DNA of 64,000 nucleotides from the NCBI GenBank assembly GCA_964017185.1, contig OZ024884.1, positions 255,501 through 319,500 on the forward strand. Direction: 5' to 3'. The notes beneath the pieces were generated by a model. The model did not search any database, had not been told where the DNA came from, and saw nothing but the letters and a program-made list of their open reading frames with translations. This document shows positions 1 to 64,000 of this stretch, in pieces. How positions within the stretch are numbered: position 1 is the stretch's first letter; each line of letters begins with the position of its first letter. Source of the DNA: Rugalucina vietnamica. Taxonomy: Eukaryota; Mollusca; Bivalvia; Lucinida; Lucinidae. The position numbers and the translations under genes were made by a program.

Positions 1-38
1 TATTTATTACCATAATTCTTGATAAACTGTGTATACAA

Positions 39-1953
39 ATGAAAGAAAAGTGTGAACAACTTGATATCTTCAATGTGAACATTGCCTCCGTTCTAAATAG
101 TGAACACCAGCAGACCCCACCAATAAAAGACAAACCACATAAGTTAAGTGACTCTCCTGGCACATCATATTCCGAGAATAACCCTGAGGACGATCAGTCA
201 GAAAATGAAGTTCTTGAATTATGCCCAATTTGTGGTAGTCAGGCTTATGGAAAGGTCGTACAATGCGGAGAATGCAGTGACTGGTATCACTTTGAATGTA
301 TTAACATCAATGACAATACAATTGATACACTGGGGGAAGACGAATTTGTGTGTCGCTCGTGCACTGAGAATCTTCTTTATTCAGGATCAGCGATTAATCA
401 GACCGAAATTATAGACTTATCAACGCAAATAAATCCAAAGCAGATGGTCTCTGAAAGACCCCGCTCTAATGGAAATACTTCAAAGACTCAAAATAATGTG
501 GAAAATAAACAGCTGGCCCCTGAAATGCATCCTCCAAATACATACAATACAGCGAATCAGCCTGACATTACAGACTTGGTACAAACTGAAAATATACCTG
601 AAACTGAATTAAACGATGAAAATACTCAAGAGCTTAACCCTATAGATAATGACACTGGCAAAGGACAGTTGAATATTAATTCTGGAAAAGCCAAACCAAA
701 GAAACCAATTAAAAATCAAGGTAAAGTCAGAAAAGAGGAAGTTATAGATAAAACATACATTTTAGATCTTGAAAGTCAGATAAATGTACTCAAATCAACT
801 CTGGACTTGTATAAGAAATCGGTAAACAGCGATATCAAAGGAGGTCATTGCCCCCAACCTATACATACAAATCCAAGTGATACTAAGGAGTGTGAAGCGG
901 GTTGTAGACACCGTTGCTGTGAAGAGCTGAGAGATAAGATACTGGAAAATAGATTGAGGATGCTAGAGATTCAGACAATGCAAAACATGCATATAAACAA
1001 TGCAATGCATATACAGTTAATCTCACAGATGAGGCCAGTGGGACCTGTGTATCCGACAGGAGCGCCGTTCGTACAGCCAGAATAGCTTATTTGGAATCCC
1101 TCCTACCAACCAAATGCATGTACCCAATTATGCCCAGACACCTTTGCTTGGGAACCAATTCACGCATGCTCCCTATCCGGGTGGAATTCGAGTACAAGCT
1201 CCCAGTATTCCTGTGGGTCATTACTTCCCTATGGGTCAGCATCTGTCAGTACACCAACAGCAGGGACAACAGATACATGCACCTGTTTATCCTAATCAGT
1301 TCCAGCCCCATCTGTCGACTTTTCCGGCACAACAACCTTCATTAGTGCGCCCAGTGCCCATGGCAGGCAATTCACAGATTAATGTACCCAGTCAATCAAA
1401 TCAACAGCAGGACCCACAGAAACTAAGGTATTACCATGAACAATCAGCAATGACCCACAATCAAAACAATACGAACCCACAGAAAAAGGACACTGAACCC
1501 CCAATTGTACAACATAAACCAATTCATGTGAAAGACTTAGAACAGAAGCTGTTGAATACGCCCTTACATATAAATAAAGACAATACACAAAGGTTAACAT
1601 CACGAGTGAATAGTTCTAGAAAACGGCAAAACGCGAATTTTAGAACGGATGACCTCACTATTGAAGGGAAAAAGTGGTGTGTAAAGCCAGCACCACCTGA
1701 ACTGAAAAACCAATGTGTAAATAAAATCAGAACTCAAACTGTGTCAGTTGAAAGGGAGCCTGGTGATAGTTCGCTTGCCAACTCCAACATACAGGACTCG
1801 GAGGCTTCGAATGAGCCCATATATATCAATGAAAGCCCACAAAAATTGGAAAATGAAAATAAAGACACTGATCTTTTTTTAGAAATACCACCAGTGAAAT
1901 ACAATCCCCCAGAATTGATCCACGACATATCCCCACAGGAGCAGAGAGATTAA
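39..1953 (+). pseudogene. LINE ORF1 protein with N-terminal PHD-type zinc finger, one frameshift
   Basis: The reading frame opens at 39 and stops at 1083-1085, but the +1 frame is open across the same place (from about 1078) and runs to a TAA at 1951-1953. One small indel near 1070-1083 therefore splits what was a single protein of roughly 640 residues. Residues 62-108 give a Cys4-His-Cys3 pattern (C62, C65, C76, C79, H84, C87, C105, C108) typical of a PHD finger. A basic/charged stretch (about 215-260) with heptad-like leucines follows, then a Q/P-rich tail. ORF1 proteins of LINEs bind element RNA; a PHD finger could instead read histone tails and bias target choice (inference). The downstream ORF2 start lies 2 nt after the stop. 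Confidence 0.85.
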
Positions 1954-1955
1954 GT

Positions 1956-4900
1956 ATGACTTCATGTAATATTGAAGGTGTAAAATCCAACACTGCTTAC
2001 TTTCAAAGACTATGTGAAAATTTTGATATTGTTTGTGTGCAGGAGCATTGGCTATGGGACTTTCAGAAACATGAAATACAGTCGTTTGCAGCAAATAAAG
2101 ACTTCTATATAAAATGCCATGATTCTACGGAACCCCTTACAGGCTTCAATCTCCCAAGAGGTCAGGGAGGTGTAGCGATTCTGTGGCCATCATATTTATC
2201 GAGTAAAGTCAAAAAGCTGGACTGTGGTAACGAAAGAATCATATGTGTTGAATTATCGGGAAAGGACAAGATCTGTATCATTAATGTATACCTACCTACA
2301 AACAATTCATCAGTAAATTCACACATTGACTATGCAGAATGTCTAGACGTTTTAGATAATATTATCTCAAAACATAGAAATAGTCATAAAGTGATATTAT
2401 GCGGGGACTTTAATGGTACATTATTGTCGGCCAGACCTTACAACAAACATGATCGACTTCTCCAAGATTTCGTGAGGGAACATGACCTTTACTATGTGCA
2501 CACAGACAAATATACATTTTTTCATCATGCTGGCACTGGCAGATCTCAAATTGATTATATTATGTCAACAGATAAACATTGGTTAAATGACTATCAGATT
2601 TGTGATAAAGACTATGAAAATACTTCCAGTCATGTGTCCGTTAGTGCAACTGTACCAATGTCAACTGAAAAACAAACTTTAATGATTAAAAAACCAAGTA
2701 AACCTGTGAAGAAACTTTTATGGCAGAAAACAAATAGACAAACATATATATCTGTCTTGAACAAAGAAATCAAGAAACATGAAAATGATGAAAATTGTTC
2801 CATTGACCAGAGATTGAATAACTTATCAGAAGCTTTACATAAAGCATCTACAGCTGCGGTTCCCAGCAAAGTATCAAAACTGAAAGGACCTAGGTGGAGA
2901 GCCTCCCCAAAGGTGAAATCATTACTCAAAAACTGTAAAAGTAAATACCGGTTATGGGTCGCTAGCGGTAAAACTGACAATATTTTACGAAAAGACAATA
3001 TTATGGCTAAACGAGAATTAAGGAAACAGTTACGACAAGAGAAATTCTCAGATCGTCAAAATTTCTACACTGACTTGATGAACAATCCTAGTACTGACAA
3101 ATTTTATCAGCTCATTCGGAAAAATAGTGGTAACAAAGGTCAAAATGTAGAATGTCTCATTGTGAACGGCAAGGAAATGAGTTCTGCAGATGAACAACGT
3201 TTAGCATTCGCGAGATACTATGAAGACCTTTCTATTCCAAAAGATGATGGCTATGACTCAGCTTATCTGGATTTGTGCACAGTACGTCATAAACTGATCT
3301 CTGAGCTGTGTGAAGAAAATCGTGACTCAATAGATCCATTTACGGTCAAGGACATAACAGACGCTATTTCAAAATTGAACAATAAAAAAGCCCCTGATGA
3401 ATTTGGCTTAGCCGCTGAACATCTAAAATACTCTAGTGTGACATTTGTCGAGGAAATCACGGATATATTTAATCAGGTACTGAATACTAGAACTGTTCCT
3501 CAGTCGTTCAAAACTGGAATATTAACTCCTGTATTAAAGAAATCAAAAGACTCAACAAATCTTGATAATTATCGAGGGATTACTGTTACCCCAATCCTAG
3601 GGAAGCTTTTTGAAAGTGTGTTATTACCCAGACTGGCTGCGTCATTCGATCAATCGTCTCTTCAGTTCGGTTTCACCAAAGGATTATCTCCAGTGATGGC
3701 TGCATTGATTGTTTCTGAGGCTAGGGCGGAGGTTAAAATGAACACTTACGAACCATTATTCCTAGTGACGTTAGACGCCCGTAAGGCGTTCGACGTCGTG
3801 AGTCATACAATACTGCTCGACAAGTTATATGAATGTGGAATTCATCCAGCCTTATGGTCTATCGTTAAAGACTTATACACTGGACTTACTACTAAAGTCA
3901 AATGGTTAGGTGAATTGAGTGAACATTTTAATGTGCGTCAAGGCGTGCGTCAGGGAGCAGTCTTGTCACCGTTCCTGTATAAGACTTACATCAACCCCTG
4001 TCTGAAAGAACTTAAACAGAATCGGCTAGGATTATTCATAGGCGGTACATACTGTGGCTGCCCAACATGTGCAGATGATTTGGCATTATTGTCGAAATAC
4101 GAAAATGAACTCCAGATTATGACAAATGTTGTAAAAAGGCATGCAAAAAAGGATCATGTGACCATACATCCTGACAAGTCAAATGTAGTTTTACTAAACG
4201 GACATAAGTCAATCTCAAAAAAGAATTATTCTCTGGATCTGAATGGAAAAGCTGTAAAACTATCTCCAAATACAACTCACTTAGGAATACTTCGTTCTGA
4301 AACAAATGAAAATGTCATCAATATAGAGGAACGCCTCAAATTAGGTCGACGAACATTATATGCTCTGATAAACACCGGTGTGCATGGCTCAAACGGATTG
4401 AACCCCGCAGTTTCATACAAGATCTATCAGTGCTATGTTGTTCCAAGACTGTTGTTCGGATTAGAAGTGTTACCTATCACACATACTCAAATACAACTGC
4501 TATCAAAGTTTCATATAGAAAATCTCAAGCGATTTCAATCTTTACCAACTAGAACTGCTACATGTGCGGTGTACCTGTTATTAGGTGCACTCCCAATTGA
4601 AGCTGAACTCCACAAAAGACAGTTGAGTCTCCTATACAACTTGTTAGTATCAACAAACGAGACTATTGTGCAATTGAACAATCGTCAAATAGCGATAAAC
4701 CTTGACAACACTCTCAGTTTCTACAGTAGAGTGCACAGGACTTTGAATCAATACCAGTTGCCAAGTATTCAAGATTTACAAACTGAAATCCCATCAAGAG
4801 AACAATGGAAACATAGAGTGAAACAAGCAGTTAATAAATTCTGGACTGATTCTCTGAAAACAGAAGCAGACGAAAAATCAACATTGTGCAATCTAAGTAC

Positions 4901-5357
4901 AAGGTTCATGAAAATTGGTCACACTCATCCGTTATGGACTTCTCTTGAATCATCAGTGTCAGATGTAAGAAAGGGAATAACGAAATGCAGAATGATCACA
5001 GGGACATATATGTTGCAATCGATCAAATCAAAATTCAGTAAATCTCCAGTTGACGCAATTTGTAAATGTTGCGGCCTTGACAACGAAGATCTGCCACATA
5101 TGTTGCTGGAATGTCCTGCATTATTAGTTCCTAGAAAACAGTTTTACCCTGATATTAAATCCATGGTCATTGACATTATTGGAGAAGAACAGTGGAAGAA
5201 CAAATTCTCAAATAGAAAACAGTTAGTTAAGCTTATTCTGGACTGCTCCAGTTATCCTGAAATTAGAGACAGTGAAAACTATGTTAAACTTCAAAGAGTG
5301 TCAACGAACTTATGCCACAGGCTCCACCTAGTAAGGCTTAATAAACTGGCATTGTGA
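1956..5357 (+). CDS. LINE ORF2: endonuclease and reverse transcriptase, 1133 aa
   Basis: The protein nicks target DNA and copies element RNA in situ (target-primed reverse transcription). Endonuclease/exonuclease/phosphatase motifs are visible: VQEHW (28-32), CGDFNG (149-154), SQIDYI (197-202) and a terminal SSH (224-226), where the family normally has SDH. Reverse transcriptase follows: LDARKAFD from residue 606 (first catalytic Asp at 607), the VRQGVRQGAVLSP block, and CADD at 705-708 instead of the usual Y/FADD. The C-terminus carries a zinc-knuckle-like C-x-C-C-x8-H-x4-C cluster (1036-1053). The start ATG at 1956 sits two bases after the ORF1 stop (TAAGTATG), an arrangement suited to termination-reinitiation. 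The frame is uninterrupted. The SSH and CADD variants may be clade features and do not prove inactivity. Confidence 0.95.
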   Translation: MTSCNIEGVKSNTAYFQRLCENFDIVCVQEHWLWDFQKHEIQSFAANKDFYIKCHDSTEPLTGFNLPRGQGGVAILWPSYLSSKVKKLDCGNERIICVELSGKDKICIINVYLPTNNSSVNSHIDYAECLDVLDNIISKHRNSHKVILCGDFNGTLLSARPYNKHDRLLQDFVREHDLYYVHTDKYTFFHHAGTGRSQIDYIMSTDKHWLNDYQICDKDYENTSSHVSVSATVPMSTEKQTLMIKKPSKPVKKLLWQKTNRQTYISVLNKEIKKHENDENCSIDQRLNNLSEALHKASTAAVPSKVSKLKGPRWRASPKVKSLLKNCKSKYRLWVASGKTDNILRKDNIMAKRELRKQLRQEKFSDRQNFYTDLMNNPSTDKFYQLIRKNSGNKGQNVECLIVNGKEMSSADEQRLAFARYYEDLSIPKDDGYDSAYLDLCTVRHKLISELCEENRDSIDPFTVKDITDAISKLNNKKAPDEFGLAAEHLKYSSVTFVEEITDIFNQVLNTRTVPQSFKTGILTPVLKKSKDSTNLDNYRGITVTPILGKLFESVLLPRLAASFDQSSLQFGFTKGLSPVMAALIVSEARAEVKMNTYEPLFLVTLDARKAFDVVSHTILLDKLYECGIHPALWSIVKDLYTGLTTKVKWLGELSEHFNVRQGVRQGAVLSPFLYKTYINPCLKELKQNRLGLFIGGTYCGCPTCADDLALLSKYENELQIMTNVVKRHAKKDHVTIHPDKSNVVLLNGHKSISKKNYSLDLNGKAVKLSPNTTHLGILRSETNENVINIEERLKLGRRTLYALINTGVHGSNGLNPAVSYKIYQCYVVPRLLFGLEVLPITHTQIQLLSKFHIENLKRFQSLPTRTATCAVYLLLGALPIEAELHKRQLSLLYNLLVSTNETIVQLNNRQIAINLDNTLSFYSRVHRTLNQYQLPSIQDLQTEIPSREQWKHRVKQAVNKFWTDSLKTEADEKSTLCNLSTRFMKIGHTHPLWTSLESSVSDVRKGITKCRMITGTYMLQSIKSKFSKSPVDAICKCCGLDNEDLPHMLLECPALLVPRKQFYPDIKSMVIDIIGEEQWKNKFSNRKQLVKLILDCSSYPEIRDSENYVKLQRVSTNLCHRLHLVRLNKLAL

Positions 5358-5550
5358 GTGTGGTATTTGAAAAGACTTCCAAGTGTAGATATATGTATAG
5401 AATAGGTGTAAATAATTCCCTTTGCCTCGAACAACAAACCTATTATGAACTTTTAATGTATATATGCGCTCAAGAAGATCAGAAGCAAATACACCACCTA
5501 CATTCTACAAGACTTCGTCTTGGTGTCCCTCAACAGGGAGTTTATACGGA

Positions 5551-5574
5551 TATAAAGAAAGAAAGAAAGAAAGG
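5551..5574 (+). repeat. AAAG microsatellite tail of the LINE
   Basis: Five units of AAAG end the LINE 3' UTR. They follow a short hairpin-prone stretch (CCCTCAACAGGG, 5527-5538). Short 3' tandem units are the usual end of CR1/L2/I-type LINEs and mark the 3' boundary here. Confidence 0.7.
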
Positions 5575-6676
5575 AATTACAAATGCAAAAGGTAAGGAGG
5601 CTTTTGATCTTGTATATTTCATTGTTCGATTTTTTTTCTCTCGATTTTCCCAAAAATGACTTTTTATCAGGTGTTTTACTGCAATGTTTTCACAATGTTT
5701 AACGAACATGTGAATTAAAATAATTATACACAATTTTTATCTATCTATCTTCATAGCTATACTGAGTCGATCAATTTCTGATCATCATCAGTTTTAAGCT
5801 CCTTTTAGCCACAATTTAGCTAAATTCAGTTCAGAAGCTAACATCTAGGATGTCCTGAGCCTGCTGTAAAATCATTTGTCTTTTTTTCTTTCAAAATGTA
5901 ACTTTTTCATCTTATTTGCAATGCCAAATAAGGTGTAGAAAATATCGCCATTTTAAATTCAAAAGCGCGAAAAGTTGTGAAAAACAGCTGCTTAATTCGG
6001 ACGATTTGACCCTGTCAAAAATACCCAAACAGTATCAAAGGGCAATAAAACGATTTGTAAGACATTGTTCTTTAAGAATATTGATGATGTTTATCAAAAA
6101 AATGTCATTCATGGAAGCCTTTTAATGAAAAATAAAACGCATCGTTTTGAGATCGGACGGAACAGATTTTCCTAAAATTACAAAAATAGTCAATATTTAT
6201 ACGATCATAACCCAAACGCAGTCACGCGCTGAGTGCTAATTTACAAATAAAACGACTTTAGCATCTTTCTCCTTTCATATTTTGTTGATTAAAAATTACC
6301 TAGCCTATTAATAACAACGCGTTGCAGTAAAAAAGTACCGACTATTTTACGCTTGGTCGCCATTTTGAAACCTTCAACAAGGATTGCATCGTTTTATCAA
6401 CGTAAAATACACGAGTAAAAACCCAATAAGAACACTACAAATTTCAGAATCTGGTTCATAAATGAAAGATAAAATGCTTATCATTTCTTTAGGACTAAAA
6501 TATTGCTTCATCAGATGTATAAAATCGCCGATGGAAGTTGATTTTTATAGCGTTGAAATTGTCTTCGTTTAGAGTAAAAAAACATAATGGCGGAAGTAGG
6601 TGGAGCCACAGGTAGAGGCGCGTCAATCAAAAGTGACCGCTAGGTGGACTTTCTTATCTCTTCATCTTTATCTCAG
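5575..6676. other. Unassigned AT-rich intergenic sequence
   Basis: No gene, long ORF, tRNA or clear terminal repeat was found. Local runs such as TCTATCTATC occur near 5740. It may contain decayed repeats. Confidence 0.5.
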
Positions 6677-7067
6677 TTTCGAACATACACAAACAAGGAT
6701 TTTGCAATGACTTTTAGGCAAAAATGCAAGTCGTTTTCATCGTTTTCGATATTGTCCCCCCACAAAAATATATAAAAAAGAATGCACAAGAAGAACGTAT
6801 AGTTCCCGAATTCTACATAAAAGACGTATTTAGGCAGAAGCAGGATATAAATAAGTAACAAAATCTTGTAAAGCTAGACTGACCATCAGGCATCCAACAC
6901 TGCAGTTTACTATAGTACCATTGAAACCGGCGTTGCGTTTTCTTTTTGTCATAAATTTAAATTCTTTCTTTGCATGTTTTGGAGAAAAAAATCATGAACG
7001 ATGAAAACGTACCACAATCTTGCCTAAAAGTCATTGTAAAATGCTCGTTTGCGTGTATCTATTGTGT
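6677..7067. repeat. Imperfect inverted repeat (foldback) with about 70-bp arms
   Basis: The left arm (6677-6746) and the reverse complement of the right arm (6989-7067) share the core CAATGACTTTTAGGCAA and flanking blocks ending in GTTTTCATCG. The 240-bp middle has no ORF. This suggests a decayed MITE or foldback; no target duplication was identified. Confidence 0.65.
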
Positions 7068-7254
7068 ATGTTTGAATTACATTTTGAAAGCTTAAACACT
7101 TGATTTGAAAGGCTTTGAAAATTAGTGGTACATAGTTTTGCATCAATGGTACCAAACAGTCCACACGAGGATTGAACTTAACGTCGTAATAACATAAATT
7201 TGACATCCCCAATAACACATTATGCAAGCATTGCCAAAATGTTGACCTCTATTA

Positions 7255-8460
7255 TTAACAAGTAGCCCAAGGGCAACGATCGCTCACCTGAGAGTCAACA
7301 AGTATGGTCACTGGACAAAGTGATTTATTTTTATTTATTTATTTTTTTTTACCATAAACGGGTTTAACGGCCATCTTGGTCATGTTTCAGGTCTTTGGCT
7401 GCAATAGTTACCATAGGATCATTGGTCCTGTACACGCTTACCTGAGACTTAGATGTCACTTTTTCCAATGTTTCCATGTTTGCCTATGTTTCCAAAATTG
7501 ACCTTGACCTTAATGAATCACAAACCTTCATCTACTCTATTATTTGTTTGCATTTACCACTTTTCAGGTCTCAGGCTACAATAGTTTTCAAAATATCCAT
7601 TGTTTTCACTTTTTCCCATGTAAAAGCCTATGTTTCTGAAATTGACCTTGCCGTAAAATAGGTCAAGGTCATCCTAGGGTCATCATTTGATCAAACTATG
7701 ATGGGCAGGAGTCCCAAATGCTACATGCCAAGTTTTGTGAAAATCGGCCTGCCGGTTCAGGAGAAGATTTTTAGTGTTTTTTACCATATATGGGCGTGGC
7801 GGCCATCTTGGTCATGTGACCTGGATTTTGCAACCAAACTTTCGTTCCACCTATCCATGGCTGCTGCACATATAATTTCACTTTGTTTGGCCATGCGGTT
7901 TCAGAGAAGAAGATCTTTGAAAAGTGTGAATGGATGACGGACAGGCCAAGGTCAAGAGATGACCTTGACCTAAATTTATCACATACCGTCATTGACTCCA
8001 TTAGTTGTTTTGCATCTACCACTTTTCAGGTCTCAGGCTGCAATAGTTTTAAAAAAATCCATATTTTTCACATTTTTCCATGTAATAAGCTATGTTTCCA
8101 AAATTGACCTTGCTTAGAAAAGGTATAAGGTTATCCTAGGGTCATCATTTTATCAAACTATGATGGGCTGGAGTCCCAAATGCTACATGCCAAGTTTTGT
8201 GAAAATCGGCCTGCCGGTTCAGGAGAAGAAGATTTTTAGTGTTTTTTACTATATATGGGCGTGGCGGCCATCTTGGTCATGTGACCTGGAATTCGAGATC
8301 AAACTTTCGAAAACCCTATCCATAGATCCTCCACATAAAAGAATCTGTGACATTCTTGGGGGTTTTATGCCTCGTTTTCAAAGTACCATAACAATGTCTC
8401 AAAGGTTCTGGTGGTGGTATTTTATGATTAGGGCAAAAGCCCAATTTATTCTGAACCTAT
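7255..8460 (+). repeat. Repeat family G, tandemly reiterated internal modules
   Basis: About 155 bp around 7665-7820 recurs at 8133-8290 with few changes (shared GGCGGCCATCTTGGTCATG and CCAAGTTTTGTGAAAATCGG). A third, more diverged module lies at 7340-7660. The left edge carries GATCGCTCACCTGAG, the terminal motif seen in other G copies (50195, 61355). No protein is encoded; short ORFs are by-products of the repeat. G is dispersed here in at least four places. Confidence 0.8.
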
Positions 8461-9991
8461 AACTATTAAAAGTTTTGACTATTTCCTCCATATAGTGTAA
8501 AAAAGGCGATTTTAGCGGGGGTGGGGGTCAAAATTTCATATGTGAGAAAATTTTAATTTTTCGCTTTTCCTTGCTTGTAGTCCTTTAATTCCACTATTGT
8601 ATCATATTTTATGCATGCAACACTGTGTAAAGTGGGATGAACATGCATAATGCCATTGAAATAAAATTGAAATATTACAACGTCAACATTTTGGGTACAA
8701 ACCTTTAGCAGTTACCTGTATAATATTATTGTCTAAGTACTGCCAAACATTATACAAGGCACTGTTAACTCATAAGAAAACCTGCTGTCTGTTATATGCA
8801 AAACATTATACCTAGATCAGCGATGACCAGCCAGCTACTCAGAATTGTGTCATTAATTAACAAAACTTCAATCCATCTTCTATGTCTTGTACAGCTTGAT
8901 TAGAGTTTGATCTTAACCACAAACATTTTCTCCAGACACAGCCCATTGTGACAAAACTTGGTCACACTGAGCAACCTTGCATGAATATTTATTTACCTGT
9001 ACAAACCTGTTACAACACGGCCTTTAATGTATTTATTTTTCTGATTCACTTTAATGTCCCTTTCAAGATTATTTCAGCTCGTATGAGATTGACCAATCAG
9101 TAGGTGGATGAAAACATGAGAACCCAGAGAAAAAACTCCAGGCACACCCGCGAACAGAACTTGGCTTTTCTTACCTGTGTCTCGTTTCAGTATAATGGTT
9201 GTGTCGAAGTGATTATAATCATAAAAGTTATTTTTGATTCGATTAGATTATGCCGAGCATCCTTTAATAGGAAGCTTTTCAGTCATTTTGGGATTGAGCC
9301 ACGTATTACTTCTTGTACCCAGTACTCTGTGGGGGGTGGGGGGGGGGGGTTAGTGTGTCTCAAGCACAGCACGGCTCCCCACGATTGGATCAAACCCAGG
9401 GCCTTTTTTTAGAATCACTTTCATTAAAGAACTGAAAGATTCTTGTTTTGATGCCTAACGCGATATAATAAGCAAATAGTTTTATGAGAATGAATGGAAA
9501 ATTGTGTAAGCACCCTTAAAGTTGGTGATTTGAAATTTTACGTCGCTGTATTGTACCAATGACAAAGACATTTTAAGTTCCCATGGTACCTAGACAGTGG
9601 TGGCATCGTACCGACCTGACTGAAAAGTTGTTGATTTGGAAGTTAATACATATTAAAAAAATAAATAGGAAAACAGTCCACCAGTGTTACTGTTTGTGGT
9701 GCAAGAGGTTATTGGCCGTGTAATCAAGTGGACAATAATAGTATAGAATGATTACAAAAGTTTGTTCCACAGAATGTACACTACCCTCATTTTCTGGGGA
9801 ATGGAACATAAAAAGTGGTTATAAATCAAGCAGATTTATGTTAATTTTGGAAACAAATGTATATATCAAATTTTTGTACTTTATATATTGCATACAACTT
9901 AACTGCTTTTTTGTTTTCTTTTTAATTTTAAGTTAAAACAATTTTACATACTTGGGCTCTAGTACTGAGATAACATTTTGGGCTGTAGGGT
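8461..9991. other. Unassigned sequence with a G-run
   Basis: No gene was recognised. A G-rich run (9329-9351) could form a quadruplex. The segment 9260-9410 contains a box-B-like string on the minus strand and may be a decayed SINE, but the rest of the tRNA-like head is not convincing. Confidence 0.4.
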
Positions 9992-10099
9992 ATTGTCCCC
10001 CCTCCGAGTCCCAGAACGCCATTCACGTATATTATGTATAATATGACAATACATTCATATGCAAAGGGATTTCTTGGGACTCGGGGGGGGGGAACAATG
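9992..10099. mobile_element. Very short MITE with C-rich terminal inverted repeats
   Basis: Left end ATTGTCCCCCCTCCGAGTCC and right end (reversed) ATTGTTCCCCCCCCCCGAGT bracket 108 bp. The arms continue through CCCA(A)GAA. No coding content. Superfamily unknown. Confidence 0.6.
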
Positions 10100-10307
10100 T
10101 TAAATAAATACTTTTCTATTTTTCTATATGTCTAATACAAAATATGTCCATTTTAACCCAAAAATAAAGCAGTACTTCTTTTGAAACAAGAACCTCAATC
10201 CAATATCATAAACTATGGACTACCAGCAAACATGTATACAAAAACAGAAGCATTTGACCAACATTTATTTTTATCAAAATCTGAGGCAGCTATACATTAT
10301 GGCTCCC

Positions 10308-10408
10308 ATTACCACCGGCAGAGGTCCTTTCAGTTTGATTGGCCATGCGGTTTCAGAGAAGAAGATCTTTGAAAAGTGTGTATGGACGACAGATCAGTCA
10401 TGGTCAAG
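10308..10408 (+). repeat. Partial family G repeat, cut by the assembly gap
   Basis: It contains TTGGCCATGCGGTTTCAGAG and AGATCTTTGAAAAGTGTG as in 7885-7930, and then runs into Ns. The missing right part should continue as in other G copies. Confidence 0.75.
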
Positions 10409-10431
10409 NNNNNNNNNNNNNNNNNNNNNNN
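10409..10431. other. Assembly gap (23 N)
   Basis: A run of 23 undetermined bases. It separates a family G fragment from a reversed family A/RT fragment, two unrelated repeats, so the true gap size and even adjacency are uncertain. Confidence 1.
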
Positions 10432-10600
10432 GCTGCCCGACGATGGAGATCCCTGGGCGCCAAATAAGTTACTAGCTCCGGAGCAAACGAAAAAACACCA
10501 GTTGAACGCAGGTGGGCCTAGCAACAGACAAAAAGCTCTGGCACCAACCAACTAAAATGAATAGCTTTATGTCGGGGCCATCATAGAGTCTGACGCCCGG
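10432..10600 (-). repeat. Family A fragment (RT-linked repeat), minus strand
   Basis: The reverse complement matches 27990-28170: shared GCGTCAGACTCTATGATGG, the TTGGGGCC-type segment and GGCGCCCAGGGATCTCCATC. In the copy at 27312 this segment codes for the C-terminal end of a reverse-transcriptase ORF; here the frame is broken. Confidence 0.8.
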
Positions 10601-10610
10601 ACCCTTGGCA

Positions 10611-10725
10611 GAGATCATTTTTTGATAAAAAAATGTATCATGCCAGTTTTAATTGTTTGCCTGTTCAGGGCAGAGATCATTTTTTGATAAAATGTATGCC
10701 AGTTTTTGATTGTTTGCCTGTTAAA
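10611..10725 (+). repeat. Direct duplication of about 57 bp
   Basis: The block starting GGCAGAGATCATTTTTTGAT and ending TTGTTTGCCTGTT occurs twice in succession with small indels. Confidence 0.75.
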
Positions 10726-10952
10726 CTCCTGTATCAGTAATTTATCATCCTGTATTTAATCGTGATTCTGAATAGTTTGCTGATGGCACGCCAAATGGCA
10801 TTATTTTACCAGGGGGTTCGGTTGGGGTCAAATTAGTCCCTAGAACGCACGAGCGAAGCGAACTTGGACACACGATCATCTGACATTTCAGCAGTAGAAA
10901 ACAGGGGAGGTCATTCCAGTCCCTGATAGTCTGGGTGAAAGAAACTACATTA

Positions 10953-11131
10953 GAGCCGCCTCGTGGGAAAACCAACAATCTGCATAGGCGAAAACAAAAG
11001 CGAAGCTGATCAGCGCCTTTGTTTTCGCTATATGGATAGAACCATCCTCTAGCTATCTTCTGTGCTTGTGCAGGTCGGTTTGTGTCGGACCTGGTCGGAA
11101 ACCACATTGTTGATTTCCCACGAGGCGGCTC
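10953..11131. mobile_element. MITE family E
   Basis: Terminal inverted repeats begin GAGCCGCCTCGTGGGAAA on the left and the same string reversed on the right. The interior includes CGAAGCTGATCAGCGCCTTT. Related copies lie at 43201-43436 and 44048-44272, with a fragment at 18548. All lack coding capacity. Confidence 0.85.
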
Positions 11132-11344
11132 ATTTATAGGCCTCTATACTAGCAGATGGGAGCTATCGGTACAAAACAGGTGTTCTATACAAATGACACA
11201 GAAGCTCCTTGAAACACTCAAAGTTTGGGCAATAAACGGTTAACCTATGGCTGTTTCTGAAATACGTACGAGTAAAATTTTGATTGTTTTATTTCAGAAA
11301 TATCTGGAATGATTGAACCCCAATTACTGATCATTTCGAAAATT

Positions 11345-11445
11345 ACTTTTATAGATTTTCGAAAGTTTTCAGCAGATTTTTTAAGGTTTATTCTTATTGT
11401 TGCTCAAAACATAGATTGTGGGTACACGTTAGAACCACATCGCAT
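11345..11445 (-). repeat. Half copy of MITE family B
   Basis: It contains CTCAAAACATAGATTGTGGG and ACACGTTAGAACC, one side of the central palindrome of family B (complete at 17032-17309). The second arm is missing. Confidence 0.6.
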
Positions 11446-11587
11446 CTGTTTTGGATCAAAAATAAGTAAACAAATAGGTATATCAAAGCATACCCCAGTT
11501 TTATTATATAAAAATCGGGATGAAGGGGGTATTCAGTACATGGACATGTTATCCTTATGTGTTATTACAAAACATTTAATTTAATTA

Positions 11588-11822
11588 TAAACTCATTTAA
11601 GCCTGGTGTCCCTTTTATGAGACATAGGCAAACAGAATAGCCCCAGATGTGACGCCGCAGAACGCGGCGTCCCATCTGGGGCCATTCTGTTTGCTTAGAG
11701 AATTTTTATCGAAAAATTGAATAAATTGAACAAAATTGAAAAAGCACTCCTGACGCCCCTAAAAATGAAAGTGGACTGATCCAAACGATAAAGATGGGAA
11801 AATCCATGCGTTAAATACATGT
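11588..11822 (+). mobile_element. MITE family D with GC-rich hairpin
   Basis: It starts ACTCATTTAAGCCTGGTGTC and contains a hairpin whose arms read GCCCCAGATG-GACGCCGC and the complement around the loop AGAAC. It ends near GGGAAAATCCATGCGTTAAA. Other copies are at 18618, 31074 and 33915. It lies about 130 bp upstream of the gene A start codon. Confidence 0.85.
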
Positions 11823-11895
11823 ATTTTTAGTATTTGTCTGAATAACGGTTTAAACTATTTCATACACTTAAACCATCATCAAATCTTATATTAAG

Positions 11896-11926
11896 GAAAT
11901 TTGACCAGGAGTAATCGTATCACATG
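11896..11926 (+). promoter_or_regulatory. Block upstream of gene A conserved in gene B
   Basis: These 31 bases align without gaps to 39700-39730 upstream of gene B with six differences, all transitions. Both blocks begin GAAATTTGA and contain CGTATC, and both end 26-29 bp before the start codon. This is probably 5' UTR or core promoter inherited from the common ancestor of the two genes. No TATA box is evident. Confidence 0.55.
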
Positions 11927-11952
11927 CTTTTGATACGAAATGTTTCAATACC

Positions 11953-12067
11953 ATGGCTTCTTGTCTCATTTTATGTTTTCTTTCACTTTTTGTAATTATG
12001 ATCTCAATTATACTAAGTACTGAAGGCAAATACACACACCCAGGTTTGGCACAAGATTATAAAAATG
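11953..12067 (+). CDS. Gene A exon 1 (signal peptide)
   Basis: Opens with ATG and codes for 38 residues plus the first base of a Gly codon. The first 25 residues are hydrophobic (MASCLILCFLSLF at the start). The donor is G|GTAAGC at 12067/12068. This start was chosen because gene B has an ATG at exactly the same distance (114 bases plus one) from its donor. The sequence is poorly conserved between paralogues, as expected for a signal peptide. Confidence 0.8.
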
Positions 12068-15000
12068 GTAAGCAGTTTTATTTATTATCGGTTAAGATTC
12101 ATTTTCTAACCAACTTCTAATATATTTGGCCCCATTTAGACAATACTGGTCTTTGTATCGACTACCCTGTTGAAAGTTGCAAAAACTCTTTGGCGTCATG
12201 TTGCCAAATTTAAAGGCCTGGGTCACTGACGAGACTTTAATAGTCGAAACCGCGGTATGGCCCATCCCCTTTCTCATTAATGTGTTCACTGCCCTTAAAG
12301 GATCTCAGTTTAACTTTTTATATCACTATGGAAATACACTTTTTTATAAGGAACACACAGCTATGACAATTTTCTAAAAGAAAACATTCAATAAAATTTA
12401 CTCCAATTCGTAATTGTATACGTATGTACACATTTGACACCCCCTCCACCCACCCACAAATAAATCGGAATCATAATTCAACCGTGGAAACTGTGCATCG
12501 GAAATGACTGTGAAAATGTGGGGTATACATGTAACTACATCAGGATAACTTGTCCTTGTGTAATATATACCCCCATTTTACCCCACTTCCATATAGTAAG
12601 TGGGGCATGTATGGCTATAACTATTTTTTTCTTATTTTTGCTCCAAAACATATATTGTCGGTACGCGTTAGAGCCTCGCCGAGGCGGTGCTAACGTGTAC
12701 TCATAATCATTTGCATTGAGCAAAAGTAAGGAAAAATATCTTTTTTTTTTTTTTTCTGCTGAAAATTTGCAATTTTATAGCCATAAATATCTCTGTATAT
12801 TCCATGGGCAAGTTTTCGTAATGGTAAAACTGTAATACTACGGGTAAAATGTTGCCATTGCCAATGTCTTTAGAACGTCTAAGACAACCTTTCACTTAGA
12901 AGCCTCCGTGGTGCAGTGGTTAAGCCACTTGCCTTGTAAACCAGTGGTCGCAGGTTCGATCCCGGGCTTCTCCAGTCCTTCGGATTGAGACTATAAACCG
13001 AGGTCCCGTCTCCATATGACCTTAGCTGTTGGTGGGACGTTAAACCCCAATCAATCAATCAACCTTTCACTTGACCACGGGGGTGATTCAATTGATACCA
13101 CCTGTGCTGTCGTCCGAGACGTTACTGCATATATTGCTGTCGTCCGAGTATTCCGGTTTCCGTCCGAGTACTACGGCTGTCGTTACACAACCAGTACACA
13201 CGTAAAAGTGGATCGCAATCGAATCTGAAGGTATTATTTATATTTTTTCTGCTAGAATGTGTTGTTAGATATTTGTCTATCGTGCAATATGTTTGTACGG
13301 GCTTTTGGGTCGCTAGTTTTCATACAAACACGTGTTTAATCGTAAAATAGCAAAAATCACATAAATATGCAAATACTGTAAAAATCAGCATCTCTCATTT
13401 CTGACCATTTATTGAACAATGTGGAAAACATAACTGCAAAGATAAAACCTTTTACAGTTTTAAAAAAATCCAAAGCAGAAAGGTTTTGAAGGGGTGTTTA
13501 ACTTTTGGTGTTACTGCTGTCGATCAGTTGTAAATATGTGTGATACGGCTGTCGGTTAAACTCGTTACGGATGTCGACAATTTAGAACAGGTGGTAGATC
13601 CAAATATACGGGTAAAACTAAGTTTAAGGCCTCCTAGATTTCAGAAAATGAATGAAACAACATCTGCTTCACTCTGTTCATAATTCTAACGATAAACCAG
13701 TGGGTTGTATCTACACGAACGGTTAGATATTTACATGGCACACCGCCGCCCTGATCAAACCAAGTTATGAATATTGAACGTCGTATATATGTAGTGACCG
13801 ATTGCCTTACTTTCTTAATCATTTTCGCATGCATTATCCAAATAAGAAAGTGTAGTGTATATAACTTAAACTTTGATGAGCGTCACAAAAGAAGACAAAC
13901 TGTGGCGAAAGTGACTGATTGATCCTTTGTGTAATGCACTAGTCATTTGTAACCACGCCCGTCCCCCATCCTCGGGGCGGGCGGGGGATAGCCGTGGAAA
14001 TGAGCGCGGCTTTGACAAAAGTTTTGCCACGACAGTGCGGGGAAAATACCTTGGGTTTGCTTTATATAGGCCAAAAGGTCAGTGAAATAAAAAGATAGCA
14101 GTCTGCGGGGAAAACAGCAGTGGGTTTACCAACAAGCAGTCCTCGCAGGGTGGGGCATTTAGCGAGAATTGCTTTTAGCGAAGATTTGCTGGACCAAGAG
14201 TCAAAGTTCCCGCTATTCCCAGGGGGTGGGGCCCGTTGTTACAAATGACTAATGCATAATACCTTATATATTGCATACTTGAGTTTTCTTCTAGTCGCTG
14301 GTTTTCGAGACTCTCGATTGTCATTAAATGGCACTAAGTGTAATATTCTGCTCTGCGAAACAAGGGTTCAATACTACTTAAATAGTGATGCTGGTCAAAT
14401 TTTGAGTATGCTGTCTAATTTCAAGCTGTGTAGTTTACATATAAAGCATATTATGTGATGTTTTTCATTTTCTCGAGTCCATGAAGTACCACGTGAAAGG
14501 TGAATCGGTACGAAATGGCTCAAGTTTACACTTCAGTTGCCCGCACAGTAAGTATTTGTACTGTTACAGTCTGAATATCCTTTCACGTGCTTCTAAGTAG
14601 ACTCGTCAATCTTTTGACGCACCTGAGGTCAAATTCGAGCTATATATAATTTATGGTCGTTTGAACAGAGTGAATTAGACATAAATTTCCTTTCTCGTGT
14701 GGTCGCTTTAAGCAACTTTACATACAAGTTGGCTTCTTTAAAAAGAAACCAATGAAAAGGTCAGCAGCCGTTTGTTATAAGAGATTCCCTTTTGCTCTAG
14801 AGTTCAGTATTGTTGATTCTCTGGTTCGTCATTAATTTCGATTCTCATACGTTTCAGTTTCGTTTCCTATACATAAATGTCGTTTCTTGTAATGAAGCTT
14901 AACCACTACCAGAAAAAGACCCATAGTGCGATGTGATGGACTAAAAGTCAGCCATATAGAGTTTCTGTAGTTTCTGTACCCCTCGTCAGGGTATATACGA

Positions 15001-18000
15001 TGTAAACCTAGATGCGCTATGATAAGCAGCCACCACGATCGAGACTGCTTGCCAGATATTTACCGCTATTTGACGGGGAGTGTCAACAATTGATAAATTA
15101 AATTGATTGTGGTGAACTGTCTAGTCCCTGTAGACGGGTTCACTAGTTTTTAGTAAGCGCTTTATGTGACAAAACGCGTAATTGAGGGAGAGCAGTCGGT
15201 CATGGGTACACTTTTCTTCATATTCAAAGTAAACACTGTGGAAAAGGTCCTGAGGGACCTTTTCCAATAAAGTAGGGACAGAATGTTTAATCGGTAGTAG
15301 CACGTGCTATTTAACATACTCGTAGTTATAGCGGTAAAATACTGCATGTGTCATTCAAGCTGATACGACAGTTAAGTAGACACCTAAATTTTAATTTTGC
15401 CATTTTTGGGGACGATAGCGCTTTAACCGATGTCGAGTCGTCATCAGAGGCACTAGTTTCAGAGGGGCTGTGAGGAGCCACTGCAGATGGGAGCAAGTAA
15501 TGAACACGGGTGTCACTGAAATCTGTCCTACCACGCTTAACGCATGCTTTAATAAATGGTGAAACTTCGAATTTAATAAATGATACAGTTTTCTTGCGTG
15601 TGTGGTGTTTATATGTAAAGTTGCTTGGTTTGAAGCAAGAGAATAGACAGTCTATACAGTCCTTTTATCAGCTGCAAATGAAAACTATTCAGAAACAAAA
15701 CAAAAAAAAATGCATAAATCGCGTTGAATTTGATTTCAATGGGCAATGTGCTATCTCAAAATACTATCGACAGCCGTATCGTACTGATCAATAAACAACC
15801 GCCAGCCGTATCAGGGGTCAACGACAGCCGTATCACGCTTTTTAAAAACGGCAAATTTGAAGGACGCAACGGGTTGGGGTAATGATTATAGTTTTCAAAG
15901 GCTAAATGGAAAACAAAATAGTCCAGCTACTTTCGCTTATGAGGAATGTTTGCATATGTTGAAAATTAGAAAAGCACGCGAGAAAACAATGTTTTGTACT
16001 CAAAATAATTTCTTGTGATTATCTATATGTTAAGAAAGTTGGAAACACGTTGGAAATAACGATAAATACCTTCTTGACAATTTTCCGTGATAATTGCGCT
16101 GAATAGCGACGAAATTTTGGCCCTGTGGACACTGAAACAGGGGCACTGATGGTAACGACAGCCGTAGTACTCGGACGGAAACCGGAATACTCGGACGACA
16201 GCAATATATGCAGTAACGTCTCGGACGACAGCACAGGTGGTATCAATTGAATCACCCCCGTGTTGACACACGTACGTTTTCAGTAAGTAAATACTAGTTT
16301 TACGTATGTTAAGTATTGATCTTCCTTATCATTCATAGACTACTGTCATGTAGGTGGGCCCAAAATATGCTTTTAAACATTATCTAGTCTAAATCTATAT
16401 CTTATATTTGAATCAGTGAGTAAAGACAACAACCACAGGTTTAATTCAGTTTTTTTCTCTATTTACAGAAAATATTCATAAAACAAGATACCGACGAGGA
16501 ACAAAATATCCGTCACATAAGGGCCTAGCACTTGCAGGTAGTACACGAATAGATTGTGTAATTGAAACTTGTATATTTAATACACTGAAGTAGATTTAAT
16601 TTTTGTTCCACGTGTGGCACAATTAGAGTTTTCTAAACTTGATGACACATGGAGGATGATCAAAAATAACGTGGACTTTTTCTGTGGCTTCTTACAGATC
16701 ACTCAAATGCTTATAAAATACCATGAACATAATAGAATATGTCTAGAATATCCTGGCAAAATATTTGGGAAAAAAACCGGCCTGCTAAAAATCTACAGTC
16801 AAAAAACAAAGGTTACTATGGTCTACCTGGCGCACGTCATGTTTAATTTCGTAAGGTCGTTTACGTTTTATTCAGTTTGGAGAAAACACCCGCTCATGGC
16901 TCACGCCATCTATTCAACATGTACCATTGATAAAATGATTTGTACTCATTTGTGCTTCGGCCAGCGCAATTCTTCCGTCAGTATCCAAAACTCGAAACAA
17001 ATTTACGCTTTTTGCTACACAAATCGCCTCCATCAGGAAAACATGTCCGTGTAATGTTTACCCCCTTGAACCCCACTTTTATATAGAAAAACTGGGGTAT
17101 GCAGGGGTATACCTATTTTTCCTATGTTTGCTCCAAAACATAGATTGTGGGTACTCGTTAGAACCGCCTCGGCGAGGCGGTTCTAACGTGTACCCATAAT
17201 CTATGTTTTGAGCAGAAATAAGAAAAATATCAATTATTTTCAGCTGAAAATTTTCAATTTTTAAAGCTCAAAAAATCCCTGTATATTGCATGGGCAAGTT
17301 TTCGAAATGTCATCTTCAGTTGTCTGCATGGGGTCAACGCCGGAATTACGCATTTACGTCATTAGTGTCGCGCGTTATTTGATTCCTTTTCCATCTTTAG
17401 TATGCTGTTTTATCGACAGAATCACAACGTGTATATTTTTTACACAACTGATTCATTCCATTTGTCTACATTTAGATTATATGTAGATTTAAGTCATGCC
17501 CATTGACGACGTTTTTAACGTTAAATGCACAGAAAAAGCGCACAGTTGATATTAGTATTAAAAAAAAAATACTGCAGTGTACTCTAGGAAGACAGAGTTC
17601 CAGTGGCCAGGCTACATGTACCTATAAATGAATATATTTTAGGGAATGCGATTCACAGGGTGCTGTATAGAGCCAAAGAGATCTTCACCGACGGCTACAA
17701 CAAGGTTTATGTGAAGCCCGGTGGACAGAAGCAGTGCGTCGCAGATTTTCATTCGGTGTCTCCGACAGCAGTAAAGAATCTTAATGAGGTTTGTATAACG
17801 AAAAGGTACAAGTAGGCAAAGATCAGGAAAAGGCGCAATCAGAAAAAGATTCCCACTCCAAAAACCGAGGTGGGAAAAAACCAAACTAACAATCAGGTAC
17901 TTATACCATGAAACAATCGTAAGCCGAATGGGCAGCTATTTTCCCAATAGGTGGCCACTCAGTTACCTTAACTTAACTAAAAATATGAAAACATACATTC

Positions 18001-19000
18001 GAAAATGTTTGTTTGAAAATTTATGACTTTGAAAGTTTGTCTTATTTTTGCTCATAACATAGGTCGTGTGTGCCTAGTACACGTTACTATAGGGATCAAA
18101 CATGATTTTTCATTCACTAATGATTCGCTAGGTCCCGAGGGGAAGTGTTGAAAACCGAGGGCGTATTATTGCATAAATTCTGCACAAAACAAAGAAATAA
18201 TGGTGCACTATATTTTACAGCCTCATCACATTTTCATACGCGTAAAAACTTTCGTTTTTATGCTCGTTCCGGGCGGACTTAAGTTTCTCATTGTTAGCAC
18301 GTGCTTTGCGTGGCGCCCTGTAACGAGCATAAGTAAAAGCCATGTATTAACAGCACGTGCGCGCGTGAATTGCAATATTAATGCATGGTTTTCTCTTCAT
18401 TGATAAACGGCTGTTACATGTAATATCGTGTGATACAGGTAATTATGCAATAATACCGCTTAAGCGACTTGCCAGTTTTTCTTTATGTAATATGTTTCAT
18501 TACACGGATTGTTCTATTCCTCTGCTACATATATCCGAAGTATTTTGTGACAGTACAGACCGGTCTGTGTCGGACCTCGTAGGAAACACACATCGTTGTT
18601 TTTCTCACGCTCATATGTTTAACTCATTTAAGCCTGGTGTCCCTTTTATGGGACGTAGGCAAAAAAAAATAGCCCCAGATGTGACGCCGCAGAACGCGGC
18701 GTCCCATCTGAGGCTATTCTGTTTGCTTACAGAATTTTCATCGAACAATTGAATAAAATTTAAAAATCACTCCTAACACCCCTAAAATAAAAGTGGACTC
18801 ACCCAATTGATAACAATGGGAAAATCCATTCGTCAAATATGGTTTAATTACAGAACACAGTGATGGGACGAGTAGGAAATTTAGAGGTGACGATGAAGGA
18901 AAAGGCAGACAACTCCGTTCTTATATTACGCCAGCAATATGGATCCTATTCTTCACAGGCCAACCCTCCGCTTGACTATATTTTTATATATAAACATTAA
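11953..19000 (+). CDS. Gene A: small secreted protein, three exons (11953-12067, 17643-17788, 18854-19000)
   Basis: Spliced coding length is 408 bases, giving 135 residues. Residues 1-25 are strongly hydrophobic and read as a signal peptide, so the product is probably secreted. The mature part contains TDGYNKVYVKPGG (about residues 54-66), a single cysteine (QC), the motif DF-x-SVSP, and a C-terminal LDYI-x3-Y just before the stop. Intron 1 is phase 1 and intron 2 is phase 0, with GT donors and AG acceptors. The decisive evidence is gene B (39760-46752), which has identical exon lengths and phases; exons 2 and 3 together agree at 56 of 96 residues. I do not recognise the family. The PGG...DF...SP...V layout faintly recalls nuclease-type C-terminal domains of bacterial polymorphic toxins, but that is a memory-based guess. 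Regulation is unknown. Confidence 0.85.
12086..12320 (+). repeat. Family C repeat, partial
   Basis: Shares TTCATTTTCTAACCAA, GCCAAATTTAAAGGC-like and CCCATCCCCTTTCTCATTAA strings, plus AAAGGATCTCAGTTT, with 44470-44695 and 44820-45060. No coding capacity. It starts about 20 bp after the gene A exon 1 donor. Confidence 0.7.
12539..12824 (+). mobile_element. MITE family B (diverged)
   Basis: Imperfect ends (AGGATAACTTGTCCTTGTGT on the left; CATGGGCAAGTTTTCGTAAT on the right) surround a palindromic core with GCCTCGCCGAGGCGG. A T-run (12741-12757) lies inside. Confidence 0.75.
12898..13059 (+). mobile_element. SINE with tRNA-Thr-like head and AATC tail
   Basis: The first 75 bases fold like a tRNA: box A-like TGGTGCAGTGGTTAAG, anticodon region CTTGTAA (UGU, Thr), box B GGTTCGATCCC, and a perfect 7-bp acceptor pairing AGAAGCC/GGCTTCT. 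A non-tRNA body follows (GGGACGTTAAACCCC) and a (AATC)n tail. It is bracketed by the 13-bp direct repeat CAACCTTTCACTT (12885-12897 and 13060-13072), which proves retroposition. This type of body and tail is common in bivalve SINEs. It lies in gene A intron 1. Confidence 0.93.
13076..13186 (+). repeat. Left terminal inverted repeat of the 3.2-kb transposon
   Basis: Contains two copies of GCTGTCGTCCGAG and one TTTCCGTCCGAG, and ends in TACGGCTGTCGTTAC. It is a perfect reverse complement of 16152-16262. Confidence 0.95.
13940..14251. mobile_element. Nested GC-rich MITE
   Basis: Ends read TAGTCATTTGTAACCACGCC on the left and TAGTCATTTGTAACAACGGG reversed on the right, flanked by ATGCA on both sides. 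The interior is much more GC-rich than its surroundings (GGGCGGGCGGGGG near 13976) and non-coding. It inserted into the 3.2-kb transposon. Confidence 0.7.
16152..16262 (-). repeat. Right terminal inverted repeat of the 3.2-kb transposon
   Basis: Exact reverse complement of 13076-13186. The outermost base of the element is G at 16262, followed by the TTGAC duplication. Confidence 0.95.
16263..17031. other. Gene A intron 1 sequence without assigned feature
   Basis: A 146-codon + frame (16614-17054) is present but runs into the MITE at 17032. It shows no domain or conservation clue within the window, so I treat it as intronic. Confidence 0.5.
17032..17309 (+). mobile_element. MITE family B, near-consensus copy
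   Basis: Left end AGGAAAACATGTCCGTGTAA and right end TTGCATGGGCAAGTTTTCG form imperfect inverted termini. The core is a long palindrome around GAACCGCCTCGGCGAGGCGG flanked by ACATAGATTGTGGGTAC on both arms. Non-coding. Confidence 0.9.
17643..17788 (+). CDS. Gene A exon 2
   Basis: 146 bp between acceptor TTTTAG (17637-17642) and donor GAG|GTTTGT. It completes a Gly codon split by the phase-1 intron, then encodes 48 residues including TDGYNKVYVKPGG, QC and DFHSVSP. It aligns without gaps to 43831-43976: 30 of 48 residues are identical, while in the 13-residue TDGYNKVYVKPGG block there are 7 synonymous codon differences and no replacement. That pattern shows coding function in both. Confidence 0.9.
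17802..17999 (-). repeat. Family A terminal fragment
   Basis: The reverse complement reads from TTAGTTAAGTTAAGGTAACT to GCCTACTTGTACCTTTT, the terminal 190-200 bp of family A. It begins 13 bp after the exon 2 donor of gene A. Confidence 0.85.
18548..18608 (-). repeat. Fragment of MITE family E
   Basis: Matches the reverse complement of 43207-43273 in blocks such as ACAGACCGGTCTGTGT and GTCGGACCT. Confidence 0.6.
18618..18846 (+). mobile_element. MITE family D abutting a splice acceptor
   Basis: Near-complete copy starting AACTCATTTAAGCCTGGTGT with the GACGCCGCAGAACGCGGCGTC hairpin core. Its right end (CATTCGTCAAATATGG) is about 7 bp before the exon 3 acceptor, so the element probably supplies the branch-point region of gene A intron 2. 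Confidence 0.85.
18854..19000 (+). CDS. Gene A exon 3 and stop
   Basis: After acceptor TTACAG (18848-18853), 48 codons and a TAA (18998-19000). It aligns codon for codon with 46606-46752 of gene B, both ending LDYI-x2-Y-x-H-stop; 26 of 48 residues are identical. Shared motifs are G-x-VGNL, DN/DS-x-V-L and LRQ. No canonical AATAAA is seen in the next 300 bases. Confidence 0.88.
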   Translation, partial: NTVMGRVGNLEVTMKEKADNSVLILRQQYGSYSSQANPPLDYIFIYKH

Positions 19001-19394
19001 GGCCTAGTTTCTACGGATCTTTTTCTTGACAAAGTAGGTGTAATGCAGAAAAATATGCTCATGTAAACTCAATTCTGTGGCGAAGCTTCATTGCCAAATA
19101 TCTGTGACAAAGGTGAACGAGATAAGAAATATAAGTAATCTGTGCTGTGCGTGGACGCAAACTCGTTGCCAAAGTTTCTGTTAGAAATAATCTTCGTAAG
19201 AGAAACATTGTCCGTGGAAGCCCCTAATTAGTAAAGCGGTAGCTCCCGTTGCTGAGTTGCTAAGGCCGATGATTTCATCATAATTCAATAATTTCACCAG
19301 TGTTTCCAGTCATGGTTCGAGCATCGATGAACATGTTGGACAAGCCAAATTCTGCTTGTTGGTGAGCCACGGAGGTGTGTCAGGTGGTGTTATT

Positions 19395-19860
19395 GCCATA
19401 TATTTACATTTTTATTGTAATCGCCCTAGATGAAAGTATCTTTCCTGATGTTCTTCATTTCCCAATGAAAAACATTATGTCACGTGATCTAAAGGCCACG
19501 CCTATGGGCGGGGCGACGTCAAAACCCATCCAGTAACGTTTTTTGTTTACTCTTCTTGTCGTGACGTTGGTCGCGTATCGCCATGACGTTAGGCGCGAAA
19601 ATTTGACGTTTTGGCTGTTCCAAAATTACGTTAAGTCGGATTTAATGTCAAATAACATGAAAATGAACGGTGAAATGCGCAATTAAAAATCTGATACTTG
19701 ATTGATAATATAAAATGTAAATATAAGTATTGAAATTTAAATTTTAGCTTCCACTGGATGATGAAAAACATTAGCTGTTTTAATGTCTCCAAGAAGCCCT
19801 TCGGGCTTCACAGACATTAAAACAGCCTAATGTTTTTCATCATCCAGTGAAAGCTAAAAT
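19395..19860 (+). repeat. Palindrome-tailed repeat, copy 1
   Basis: Body from TATTTACATTTTTATTGTAA through CACGTGATCT and GGCGACGTCAAAACCCATCC, ending in a 118-bp palindrome (19743-19860) with loop GAAGCCCTTCGGGCTTC and arms ATTAAAACAG... The same layout recurs at 24796-25262. Non-coding; possibly a foldback element. Confidence 0.85.
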
Positions 19861-19870
19861 CTGAATTTCA

Positions 19871-19874
<4 letters not shown>

Positions 19875-19917
<43 letters not shown>

Positions 19918-22900
19918 CAATTTTTTTTTTATTTTTCCTTTTCTTGTTACACTCAATTTCAACATAATATACAAAGCACAAATACTTGATATCAACATAT
20001 AGTATGGTACATCAACAAATTGTTTTGTTCATCAGCACTCTCAACAGTTAGGTTGCTACAATTTCATGTCTGAGATAGATAAAATACAATATATGTTTGA
20101 AATAAACTAAATATTATATGTCTATATTTGCCAGAAATAAACTAATTATCGTCTATATCCTGTTGTCTTAATTTTTAGCCATAAAGTAATGAAATAGAGA
20201 TGACCATTTGCCTAAAAATTTATCAAATGTATTATTCAATTTTGAAATATACATTTCGTTCACAAATTTTGATTTAACATACAATTCAAAACCCAAAATA
20301 TTTAAGGTTTGTGTATAAAACTTATTCTTATATATATAATATTTTGCAAGAATAGTTAAGTAGTTTATTAATGAACTCTTTGAAAAACTTGAAAACAATA
20401 TGTTTTTATCATTTATTTCCAGAGTTGTGTTTATTTTATCCGTTAACCATCTTTTGAAATTTTTCCAAAATTCTTTAACTAAATCGCATCTTGCAAATAA
20501 GTGCATGATACTTTCACTTTCCTTATGACAATATGAGCAAAGATCAGTTTCTTTCTTTTTTATTTTTAATAGGAATGAATTTGTTACCAATATTCTATGA
20601 TTGATTTTGAATTGAAAGTCTCTCAATTTTATTTCCTTGACATATTTAAGATTCCTATTATAGACTTTCATTTCTTCGCTTGTAATGTCGCCTAGTTCCT
20701 TAGTCCATTTATTTGTTAATAGTAATTGGTTTACTGAAACTATTTTATCGTAAATTGACCTACAACCTTTCTCGTCCTTCAAAATAAATTTAATATAAGG
20801 GTTTATTTGAACATTATACTTCAAATTTATACAAATATCAGTATTGGCATTAATCTTTTCTTGCCATGCTCTAGGTATTTTCCTTATAACTGCCTCGTAA
20901 TCCAAAAAAGTTCCCCTTATTTTGTATATTTCTTTTAATCCTTCAAATGTATATACGTTGCCATTACTATCAATAAGGTAATTAACAGTTCTTATACCTT
21001 TATCAAACCAATGTTTATAGAGAAAATTGTCCGTATTTGATAAGTAAGAATTGCACCATATGGGAGAACTAAGGATATCATCTAGATCTTGAATTTTGAA
21101 GGAAGAGTAATATTTATGCAGACTTTCTAAAACATCTTTCCAGAAAGGGTTATGTCAGTCCTTACTGAGAAATCTAAAGTATGTATCCCCTAGGCTACAA
21201 AGACTATTAAAATTTATATTTGGTAGAGTACTCCAATTATTGTTATTAGAATTTGTAATTATACGTCTTAACCATGTAACCTTTAAAGATGTTATAAAAG
21301 CTTTAACATTTGTCATTCTCAAACCTCAGGCTTCAATATTTTTTACAATTTGCATTCTACTTATTCGATCAGGACCTTTATTCCATAAGAATTCAAATAA
21401 CATTTTTTCTAAAGATTTAACTAAGGAACCTGGTGGGTTCGGTAATGCTAAAAACAAATAGGCAAATTTAGACAACATTAATGACTTAATAATGGTTACT
21501 CTTCCAATTAAAGTTAATTTTCTTCTGGACCAAGTCTTAATCATACTTTTGATTTTTTCTAAAATAATGTCCGAGTTCTGGTCCCATATATCAAATACTT
21601 CTGCGGTAAAAACCACCCCTAAAATCTTTATAGGATTTTGTTCCCAATCTAACTTAAAATTTTTACACATTATTTTTGTTGATTTACCCATAGATCCTAT
21701 CCATACAGCTCTTGTTTTTTCTAAGTTAATATTCAGGCCTGACATATTATAAAATTTATTTAATATAGATACAGCGCTATATAGTGAAAGTTCTGACCCG
21801 TCTAAAAACAACTGAGTGTCATCAGCATATTGACTTAATTTGTATTCTTTACCATTTATTTTAATACCTTTCACATTTTCATCATTCCTAATCATTAAAC
21901 CCAATATCTCTACACACAGGATAAAAATATATGGAGAAATTGGATCACCCTGCCTGCAACCTCTTTCTAAATAAAAATATTCAGATATGAAACCATTTTG
22001 AATGATACATGATTCTACATTTGTTTGAAAAAGTTTAATCCATTTTTTAAAAGATGGTCCAAAATTATAATAGTCTAATACTTTATGTATAAATTTCCAG
22101 GAAATAGAATCGAATGCCTGTTTAAAGTCTATAGATAATAATAGACCTGGCATATTTTGTTGTTTTGTTTCAAATAAAATATCATATATTAATCTTATGT
22201 TTTCACCAATGTATCTACCGGAAATAAAGCCTTTTTGATCTTGATAGATTATATTATTAAGGACTTTTTTCAATCTGTTTGCAATAGCTGACGACATTAT
22301 TTTATATATAACATTTAAAAGAGAAATTGGTCTCCAATTTTTTAAAAGGTGTCTTGGTTTATTTGGCTTAGGTAGACAAGTTATAATTCCTTGTTTTTGT
22401 GTTACTGATAGTAGTCCATTTTCATATGCGCAATTTATAGATCTTAAAATATATACCCCCAAATCCTGCCAGAAAAATTTAAAAAACTCAACCGTAAAAC
22501 CATCATTGCCAGGACTTTTTGAATTTTTCATTGATTTCAATGCTTCGGCCAATTCTTTATATGTTAGTTCACCTTCTAAATCATCTGCTTCCTTTTGACT
22601 TAATTGTTTTGGGTTAGTTCCAATTATTGCTTCAATGGGGGTATCATCAATTTCAATAGCTTCTTTATATAAGTTTTTGTAATAGTTTTTTTGTACTTCT
22701 AATATATCTTTTGTTCCATACACCTCTTCCCCATTTTCATCTATTAAATATTGAATAACTTTTTCTTGGTAGTTTCTATTTTCTAGATTTAAGAAATATT
22801 TTGTAGGTTTCTCTCCAAGTTCTTCGTATCTACATCTTGACCTAAGCATTACTCCTTCTATTTTCTTTTGTCTAATTTCTCTTAATGCTTCATGTTTTTC

Positions 22901-24787
22901 TTGTAATAATAATATTTCCTCATTTGAGATTTCATTTATATTTGTTTGGACCTTTTCTTCTAAATGTTTAATATCTTTTTCTAATTTTACTTCTTTTTCT
23001 TCACTTACTTTCTTTTTATATGAGCTATATTTAATCGTTTCGCCACGTATTACTAAAAGGATTGTCTCTAAAAGCAATTGATCATTTATTGCAAATTTCC
23101 TTTTTTTATCATTTTCAATTTTATCGCTATTTGTTTCAAAGTTGTTATTATCATATGTGTCATTATTACTTGGAGTGTTAACAGTATGTTCATTAAGGCT
23201 ATATCTATCAATATTTTCTTTAATAATGTTGTGTACTTTTTTAACATAGTCTTGATCTTTCAGTAATGAATTATTAAATTTCCAGTAACCATGGCCTTTT
23301 TCGTTATCAAAATTTATTTGCAGCCTTAAAAGAACACCTGAATGATCGGTTCGATAGCCAGGAACTATTTCACATTCGTGAAGAAAGAAAAACATATCTG
23401 AGCTGATCAAAAAATAATCTAAGCGAGCTTGTTTCTTTTCTGGGTTTAATCTTTTCCAAGTAAAACCTCTTTTTTCCTCATTTAAAAATCTCCAGGCATC
23501 CATATAATCCATATCTTTTATAAAGTGTAATACCTCAGATCTAGCATTAGGGTTATTTATATTTTTATAATTTTCTGTATCAATACTTGGGTCAATAACT
23601 AAATTCCAGTCTCCACATATTACTACGTTATCACACTCAAACTCATGTATCTTTTGTTTTAAATTTTTATAAAATTGTGGTTTGTCCTCATTTGGCCCAT
23701 AGATATTAACTAAAATAATTTTTTGTTTTTGTATGGACATTTCCAAAATAAGAAAATTGCCATTAGGATCTCGTACTACTTTAGTTACAGCCTGGTCAAA
23801 ATTATTATTAATCAAAGTCATTACGCCCCTTTTAGTACTTGTCAGACCACTCATATAGATTGAATACCCCCATTCATTTTTAACAAAGTTTTCCATTTTA
23901 TTCTCCAGATGCACATCCTGTAAGCATAAAATATTATATTTTTTCTTCCTCAGATATTGGAAAACATCCCTCCTTTTCTGGGAACAATTTAAACCTCTTG
24001 TATTCTGGCTGTAAATAGTTATGATATCAGCCATTTTCTAGGTTTGCATCTTCTGGTCTATTTATTTGGCAACCCAACCATGAGAGCACTGGTGATCGAC
24101 TATTAAGCAATACAGTATCTATAATGTTGAAAAAAAGTGTAAACATAAACATAACATATAGAAAAGCAATCGTTTCCAGGATTCACAAAGCACGGCGCTT
24201 AGGTTCCACTGACTATGTAATATATTCATTTGAATTAAAAGGCACATAATAAGCATAATTGACTGCAGTTACTATAAACAGATATTTTTCCTTTGGAAAC
24301 TACATTCTTTCCTGATTACCAGTGTGTGTATGCTCAGACAAGAAACAAAAAGTAAAGCTGGAAACCAATCTCACTATATTTATATGCATTGATTTTCTAA
24401 TTATAGACTACTATATTTATCCATAAATATTGGAATTCCAGTGTGTATGTTCAACAAGAAAACCTGTCTATGTTCCAATTTGGATAAACAAGCACAGGGT
24501 TTTAACCTGTAATGACCCAATGGCTAAATCTTCAGATTTAGAAGGTTAAAACAATATAAGACTCTTTTTAGTAAATACCACTGGCCAAAGTGCTATAATT
24601 CAGCTACAACTGACCCATAACTTTGTCAGTATAGTGTTTTGAAATAGCTATTAAAAATATCTTCTGATTTTTCAACAAAACAAACAAGTAATTCTTGTTT
24701 CATATACAATGAGCAATAAAAACACTATATGTATGTAGTTTTTGCGCAGATATTTATAAATGAGGAACTTGTCATTACATGAACTAA
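19875..24787 (-). mobile_element. L1/Tx1-like LINE, minus strand, with target-site duplication
   Basis: The 41-T run at 19875-19915 is the poly(A) tail read on the other strand. CTGAATTTCAATCCTT occurs at 19861-19876 and 24788-24803 and is the target duplication. ORF2 occupies 20168-24034. The 750 bp upstream of it (24035-24787) contains no ORF1 of 60 codons or more, so the copy is 5'-truncated or its ORF1 has decayed. It inserted at the junction of two palindrome-tailed repeats. Confidence 0.92.
20168..24034 (-). pseudogene. L1/Tx1-like ORF2 (endonuclease, RT, zinc finger) with two in-frame stops
   Basis: One frame runs from ATG at 24034 to the stop at 20168, 1289 codons, broken only by TGA at 21326-21328 and TGA at 21155-21157; there is no frameshift. 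Endonuclease motifs: SQNTRG (9-14), CGDWN (140-144), ARLDYFLIS (203-211) and RTDHS with the catalytic Asp-His at 230-231. Reverse transcriptase: SIDFKQAFDS, RQGDPISPY and YADD at 736-739. The C-terminal zf-RVT-like finger is C-x2-C-x8-H-x4-C (1166-1183). The first stop sits where GGL normally occurs, so a single substitution explains it. The product would nick DNA and reverse-transcribe; this copy cannot make a full protein. Confidence 0.93.
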
Positions 24788-24795
24788 CTGAATTT

Positions 24796-25262
24796 CAATC
24801 CTTAAATATTTATATTTTTATTGCAATCGCCCTAGATGAAAGTATCTTTGTTGATGTTCTTCATTTCCCAATTGAAAACATTAAGTCACGTGATCTAGAG
24901 GCCACGCCTATGGGTGGTGCGACGTCAAAACCCATCCAGTGACGTTGTTTGTTTGCTCTTGTTGTCGTGACGTTGGTCGCGTATCGCCACGTTAGGCGCG
25001 AAAATTCGTCGTTTTGGCTGTTCCAAAAGTACGTTAAATCGGATTTAATGTCAAATAACATGAAAATGAACAGTGATATGCGCAATAAAAATCTGATACT
25101 TGATTGATAATATAAAATGTAAATATAAGTACTCGAATTAGCTTTCACTGGATGATGAAAAAAAAAACATTAGCTGTTTTAATGTCTCCGAGAAGCCCTT
25201 CGGGCTTCACAGACATTGAAACAGCCTAATGTTTTTCATCATCCAGCGAAACCTAAAATCTG
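24796..25262 (+). repeat. Palindrome-tailed repeat, copy 2
   Basis: Same order as copy 1: ATTGCAATCGCCCTAGATGA, CACGTGATCT, GACGTCAAAACCCATCCAGT, then a palindrome (about 25138-25262) with loop AGAAGCCCTTCGGGCTTC. It differs by small indels, including a longer A-run in the left arm. Together with copy 1 this suggests a former tandem pair split by the LINE. Confidence 0.85.
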
Positions 25263-25287
25263 AATTTCAATGCTTAATTGTTTTCCA

Positions 25288-25540
25288 TCAAGAAAACACG
25301 TCCATGCAATATACAGAAAAAAATTTGGTTGTAAAAATGAAAATTTTCAACGGAATTTGTTTTGTATATTTTTCTTATTTTTGTTCCAAAACATAGATTG
25401 TGGGTACTCGATAGAACCGCCTGGGCGAGGCGGTTCTAACGTACACCCGCAATCAATGATTTGCGCAAACATATTACAATTAACCAAAATTTTCCAATGA
25501 TTTTTTTTTATTTTTAAAGCTGAAAAAATTCTCTGTAGAA
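25288..25540 (+). mobile_element. MITE family B, right end replaced by family A
   Basis: Left end AAGAAAACACGTCCATGCAA and core GAACCGCCTGGGCGAGGCGG. At CTCTGTA the sequence switches directly into family A (GAAGCTGAACGTGAGG), so the right terminus is missing. Confidence 0.75.
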
Positions 25541-25646
25541 GCTGAACGTGAGGTTAGTTACCTGTAAAACCGGTTTAAGCTCGCAAGCAATTTTATATTA
25601 CTGATCGTTCCAGGGCGATACTTCTGTGGTGGTTCTCCAACTGATT
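25541..25646 (+). repeat. Family A fragment
   Basis: Matches 26640-26745: GTAAAACCGGTTTAAGC, TTACTGATCGTTCCAGG and ATACTTCTGTGGTGGTTCT. Confidence 0.75.
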
Positions 25647-26125
25647 CAATAAAACTTAATCCACATAGAAGATGGTAATTGTTGCTCGACTCAAATAAGC
25701 CAGAGTTCCATAGATTGTGCTGTAACCATTGAGTGAGCATATTTTTGACCAAAGGGCTAAGTCCACGAATGATAAAAAAGTGCCCTGTAAAATATTATGT
25801 TGAAAATCATTGTGATAGTAGCTCATGACATGGGTTCTTAAAAAAAAATCAAAAATTTGAGTGACATGGTTGCTATGGCAACACGATCATATTGTGCAAA
25901 CATCACATTTTCATTGAATAAAGTAGGACGGTTGCATCTTTTTAGACGCTAACCTGCAAACATAGCAGACACGGCATTTGATTGCTTCTTGTATGCTTAT
26001 CATCCTCTAGATTATTTAAATGTTATAAGAAAGCATCCGTTGCCATGGTAACCAGTTATTGTATAATGTAAATAAAGACATGTGCTTTAAGAATTCAGAG
26101 TTATAATTTGACGAGTTTCACTGAA
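25647..26125. other. Unassigned
   Basis: No gene or repeat boundary recognised. Short ORFs only. Confidence 0.4.
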
Positions 26126-26337
26126 AAGGTACAAGTAGGCAAAGATCAGGAAAAGGCGCAATCAGAAAAAGATTCCCACTCCAAAAACCGAGGTGGGAAA
26201 AAACCAAACTAACAATCAGGTACTTATACCATGAAACATATCGTAAGCCGAATGAGCAGCTATTTTCCCAATAGGTGGCCACTCAGTTACCTTAACTTAA
26301 CTAAAAATATGAAAACATACATAAGGCGCAAACAGCA

Positions 26338-26372
<35 letters not shown>

Positions 26373-27310
26373 CACCAAGACATAAAACAAAAAGAACCAC
26401 CACAGAAGTATCGACTTGGAACGATCAGTAACACAAAGTTACTGGCGGGCTTAAACCGGTTTTACATGGCCATAACCTCACCCTCAGCTTCTGCAGTGGT
26501 TCATAACATTTAGTTAGTTATTTGGTCCTCGTGGTGAATCTCTAACTAGTCAATGAATCATCAAGAACAAACAAATTTTTCTTTCAAGGCTGCCACGTTA
26601 TGGTACATGTAACTGTCGCAAGTAGATGTTATGAACCACTGCAGAAGCTGAGGGTGAGGTTAGGATCCTGTAAAACCGGTTTAAGCCCGCCAGTAACTTT
26701 GTGTTACTGATCGTTCCAGCCGATACTTCTGTGGTGGTTCTTTTTGTTTTATGTCTTGGTGTTTAAACTTTTTTTTTGTGCTGTTGGCGCCTTATGTGTG
26801 TTTTCATGTTTTTAGTTGAGTTAAGGTAACTGAGTGGCCACCTATTGGGAAAAAAACTGCTCATTCGGCTTACGATATGTTTCATGGTATAAGTGCCTGA
26901 TTGTTGGTTTGGTTTTTTCCCACCTCGGTTTTTGGAGTAGGAATCTCTTTCTGATTGTGCCGTTTTGTGATCTTTGCCTACTTGTACCTTTAGTTAAGTT
27001 TAGGTAACTGTGTGGCCACAAATTGGGAAAATACTGCTCATTCGGCTTACGATATGTTTTCATGGTTTAAGAGCCTGAAAGTTAATTTAGTTTTTTCCTA
27101 CCTCGGTTTCGGGACAGGGATTATCTTTCTGGTTGCGCCTTGTCCTGATCGTTGCCTACTTGTACCATTTTAAATCAATACAAAACAGCAATATAAAACT
27201 GGTTTATGACCTTTTCAAGATAACTAAAATGTGAACAATGTAATGTATAATTATAGCTATAACAACTCCCGATAGTCTAAGATGAAACATTCTGTGTGAC
27301 ACACCTTGAT
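26126..27310. repeat. Head-to-head pair of family A copies
   Basis: 26126-26560 is family A in minus orientation (with an A-run at 26340-26367) and 26632-27310 is the same family in plus orientation, making an inverted repeat of about 430-bp arms around a 70-bp spacer. The plus copy has an internal duplication of about 185 bp (26806-26995 repeated at 26995-27170). Its 3' part (27160-27310) continues into sequence also found at 28655-28805. Confidence 0.85.
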
Positions 27311-27311
27311 A

Positions 27312-28124
27312 CAATCTTTTAATTCTACATCTAGGTACCTCGATGACCTTTTGAACATTGACAACCCTTATTTTGAAGGTATGGTCAATCAAATTTATCC
27401 ACCTGAACTTCAGTTGAACAAAGCCAATATCTCAGATACCGAAGCCCCCTTTTTAGATCTACATCTTTCTGTTGCAAATGGATTTGTTTCTTCTAAAATT
27501 TATGATAATCATCACTTTGATTTTGATATAGTAAATTTTCCTTTTTTGGATGGTGACGTTCCTCGTCGTGCTTCTTATGGTGTTTACATTTCGCAACTTA
27601 TTAGGTTTGCTAGAGTCTGCAATCATGTTACAGACTTCAACGCTCGAAATAAATGTTTAACGGCAAAACTTCTCCAACAGGGCTATCGGTATTATAAACT
27701 TCGAAAAACCTTTTCTAAATTTTATCGTAGACACTATGAATTGATTTCCAAATATAATGTTGGGTTAAAGACGCTTTTAAGTGAGGGCCTTTCGGAACCT
27801 GATTTTTATGGTGACTTAGTTTACAAATTTAAGAAACTTATAGGAATTAACGATTTTTCTTTTCAGTTCAGAAAAATCATAACACGTTACAGACGTATAG
27901 GTAATAACTTGAATGTTATGCGACAGTCTGCATGCTTAGTTTTTAACCCAATCATGGTTGATAACTATACTGCCTTCTTTAATTGCACGCCGGTGGGTCG
28001 GGCGTCAGACTCTATGATGGCCCGACTTAAAGCTATTCTTTTTAGTTGGTTTGGGCCGGAGCTTCTTGACTGTTGCTTGGCCTACCGGGGTCCAACTGGT
28101 GTTTTTCTTTTGCTCCGGAGTTAG
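27312..28124 (+). pseudogene. Reverse-transcriptase C-terminal fragment linked to family A
   Basis: An open frame of about 270 codons begins inside an RT domain: RYLDDLLNID near the start gives the catalytic YLDD (motif C), followed by APFLDLHLS, VSSKIYD and IVNFPFLDGDVPRR. It lacks the upstream RT motifs and any start. The spacing YLDD ... PFLDL ... vYD resembles Penelope-like RTs more than LINE or gypsy RTs (inference). It is flanked by direct copies of the family A tail (27160-27310 and 28655-28805), as happens in partial tandem Penelope-like insertions. Upstream coding sequence is absent, so the copy is dead. Confidence 0.6.
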
Positions 28125-29107
28125 TAGGTTATTCGGCGCCCAGGGATCTCCATCGTAGGGCAGCTTACTCAATCTGTGAGTCCTTGTTTTTGATTCATCA
28201 GGATGTTTATCATGATTTATTTGTTTGTTCTTGATGATTCATTGACTAGTTAGAGATTCACCACGAGGACCGAAGAACTTACTAAATGTTATGAACCACT
28301 GCAGAAGCTGAGGGTGAGGTTAGGATCCTGTAAAACCGGTTGAAGCCCGCCAGTAACTTTGTGTTACTGATCGTTCCAAGGCGATACTTCTGTGGTGGTT
28401 CTTTTTGTTTTATGTCTTGGTGTTTAAATTTTTTTTGTGCTGTTGGCGCCTTATGTATGTTTTTATATTTTTAATTAAGTTAAGGTAACTGAGTGGCCAC
28501 CAATTGGGAAAATAGCTGCTCATTCGGCTTACGATATATTTTCATGGTTTAAGAGCCTGACAGTTAATTTAGTTTTTTCCCACCTCGGTTTTGGGACAGG
28601 TATTATCTTTCTGATTGCGCCTTGTCCTGTTCGTTGCCTACTTGTACCTTTTTAAATCAAGACAAAACAGCAATATAAAACTGGTTTATGACCTTTTCAA
28701 GATAACTAAAATGTGAACAATGTAATGTATAATTATAGCTATAACAACTCCCGATAGTCTAAGATGAAACATTCTGTGTGGCACACCTTGAAACAATCTT
28801 ATTAATCAACTATAAGAAGCATGACTCAATTGTAGAATAAAATATAATAAATTGATTCTTTGGAAGGAGTAAACATTCAAAGGGAGATAGTATGGACTAT
28901 ACTGCGTAGAGTTTATCAAGGCCATGTTATACTATTTGATTCCAAAATTTATAGAAGGCAAACAACAAACAAGAAAGTTATATGCGATATAACATTTGCA
29001 GATGTCAAATGGCTGTAACAAACACTACACCTTCAAAACGCTCATATATACAGTATTCCAAGCAGTGAACAAACATGGTTTAACATGCATAAATAATATA
29101 ATAACAA

Positions 29108-30682
29108 CCCAGATAGCACGTATACATTGGCCCTCCATTGGCCCATCGGACGCCGCACGAATGGCCCATGGTTGTAAATCTTGAATGGGCCAACGTAGCG
29201 TTTGCTCATCGGCCCATCTTTGGCCCATAACATTGGTTCGACATTGGGCCAATCATGGCTGAGGTTTTGCATTTTTTGTTGGCCTATCACTGTTTGAATG
29301 TGCTCATTACAAGCTATCGGCAATGTACTTCTATTGTATTATGTCCACTCGGTACAGTTTCTTGATCTTCAGCACCATGGTGACAGTTGAGCTTGGTCTC
29401 TTGTCTTTGGAGAAGGCAAACTCTTCATTTTTCGTTTTCTCTGTGCTGGATTACTTTGACGACTGGTCTTCTGAAAACAAACGAATAAATACAGCACCAT
29501 GACAAAAACATAAACTAGCCTCACTTATGCAACATTTTAACGCATGTATTTTAGCCCATAAAGGAATAGCCGTTGAAGAAATACATGTTAAAACTAAAAC
29601 CTCTTTGTTGCAACGAAGTATATAAAACAATGAAGTATGTAATGTGAAATCATCTGCTTTTAATAAGATGGAGAAATGAGCTTTATATTAAAGTAATGCA
29701 AATTAATAAATAAAACTTACCTTTTAAACCTCAGAGTGTCTGTTTCTTAACATGCAAAACTGACTTCTCTAAAAATTCATGCGAAACACCTGTTAATAAT
29801 TTTCACATGCCTGAGAAATTTTCTCGTTGCTATGACAACTGATGTACTCTTGTACTCTGGCTGGAGCAGCGAAGCAAATAATAAACCACAATGTTATGAT
29901 GTTACAGTGAAAAAGATGTTAACTTCAATTTTGCTCCCATTGCTTACTAAATATTTACAAAATAGATATACAGTAAATCTAAATGACCTGGTCAAGGAAG
30001 TAACTGCTAATTAAGATAATGGTTTTAAAATCATTGATGTTGATTTACATATAAATAATAATAATTATTTATGATTTATATATAAATTGAAACTATGAGG
30101 AAACCGGACTGTTTATTAAGTCTCTTTATTGAATAAGATTTAAAGACAATTAATCGATTACGAATTAACACTGGTCAGTATTTAATCATATAAGAATCGG
30201 CCACTGATATGCCAACCATCGGCCAACGGAAAGTGTACACGACAAGTTTTATTTATTTTCTCATGCCACTTTGTACAAGGTCACTACAGTTAACACTTTC
30301 CTTAAATATATGTCAATTCGAACTTAAAATATTATGCATTAATGACATCTAAACTACTAAACTAAAAAAAAAAAAAAAAAAAAAAATTCTATCCCAGCAG
30401 GCACACAACACCAACGAACGTTGTGTGCCTGCTGGGTATAAGTACATCGTTTATTACAATGGCTAACAAATATTAGGTCACTCTTGTTTCTGTGAAAGAA
30501 AATCACTTTCATGATCCGTTGCAGTGACAGATCATATGCCAACATTGGGCCAACGTCGGCAAATATTGCATGTGAATGCACTACTACACCAACATTGGCC
30601 CAATCATGTTCATGCGACCGCAACCAAACGCCAATTACCCAATCAATATGCAATGTTGGCCCAATGATATTTGCTATCTGGG
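29108..30682. mobile_element. 1,575-bp element with CCCAGATAGCA termini
   Basis: Inverted ends CCCAGATAGCA and TGCTATCTGGG. The empty site is preserved at 33518-33530 (ATAACAAGTAACC), giving a 2-bp AA duplication (29106-29107, 30683-30684). Both subterminal regions (about 29125-29285 and 30535-30670) are crowded with TTGGCCCA/TGGGCCAA motifs. The interior is AT-rich with no transposase. The 2-bp duplication would fit ISL2EU-like elements among others; the superfamily is not established. Confidence 0.9.
30361..30438. repeat. A-run and 44-bp perfect palindrome inside the 1.6-kb element
   Basis: A run of about 22 A is followed by CCCAGCAGGCACACAAC, a 10-base loop, and its exact complement (30393-30436). 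It looks like the collapsed ends of another mobile element. Confidence 0.8.
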
Positions 30683-31073
30683 AAGTAACCACAGGACTAT
30701 CAACCAATTTATTTGAATTTTTACACTTTATTAAATGGTCTTATCAATACATGTACACATTATCTATAAGTTTGATTCTGGATGAGAGGATAGACTTAGA
30801 GTCCTCATAAAACGTGTACACAGTTGTATTGTAGGTACGTACTGTAGATTCATTTTGATGCGTACAGAACGCATTGTGAAAAATAATTATCAACATCAGT
30901 GTTACTTGTACAGTGTATCATTTTTTATCTTTATCAGCCAAACATAAATATGTGATGCTGACATGGGATGTACTTAATACAACATGATTAATATCTTAGC
31001 AACAGGGTGTACTAGAATTGATAATACGTTTATTAGTCTAATACAAATGCATGAACATAGCATAGTTTTTACC

Positions 31074-31310
31074 TTAACTCATTTAAGCCTGACGTCCCTT
31101 TTATGGGACATAGGCAAACAGAATAACCCCAGATAAGACGCCGCAGAACGCGGCGTCCCATCTGAGTCTATTCTGTTTGCTTACAGAATTTTCATCGAAA
31201 AATTGAATAAAATTTAAAAATCACTCCTGATGCCCCTAAAAATGAAAGTGGACTCGCCCAAATGATAACGATGGGATAATCCATTCGTCAAATATGGGTT
31301 AAATTATAAC
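31074..31310 (+). mobile_element. MITE family D in duplication copy 1
   Basis: Starts AACTCATTTAAGCCTGACGT and has the GACGCCGCAGAACGCGGCG hairpin. It is present at the same place in copy 2 (33915), so it predates the duplication. Confidence 0.85.
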
Positions 31311-31409
31311 GTACACATCATTAAATTTTCATATTCTCGAATAATAATTATAGAAACTAAAGAAAACAGTAGAAACAACAAAGGGAATACCGAATAAACT
31401 AAAATATAT

Positions 31410-31446
31410 GCATGTAGGATACTTTATATATGCATGTAGGATACTG
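31410..31446 (+). repeat. 22-bp minisatellite, short block
   Basis: About 1.7 units of TATATATGCATGTAGGATAC(TT), continued at 32187 after an intervening family C dimer. Confidence 0.85.
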
Positions 31447-32186
31447 GTGTTGTGCCGTGTGGCGGCCCTAAAAAGTCTCCCCGTACATCATCCATAGTGC
31501 AGATTATATTTTTCTTTTGATTCTTTGAGATCAGTGAAAATATTTGGAGTATTTCAAATATATTGTATGTTAAGAATCACCATCTTAACAGAATTTAGAA
31601 TATTTGGCCTCTTTTGGAATATTAGTCTTTGATTTAGACTATACTTGTGTAAATTCTAGAAATTGCAGCAATCATGAATGTCTGGCTTTCGCTGCCAGTT
31701 TTGTAAAAGGTCACTGATGAAGGTTCATTACCCGAAATTGTACAAAATGGCCCACCTCTCTTTGAATGTTTTTACTGCTTCCAAAGGATCTAACAATTAT
31801 ATTTTATTTGCTATTACTGCAGCTGGTGTTGTGCCGTGTGGCGGCCCTAAAAAGTCTTCCCGTACATCATTCATAGTGCAGATTATATTTTTCTTTTGAT
31901 TCTTTGAGATCAGTGAAAATATTTGGAGTATTTCAAATATATTGTATGTTAAGAATCGCCATCTTAACAGAATTTAGAATATTTGGCCTCTTTTGGAATA
32001 TTAGTCTTTGATTTAGACTATACTTGTGTAAATTCTAGAAATTGCAGCAATCATGAATGTCTGACTTTCGCTGCCAGTTTTGTAAAGGGTAACTGATGAA
32101 GGTTCATTACCCGAAATTGTACAATATGGCCCACCTCTCCTTGAATGTTTTTACTGCTTCCAAAGGATCTAACAATTATATTTTAT
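31447..32186 (+). repeat. Tandem dimer of family C
   Basis: Two units of about 370 bp (31447-31822, 31823-32186), each starting CTGGTGTTGTGCCGTGTGGC and ending with CCAAAGGATCTAACAATTAT. It interrupts the 22-bp minisatellite. Related copies are in gene B intron 2. Confidence 0.85.
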
Positions 32187-32362
32187 TTATATATGCATGT
32201 AGGATACTTTATATATGCATGTAGGATACTTTATATATGCATGTAGGATACTTTATATATGCATGTAGGATACTTTATATATGCATGTAGGATACTTTAT
32301 ATATGCATGTAGGATCCTTTATATATGCATGTATGATACTTTATATATGCATGTAGGATACT
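32187..32362 (+). repeat. 22-bp minisatellite, about 8 units
   Basis: Unit TATATATGCATGTAGGATAC(TT), nearly homogeneous; single-base variants GGATCC and GTATGATAC occur in units 6-8. Confidence 0.95.
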
Positions 32363-32363
32363 T

Positions 32364-32625
32364 GTGGTGGTTCCTTTTGTTTTATGTCTTGGTGTATAAA
32401 ATTTTTTGTGCTGTTGGCGCCTTATGTATGTTTTCATATTTTTAGTTAAGTTAAGGTAACTGAGTGGCCACCTATTGGGAAAATAGCTGCTCATTCGGCT
32501 TACGATATGTTTCATGGTATGAGTACCTGATTGTTAGTTTGGTGTTTTTGCCCCACCTCGGTTTTTGGAGTGGGAATCTTTTTCTGATTGCGCCTTTTCC
32601 TGATCTTTGCCTACTTGTACCTTTT
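32364..32625 (+). repeat. Family A partial copy after minisatellite
   Basis: Begins TGTGGTGGTTCCTTTTG and ends TTGCCTACTTGTACCTTTTT. Confidence 0.85.
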
Positions 32626-33914
32626 TATAGAAACTATATGTTTGTTCTTGATGATTCATTGACTATTTAGAGATTCACCACGAGGACCGAAGAACTAACT
32701 AAATGTTATGAACCACTGCAGAAGCTGAGGGTGAGGTTAGGATCCTGTAAAACCGGTTTAAGCCCGCCAGTAACTTTGTGTTACTGATCGTTCCAAGGCG
32801 ATACTTCTGTGGTGGTTCTTTTTGTTTTATGTCTTGGTGTTTAATTTTTTTTTGTGCTGTTGGCGCCTTATGTATGTTTTCATATTTTTAATTAAGTTAA
32901 GGTAACTGAGTGGCCACCAATTGGGAAAATAGCTGCTCATTCGGCTTACGATATGTTTTCATGGTTTAAGAGCCTGACAGTTAATTTAGTTTTTCCCCAC
33001 CTCGGTTTTGGGACAGGGATTATCTTTCTGATTGCGCCTTGTCCTGTTCGTTGCCTACTTGTACCTTTTTAAATCAAGACAAAACAGCAATATAAAACTG
33101 GTTTATGACCTTTTCAAGATAACTAAAATGTGAACAATGTAATGTATAATTATAGCTTTAACAACTCCCGATAGTCTAAGATGAAACATTCTGTGTGGCA
33201 CACCTTGAAACAATCTTATTAATCAACTATAAGAAGCATGACTCAATTGTAGAATAAAATATAATAAATTGATTCTTTGGAAGGAGTAAACATTCAAAGG
33301 GAGATAGTATGGACTATACTGCGTAGAGTTTATCAAGGTCATGTTATACTATTTGATTCCAAAATCTATAGAAGGCAAACAACAAACAAGAAAGCTATAT
33401 GCGATATAACATTTGCAGATGTCAAATGACTGTAACACTATACCTTCAAAACGCTCATGTATATAGTTCAGTATTCCAAGCAGTGAACAAACATGGTTTA
33501 ACATGCATAAATAATATAATAACAAGTAACCACAAGACTATCAATCAATTTATTTGAATTTTTACACTTTGATAAATGGTCTTATCAATACATGTACACA
33601 TATCTATAAGTTTGATTCTGGATGAGAGGATAGACTTAGAATCCTCACAAAACGTGTACACAGTTGTATTGTAGATACGTACTGTAGATTCATTTTGTTG
33701 CGTACAGTACGCATTGTGAAAAATAATTATCAACGCCAGTGTTACTTGTTCAGTGTATCATTTTTTTTATCTTTATCAGCCAAACATAAACATGTGATGC
33801 TAACATGGGATGTACTTACAACATGATTAATATCTTAGCAACAGGGTGTACTAGAATTGAGAATACGTTTATTAGTCTAATACAAATGCATGAACATAGC
33901 ATAGTTTTTACCTT

Positions 33915-34152
33915 AACTCATTTAAGCCTGGCGTCCCTTTTATGGGACATAGGCAAACAGAATAGCCCCATATGTGACGCCGCAGAACGCGGCGTCCCAT
34001 CTGAGTCTATTCTGTTTGCTTACAGAATTTTCATCGAAAAATTGAATAAAATTTAAAAATCACTCCTGATGCCACTCCTGATGCCCCTAAAACTTAAAGT
34101 GGTCTCGCCCAAATGATAACGATGGGAAAATCCATTCGTCAAATATGGGTTA
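33915..34152 (+). mobile_element. MITE family D in duplication copy 2
   Basis: Same position and orientation as 31074-31310. A short internal repeat CACTCCTGATGCC is doubled here. Confidence 0.85.
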
Positions 34153-34176
34153 AATCATAACGTACAGATCATTAAA

Positions 34177-34713
34177 GGGGGGTCTCATATGCGCCCACGC
34201 ACCAATTTTGTTCTTGATTTGTATGGTGAATGCCTTCATTCTAACAACTATAAAAATGCATTTATTTGTTTTGAAAAACATTTTTAGGTCTCAGGATACC
34301 ACCCTGACTTACTCCACCTTTGTGACCATACTTGCGTTATTCTTTGCCTATATATTATCACTTATTTAACTTTTATTAAACCAATTAAAACTGGTATTCA
34401 AAAAGGACTCCACATGGATGACTTTGATTCCATTTTGGCTTAAAAAGATTAACAGATAGGGTTTTTATGGAAACTTAAACTTGAAATTATCAAAATTTTA
34501 TTAAAAATAATTTCGAGAATGACAAATTGTGTCTCATATTTTGATATGTTCCAGTGCTTGTCAACCTATGATACTGTCCATAAAATTGGCCAGTGGTACC
34601 CTCTTCGTGCTGGTAAAGTTTTATAAATTTTCAAAACCGGTAACACTGTTAAAATGTACATGATATACATGTTGGTCAATTTTTGACAAAAATGGATTTT
34701 AATGTTTTTAGCT

Positions 34714-34763
<50 letters not shown>

Positions 34764-37155
34764 CGTCTAAAATCTTGTTATTCCATAATTTTATCATTGG
34801 AAATGAAAAAATACATAAGTAATATGAATTCTTAATATAAAAATGGTTATTTGATTTGGAAATTTCACATATATTATCGTGACCTACCTCAAAGCTATTA
34901 TCAATTTTTCATACAAATGATCAGCAAACATTTTCAGGTTTAAATATATTAATGAAATGTTTTTGTTTCTATAATTTCATCACTTAATATTTCTTTAGGT
35001 TTAGATGTATTTGGATAGTTCTACTTGAATAACATTCGTTTAATTTGTGATTGACCACCGTAATGGTAATAGACATTTGACTGATTCCTCCATTTGTTTT
35101 ACCATCTTTGTATTGTCGTTTATAAGATTACTTATTCATAACTTAGCTTATTTAATTGTTGCTGATGCCATCTTTAGTTAAAAGATTGACAAGAATACCA
35201 AATACAGTGGCACTTTCTAACTTTTCAATCACTATTATCTTTATACTTATCCAGTAAGTGCATAATTCAGCTATGTGGCAGGCTTTTTGTAAGTGTTCAG
35301 ATGTGATGCCCAGGAATAGCTTTCACTTTTAATATCAGATTTGTTTTAATTCTTCATTAAACATATCCATTATTGAAAATCTTTCTACCATTTAAATGTG
35401 GTTCTTTTTCCTATTTTTGAAATGAATATTAGAGTTATGAAAAATGCAACTGGGCAGTCAGACAAATATCCAAACTTGATGATTGAAAATCTCCAGGTTT
35501 ATAACACATTTATGAATCCATGAATGTTCATGCATTTATTTTAATAAATAGTCAATTATAAATGCAGCAAAATGTTTGTGATTTTATGCTGATAGTTGTC
35601 TTGATACTCTTCTTTAATCCTATCCTTTGTTAGAAATCATAACGGTTTTGTTAATTATATGTCAGCAAGGTAAAAAAAAACTTGTCATCTACATGTAAGT
35701 TTATAAGTTCAAAGGCCCCATTTCGATTAAGGGTTTCCAATATTGTTAAGTGTTGTAAGTATGTTTGAAACTTCCAATAATAGGTTTGCCTGCTGTAGCA
35801 GGTGATAAAATGCATGCATAAAATTAATATTCATATTAGATATGATATATGGTATGACCTGTTTCAAACAGGCTATTATATTGGTAAAATGCTGTCTAGT
35901 AAGAACATGGTTATTGCGTTAATGCTTTAAATGGATGAGAAAATAAAGAAAAAAAAAAACCACAAGTTGTTAACCAGTTCCTATTGTCTAATAGTAACTT
36001 ATCATATAATTTTATCTATTGATATTTAGTTTTTTCTCTTCATCCTATTGGTTTTGCTCCATTATATACTTGGGTGGATGAGGTGTTTTTTCTGAGGTCG
36101 TGATATAGTAATCAGCAGGAAATGAACTGTCCTTAGCCTCATTGGGTTTATTTTATGCAAAATGCTAAATCCTTTAGGTTTTCCATATGGCATTAGTTAA
36201 AGGATGTAGAAATCAACAACATAGCTGTATAAGCTTAGTAATACTTACTTAATTAATACATAAACAACATAAGTTTTGGAAAAAAATAATCAAAACAGTA
36301 AAAACGAGGTCATTGCATCATAAACACGAATACACAATAGAGAATGGCTAACTACATGTAATAGATAGAATCATGTTGTAAAATCTAATTATGAAAACTT
36401 AAAAGAATGGGTAGATATGCTTTATAAGGTCCAAGACAGGGTGCAATTTTCTCACTTAAATCAATATTCAAAATAGATATAATAGCATTGATGGTCATGC
36501 AAGACACGAAAATGTTTACCTGGAAAATTATTCACAAAAAGTTTGCTTTGTAACATGTGAATAACATAAAATACTTATAATTGGATAAATCTTTATTAAT
36601 TTTGCGTTTGTCAGAATTCTGACTTGTATCATTCAATGTTCTAGAAAAAGATGTTACCGGTCTTCAAATTTCATGCAATTTTCAGCATATAATGTAGCCT
36701 AATTTAAGGTTAAAATTATAGGTTGACAAAACCTGGAGCATGTTAAAATTGAAAATCAAACATGTGGTTACACCATTATGGAGCTAAAATTTGGGGTCGT
36801 CTGCAAAACAAATGATAATCAGCTGATTTCAATATTATGGCTATCAGCAATTATGCAAAACCACAATGATGGGGGATCTTTCTAGATCATTTTACAAACA
36901 AACAGAACTAGGAAGGGGCTATTATGACGATTATGGCCGACTTTAATCACACACACCCCTATATTCAGACCCCTCTAATACAAAATGCTGTATTTAAAAA
37001 TTTTTAAGTAGTTAAGAGAAAATCTATATTACTAGTAAAGTGGTCATGCACCAAGCAAGCAATATGCATAATATTATAAATATTAATAATATTATAAAAA
37101 TCGGTGCGTGGGCAGAACCCTATGTAAATTTCATATAGCGTGAGACCCCACCCCC
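34177..37155. mobile_element. 2,979-bp AT-rich element with GGGGTCTCA termini
   Basis: The ends carry inverted GGGGTCTCA (34178-34187, 37141-37149) and, further in, inverted GCCCACGCACC (34193-34203, 37102-37113). Copy 1 of the duplication preserves the uninterrupted site at 31319-31335 (CATTAAATTTTCAT). The interior is non-coding, with a T-run of about 47 (34717-34763). No clear target duplication: the junction differs from the empty site by one T. Superfamily unknown. Confidence 0.85.
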
Positions 37156-37231
37156 TTTCATATTCTCGAATAATAATTATAGAAACTAAAGAAAACAGTA
37201 GAAACAACAAAGGGAATACCTAATAAACTAA

Positions 37232-37478
37232 AATATATGCATGTAGGATACTTTATATATGCATGTAGGATACTTTATATATGCATGTAGGATACTTTAT
37301 ATATGCATGTAGGATACTTTATATATGCATGTAGGATACTTTATATATGCATGTAGGATACTTTATATATGCATGTAGGATACTTTACATATGCATGTAG
37401 GATACTTTATATATACATTTAGGATACTTTATATATGCATGAAGGATACTTTATATATGCATGTAGGATACTTTATAT
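37232..37478 (+). repeat. 22-bp minisatellite, about 11 units
   Basis: Same unit as at 32187; a few units vary (TACATTTAGG, GCATGAAGG). It is followed directly by TTTCATTGACTAGTTAGAG, the start of another family A copy. Confidence 0.95.
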
Positions 37479-37895
37479 GTTTCATTGACTAGTTAGAGAT
37501 TCACCACGAGGACCGAAGAACTAACTAAATGTTATGAACCACTGCAGAAGCTGAGAGTGAGGTTAGGCCCCTGTAAAACCGGTTTAAGCCCGCCAGTAAC
37601 TTTGTGTTACTGATCGTTCCAAGGCGATACTTCTGTGGTGGTTCTTTTTGTTTTATGTCTTGGTGTTTAAATTTTTTTGTGCTGTTGGCGCCTTATGTGT
37701 GTTTTCATAGTTTTAGTTAAGTTAAGGTAACTGAGTGGCCACCTATTGGGGAAAATAGCTGCTCATTCGGCCTACGATATGTTTCATGGTATAAGTACCT
37801 GATTGTTAGTTTGGTCTTTTCCCACCTCGGTTTTTGGAGTGGGAATTTTTTTCTGATTGCGCCTTTTCCTGGTCTTTGCCTACTTGTACCTTTTT
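37479..37895 (+). repeat. Family A copy
   Basis: From TTTCATTGACTAGTTAGAG through CCACTGCAGAAGCTGAGAG to TGCCTACTTGTACCTTTTT. Confidence 0.88.
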
Positions 37896-38203
37896 AAGTG
37901 ATATCAAATGGTTACTTAGCCAATGCAGTATTTCTACCCATAAGTCTGATATGTTAATATTCTGACTATAATTGAAAACTTCCGCCAATGGAGAAAAGTC
38001 ATAGAAAACCATTTATGACTCAGAGAAATGGTGATCGAAGCGGAGTGCAGCTTGTTTGGATAAATGAAAATAAAGATTAGTTAAGTTGTAAACGGGCATT
38101 TATTATGCCATGTGGAAACTGTAGATGAATGACATGTTATGTAACAATAATAAGAATAATTTTCATTTTTGCAAATATTTTATTGCTATGTACTTTAATG
38201 TAC
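37896..38203. other. Unassigned
   Basis: AT-rich sequence without recognised features. Confidence 0.4.
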
Positions 38204-38461
38204 ATTCGTTCCAATTTAATAGCGCACATGCTCCAATAACTGCACACAACAACGTCATACATTAATATCGTATTAATCGCATTAAAACTTAAACACTATT
38301 ACAAAACGATTGAAACTCGTAAATGGCATCATCATCTTCAGTGACACGGTTATTGATTGTTTTCCTTCTTAGTATGCGCTTATAAGAACGATATTTTCGT
38401 ACCATAACTGTCAGTTATTTTGAAAAGTTAAGTGCACTGTGCGCTAATTAGAGCGAATACG
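38204..38461. mobile_element. MITE with CGCTCTAATTAGCGCAC-type termini
   Basis: The left end ATTCGTTCCAATTTAATAGC plus GCAC matches, with mismatches, the reversed right end ATTCGCTCTAATTAGCGCAC. About 258 bp, non-coding. Confidence 0.65.
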
Positions 38462-38599
38462 GTAAGTATCTTTTTGTTTTAGTTTCAGGAATATTGATAA
38501 CATCTTTGAAAATTGATGTGGCCCTACAGAGCTGAAACTGGTATCAAATTATTTCTTAGGGCATTGTGCAGTGACCATGTAATTTGACGTACACTGAAG

Positions 38600-38692
38600 A
38601 GCTTTAAAACGCAAAAAATAAACAAAACAAAAACAAAAAAAAAAAAAACAAAAAAAAAAAAACAAAAAAAAAAAAACAAAAAAAAAAAAAAC
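38600..38692. repeat. Low-complexity A-rich tract with spaced C
   Basis: Runs of 12-14 A separated by single C; not a gene. Confidence 0.95.
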
Positions 38693-39699
38693 ACGAAATT
38701 TGGTGTATTTTTGCACCAAGGACATTTCAGCCTTCCTTTACAGGTGAGAGTGGTCGGTAAATGTATTCTACTTCTATTTTTACATGAAATTGGCATTTGT
38801 AAAGTTACTGACTACCCACAGCAATAAAAAGCCATTTTCCACTTTTTGCCGTGTGGCGTCTCGTTGAATTAATTAAAAAATAAATAGTTGACCATGTCAC
38901 AGCGAGCTTGTAGTAATCCATATATAATACACTTAAGTTAAAGTTTTGCCTCATTTTTGACCATTCTACGGGTCTTTGAAAATGAATCATACGGCACAAT
39001 TGATTTTTTACAAAATTTATGACGAATATGTCACATCACGTGACGTCATATTTACCATCTTTCATCTATACGGCATTGCAGCAGTCCCTCCCAGGCTCCT
39101 GGGACAGTGAAAGGTAGACGCCGGTCTGATCAACCGAACTCTTCACGTCAAGGCACTAATGTCTCTCGAGATTTGACGTAAAGACGCTATATTACGCCGA
39201 TAACGTCGACCATGACCATTCAGACAAGCTAGCATTATTATTAGGCAATCAATGCAACTGGCAAAACTTTTGCTTTTAATGAGATTGCAATGCTCTTTAT
39301 GCCAAGGAGCAAATTGTAGTCGTGCTCAATATTATTTGCAGTTTTTGATTTTATGGGTATTGCTATATCAATGACTGCTGCTCTCACAGTACTCATTATT
39401 TTGATACAAAATTCACAACCTAATTTGCTTGCAAACATATCAATGTTTATGTATGTCAAATTTCACCAAAATCGAAGTTTTATAAATATGAAAAAAAAAA
39501 TGAATTACAACTTTTCCGTTTCTAAAGCTTTTCAGTGTACAAAGCATATGGTTGTTCATTAATATTAATGAAATAACCGGCAAAACAATGAACAAACAAA
39601 ATGTCTTGCGACTGGGACAGTAAGTGTGAAGGAACCAAATTTCAGCTATCATTACTACATATGCAGGTTCATGGACATGTACATGTACGTATGTGCTTT
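38693..39699. other. Sequence upstream of gene B
   Basis: No ORF supported. A CACGTGACGTCA string at 39037-39048 combines an E-box and a CRE-like site about 700 bp upstream of gene B; whether it acts is unknown. Confidence 0.4.
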
Positions 39700-39730
39700 G
39701 AAATTTGATCAGGAATAACCGTATCGTGTG
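39700..39730 (+). promoter_or_regulatory. Block upstream of gene B conserved in gene A
   Basis: Partner of 11896-11926; 25 of 31 bases agree, all differences are transitions. It ends 29 bp before the ATG. Confidence 0.55.
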
Positions 39731-39759
39731 TCATAGATAAAGAATGTTGCAATAACATC

Positions 39760-39874
39760 ATGGCGTTAAGACGTGTTTTGTTAAGTATAATGTTTATTTC
39801 TATGTACCCGGCCGCGGAAGTAACTAACACGATTAGTGATTTCAGAGTAAATTCCAGTCCACATCAAAGATATG
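39760..39874 (+). CDS. Gene B exon 1 (signal peptide)
   Basis: 38 codons plus one base; donor G|GTGAGA at 39874/39875. Same length and phase as gene A exon 1 although the protein sequence has diverged. Confidence 0.82.
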
Positions 39875-42179
39875 GTGAGATATAATATTTATGTCTGTTT
39901 CAGTTTTAGTTAAGTTTAGGTAACTGACTGGCCACCTTTTGTGAAAATAGCTGCTCATTCAGCTTACGATATGTTTTCATGGTAAAGTGTCTGATTGTTA
40001 ATTTATTTTCCCACCTAGGTTTTTGGAGAGGGATTCTCCTTCTGATTGCGCCTTTTCCTGATCGTTTCCTACTTGTACCTTTCTTCGAATGTTAACGTAG
40101 AATATAAGAATCTTACATATGTGTCAGGTATGGATAGACAAATCTGTCCCGAGGGTCACAGTTTGGCATCACGAGACTCGCCGAGTGATGCCAAACTGTG
40201 ACCCGAGGGACAGATTTGTCTATCCATACCTGACATGAATGATGGATTCTTTTTCTTGCACGCCGTAATTCGGCGAAGCTTCATTCTTATACTATTTACC
40301 TAGAAAATTGCTACAGTGGCGGCGTCCGCCATTTTGTATTAAAACGTTTTGACGTCATCGTGACGTTTGCGCTTAGCGACGAAATTACATGACGTCCAAT
40401 ACAACCAATGTTAAAAAAGAACACTTGAACGCAGCGTGCGACGGGGTGAGATAACGAGGGTGAGATAAGAATTTCTTTCATGGGGTAAAACGTTGGATTT
40501 CTCTATCTGATGTGCAAGAACAAATTGTCACTTGTGCATTCTGTTATGAGAACATGCATTGTGCAAAAGCAGGTACAATGGCTTCTCCCTGTGAAAGAGC
40601 GAGTCATCTTGACATTTATTCGCGTTACTAAAATGATGCGTCTATATCATTTTTTCTTACATACTTCTATCCGATATACAGATAGAAAAATTCCGGTATT
40701 TTAGTGGTGGTAGATAAATCGATCTTACACTGCTGGCTTGGTTGCTCATACAAGGTAAGAAAAGCACGCGACTAAATTCGATCGCAGCTACTTGCAGCAA
40801 TAATGTTCAACAAAACGAGACTAAATTGGTGTGAATTCATTGTGTATAATCTTGATTCACACTCGTTTTCAACGAAACACAAATCAAAACTGCATCTCTT
40901 TTGACTTTGACGATTTATTAACATTTCCCACTGGAACGGATGGACCCTCGGGTTAAGATTTTCCTATCTCCACTGACCACCCATGATGGAATCTATTTAG
41001 CCCCTATCTGCCATGTGATTTTCGGCTGGGATTTTTTAATATTTTGGGTTTTGGGTTTTTAAATTAAATTATGTCGATTCCCATCCCCTCTATTCTTACA
41101 CCATTAACTACCTTTTTGTCATTATTGTACTAAATAATAAACGTGTATGTAAAATGTATGTAAAATGTGTAAAAAATGCATAATCATCAGAAAAACATAT
41201 CCGTGAAATGTATACCCTCTTAAACCCCACTTTTATATAGAAAAACTGGGGTTTGCAGGGAATACTTAATTTTCTAATTTTTGATTCAAAACATACATTG
41301 TGGGTATTCGTTAGAACCGCCTCGGCGAGGCGGTTCTAACGTGTACCCACAATGTAGGTTTTCAGCAAAAGTATAAAAAAATAACAAACTTTTTCCAATG
41401 AAAATGATACACGTGTATGTTAAATGTATGTAAAATGTATGTAAAATGTGTAAAAAAATGCATATTATCATCAGGAAAACATATCCGTGAAATGTATAAC
41501 CCCTTAAACCCCACTGTTATATAGAAAAAAAACTGGGGTTTGCAGGGGATACCTAATTTTCTAATTTTTGATTCAAAACATATATTGTGGGTATTCGCCG
41601 TTAGAAGCGCCTCGGCGAGGCGGTTCTAACGTGTACCCACAATGTAGGTTTTGAGCAAAAGTATAAGAAATATCAAACTTTTTCCAATGAAAATTTTCAA
41701 TTTTTACAACTTAAGAAAAATCTATATTAAACTAGAAAAAGTGCCTTGAGAGGCACGTATACCCCCGGCTGATAGCCACCAAGCCCCCTTCCCTACCCCC
41801 TACCTAAGCAATCCAGCACATGCTCACCCCTGACATTGAACCTCACATCACCAACGAAAAACAGTACCCTTATCAAGTACATTTTAGAAACCACCAAGTC
41901 CCCTTCCCTACCCCCTACCTAAACAACCCGGCACATGCTCACCCCTGACATTGAACCTCACATCAACGAAAGACAGCACCCTCATCAAATACATTTTAGA
42001 AATAAGCAGTGTAAAGTACTTTACATACAAACATGGGGAAGTGTAGTTTTAGAATGACATATCTATTTTAGAGCGGTATACAGAGCTGACGTGTATACCC
42101 AATCTAGGACATAAGCGCGGACATTATGGGTCAGGTCCTCAGTCCTAGATTGAAATGAAATTAAAATGTCATTCTTAAG

Positions 42180-42213
<34 letters not shown>

Positions 42214-45200
42214 AAGATGTCCTAGATTTTGACCTCTAGTCCCACCCCCAGCATGTACCCTAGTGTCTAATGTCATTAGAAACAAGGCAAACCTTATAGA
42301 GTACCTATGGGGCAAGTATGAATGATTTCTTAACATGATAGTAAAAAAAGTACAGAAAATACAATTATTAAAGAAGTTCTAGATTTTGACCTCTAGCCCC
42401 CCCCCCCCTCCCCCCGCACGTAGACCCTAGAGTCTCAAATTTACATGGTACCTATGGTCTAAGTATGAATGCGTTCTGGCAAGACTTAGTGGATGTCAAG
42501 AAAACAGACTTACAGAAAGTTTATCATGGTATATATCATATAAAAATGTGTCCTAGATTTTGACCTCTAGCCCCACCCCTGGGGACGGTAACCAGGATTT
42601 GGTGACATGAATATGAAAGCAAACCCTAAAGGGTATCTATGAACTATATAAGAATACATTCCTATGATTGTTTGTTAAGATATGAACTTAAGAGAAGAAA
42701 CATTAACATTGTAAACAGCACATTTTAAAGGTGACCTAGATTTTGACCTCCAGCCCCACCCCCGGGCATGGACCCTGGGGTCCGAACTCATGGAAACAAA
42801 GCAAACCCTATAGGGTACCTATGGTCCAAATATGAATAGTTTCTGACCATTGGTTCATGAGATATACACCTCTAGAGAAACTTTAACCAAAACTTTGACA
42901 TAAATTCTACGAACGTTCCGGAATTACGAACGAAGAAACGAACTAACGAACGAACATACGAACGGACGAACGGACGAACGGAAAAGCGAAAACTATATAC
43001 CCGTCGGCATAAATGCCGGGGGTATAAATAATATATCACGGGTATGTTTTCGTAATGCAAAACTGTCCTTGGTTGTTCTTCTGTTTTGTAGATGATTTCA
43101 ATTCAGTGAGACGACGGCGAACTTCAACAGGTACCACCGTACAAGGCTTGAAACTGGCAGGTACATATTGCGGGTTAACCAGTGTAAAATACAATAAAAT
43201 TGAGCCGTCCCGTGGAAAAACCAACAAGTTGGTTACCGACCAGGTCCAACACAAACCGGTCTGTACTGTCACAGACGCAGGCTAGAAGCTTGAAATTTCG
43301 GATTTAAGAAGAAGAGGAAGTGTAATATCCGTGTAGCGGAAACAAAGGCGCTGATCAGCTTCGCGGTTACCGCGAAGTTGATCTGCGCCTTTGTTTTCGC
43401 ATAGGCAGATTGTTGGTTTTCCCACGAGGCGGCTCAAATATAACGGTTATCACAAGAGATTATGACACGAATGACGATTTGAGTTTGTCCTTTGACAACA
43501 GTTTACCATCATCATATTGCCTTTGTTGAGTAGCACTTGCCTGTACGAGCACGTGTAATAATACGGCTATACCGCTTTACCATTTTTCGCACGAGCGGGT
43601 AAATAACGGTACATGTGAATAAATGCAATCAGTAGAGGCAAACTCTAAAACTTGGGATAGCGTTGCACATTGAAATAAAATTAAAACTGATATCCTTTAA
43701 AAATAAGCAACAATATCTAAATGTTTGCAGTAAATACGTCATAGCTGTAAACCCTAAAACGCGGGTGAGTCGATATTGTTTCCTTAGATCTACGAACGAT
43801 TTATGTTTTTATCTGTTGTCCTTCTCTTAGGAATAGCCATAAACAGTGTACTAAAGGTGGCAAAGCAGATCTATACTGATGGTTACAATAAGGTGTATGT
43901 CAAGCCCGGGGGACGAAAGAAATGTTACCAAGACTTCTATTCCGTTTCTCCCAAGAAAGTCACCAGCATAAATGGGGTATGCATGGTCACACTACATAAC
44001 TGATGTGTTTGTAGTGATATGATGGAGAGTTTGCCGTATACTATAATCGTGGGAAAACCAACAATGTGGTTTCTGAACAGGTCCGACACAAACCTGCCTG
44101 TACAAGCACAGAAAAGAGCTAGAAGCTTGAAATTTCGGATTTAAGTAGAAGAGGAATTGTACTATCCGAGTAGCGAAAACAAAGGCGCTGATCAGCTTCG
44201 CAGTTACCGCGAAGCTGATCTGCGCCTTTGTTTTCCATATGCAGATTGTTGGTTTTCCCATGAGGCGGCTCATATTATTAGACAAATAGGTTACTGTATG
44301 GGCGGCACCTCATGAATTCTTTAGGATCTCAGATACATTTTTATTTGCTATTACTGCAGCTGTAGATGTGCCGTGTAGCGGCCCTAAAAAGTCTCCCCGT
44401 ACACCATCCATAGTGCAGATTGTATTTTCGTTTTGGTCCCTTGAGATCAGCGAAGGTATTCTGAGAAGACAGAACAAAATTATCTGTTTAGATCCATTTT
44501 CTAACCAATCTTCAATATGGATTATAAGTCTTTAATCAACTATCTTTTGTGAATGTTGCAAAATTACAGTATTTCTCTTTGGCTCCATTTTGCCAAATCT
44601 ATAGGGTCACTGAAGAGGCTTAAGTAGCCAAAACCACGGCATGGCCAATCCCCTTTCTCATTAATATGCTTCCTGCTCTTAAAGGATCTCAGTTTTTTTT
44701 TTTTGGTTTTTTTTTTGCTATTACTGCAGCTGGTGTTGTGCCGTGTGGCGGCCCGTGCAGATTATATTTTATCTGTTGGCCCTTTGAGATCAGCGAGAGT
44801 ATTCTGAGAAGTCGGAAAATAATTATCGGTTTAGATTCATTTTCTAACCAATTTTTAATATATTGGGCCCTATTTGGATTATAAGTCTTTTTATCGACTA
44901 TCCTTTTTGAATGTTGCGAATTTACAGTAATGCTCTTTGGCTCCATGTTGTCAAATCTATAGGGTCACTGAAGAGTGAAGGGGCTTAAGTAGCCGAAACC
45001 GCGGTATGGTCCATCCCGTTATTCATTAATACGTTCACTGCTCTTCAGGATCTCAGTTTCATTTTTATTTATTAGACCTGTACCACTTTTCATATAGGTA
45101 AAAGCTAAAGGGATACAGTTCAAAGATTCAACTCACAGGTTTTCCGATAGGAAATAAATATGAAATAGGAATTTGCCTTATTCACTGGATTGGACAACAT

Positions 45201-46752
45201 ACAGGCAGCTGATTTCTGACGGAAAACATGTGACAGCGGTCTGCGATTAGCTCGCCTTTTCTATAATCTCCCAACCTGAACAAATGGACTAGCCGACCCC
45301 GCCCAGATATGAATAATAAATTTGCCGCCTATACAGTAAACTATTTGCCAAATAATATATACACTGAATATATTTATTTGGTTCGGCTATTGACCTGTGC
45401 GATCTTCTTTTGGGAACCAGATACCGATTTCTGTAGTCATATAAACACTGGTCTATTTATGGTCATGGAAATCATTAGGAAAACATGTCCATGTAATGTA
45501 AACCCACTCGAACCCCCACTTTTATATAGCAAAACTGGGGTACGCAGGGGTATACCTATTTTTCTTATTTTTGCTCCAAAACATAAATTGTGGGTGCTCG
45601 TTAGAACCGCCTCGCCGAGGCAGTTCTAACGTGTACCCACAATCTATGTTTTGAGCAAAAATAAGAAAAATATCAAAAATGTTCAGCTAATTTTTTTTAA
45701 TTTCTAAAGCTCAAAAATCTCTGTTGATTGCATGGGCAAGTTTTCGTAATGTTATGGTTATGGAAATGAATACCAGATTTCCTGCTCATAAGTTTGAAAC
45801 AAATAACGATAAAAGCAGTTATAATTCGGCAAATAGGTCACTGTATAGGCGGCAACTTTAATATTCATATCTGGGCGTGGTCGGCTAGTCCATCGGTTCA
45901 AGTAGGGAGATTATAGAAAAGTCAAACTCAGTCAGCCTGGACCGCTTTCACATATTTACCGTGAGAAATCAGCTACCTGTATTTTGACCAATCCAGTGAA
46001 TTAGACAAACTCGTATTTCATTCTTATTTTCTAACGGAAAACATGTGAGTTGAATCTTTTAACTGTATACCTTTAGTCTTTTACTAAGTCAAAAGTAGAT
46101 CATACCCAGTAACGTATTCATGAGGTAACGCCCATACAGTGACCTATTTGCCGAATTATACATGTACGGTAATATAACAATAATCACATGTGTGATCAAA
46201 GGGGAAAATGAACATCGCATATACATCCGATGTGACAGAAATGCGTGCGTTGTTTTTTTAGGTGAGGTTAAGGCCCTGTAAAATCGATTTAAATCTCCAG
46301 TAATTTTATATTACTAGTCGCTCCAATGCGATACTTCTGTTGTGGTTCTTTTTGTTTTGTGTTTCGCAGTCGAATTTTTGTGCTGTTTGAACCTTGTATA
46401 CGTTTTAATACTTTTAGTTACGTTCGCGTAACTGTGTTGCCGCCTATTGAGAAATATCTGCTCACTCAGCTTACGATATGTTTTCTAAGTATAAATACCT
46501 TATTGTCAATTTAGCTTTTCCCACCTCGGTTTTAGAGTGAGATTTTCATTTCTATTTGCGCCTTTTCTTGACCATTGCCTACTTGTACCTTCTTTTTAAT
46601 TTCAGCACACACTCACTGGAAAAGTAGGCAACTTGGTGATGACAATAGAGGAGAAAAGCGACAGTACTGTTCTAACATTACGCCAAGTCCAAGGCAGTCT
46701 AGCTTCCAATTCAAACCCAGACCTGGATTATATTGTAGTGTATCGTCATTAG
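39760..46752 (+). CDS. Gene B: paralogue of gene A (39760-39874, 43831-43976, 46606-46752)
   Basis: Spliced length 408 bases and 135 residues, exactly as gene A. The N-terminus (MALRRVLLSIMFISMYPAAE) reads as a signal peptide with a plausible cleavage after YPAA. The mature chain shows TDGYNKVYVKPGG, one cysteine (KC), DFYSVSP, G-x-VGNL, LTLRQ and LDYIVVYRH. Intron 1 is phase 1 and intron 2 is phase 0. Genes A and B lie 21-28 kb apart in the same orientation, which suggests tandem duplication. Polyadenylation signals AATAAA at 46806 and 46824 follow the stop. The introns are filled with MITE families B and E, a foldback element and family C. Function not recognised; a secreted effector or defence role would be a guess. 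Confidence 0.87.
39903..40083 (+). repeat. Family A terminal fragment in gene B intron 1
   Basis: From TTTTAGTTAAGTTTAGGTAA to TACTTGTACCTTT, starting about 29 bp after the exon 1 donor. Confidence 0.85.
40122..40235. repeat. Near-perfect 114-bp palindrome
   Basis: Arms of about 52 bp (TGTCAGGTATGGATAGACAA outward; GTTTGGCATCAC inward) around the loop GAGACTCGCC. The following 200 bp include GACGTCATCGTGACG, reminiscent of the body of the palindrome-tailed repeat. Such arms would extrude as a cruciform or give dsRNA if transcribed from gene B intron 1. Confidence 0.92.
40236..41186. other. Gene B intron 1, unassigned
   Basis: No ORF or terminal repeats recognised. TATGTAAAATG-type short repeats appear near 41140. 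Confidence 0.4.
41187..41728 (+). mobile_element. Two tandem copies of MITE family B
   Basis: Copy one (41187-41405) and copy two (41469-41728) share the flanking AAATGTATGTAAAATGTG block, so the pair arose by local duplication of a MITE plus flank. Each contains GAACCGCCTCGGCGAGGCGG or a one-base variant. The right end of copy two (GGGTATGTTTTCGTAATG) lies at 43040-43057, displaced by the next element. Confidence 0.85.
41758..43026. mobile_element. 1.27-kb element with TATACCCCCGGC ends and internal tandem repeats
   Basis: Inverted 12-bp termini TATACCCCCGGC / GCCGGGGGTATA. Inside: a doubled block of about 118 bp (41775-42002), a 32-A run (42180-42211), four units of about 150-185 bp each beginning CCTAGATTTTGACCTCTAG (near 42224, 42374, 42550, 42735), and a GAAC/GGAC microsatellite (42930-42985). 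Elements with short inverted ends and central tandem repeats (pearl-like) are described in bivalves. It is inserted in the second MITE B copy. Non-coding. Confidence 0.75.
43201..43436. mobile_element. MITE family E
   Basis: Ends TGAGCCGTCCCGTGG and, reversed, TGAGCCGCCTCGTGGG. The inner palindrome is around GCGCTGATCAGCTTCGCGG. In gene B intron 1. Confidence 0.88.
43831..43976 (+). CDS. Gene B exon 2
   Basis: 146 bp between acceptor CTCTTAG (ending 43830) and donor GGG|GTATGC. Encodes 48 residues after the split Gly codon: AKQIYTDGYNKVYVKPGG, KC, DFYSVSPKKV. The ORF that extends 5' into the pyrimidine tract (MFLSVVLLLG) only looks like a signal peptide; the exon 1/phase evidence shows it is intronic. 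Confidence 0.9.
44048..44272. mobile_element. MITE family E, left end truncated
   Basis: Left CGTGGGAAAACCAACAATGT, right CCCATGAGGCGGCTCA. Starts about 70 bp after exon 2 of gene B. Confidence 0.82.
44316..45066 (+). repeat. Two family C copies
   Basis: Copies at 44316-44705 and 44716-45066, each with GCTATTACTGCAGCTG, TGCCGTGT(A/G)GCGGCCC and a terminal AGGATCTCAGTTT. A T-run variant (44693-44717) joins them. Confidence 0.8.
45475..45751 (+). mobile_element. MITE family B
   Basis: Left AGGAAAACATGTCCATGTAA, core GAACCGCCTCGCCGAGGC, right TTGCATGGGCAAGTTTTCG. Sits in the centre of the foldback element. Confidence 0.9.
46255..46592 (+). repeat. Family A copy next to gene B exon 3
   Basis: From TTAGGTGAGGTTAAGGCCCT to TTGCCTACTTGTACCTT, ending about 13 bp before the exon 3 acceptor AG. 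More diverged than other A copies. Confidence 0.85.
46606..46752 (+). CDS. Gene B exon 3 and stop
   Basis: After TTTTTAATTTCAG (ending 46605), 48 codons and TAG (46750-46752). Alignment with gene A exon 3 is gap-free. The encoded end includes GKVGNL, TVLTLRQ and LDYIVVYRH. Confidence 0.9.
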   Translation, partial: HTLTGKVGNLVMTIEEKSDSTVLTLRQVQGSLASNSNPDLDYIVVYRH

Positions 46753-46805
46753 CTTCGACATGGAGGCGAACGATGTTAAGAAGTTTTCTAAACACATATA
46801 TGACG

Positions 46806-46811
46806 AATAAA
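46806..46811 (+). terminator. Candidate polyadenylation signal of gene B
   Basis: AATAAA 54 bp after the stop codon; a second AATAAA starts at 46824. Confidence 0.5.
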
Positions 46812-46852
46812 CTTTCCTATTTCAATAAATTGGATGATCCAACTGTTATTTT

Positions 46853-47490
46853 TAGGGGCATCAGGAGTGATTTTGATTTTTTATTCCATTTTTTTTTTTC
46901 GATGAAATTTCTCTAAGCTAACAGAAAAGCCCCAGATGCACAGGGGTTTAGGTCCGTCAAAGTGCGGGATGATTCTTTATGATACCAGCTACTGATTCTT
47001 TATGATAGCGTTACAGATTCTTTAGATTCTCTTAGCTTATCTATTGGTAGGTGATGAGAAACCGGCGCTTCGAAGGTTTTTGATGTCTGAAATGACCTTT
47101 TTGGCACACATACTTAGTATATATGAGCTGAAAAGTGTTCTCGGTCAATTTTAGCGGTAGGAGTTTACAGGTTGAATGTTAATGGGTGATTAAATCCTTA
47201 AACTGGTAAATAAAGCTAGGAAAATCGAAAGTGAATATCAAAATACATAACACATCAAAACATTTTATCAACAGTGTAGAAATGTAGCTAATTATCTATA
47301 AACTAACACTTGTCCATGCATGTAAATCTTCAAAGGAATTGTTTTTGCAGACTTCTGTTTTTTCAAGCATCAAAAGTATCATAAAGAATCTGTGACAAAA
47401 TTTTGTCACGGATTCCGTATGATACAAAATGATGGGTAATGGATTCTTTATGATATGTCACAGATTCTTTATGACAACATAGCCTACTAA
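46853..47490 (+). mobile_element. Family H: element with spaced ATTCTTTATGAT motifs
   Basis: It starts with part of a family D-like end (GGGGCATCAGGAGTGATTTT ... GCCCCAGATG), then shows seven copies of a 15-19-bp motif related to GTTACNGATTCTTTATGAT in both orientations (46970-47025 and 47378-47490). An inverse copy is at 61620-62245. Non-coding; clustered motifs look like transposase or host-factor binding sites. Confidence 0.7.
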
Positions 47491-47520
47491 CTACCACTCT
47501 TTTATCGAGATAAACTACCA

Positions 47521-47705
47521 ATTATGAGGCCCTCCCGGGGGTTTTGGGGATTCAGGGATTTGGGGAGAATGGTCATTTATTTTCAGGGATTTGGAGAGAA
47601 AGCATAACTTTTTGGGGTTTTAGGGAGCAGGTGGCTGAAGAAAAACATTTTAGGGAGCTGGGGAGAAAGTTCATTTTTCTTTCTGGGAGCAGGGGGCAAT
47701 ATTTA
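47521..47705 (+). repeat. G-rich degenerate repeat
   Basis: Repeated GGGATTTGGGGAGAA-like and TTAGGGAGC blocks with many G-triplets; could form quadruplexes on this strand. Confidence 0.6.
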
Positions 47706-47824
47706 ATGTCTCTGATCTACAAAGCAGGTTAGAACTATGCGGTTCGGTATACAAGTCATTATTTTATCAGTCACACTGAAATTTGAGCATTTATTTTCAA
47801 ATATTATGATATGGTTTGGTTAAG

Positions 47825-48002
47825 TTATGGCTAGACGTCCCTGTAAACAAGTTTTGAGTCATGTTGGGGCAAAGGGCCACCACTTCTTGTGTTTTAAACA
47901 ATACTATAGATTCATGAACACAACTTGCATGGTCGAGTTATGTCTAGAAACAAGGGCCTCCCGTATCGGAGTCCTATAGTCTACCCCTACGGCACTGCAC
48001 TT
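47825..48002 (-). mobile_element. Decayed tRNA-headed SINE
   Basis: The reversed head resembles the neighbouring SINE (CCGTATCGGAGTCCTATAGT; CTACCCCTACGGCACTGC), but the box B has degenerated. Confidence 0.5.
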
Positions 48003-48023
48003 CTTTTCTAAATGAAATGAAGT

Positions 48024-48221
48024 CAAATTGTATTGAGGCTTAATGCCCCAGTCAACAATGTTTCAGTCATGTCGGTATAGAGCCAATTCTTCCTGGTTTA
48101 ACCAGTACTGTAGGGAGTTAATGTGTTATGCTCAAGGTCACAACACGGTGACGCCTGTGGGGATTGAACCCAGGACCTCTCTATTTGGAGTCCGACACTC
48201 TACCACTACGCCACCGCGCTC
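48024..48221 (-). mobile_element. tRNA-headed SINE, minus strand
   Basis: On the minus strand the head reads GAGCGCGGTGGCGTAGTGGT (box A) and GGGTTCAATCCCC (box B), anticodon region CTCCAAA. The tail side reads GCATTAAGCCTCAATAC. The direct repeat TGAAATGAAGT at 48013-48023 and 48222-48232 is its target-site duplication. Confidence 0.88.
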
Positions 48222-48232
48222 TGAAATGAAGT

Positions 48233-48712
48233 TTGAATGCTGAAACAGACTGGACTGTGTCATGTGGGGTTGAGTTACCCACTTAAATAATATTCATTTG
48301 AAAATGGTATTTTCAATGAAAACCAGCCAGTTTTTCTAGTGATGATAGAGCACGTTTAATTCATTTGTAACTATCGTCTTTTTAGTTTTGCAGAAATTAA
48401 GTTATACGTAGGCCTACCTGCTATGTGATGTAGTGACTTATTGGCATGGTTTATTCAACCCGGCCCATCACATACCCCTGGATGATATATTAAGTCAATC
48501 AGAATTCTGTAAACACGTCACATAATTGTTTTCATTCCAATACAAATAAGAACTTGCTTCTACTTAACACGTGTAGGAGAACATTTTTTTAATAAAAAAC
48601 ATAGCTATTGGTATTACATTCGTTAGTGGCCTTGAATATTTGTGTTTCCTGAATTCATGTCTGGCAGTAAATGTTGCCTCTCTTAAGTGGCACCAAAAAG
48701 GAAAAAGAATGC
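48233..48712. other. Unassigned
   Basis: No feature supported. Confidence 0.4.
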
Positions 48713-48895
48713 AATGATGATGATGATTAGAGGAAATGGTGCAATCAGAAATTCCCACTCCAAAAACCAGTGTGAAAAAACTACATTGACAATAAGGTAC
48801 TTGTTATACTTAGATACATTTTGTAATCTGTGTATGCAGCTATTACCTACTAGGCAGTCACTCAGTTACCAAAAAAATGAAAACATACATAAGGT
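48713..48895 (-). repeat. Diverged family A terminal fragment
   Basis: The reversed strings TTCCCACTCCAAAAACC and GAAAACATACATAAGGTG place it in family A with many differences. Confidence 0.65.
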
Positions 48896-48997
48896 GACAT
48901 GACGAAGCGGTAAGATGGTTAGAAATGGGATCAATGCCCATCCTTGTTAGACCCAAAACAGAAAAAAATGTAAAATTGTATACACATGCATACTACA

Positions 48998-50128
48998 CGT
49001 CATTACACGTTACAGACGTATAGGTTATAACTTGAATGTTATGCGACAGTCTGCATGCTTAGATTTTACCCAATCATGGTTGATAGCTATGCTGCCTTCT
49101 TTAATTGCACGCCGGTGGGTATGGCGTCAGACTCTATGATGGCCCCGACTTAAAGCTATTCATTTTAGTTGGTTGGGGCCGGAGCTTCCAGTCTGTTGCT
49201 TGGCCCACCCGGGTCGAACTGGTGTTTTTCTTTCGCTCCGGAGTTAGTAAGTTATTCGGCGCCCAGGGATCTCCATCGTCGGGCAGCTTACTGAATCTGT
49301 TGAGTCCTCGTTTTTTATTCATCAGGGTGTTTATCATGATTTATCTGTTTGTCCTTGATGTTTCATTGACTAGTTAGAGTTTCATCACGAGGACCGAAGA
49401 ACTAACTAAATGTTATGAACCACTGCAGAAGCTGAGGGTGAGGTTAGGTACCTGTAAAATAAATTTTAGTCCCCCAGTTATTTATAACTGACCGTACCAA
49501 GGCAGTACTACTGTTGTGGTTCACACGTATCAAAGTTATTCCAATTACAAGTTTCATGTTGCATGGCTTTGTGGCCACCCGAATATAATTTGGCTGTTCA
49601 CTTACATGTAGCCCTCTGCATTTTACTTGTTCTGTCCAAGCTAGCACTGTGACCACCTAATACCTTCAATAGCTGCTCACCCTGCTTTCTGTTAATCATG
49701 TTAAACGATGGTATCTATGTTTAGTATTTTCTTAATATGAGTTTTCTTATTTCTTGTATATCACTGAACCACTGCAGAAGCTGAGGGTGAGGTTAGGTAC
49801 CTGTAAAACCGGTTGAAGTTTGCCAGTACTTTTATATTACTGATCATTCCAAGGTGATACTTCTGTGGTGGTTCTTTCGTTTTATGTCTTGGTGTTTAAA
49901 TTTTTTTTTGTGCCGTTGACGCCTTATGTGTGTTTTCATAATTTTAGTTAAGTTTAGGTAACTAAGTGGCCACCTATTGGGAAAATAGAGCTCTGCCCAT
50001 TCGGCTTACGATATGTTTTCATGGTATAAGTACCTGAATGTCAATTTAGTGTTTTCCCATCTCGGTTTTTTGGAGTGGGAATCTTTTTCTGATTGCGGCT
50101 TTTCCTGATCTTTGCCTACTTGTACCTA
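48998..50128 (+). repeat. Family A with RT-fragment segment and duplicated middle
   Basis: 48998-49290 matches the C-terminal part of the RT frame at 27880-28170 but is broken by indels. 49418-49530 and 49765-50127 are two successive starts of the CCACTGCAGAAGCTGAGGGT segment; the second is complete to CTACTTGTACCT. Confidence 0.82.
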
Positions 50129-50194
50129 CTTATAAGATTGTCGGTCTAACTGATTGAAGAAATCAAATTGATTTTATCAAAAATTTAAACCAGA

Positions 50195-50637
50195 GGACCA
50201 ATGGTCCTGTAAACGCTCACCTGAGATCTGCTGCATATACCAATAAACATGTTTGAATATTATGGTATTTAACTCCAGTGCAGGGGCAGATGAAGCCCTT
50301 GGGCTATTTCTTTTTTCAGAATAATCAATATTCTGTCCATTTGCCAATTTCCCCTTCAAATGACATTTTAACAGTTTTTCCCGTTCAAATGCATGGGCAT
50401 CCCATGTTGACATTGCAATAAACTGAGTCAAGATCATCACAGTGTCATGATTTATACACACATTGAATTATTTTAGCCATAAATGCTTTACGCCAAATCT
50501 CATGGAAATCTGTCTATTGGTTTCAGAGAAGAAGATGTTTGAAGGGTTTTTGCCATATATGAGCATGGCGGCCATCTTGGTCATGTGACCAATATTATTA
50601 ATATACACATAGGTTCCCCCATCCTATAGATGCTTCC
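50195..50637 (+). repeat. Family G repeat, left part
   Basis: Begins TGGTCCTGTAAACGCTCACC, contains GGCGGCCATCTTGGTCATGT and is interrupted at ATAGATGCTTC by a MITE B. G-like sequence resumes at 59620 (ACATAAAATTTGGCTTTAAT). Confidence 0.82.
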
Positions 50638-50890
50638 ATCAGGAAAACATGTCCGTGAAATGTGTACCCCCTCAAACCCCACTTTTATATAGCAAAACTG
50701 GGGTATGCAGGGGTATACCTATTTTTCTTATTTTTGCTCCAAAACATAGATTGTGGGTACTCGTTAGAACCGCCTCGCCGAGGCGGTTCTAACGTGTACC
50801 CACAATCTATGTTTTGAGCAAAAATAAAAAATATAAAAAAAATTCAGCTAAAAGACTTCAATTTTTAAAGCTAAAAAATTCTCTGTATAT
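50638..50890 (+). mobile_element. MITE family B, split by the LTR retrotransposon
   Basis: The left part ends CTCTGTATAT at 50890. The remaining end (ATATTGCATGGGCATGTTTT) lies at 59593-59619. Joining the two sides gives the usual MITE B sequence, so this is a clean interruption. Confidence 0.92.
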
Positions 50891-51299
50891 TGTAACGGCA
50901 CTGGCTATTTTCTGTAATTCTTATGGATACACCGTTATGTTAGAAGATTTTGTATTTTATTTGTTTACGAGTATCAAAATGGAACCTGAAACGAACCAGG
51001 GCCGAACCAAATATGTGCCAACTTCGCATCGGTTTTCCCAAGTAAATATGCGATGACATCGGTTATTGACGGTTAGAATAAATCAAGCATACTCTAAATA
51101 ATCTAAGCATACCGTTCTTATTCCGCTAAACTATGTTTTGTGGCTGTATTTTGCACCGATTCCCGTTCCAAATCTCGATTTCTCAGCTGTCATTCGCCGC
51201 ATTTTAGTCGTGTTGAACGTAGATATCCGAGTGTTCCGAACGTTATTTTGACGACAGCATTTCTGACGTCACAGCGCGAGGCACTTGTTTGGTCTTGGG

Positions 51300-51307
51300 T
51301 ATAAATA
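51300..51307 (+). promoter_or_regulatory. TATA box of the 5' LTR
   Basis: TATAAATA, the likely core promoter; transcription would start near 51330, giving a U3 of about 440 bp. Confidence 0.6.
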
Positions 51308-52713
51308 GGAAATCCTAGGCGCAGTACGGCAGTTGCGAATTGGCTGGCAACTCACGCTGAAGGGTCTCTCCCTAAAATGCTGAGGCTTCTGCGCCTGGAT
51401 CGTTGTTGATTCGCCATGGTGTACAAACTTACGAGTTTGTAGGCAGAATGTGTCAACAAAGGTGCCGATCTTGGTGCATGGAGTGCTCTCATTATGGGTG
51501 GGATCCAGGATGGAAACTCTAGCCTACTTCCTTTGTTATTTAGGTTTAAAATACATAGTTCTATAGGCGAACTTGGCACATGTTTACTAATGACTATTTC
51601 TTATCATAAAGTAGTCCCTATATTTAGATTATTTTCCATGCTAAGTGTTCAAAACGGTTGCGCCACGCTACACGCCTTGATCAGCCAAGTAAGGCGTAGA
51701 CTCTGGCGTAGACCCAGGCGTAGACTGAGGCGTAGACCCTGGCGTAGCATAAATGCATTGACAGTTTGGTTTGTTATAGTGACGTTCGCTTATCTGAAGC
51801 GTGTTGATGATGGTTTACAAACTGCCAATGGTATAAGCTACGAATTGTAAATACAATTCAGATTTCCGTGTTATGAGTCTGATGCATTAATTAGACGAAT
51901 TTAGCTTAGCCTAGCTTGGATAATTCTCCTTTTTAATACGAAAACTAAGATAACAAAACGAACACTTGATTTATTATTATTAAATTGCATCTCAGGTACA
52001 TGTTTAACGTATTAATTGACCTTTGTTAGAAACCATGTTCTTACGCCTGTTAAAGAATAATGCAACTTTGACTACGTCAACCTAGGAGATAACCCAGGCG
52101 CGCGTTGGTACGCGCCTGGCTGTATGAATGTTGGTTGGCGTTGCCTGTTGTTGGATAGGTATTTATATAGACAATTTAGCGTTCCCTATTCAGCCTACAT
52201 GTACGTCGGGGACATTCACCTTGGCAGATAAAGACAGTATGCCAACAGACTGTTGTGTTGGAAGTCTTACGTGCCAGAATGGACTCAATGATGACGTTAG
52301 ACTGAGTTGGTCGGATAGTGGTGATTTTCCCTACTTCGGCATTATAATACTGAACCTAAGAATTTGGTTACTGTCATCCTATAAAAGAATAAGTGTAAAG
52401 TTAAGTCTTTTCCGTATGAATGTTCACGAGAGTGTAATTGTATTGGAAGTAGACCTATCTGTATTCTGAGGCATAGTCTTGAATTATTACTCATTATTAA
52501 GAATTGTAGTTTTTACTGAATCATTTAGTATGATTACACATTTAGGACGCTGAGTTGTATGACTGCAATCGACAAGGTTAAGCCCATAAGCTAAGGAGTA
52601 ATAGACTAAGTTATACAACTTTCTTGACATATTTTGCAACTACACTCAAGTATCAAGTCAATTTGATTCATTTACTATATGACTGAAACTATATGTATAA
52701 TTGTACATCTAAG

Positions 52714-52719
52714 AATAAA
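52714..52719 (+). terminator. Polyadenylation signal in the LTR
   Basis: AATAAA; a second one at 52845. The copies at 59291 and 59422 in the 3' LTR would end the transcript. Confidence 0.45.
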
Positions 52720-53018
52720 TTTCTGTGTAATAAGGTTATTATGTGTAAAGAAAAGTTCACGGTGTATCCATAACACGTCAATCGTTAATTTTATTTGCTA
52801 CATGTCTTCATGATTCAACCATCTACTTGTTAAGGGAAATATGGAATAAATTAAGAAAACCGAAGAATGGCACGGTGTTATTTCACTCCCAAATAGCAGA
52901 GCTATCAGCCCAGGTCGGATCCACATAGAATTCCTAGTGAATTCAATTGTGACTGGTCACCTATCCTGACAACGATATAAAGAGAGTATACACTCGACCA
53001 GGTGGCTCCGTTGCAATT

Positions 53019-53036
53019 TGGTGTCAGAAGTGGGAT
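53019..53036 (+). other. Primer-binding site
   Basis: TGGTGTCAGAAGTGGGAT starts 3 bp after the 5' LTR. It is complementary to a tRNA 3' end including CCA and is a sequence typical of gypsy-type elements; tRNA-Leu is my best guess for the primer. Confidence 0.85.
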
Positions 53037-56000
53037 AGATACACTATTTAAACAAGAATGATTTAAGTTTTATAACTTTCTTATCGTCATATAAAGGGTA
53101 CTATGACTAAAATATAGCAGGAGCCTGGTTTTTAGCCTGTTGATTGGGCCTTGTACCAACTGATGTTACCTCTTTGAAAGTTATTAAATCCTGGTGTTTG
53201 ATCAGTGCTGTTGTGGCAGCGAACTACATGTAACAGTCAATAGTTTATGCTATAATAAACAAATCTTTTACATGTATCAAGTAACAAGAAAAAAACTATA
53301 ACATGATGTCATCGTGTTATAAAAATGTCGTAGTCGGTGTATACTACAGAATAATAAGAAGTATTGAGATGTCATCAAGTGGATACTTTTCAAAGCTGAC
53401 AATCTTCGAATGAAGATTGTTACTTGCTTAAACATTGATGTATGCCTATAAGTCAGGAATACGGTATAAAAAATATTACATGCACTTGTGAGATGAGCGA
53501 GTTGAATACTAGCTTCATTGCGGCATCGTCGCAATTATGGCATATGAAGTGCAGAAGGTATGTATATTTTGGACGAAACAGGAGCAGTAAATAATGGATT
53601 CTTAAATGGATTGCTTGTTGAGAATGAATATAGGCTTTCAAGGGCTGCTGAGAGCAACTGAAAATGTTGACGCCTTTGACTCCCGACGTTCGTAATGGTA
53701 CTTACCTCTGGAGTGGTCCTTGATCCTGTGATGGCCGTGACTGATGAATTGTTGTCTATGCTTGCATGGAAACTAGGGTAGATATACTTACCACTCGCGG
53801 GTAAGAAACCCCTGCTTTCGATGATTGATGCGACTAGCATTCATATAAAGGGAATCCAACCAACCTGTCAGAGCAACATAGTTGCCCTGACTCAAAGTAA
53901 ATGTAAAATCGTCTTATGAAAAATGAAGATGAAAGCGTTAAAATCTGGACGTAAAAATTTGTTGACTATCTACAGAAACTGTGGATAGCTGTAATAATTA
54001 TGGTACATGTGCTTATATGATAAAGGCAAAATGAAGATTATTACGCCTGTAATATGTGACCCTTCCTAACGTTGTTCACCGTGCAGGTAGGTGAACCCAG
54101 TTTTAAATTAACGAATCTACAAAAAATGGAGGTTTATCGCGTCTGCTAATTGCGACCATCGTAAGAGTTGTTCACTGATCAGGAAAGTGTTCAACAAAGT
54201 AGATTCAGTGCACCGTAGACCATTTATATTTAATAAGGATTTGTGTGGTTATTGTGATATATATGAGAATAAAGGTATACTCCGGAGTTTTATGCTGACT
54301 TTAAATGCAGGGTGGAATGATGTTGAACAGAAAGCTGTTACAACCAAGAAAGTAAGGGGTGATAATATCGCCTTGCTCTGCATTAGGGGTGACTCTCGGG
54401 ATACATACCCTGACGGGGATGATCGTGAGGGCACGTCTTTTTATGGTACCATTTAGAAGCACGTTGATAGTGCAAATATTGACCCGGATAAGAATCCTGG
54501 GTAAAAGGGGCCCCCCTTTAACTGGCGACTATATTATTGGTGGAAATGCGCATTGAACCTCTTATTTCGGACTGAGCAGCTGAGGTGTCCTCTGAAAAAG
54601 AGTCACATGGAATATCCTGTCATGGGGTTCCTCACTCCGCACATGCATCGACTCGCTCTGTGTGTGTTGGGGCGGAGGCAAGGCTCACTAAATTCTTTTG
54701 TCGTTCAGTACATTGTTGTTGCTGCATAAATGCAGCGTATTATGAAATGGAAGATTGGATAGATCGCCTTGAAGATGACTCACTGTTTGGGTGTTTATTT
54801 GAGACTGGGGAAATTTCCCCAGAGATAGATGTTGATCATGCTGGCGTGACCAAAGAAATGGGTGCTCGCCATGACGATGGCGAAGACAATCCAAACTTTG
54901 ACACCCTTCAAGACGATCATCGGTGTGGTGAAAGTATATGTAGATCTTGTTTGAATATTTGTCAGCTTAGTAGTGGAAATGGCCAATCCACATCCTCCTG
55001 TGGTCAAACCAATGTGTGTTTAGATCGTAAACAGGAAAATATTTGTTTGAGGTAGAAGGAGGACTCTGTCTCAAACCGTTTGTAACATCTGAGTTAAGAT
55101 GGATGAAGATTAGATTCAGTCTACGGTGGCACATTTGAGTTAAAACTCAAAATTTGCTGGCATGAATGGATTACAAAGGACAGAATAATAAATAACCACA
55201 TACAAGAGAAGCGCTTCGAAGATATATGAATGATGAATTAATGATGATCATGAATACTTATTTCTCATGCCAGCTGTCCTCCTAATCCAGTTACGCTAAA
55301 TGTAACTGTTGCTTATACCGAATTTGACAAAATTACGGTAATGTTACATGCACATAAATGTACCATAATTTTCGTTGGAGTATACCCAACATTGATAACC
55401 TGGAAGGGGGTTAAAAAGAAAATATAAAGCACAAATGCTGCATTAAACCAAAACGGATATAGTGATATGCTGCCCATTGCCCAAACAACGGGACATATTA
55501 TATAAAGTGAGTCTTAAGACATACATGTACCTAAAGAACATATAGAATGACAATAAATGATGATATCTCGTAGTAGATTGATACAGATATGTGCAGCGAA
55601 TCAAAGTGTAGAGTATGCAGAAAACACAAGGGATAATTACAAGGTCTGTTTCACATCTCTATGTACACTTATGACGATTTTGAAAGTGCTTGATGCTGGA
55701 GATAACACCTGAAATGGAAAAAGAATATATAAATATTACTGGGCAAAGAGTTTCATAAATGTGTGAAAATAAATATGAAAATTATAAACAGATTTATAAA
55801 GGACCCTCTGTTGACCGTAGCCTTACAATCGAGGCTGTTGTTGTTTGTTTTCTTTAAACAAACTAAAAGACGCTTGGTGTTCATATTCATATATGAACTA
55901 GATGACTTGCTGGTAGTTCATATCCATATATGGGCTAAGACGACCGGATGGGGACACTTATGTTGAAAAGGTACAAGTAGGCAAAGATCAGGAAAACACG

Positions 56001-57452
56001 ACATCTGAAAGACACGCGTTATCGCGCATTAATAAATCGGATGTGTATTTTATATTAATCTACGTGAAATAACACGCATTATAAACATAAACTTTAATAT
56101 AAATTCAGTGAATTAAAATGGACACTTTAGGAGAGGAATATGGAACATAACTCGGAAACGTGATGAACATATAAAATAGACATTCTAGAAGACTCTGGAA
56201 TTAGTTTAAGATTAGTTAAGAATGTTACTTATCAAATTGCTTTGTATATGACACATTTTGCAGACGTAAATGTTACATGTATTTAAAAAATATTATACTA
56301 AAGTATTCTTTCTAAGATAAATCATTACAATGTGTTTTGTTTTCTTCATCGGGCAATAAAATTATTAATAGTTATTATACTAATATGAGTATGAAAGGTA
56401 ATACATAACATATGTGTTGATGTGACTATTGAACATTTAAATGAAGAATTTACTAGGTAAAAGTGATATAACTTAATCTTATAAAGTCAGAATCAATTTT
56501 GAATTTTCAAATGAAAATGTTATAGTAGCAAATGTGTTGTGCTCATACATTTCGACCTTTCAAGAATATTTTCACATCTCTTTTTACAACTCAGAATAGT
56601 TGTGTATTGCATTTGAAGCAATCCAAATGGAAGTAAATCGTATTAAGGGGCTTACGATTTGTAAAAATGTATGGTCAGACGATCTAAACAACTTATTTCA
56701 TTCTCGTTAATGTTATAACCAACTGTAAACAGAAGTGTGAGTGTTTTAAGTAAATGATACATATTAAAGTGTACATGTGAGAGTGTAAAAAATTCAAAAT
56801 TATGTTTTGAGTAACAGGCTTTATAGATCTTGTTGCCATTGTATAACACTTAAGGAGTGCAATTCAGTCATTTACATGTGACATATCAAATAATTTGTTT
56901 CCTATGGATTCTGATATGTTGGCAACCCATAAACTAGTATGTGTCATTGTTGACTAAAATGAAATTCAGCCAATGTACTGTTTACACTGTATCAATGAGC
57001 AAAGTTTGTAAATTATTGTACAGACGTGTATCAATCAGTACTATAACTAGGACTCCAACTATGAGACACATTTGTTAATTTGCATGCCATGATTCTTGTA
57101 TGAATTTCGATTAACCAGCATCGACGTTCATCCCTGGACAAGACATGCACTTTTTTGTCGATAGTAGTATAGGGGTTCCTTTGGGTCCAAATTCTGAGTG
57201 ACGTTGTAAATGTTTATCGCGTGGCTCGGTTTTGATTTTTACTGACTGACATCTAAAATATTGATATTAAATTGCAAATATTGTTTGGTGTCTCAGAGTT
57301 AATATAAAACATTAATTAAGTAGTGTTTAAGTTACAGCATAATAACCAGTAGCCTCCTTTAAATATCGATTCATTTATCTAATGAATTATTTTTATCCAA
57401 CTTTCCAAGCTTTATACTTGCATTACGTTCTTCATGGGGACCATGCCATTTT
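53037..57452 (+). other. Internal region of the LTR element, no recognisable gag-pol
   Basis: The longest frame is 156 codons (54585-55055), acidic with CRSC-type cysteines and no known motif; an 89-codon frame (54187-54456) also has no match I recognise. About 30 bp at 55967-55997 equals the family A end (AAAAGGTACAAGTAGGCAAA). Otherwise AT-rich and non-coding. Confidence 0.8.
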
Positions 57453-57463
57453 AAGGGAGGGGG
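57453..57463 (+). other. Polypurine tract
   Basis: AAGGGAGGGGG lies 4 bp before the 3' LTR, the expected primer site for plus-strand DNA synthesis. Confidence 0.8.
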
Positions 57464-57467
57464 CTGT

Positions 57468-59592
57468 TGTAACGGCACTGGCTATTTTCTGTAATTCTTA
57501 TGGATACACCGTTATGTTAGAAGATTTTGTATTTTATTTGTTTACGAGTATCAAAATGGAACCTGAAACGAACCAGGGCCGAACCAAATATGTGCCAACT
57601 TCGCATCGGTTTTCCCAAGTAAATATGCGATGACATCGGTTATTGACGGTTAGAATAAATCAAGCATACTCTAAATAATCTAAGCATACCGTTCTTATTC
57701 CGCTAAACTATGTTTTGTGGCTGTATTTTGCACCGATTCCCGTTCCAAATCTCGATTTCTCAGCTGTCATTCGCCGCATTTTAGTCGTGTTGAACGTAGA
57801 TATCCGAGTGTTCCGAACGATATTTTGACGACAGCATTTCTGACGTCACAGCGCGAGGCACTTGTTTGGTCTTGGGTATAAATAGGAAATCCTAGGCGCA
57901 GTACGGCAGTTGCGAATTGGCTGGCAACTCACGCTGAAGGGTCTCTCCCTAAAATGCTGAGGCTTCTGCGCCTGGATCGTTGTTGATTCGCCATGGTGTA
58001 CAAACTTACGAGTTTGTAGGCAGAATGTGTCAACAAAGGTGCCGATCTTGGTGCATGGAGTGCTCTCATTATGGGTGGGATCCAGGATGGAAACTCTAGC
58101 CTACTTCCTTTGTTATTTAGGTTTAAAATACATAGTTCTATAGGCGAACTTGGCACATGTTTACTAATGACTATTTCTTATCATAAAGTAGTCCCTATAT
58201 TTAGATTATTTTCCATGCTAAGTGTTCAAAACGGTTGCGCCACGCTACACGCCTTGATCAGCCAAGTAAGGCGTAGACTCTGGCGTAGACCCAGGCGTAG
58301 ACTGAGGCGTAGACCCTGGCGTAGCATAAATGCATTGACAGTTTGGTTTGTTATAGTGACGTTCGCTTATCTGAAGCGTGTTGATGATGGTTTACAAACT
58401 GCCAATGGTATAAGCTACGAATTGTAAATACAATTCAGATTTCCGTGTTATGAGTCTGATGCATTAATTAGACGAATTTAGCTTAGCCTAGCTTGGATAA
58501 TTCTCCTTTTTAATACGAAAACTAAGATAACAAAACGAACACTTGATTTATTATTATTAAATTGCATCTCAGGTACATGTTTAACGTATTAATTGACCTT
58601 TGTTAGAAACCATGTTCTTACGCCTGTTAAAGAATAATGCAACTTTGACTACGTCAACCTAGGAGATAACCCAGGCGCGCGTTGGTACGCGCCTGGCTGT
58701 ATGAATGTTGGTTGGCGTTGCCTGTTGTTGGATAGGTATTTATATAGACAATTTAGCGTTCCCTATTCAGCCTACATGTACGTCGGGGACATTCACCTTG
58801 GCAGATAAAGACAGTATGCCAACAGACTGTTGTGTTGGAAGTCTTACGTGCCAGAATGGACTCAATGATGACGTTAGACTGAGTTGGTCGGATAGTGGTG
58901 ATTTTCCCTACTTCGGCATTATAATACTGAACCTAAGAATTTGGTTACTGTCATCCTATAAAAGAATAAGTGTAAAGTTAAGTCTTTTCCATATGAATGT
59001 TCACGAGAGTGTAATTGTATTGGAAGTAGACCTATCTGTATTCTGAGGCATAGTCTTGAATTATTACTCATTATTAAGAATTGTAGTTTTTACTGAATCA
59101 TTTAGTATGATTACACATTTAGGACGCTGAGTTGTATGACTGCAATCGACAAGGTTAAGCCCATAAGCTAAGGAGTAATAGACTAAGTTATACAACTTTC
59201 TTGACATATTTTGCAACTACACTCAAGTATCAAGTCAATTTGATTCATTTACTATATGACTGAAACTATATGTATAATTGTACATCTAAGAATAAATTTC
59301 TGTGTAATAAGGTTATTATGTGTAAAGAAAAGTTCACGGTGTATCCATAACACGTCAATCGTTAATTTTATTTGCTACATGTCTTCATGATTCAACCATC
59401 TACTTGTTAAGGGAAATATGGAATAAATTAAGAAAACCGAAGAATGGCACGGTGTTATTTCACTCCCAAATAGCAGAGCTATCAGCCCAGGTCGGATCCA
59501 CATAGAATTCCTAGTGAATTCAATTGTGACTGGTCACCTATCCTGACAACGATATAAAGAGAGTATACACTCGACCAGGTGGCTCCGTTGCA
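57468..59592 (+). repeat. 3' LTR, 2,125 bp
   Basis: Same length as the 5' LTR (constant offset of 6,577 bases, no indels), differing at 57820 and 58991. Confidence 0.95.
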
Positions 59593-59691
59593 ATATTGCA
59601 TGGGCATGTTTTCGTAATGACATAAAATTTGGCTTTAATTTGCCAAGTGGTTTCAGAGGAGAAGACGTTTGAATATTATGGAAATATTATA

Positions 59692-59830
59692 CAATTATTG
59701 ACTTCAATGAGGTAGATATAAGGATTTATCTACCTGAAAAAGTGATATTCACCGAGGCCGGAGGCCGAGGTGAATATCACTTTTGAGGGTAGATAAATCC
59801 TTATATCTACCGAAATTGAAGTCAATAACT
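59692..59830. repeat. About 139-bp palindrome
   Basis: Arms run from CAATTATTGACTTCAATGAG inward to AAAAGTGATATTCACC around GAGGCCGGAGGCCGAGG. Same style as 40122-40235. Confidence 0.88.
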
Positions 59831-60454
59831 GTTTTGTTATATGACTTTTCAAGTATTTTAATGTTTATTTTATAACAAATAAATAAACAAAATCATATCA
59901 GATGTTAAAAAACCTAGACAATGAGGAACAATTGATTATGATTGAAAGATAAGTTTGTTAGTTCTTAATATAACCTACGTTATGGGTACTCATAAAAATC
60001 GCCATGACGAGGCAATTCCAATGGATACCAACAACATAGATTCTTACGAAAAATAAACAAAATTATCCCTTAGTTATCACCAAGTACACCTCACTATCTA
60101 GTGCTTTGTTTACCTGCAATAGTGTGTTACTTCAAAGCATGTATATTTCATGAACTGAAATGTGTTCAGGCTATTTATAGCTAACTGGCAGGTTTTAAAC
60201 ACATACATCAAATCATGTCAATTTCATGAAGCCCATGTTGATTTCATGCTGGTGCTATTTTTGAGTACTCAGGAGCGTAATATAGATTTTGGAGGTTAAT
60301 ATAGAAAACCTGTCAAAATAATTAACCTCCAGGAACTGGTTTGATCTGGTTTTCATCAGTTTGGTCTAGTTTCAGAGAAATATAAGGATTTATTAATACT
60401 GAATGAACCAATCAGGAGACAGGATTTACTTCAGTCATAAAACAAAAATGTATA
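59831..60454. other. Unassigned
   Basis: AT-rich, no supported feature. Confidence 0.4.
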
Positions 60455-61387
60455 TTGCCCCGGGATGGGGCATATGAGCCCTTGTGTCCCTTTTTTCAGA
60501 ATCATTTATATTCAGTCCTACTGCCCATATCCTGCAAGATTTTCACCTCAAATGACTTTTTAAAGGTTTTCCCCATTCAAATGCATTGGCGACCTATGTT
60601 GACCTTGTCATAAAATAGGTCAAGGTCACCAAAGGGTCAAGATTTACATACACATGGTAGTACTTAAACCATAGATGCTTCATGCCAAGTATCTTTGAAA
60701 TCGGTCTACCGGTTCCAGAGAAGGCTTCTTATTATATATGGGCATGGCCGCCATCTTGGTCATGTGACCTGGACTATTTATATACACAATGGTTACCCCT
60801 TCCTATTGATGCTATACATAAAATTTGGCTTTGATTGGCCAATCTGTTTCAGAGGAGATGATGTTTCAATATAATGGTAATGTACATGGGGTGAGGGCAG
60901 ATGAGCCCCTGGGGTCCAATATTTTTCAGAATCATTAATATCCTACTGCCCATTTCCTGCAAGACTTTCACTTTAAATGACATTTTAAAAGTTTTTCCAA
61001 TTCAACTGCATTGGCGACCGTAAAATAGGTCAAGGTCATCACAGGGTCACGATTTATATATACATTGTAGTGATTGAGCCATCGATGCCTCATGCCAAGT
61101 GTCGTGGAAATCGTTCCACCGGTTCTGGAGAAGAAGACTTTGGAGGGTTTTACCATATATGGGCATGGCGGCCATCCTGGTCATGTGACCTGGATTTCTT
61201 TTATACACATTAGGTACCCCTTCCTATAGATATTTCATATAAAATTTGGCTTTGATTGGCCAAGGGGTTTCAGAGGAGAAGATCTTTGAAAATGGTGGAC
61301 GACACTGACACCGAGGACGACGGATAGACGCCGGGTGCCTACCTATCCTATAAGCTCACCTGTGAGGCTTCGGCTCAGGTGAGCTAA
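60455..61387 (+). repeat. Family G repeat, two modules and a terminal hairpin
   Basis: Two successive modules (60470-60870, 60890-61290) each contain CTACTGCCCAT, AAAATAGGTCAAGGTCA and GGCCGCCATCTTGGTCATG or a variant. The right end is a hairpin AGCTCACCTG ... CAGGTGAGCT (61355-61387). Confidence 0.85.
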
Positions 61388-61389
61388 AA

Positions 61390-61424
<35 letters not shown>
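61388..61424 (+). repeat. (ATAA)n microsatellite
   Basis: About nine AATA units directly after the family G terminal hairpin, like a SINE/LINE tail. Confidence 0.95.
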
Positions 61425-61425
<1 letters not shown>

Positions 61426-61619
61426 AGGGTCTTGTGATATACACAAATATACAACAAGGTTCTACATTAATCACAATTATTAATTGGTTTGTAATAAATC
61501 TGATCAAATTTTACAATGCACATCATATTTCTTGCAGTATAGAGTTGATCAAAACACAATTCATTGGTGGACCATGGGTCCAAATCTGCATTTTAAGTTG
61601 TAGAACATCATAAACTTGC

Positions 61620-62245
61620 TTTAAATCATAAAGAATCTGTAACATTTATCATAAAGAATCAGTAACATATATCATAAAGAATCTGTTACCCACATTTTGA
61701 TATCACACAGAATCTGTAACGTATCATCAAGAATCCGTAGCATGCAAAAAAAATGAAAAAGTGTTATTACGCAGGGTAATGTAGAATTTGAAGGTCCACA
61801 CATCACTTTTAATAACTGTTTAAATGTTTCCAAGCATGTTTGCTTTAGAAATTCACATAATTATACAGAATTGCCATGTTTTTCATATTTGCTCAATGTA
61901 TCTAATTGGTTTTATTTTGAACCCCTAATATGTACAATTTATACATAGATTATCATGAACCATACTTCTAATATGTCTCCTGACAAAATTTAGATCTACA
62001 ACTATCTAAAATTGCCTTTTTTGCTGTTTGCAATTGGGAGTATCAATCCTTGTCAAGAATCCGTAGCATTTGTCAAGAATCCGTTACCTGATATCATCAA
62101 GAATCAGTAGCTGGTATCATAAAGAATCACTCACACTGTGACGGACCTGAAACACTGTGAGATGTGACGCCGCAAAACGCGGCGCCACATCTGGGGCTAT
62201 TATGTTTGCATATGCCCCAAGGACGCCAGGCTTAAATAAATATGC
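61620..62245 (-). mobile_element. Family H, minus orientation
   Basis: Nine copies of ATCATAAAGAATCNGTAAC-like motifs in two clusters (61628-61742, 62055-62130). It is followed by GACGGACCTGAAACACTGTG and a family D hairpin (GACGCCGCAAAACGCGGCG). It mirrors 46853-47490. Confidence 0.75.
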
Positions 62246-62593
62246 GTTTAATATTCATGGAAGCATTTATGCTTGATTGAATAGCCCGTCTTCAGTCAAT
62301 TTTACTGACAAAGTAGGAAGTGTTTGAGGTATTACACAGTTGCCTGGACTAGGTTGTTTTGGTCTAAATAGACATTTACGGATTAAGACGGTGACGGTCA
62401 CGGAGCTCGAACTTCGGTTGAAATCAAGCCATAAATCAGGGTCGTCTCAAAACCAAACTTACTAAATAGTGAAATGATATTTTATGTGTAGGCCTAAATG
62501 ATTCAAATTATTTAAACCAATCTGTTTCTTTCACACACAAGACCAGCACATATTCACAGCTGAAAAACACGTTGTATTGTTAAAATAATCAAT
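62246..62593. other. Unassigned
   Basis: No feature supported. Confidence 0.4.
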
Positions 62594-62990
62594 ACATGAT
62601 CGGGTGCACAATGAAATTCTGTCAAGAGTTGAGATGAGAAATTCGAGATTTTCCCTGTATAACGTTTAACTCAATTGACTGATAGATAGGTGCAGGCAAT
62701 GAGGAAATTGGGTATGCATTGAATGAAAGTAACATAAGGAATCCAGGTCATTTCGTTTTCGCAAACACTTCGGCACCATGATTATATACTAATTCCAAAA
62801 CAGTAACATTGAAGTGTTTGCGAAAACGAAATAACCGGGATTTCTTATGTTATTTTCTTTCAATAAATGTTCAATTTCTGTATTGCCTGCACCTATCTAT
62901 CCGTCAGTACAAGAAACGCTGTAGGAGAAAACTCGAAAATCTAACCTCAACTGCGTTCTCATTGTAGTGTTTGTAACCCGATCATTTATC
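62594..62990. mobile_element. Foldback MITE with about 185-bp arms
   Basis: The left arm starts ATACATGATCGGGTGCACAA and the right arm, reversed, ATAAATGATCGGGTTACAAA. The innermost arms match over CATTTCGTTTTCGCAAACAC (left) and the reverse complement GTGTTTGCGAAAACGAAAT. The centre is about 20 bp. Non-coding. Confidence 0.9.
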
Positions 62991-63399
62991 CGTTTGTATA
63001 TAAACGATACCACGTGATTATCAGTAGTGATATTGGCACAACGTCACAGCGCGGGGCAACGCCCTACGACGGTGTCTTCATACCGTCACAACAGCCCGAT
63101 AATCTTTAAGTTCTGCTATCGCATGTTCACACAAATGTTCGACGCAAGCGTTTAAAACATGACAAGGATATGCACAGTATTTTGTGTGATGTGAGGGGGT
63201 GGTCGGACCAAAGCTGGTAGAAAAGTCTGATGGTATTCTTGGTTTGACGATCCATATTGTCTGCAAACGAACATGTAGATTCACTCAGCTCGATTGAGTT
63301 TGCAGAAATTTTTCGGCGGTAAAAACGGTCAAGTCAGCAACAGTTTTGTAAGCAACATTTTCGCTGCAGCAAATTTGCTGCTAAAAGCCCCTATCTAAC
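62991..63399. other. Unassigned
   Basis: Contains a short CGTCACAGCGCGGGGCAACG segment; no gene supported. Confidence 0.4.
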
Positions 63400-64000
63400 T
63401 GGAATGCGACAACCGGAGACTAGTTCGCGAATATTTCGCGACAAAGATTAACGATATAAACATTATTTTCATGTTGCAGTCTCACTGAATAGACATTTAT
63501 GCGACAAATTCGCGAACTTCGGTCTAATTTTGAAAATATATCTCGCGATAGTCGCGCGACTGTCGCACGACAGTCGTGCGACATTCGTGAGAGTGTCTCA
63601 CGACTTTCCCGCGAATGTATCTTATTTTCATTTTTAATTCGTACGACAGTCGCGCGACATTCGTGCGAGTGTGGCAAGACATTCGTACCAATGTCGCTAA
63701 GTTTAATTTTCTCGCCAAATAGTCGCGAGTTTTTCGCATGTTGTCTCAAGACTGTCGCGCGACCGTCGTGCGACACTCGCACGACATTCGTACGAGTGTC
63801 GCGAAAATTTCGCATTGTAAATTCGCTAAAATTTCGCGGCGACAGGTTCGCGACACTCGCACGAACGCCGTGCGACCGTCGCACGACAGTCTTGCGATTT
63901 TTTTGGCTAAAAAATTCGCATAAAATTTTTAAACATTTTTAAAACCTTCGCGACCAATTCGCGACTAGTTCGCGACACGTGAAAATTCTCACGACACTCG
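63400..64000. repeat. Array of degenerate CGCGAC-type motifs, cut by the window edge
   Basis: Dozens of TCGYGCGACANTCG-like units in both orientations, spaced at about 12-18 bp, alternate with AT-rich spacers. The overlapping frames on both strands (R-A-T-V-x-R repeats) reflect the motif and are not genes. A leading CCCCTATCTAACTGGAATGC at 63389 may be close to the end of the element. Confidence 0.75.

Follow-up and report, generated by a model that had tools for sequence, protein, structure and literature searches.

Small secreted antimicrobial proteins and ribonucleases of animals are typically cysteine-rich and disulfide-bonded, and orphan secreted proteins are common in matrix, mucus, egg-coat and seminal tissues. 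The BECR fold of some ribonucleases measures near 100 residues and combines helices and strands (alpha+beta) with an antiparallel sheet. Transfer of bacterial toxin domains to animals has a precedent: PMC3482391 reports at least 14 polymorphic-toxin domains in metazoans. Here we describe two genes, A and B, predicted in a stretch of 64,000 nucleotides, which as a whole we call the window. Our preferred reading, to which we give a probability of about 0.4, is that A and B are working paralogous nuclear genes of a small family encoding a secreted cationic effector, most likely of host defence.

Judged from their sequence, A and B are two real, paralogous three-exon genes for a small protein without a recognised family. 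Their predicted exons and flanking signals are as follows.

11896..11950, + strand: gene A, conserved block before the ATG (5'UTR and/or core promoter), 41/55 bases identical to 39700-39754
11953..12067, + strand: gene A exon 1, with ATG and hydrophobic leader, 38 codons + 1 base; donor ATG/GTAAGC
17643..17788, + strand: gene A exon 2; acceptor TTTTAG/GGA, donor GAG/GTTTGT
18854..19000, + strand: gene A exon 3, including the stop codon; acceptor TTACAG/AAC
39700..39754, + strand: gene B, conserved block before the ATG, 41/55 bases identical to the A block
39760..39874, + strand: gene B exon 1, with ATG and leader, 38 codons + 1 base; donor ATG/GTGAGA
43831..43976, + strand: gene B exon 2, identical in protein to exon 2 of database entry P0002
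46606..46752, + strand: gene B exon 3, including the stop codon; modelled as a four-stranded sheet, best pLDDT 81
46806..46829, + strand: gene B, AATAAA signal present twice, at 54 and 72 bases past the stop codon

To read the products, the six exons were cut and joined in silico. Each gene gave one open frame of 135 codons plus stop, without a frameshift, in agreement with the product of about 135 residues proposed in the first-pass annotation of this DNA. The proposed layout of 115, 146 and 147 coding bases was recovered at these coordinates in both genes, as were the shared intron phases (1, then 0), and all four introns have GT..AG edges (5575 and 1065 bp in A; 3956 and 2629 bp in B). The same annotation held that a simple long-ORF scan misses all six exons; this stands except for exon 2, which a 60-aa scan lists within ORFs of 70 aa (A) and 66 aa (B).

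The conserved blocks upstream of the two genes align without gaps; the A block stops 2 bases short of its ATG, the B block 5. Random window pairs scored as high in 23 of 19743 cases (70-nt pairs) and in 14 of 1978 (200-nt pairs), and we take most of these to reflect the repeat richness of the window. A 26-bp core of the block occurs at these two sites only in the window, with up to 3 mismatches allowed. On this evidence the block probably anchors the starts of both genes. Downstream of gene A, the nearest signal of the AATAAA type within the 2.5 kb searched is an ATTAAA at 19682, about 0.7 kb away.

Comparison of A and B points to an old duplication whose core selection has preserved. Over residues 39-135, which include the split codon, 57 of 97 residues are identical (blastp E 1e-41); with the split codon left out, the gap-free agreement of exons 2 and 3 is 56 of 96 residues, as had been counted before, and the codons of the TDGYNKVYVKPGG block do differ by 7 synonymous changes and no replacement. 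By the method of Nei and Gojobori, dN over the mature part is 0.33 and dS is saturated. A pairwise codon model (our own script, F3x4) gave omega 0.091 for exons 2 and 3 together (dN 0.31, dS 3.4), with omega = 1 rejected at 2 delta lnL 50.4; exon 2 alone gave omega 0.091 (2 delta lnL 33.9), and exon 3 alone reached the boundary, with dS unlimited (2 delta lnL 19.9). The dN/dS check that had been suggested for the paralogues thus yields about 0.09 for exons 2 and 3, far from 1. These results show that exons 2 and 3 are under strong purifying selection. An intact frame, GT-AG introns in matching phases and protein constraint are all present in the A/B pair.

Exon 1 behaves differently from this core. 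It had been called diverged, which is true of its protein, for which a confident alignment is impossible (43/115 bases identical; the codon model is saturated and its estimate without meaning), but not of the DNA directly upstream, where 41/55 bases agree. Searching the window with A by tblastn recovered B exon 2 at 1.6e-16 and B exon 3 at 7.6e-15; no third copy was found there, the matches besides A and B being at chance level (E 0.66 and worse). By blastn within the window, exons 2 and 3 of each gene match solely their counterparts in the other (E <= 0.001), and exons 1 of A and B match only themselves (E <= 0.1). That the exons form part of a repeat was ruled out by this blastn comparison of all six with the window.

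Repeats are plentiful around the genes and, together with the spliceosomal introns and ORFs for LINE-type reverse transcriptase, indicate a eukaryotic source. They may resemble repeats of marine invertebrates, bivalve molluscs among them, and the word animal is used here on that basis. One family (17801-17915; 46512-46597) has one end 12 bases past the 5' splice site of the second intron in A and another 8 to 16 bases before B exon 3, abutting the tract that precedes the splice site; the spread depends on whether the edge is taken from the repeat listing or from a conserved GTACC. The idea that this repeat created the introns was rejected, as it fills only part of each intron and its side differs between A and B. 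Two elements of LINE type, both carrying endonuclease and reverse transcriptase, lie at 3-5354 (+), where an ORF containing a PHD finger comes ahead of the element, and at 21329-24037 (-). A 22-bp unit (ATATATGCATGTAGGATACTTT-like) recurs in arrays at 31404-32363 and 37233-37478, one of them adjoining a 379-bp tandem duplication at 97%.

A probable young LTR element spans 50890-59598, as suggested by its 2132-bp direct repeats (50890-53020 and 57467-59598; 99.86% identical) and, read by eye, TG..CA ends, ATAT flanks and a primer-binding-like stretch past the first repeat; its internal ORF at 54576-55052, the one ORF tested, matched nothing in Pfam at E <= 0.01. The Rfam model RF00031 identifies a SECIS element at 49128-49195 (+), with 38.2 bits against a gathering score of 35 (folding energy -34.3 kcal/mol, z -3.3), and a second copy at 10525-10592 (-) scores 34.3 bits, just under the gathering score. 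Each sits in its own copy of a dispersed repeat, the two copies having about 155 bp in common; the repeat is perhaps a retroelement bearing a SECIS, or a copied selenoprotein 3'UTR.

The proteins of A and B are probably secreted, to judge from their predicted leaders. Mean Kyte-Doolittle hydropathy over 11 residues is 3.25 in A and 2.23 in B, and together with a simple cleavage rule it gives a strong leader in A and a weaker signal peptide in B. The mature chains are basic (pI 9.2-9.6) and hold one conserved cysteine each, so that the description "single-cysteine" is right for the mature part and wrong for the leader of A, which has two more. A cysteine-rich antimicrobial or RNase A-type identity was considered and set aside, each mature chain having one cysteine where several conserved ones would be expected. 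Modelled alone, exon 3 forms a four-stranded antiparallel sheet (pLDDT 81 for the best model, 52-55 for the other four), and exon 2 alone gives a poor model (pLDDT 52). Of the 50 structural-neighbour rows for the exon 3 model, 16 are, to judge by their titles, nucleic-acid-binding sheets; these neighbours have Z scores no higher than those of unrelated chains, and the fold matches are generic. Such a sheet would fit a toxin-like fold and many others.

The view that the family is unrecognised was upheld for the libraries searched. Pfam has no match for either protein and NCBIfam none for A; for B, NCBIfam gave a partial, rhodanese-related match (E 0.17, 11.5 bits where the cut-off is 115), which was rejected. 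Among the PHROGs there is no match for the mature part of A, and three families of unknown function for that of B (best E 0.016 over 22 residues) were discarded. PADLOC matches the mature part of neither. Sequence matches in the PDB were partial and were dismissed (best E 0.22 with B alone, 1.2 with an A/B profile). In the protein database, searched through shared five-letter words and hence weakly for remote relatives, whole B drew 4 candidates, none at E <= 1, and B with an X tail drew 35 word-sharing candidates (about 300-945 aa), none at E <= 10.

Mobile and microbial sequences were searched as well. Plasmid matches by tblastn (E <= 10) comprised one record for B (E 8), two for A (best E 0.2, within a urate hydroxylase) and one for the consensus (E 4), all rejected, and the phage collection held no match. 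A scan with the A/B profile produced 70 viral-contig and 31 genome-contig pattern matches, none confirmed at 1e-3; the genome-contig scan relied on two 8-residue patterns followed by tblastn at 1e-3 and reaches mainly close relatives. Motif patterns, whose spacing (19 N) was verified on the window itself, found 0 stretches in viral contigs; a looser version picked out 10 there, and a third pattern 1. All 11 were translated and no relative was seen by eye, several being methyltransferase-like and the last an unrelated ORF. Among the papers listed as matches (titles and abstract starts) none concerns this family, and five motif strings were unmatched. The searches covered family libraries, the protein database above and these DNA collections, and an annotated "uncharacterized protein" of the family may exist in eukaryotic protein databases.

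Further copies of exon 2 did emerge when the A/B profile was run against the protein database: 3 of 12 candidates reached E <= 10, all of them exon 2 ORFs, one of which (P0001) comes from gene A in the window itself. The other two, from ENA assemblies, each show exon 2 only. In P0002 the exon 2 protein is 100% identical to that of B; the nine residues ahead of it equal the translated end of the window's intron, and the downstream intron departs from the window at about the fifth base, which makes P0002 an allele or a copy of recent origin. P0003, with an exon 2 78-79% identical to that of B, is a further family member. At both exon edges A and P0003 diverge from B, apart from some similar residues of P0003 upstream (VVL) and a Val-Cys shared after the donor, which lends soft support to the edges of exon 2. 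A and B seem to belong to a small gene family, of which at least one other copy exists elsewhere.

Under our preferred reading, A and B would each encode a 135-residue precursor: exon 1 supplies a leader that has diverged strongly, and exons 2 and 3 supply the conserved, basic domain of about 97 residues that follows it. The leader would route the protein into the secretory pathway, and the helix, strand and helix predicted for exon 2 would pack on the exon 3 sheet to form one compact alpha+beta domain. The protein would then act, extracellularly or within a vesicle, as a small cationic effector, most likely in host defence, where it may bind or cut nucleic acid or attack microbes. The libraries searched yielded no relative of known function; the effector role is read from size, charge and leader, and the defence reading draws on these together with constraint.

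A bacterial source for the mature domain, namely descent by horizontal transfer from the C-terminal effector domain of a polymorphic toxin (RHS/CDI type), with the transferred domain having since gained a leader exon and introns and now serving the animal, is possible, and we regard it as doubtful; the first-pass annotation had raised a toxin-type origin at low confidence. Exon 3 models as the kind of sheet that such an origin predicts. The predicted succession of a helix, a strand with a KPGG turn, a helix with a DF pair and a four-strand meander resembles that of some RHS C-termini. Polymorphic-toxin domains in metazoans, as reported in PMC3482391, supply a precedent. A neighbouring immunity gene would not be expected of a domesticated domain. 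Against this, the fold matches are generic, Pfam and PADLOC give no match, the PHROGs and NCBIfam matches (E 0.016 over 22 residues and E 0.17) are weak and partial, and nothing convincing came from plasmids, phages or bacterial genomes (tblastn 1e-3) or from the 35 word-sharing proteins. We leave the origin at this grade because the sequence tests are negative or weak and are themselves weak tests. The fuller proposal is likewise tentative: the two genes would represent a new family of secreted animal effectors, for which a bacterial contact-toxin domain was captured, joined to a leader exon, split by an intron and strongly selected as a weapon or regulator.

A lineage-specific animal protein outside defence, such as a shell or mucus matrix component, an egg-coat or seminal protein, a signalling ligand or a protease inhibitor, with a fast-evolving leader on a conserved fold, would equally be small, probably secreted, single-domain and part of a small paralogous family, and no enzyme family is convincingly matched in Pfam or NCBIfam. 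Against it, a core omega of 0.09 is below expectation for reproductive or matrix proteins, and inhibitors do not usually have just one cysteine; we consider this reading unlikely. That A and B are decayed copies or exon-like repeat pieces is very improbable. The introns do hold many repeats, repeat-family ends lie close to two splice edges, and a repeat member at 39866-40012 (65% identity) covers the final 9 bases of exon 1 in B. Yet both genes lack frameshifts and premature stops and keep their splice phases, omega is far below 1 (2 delta lnL 50), and the exons match nothing but each other in the window (blastn E <= 0.001). Non-functional copies are thus close to refuted.

A and B add a constrained, probably secreted family that is recognised by none of the curated libraries searched and that came to light through exons shorter than long-ORF scans can pick up. 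Were the mature domain a captured bacterial toxin, they would give another example of interbacterial weaponry put to use by an animal, in a domain small enough for direct expression and assay; if not, they are an ordinary lineage-specific gene family. Our verdict is that A and B are ordinary in kind unless a toxin origin is shown.

Besides P0002 and P0003, two known systems stand closest. A and B differ from the secreted antimicrobial proteins and ribonucleases of animals in having one cysteine and no Pfam match, and are like them in leader, small size and positive charge. From the BECR-type toxin domains (barnase-EndoU-colicin-RelE) of PMC3482391 they differ in lacking a detected sequence match and in being stand-alone proteins with their own leader and introns; they share with these domains a length near 100 residues and, as far as the exon 3 model reaches, a putative alpha+beta make-up with an antiparallel sheet, and such domains have a precedent for transfer to animals.
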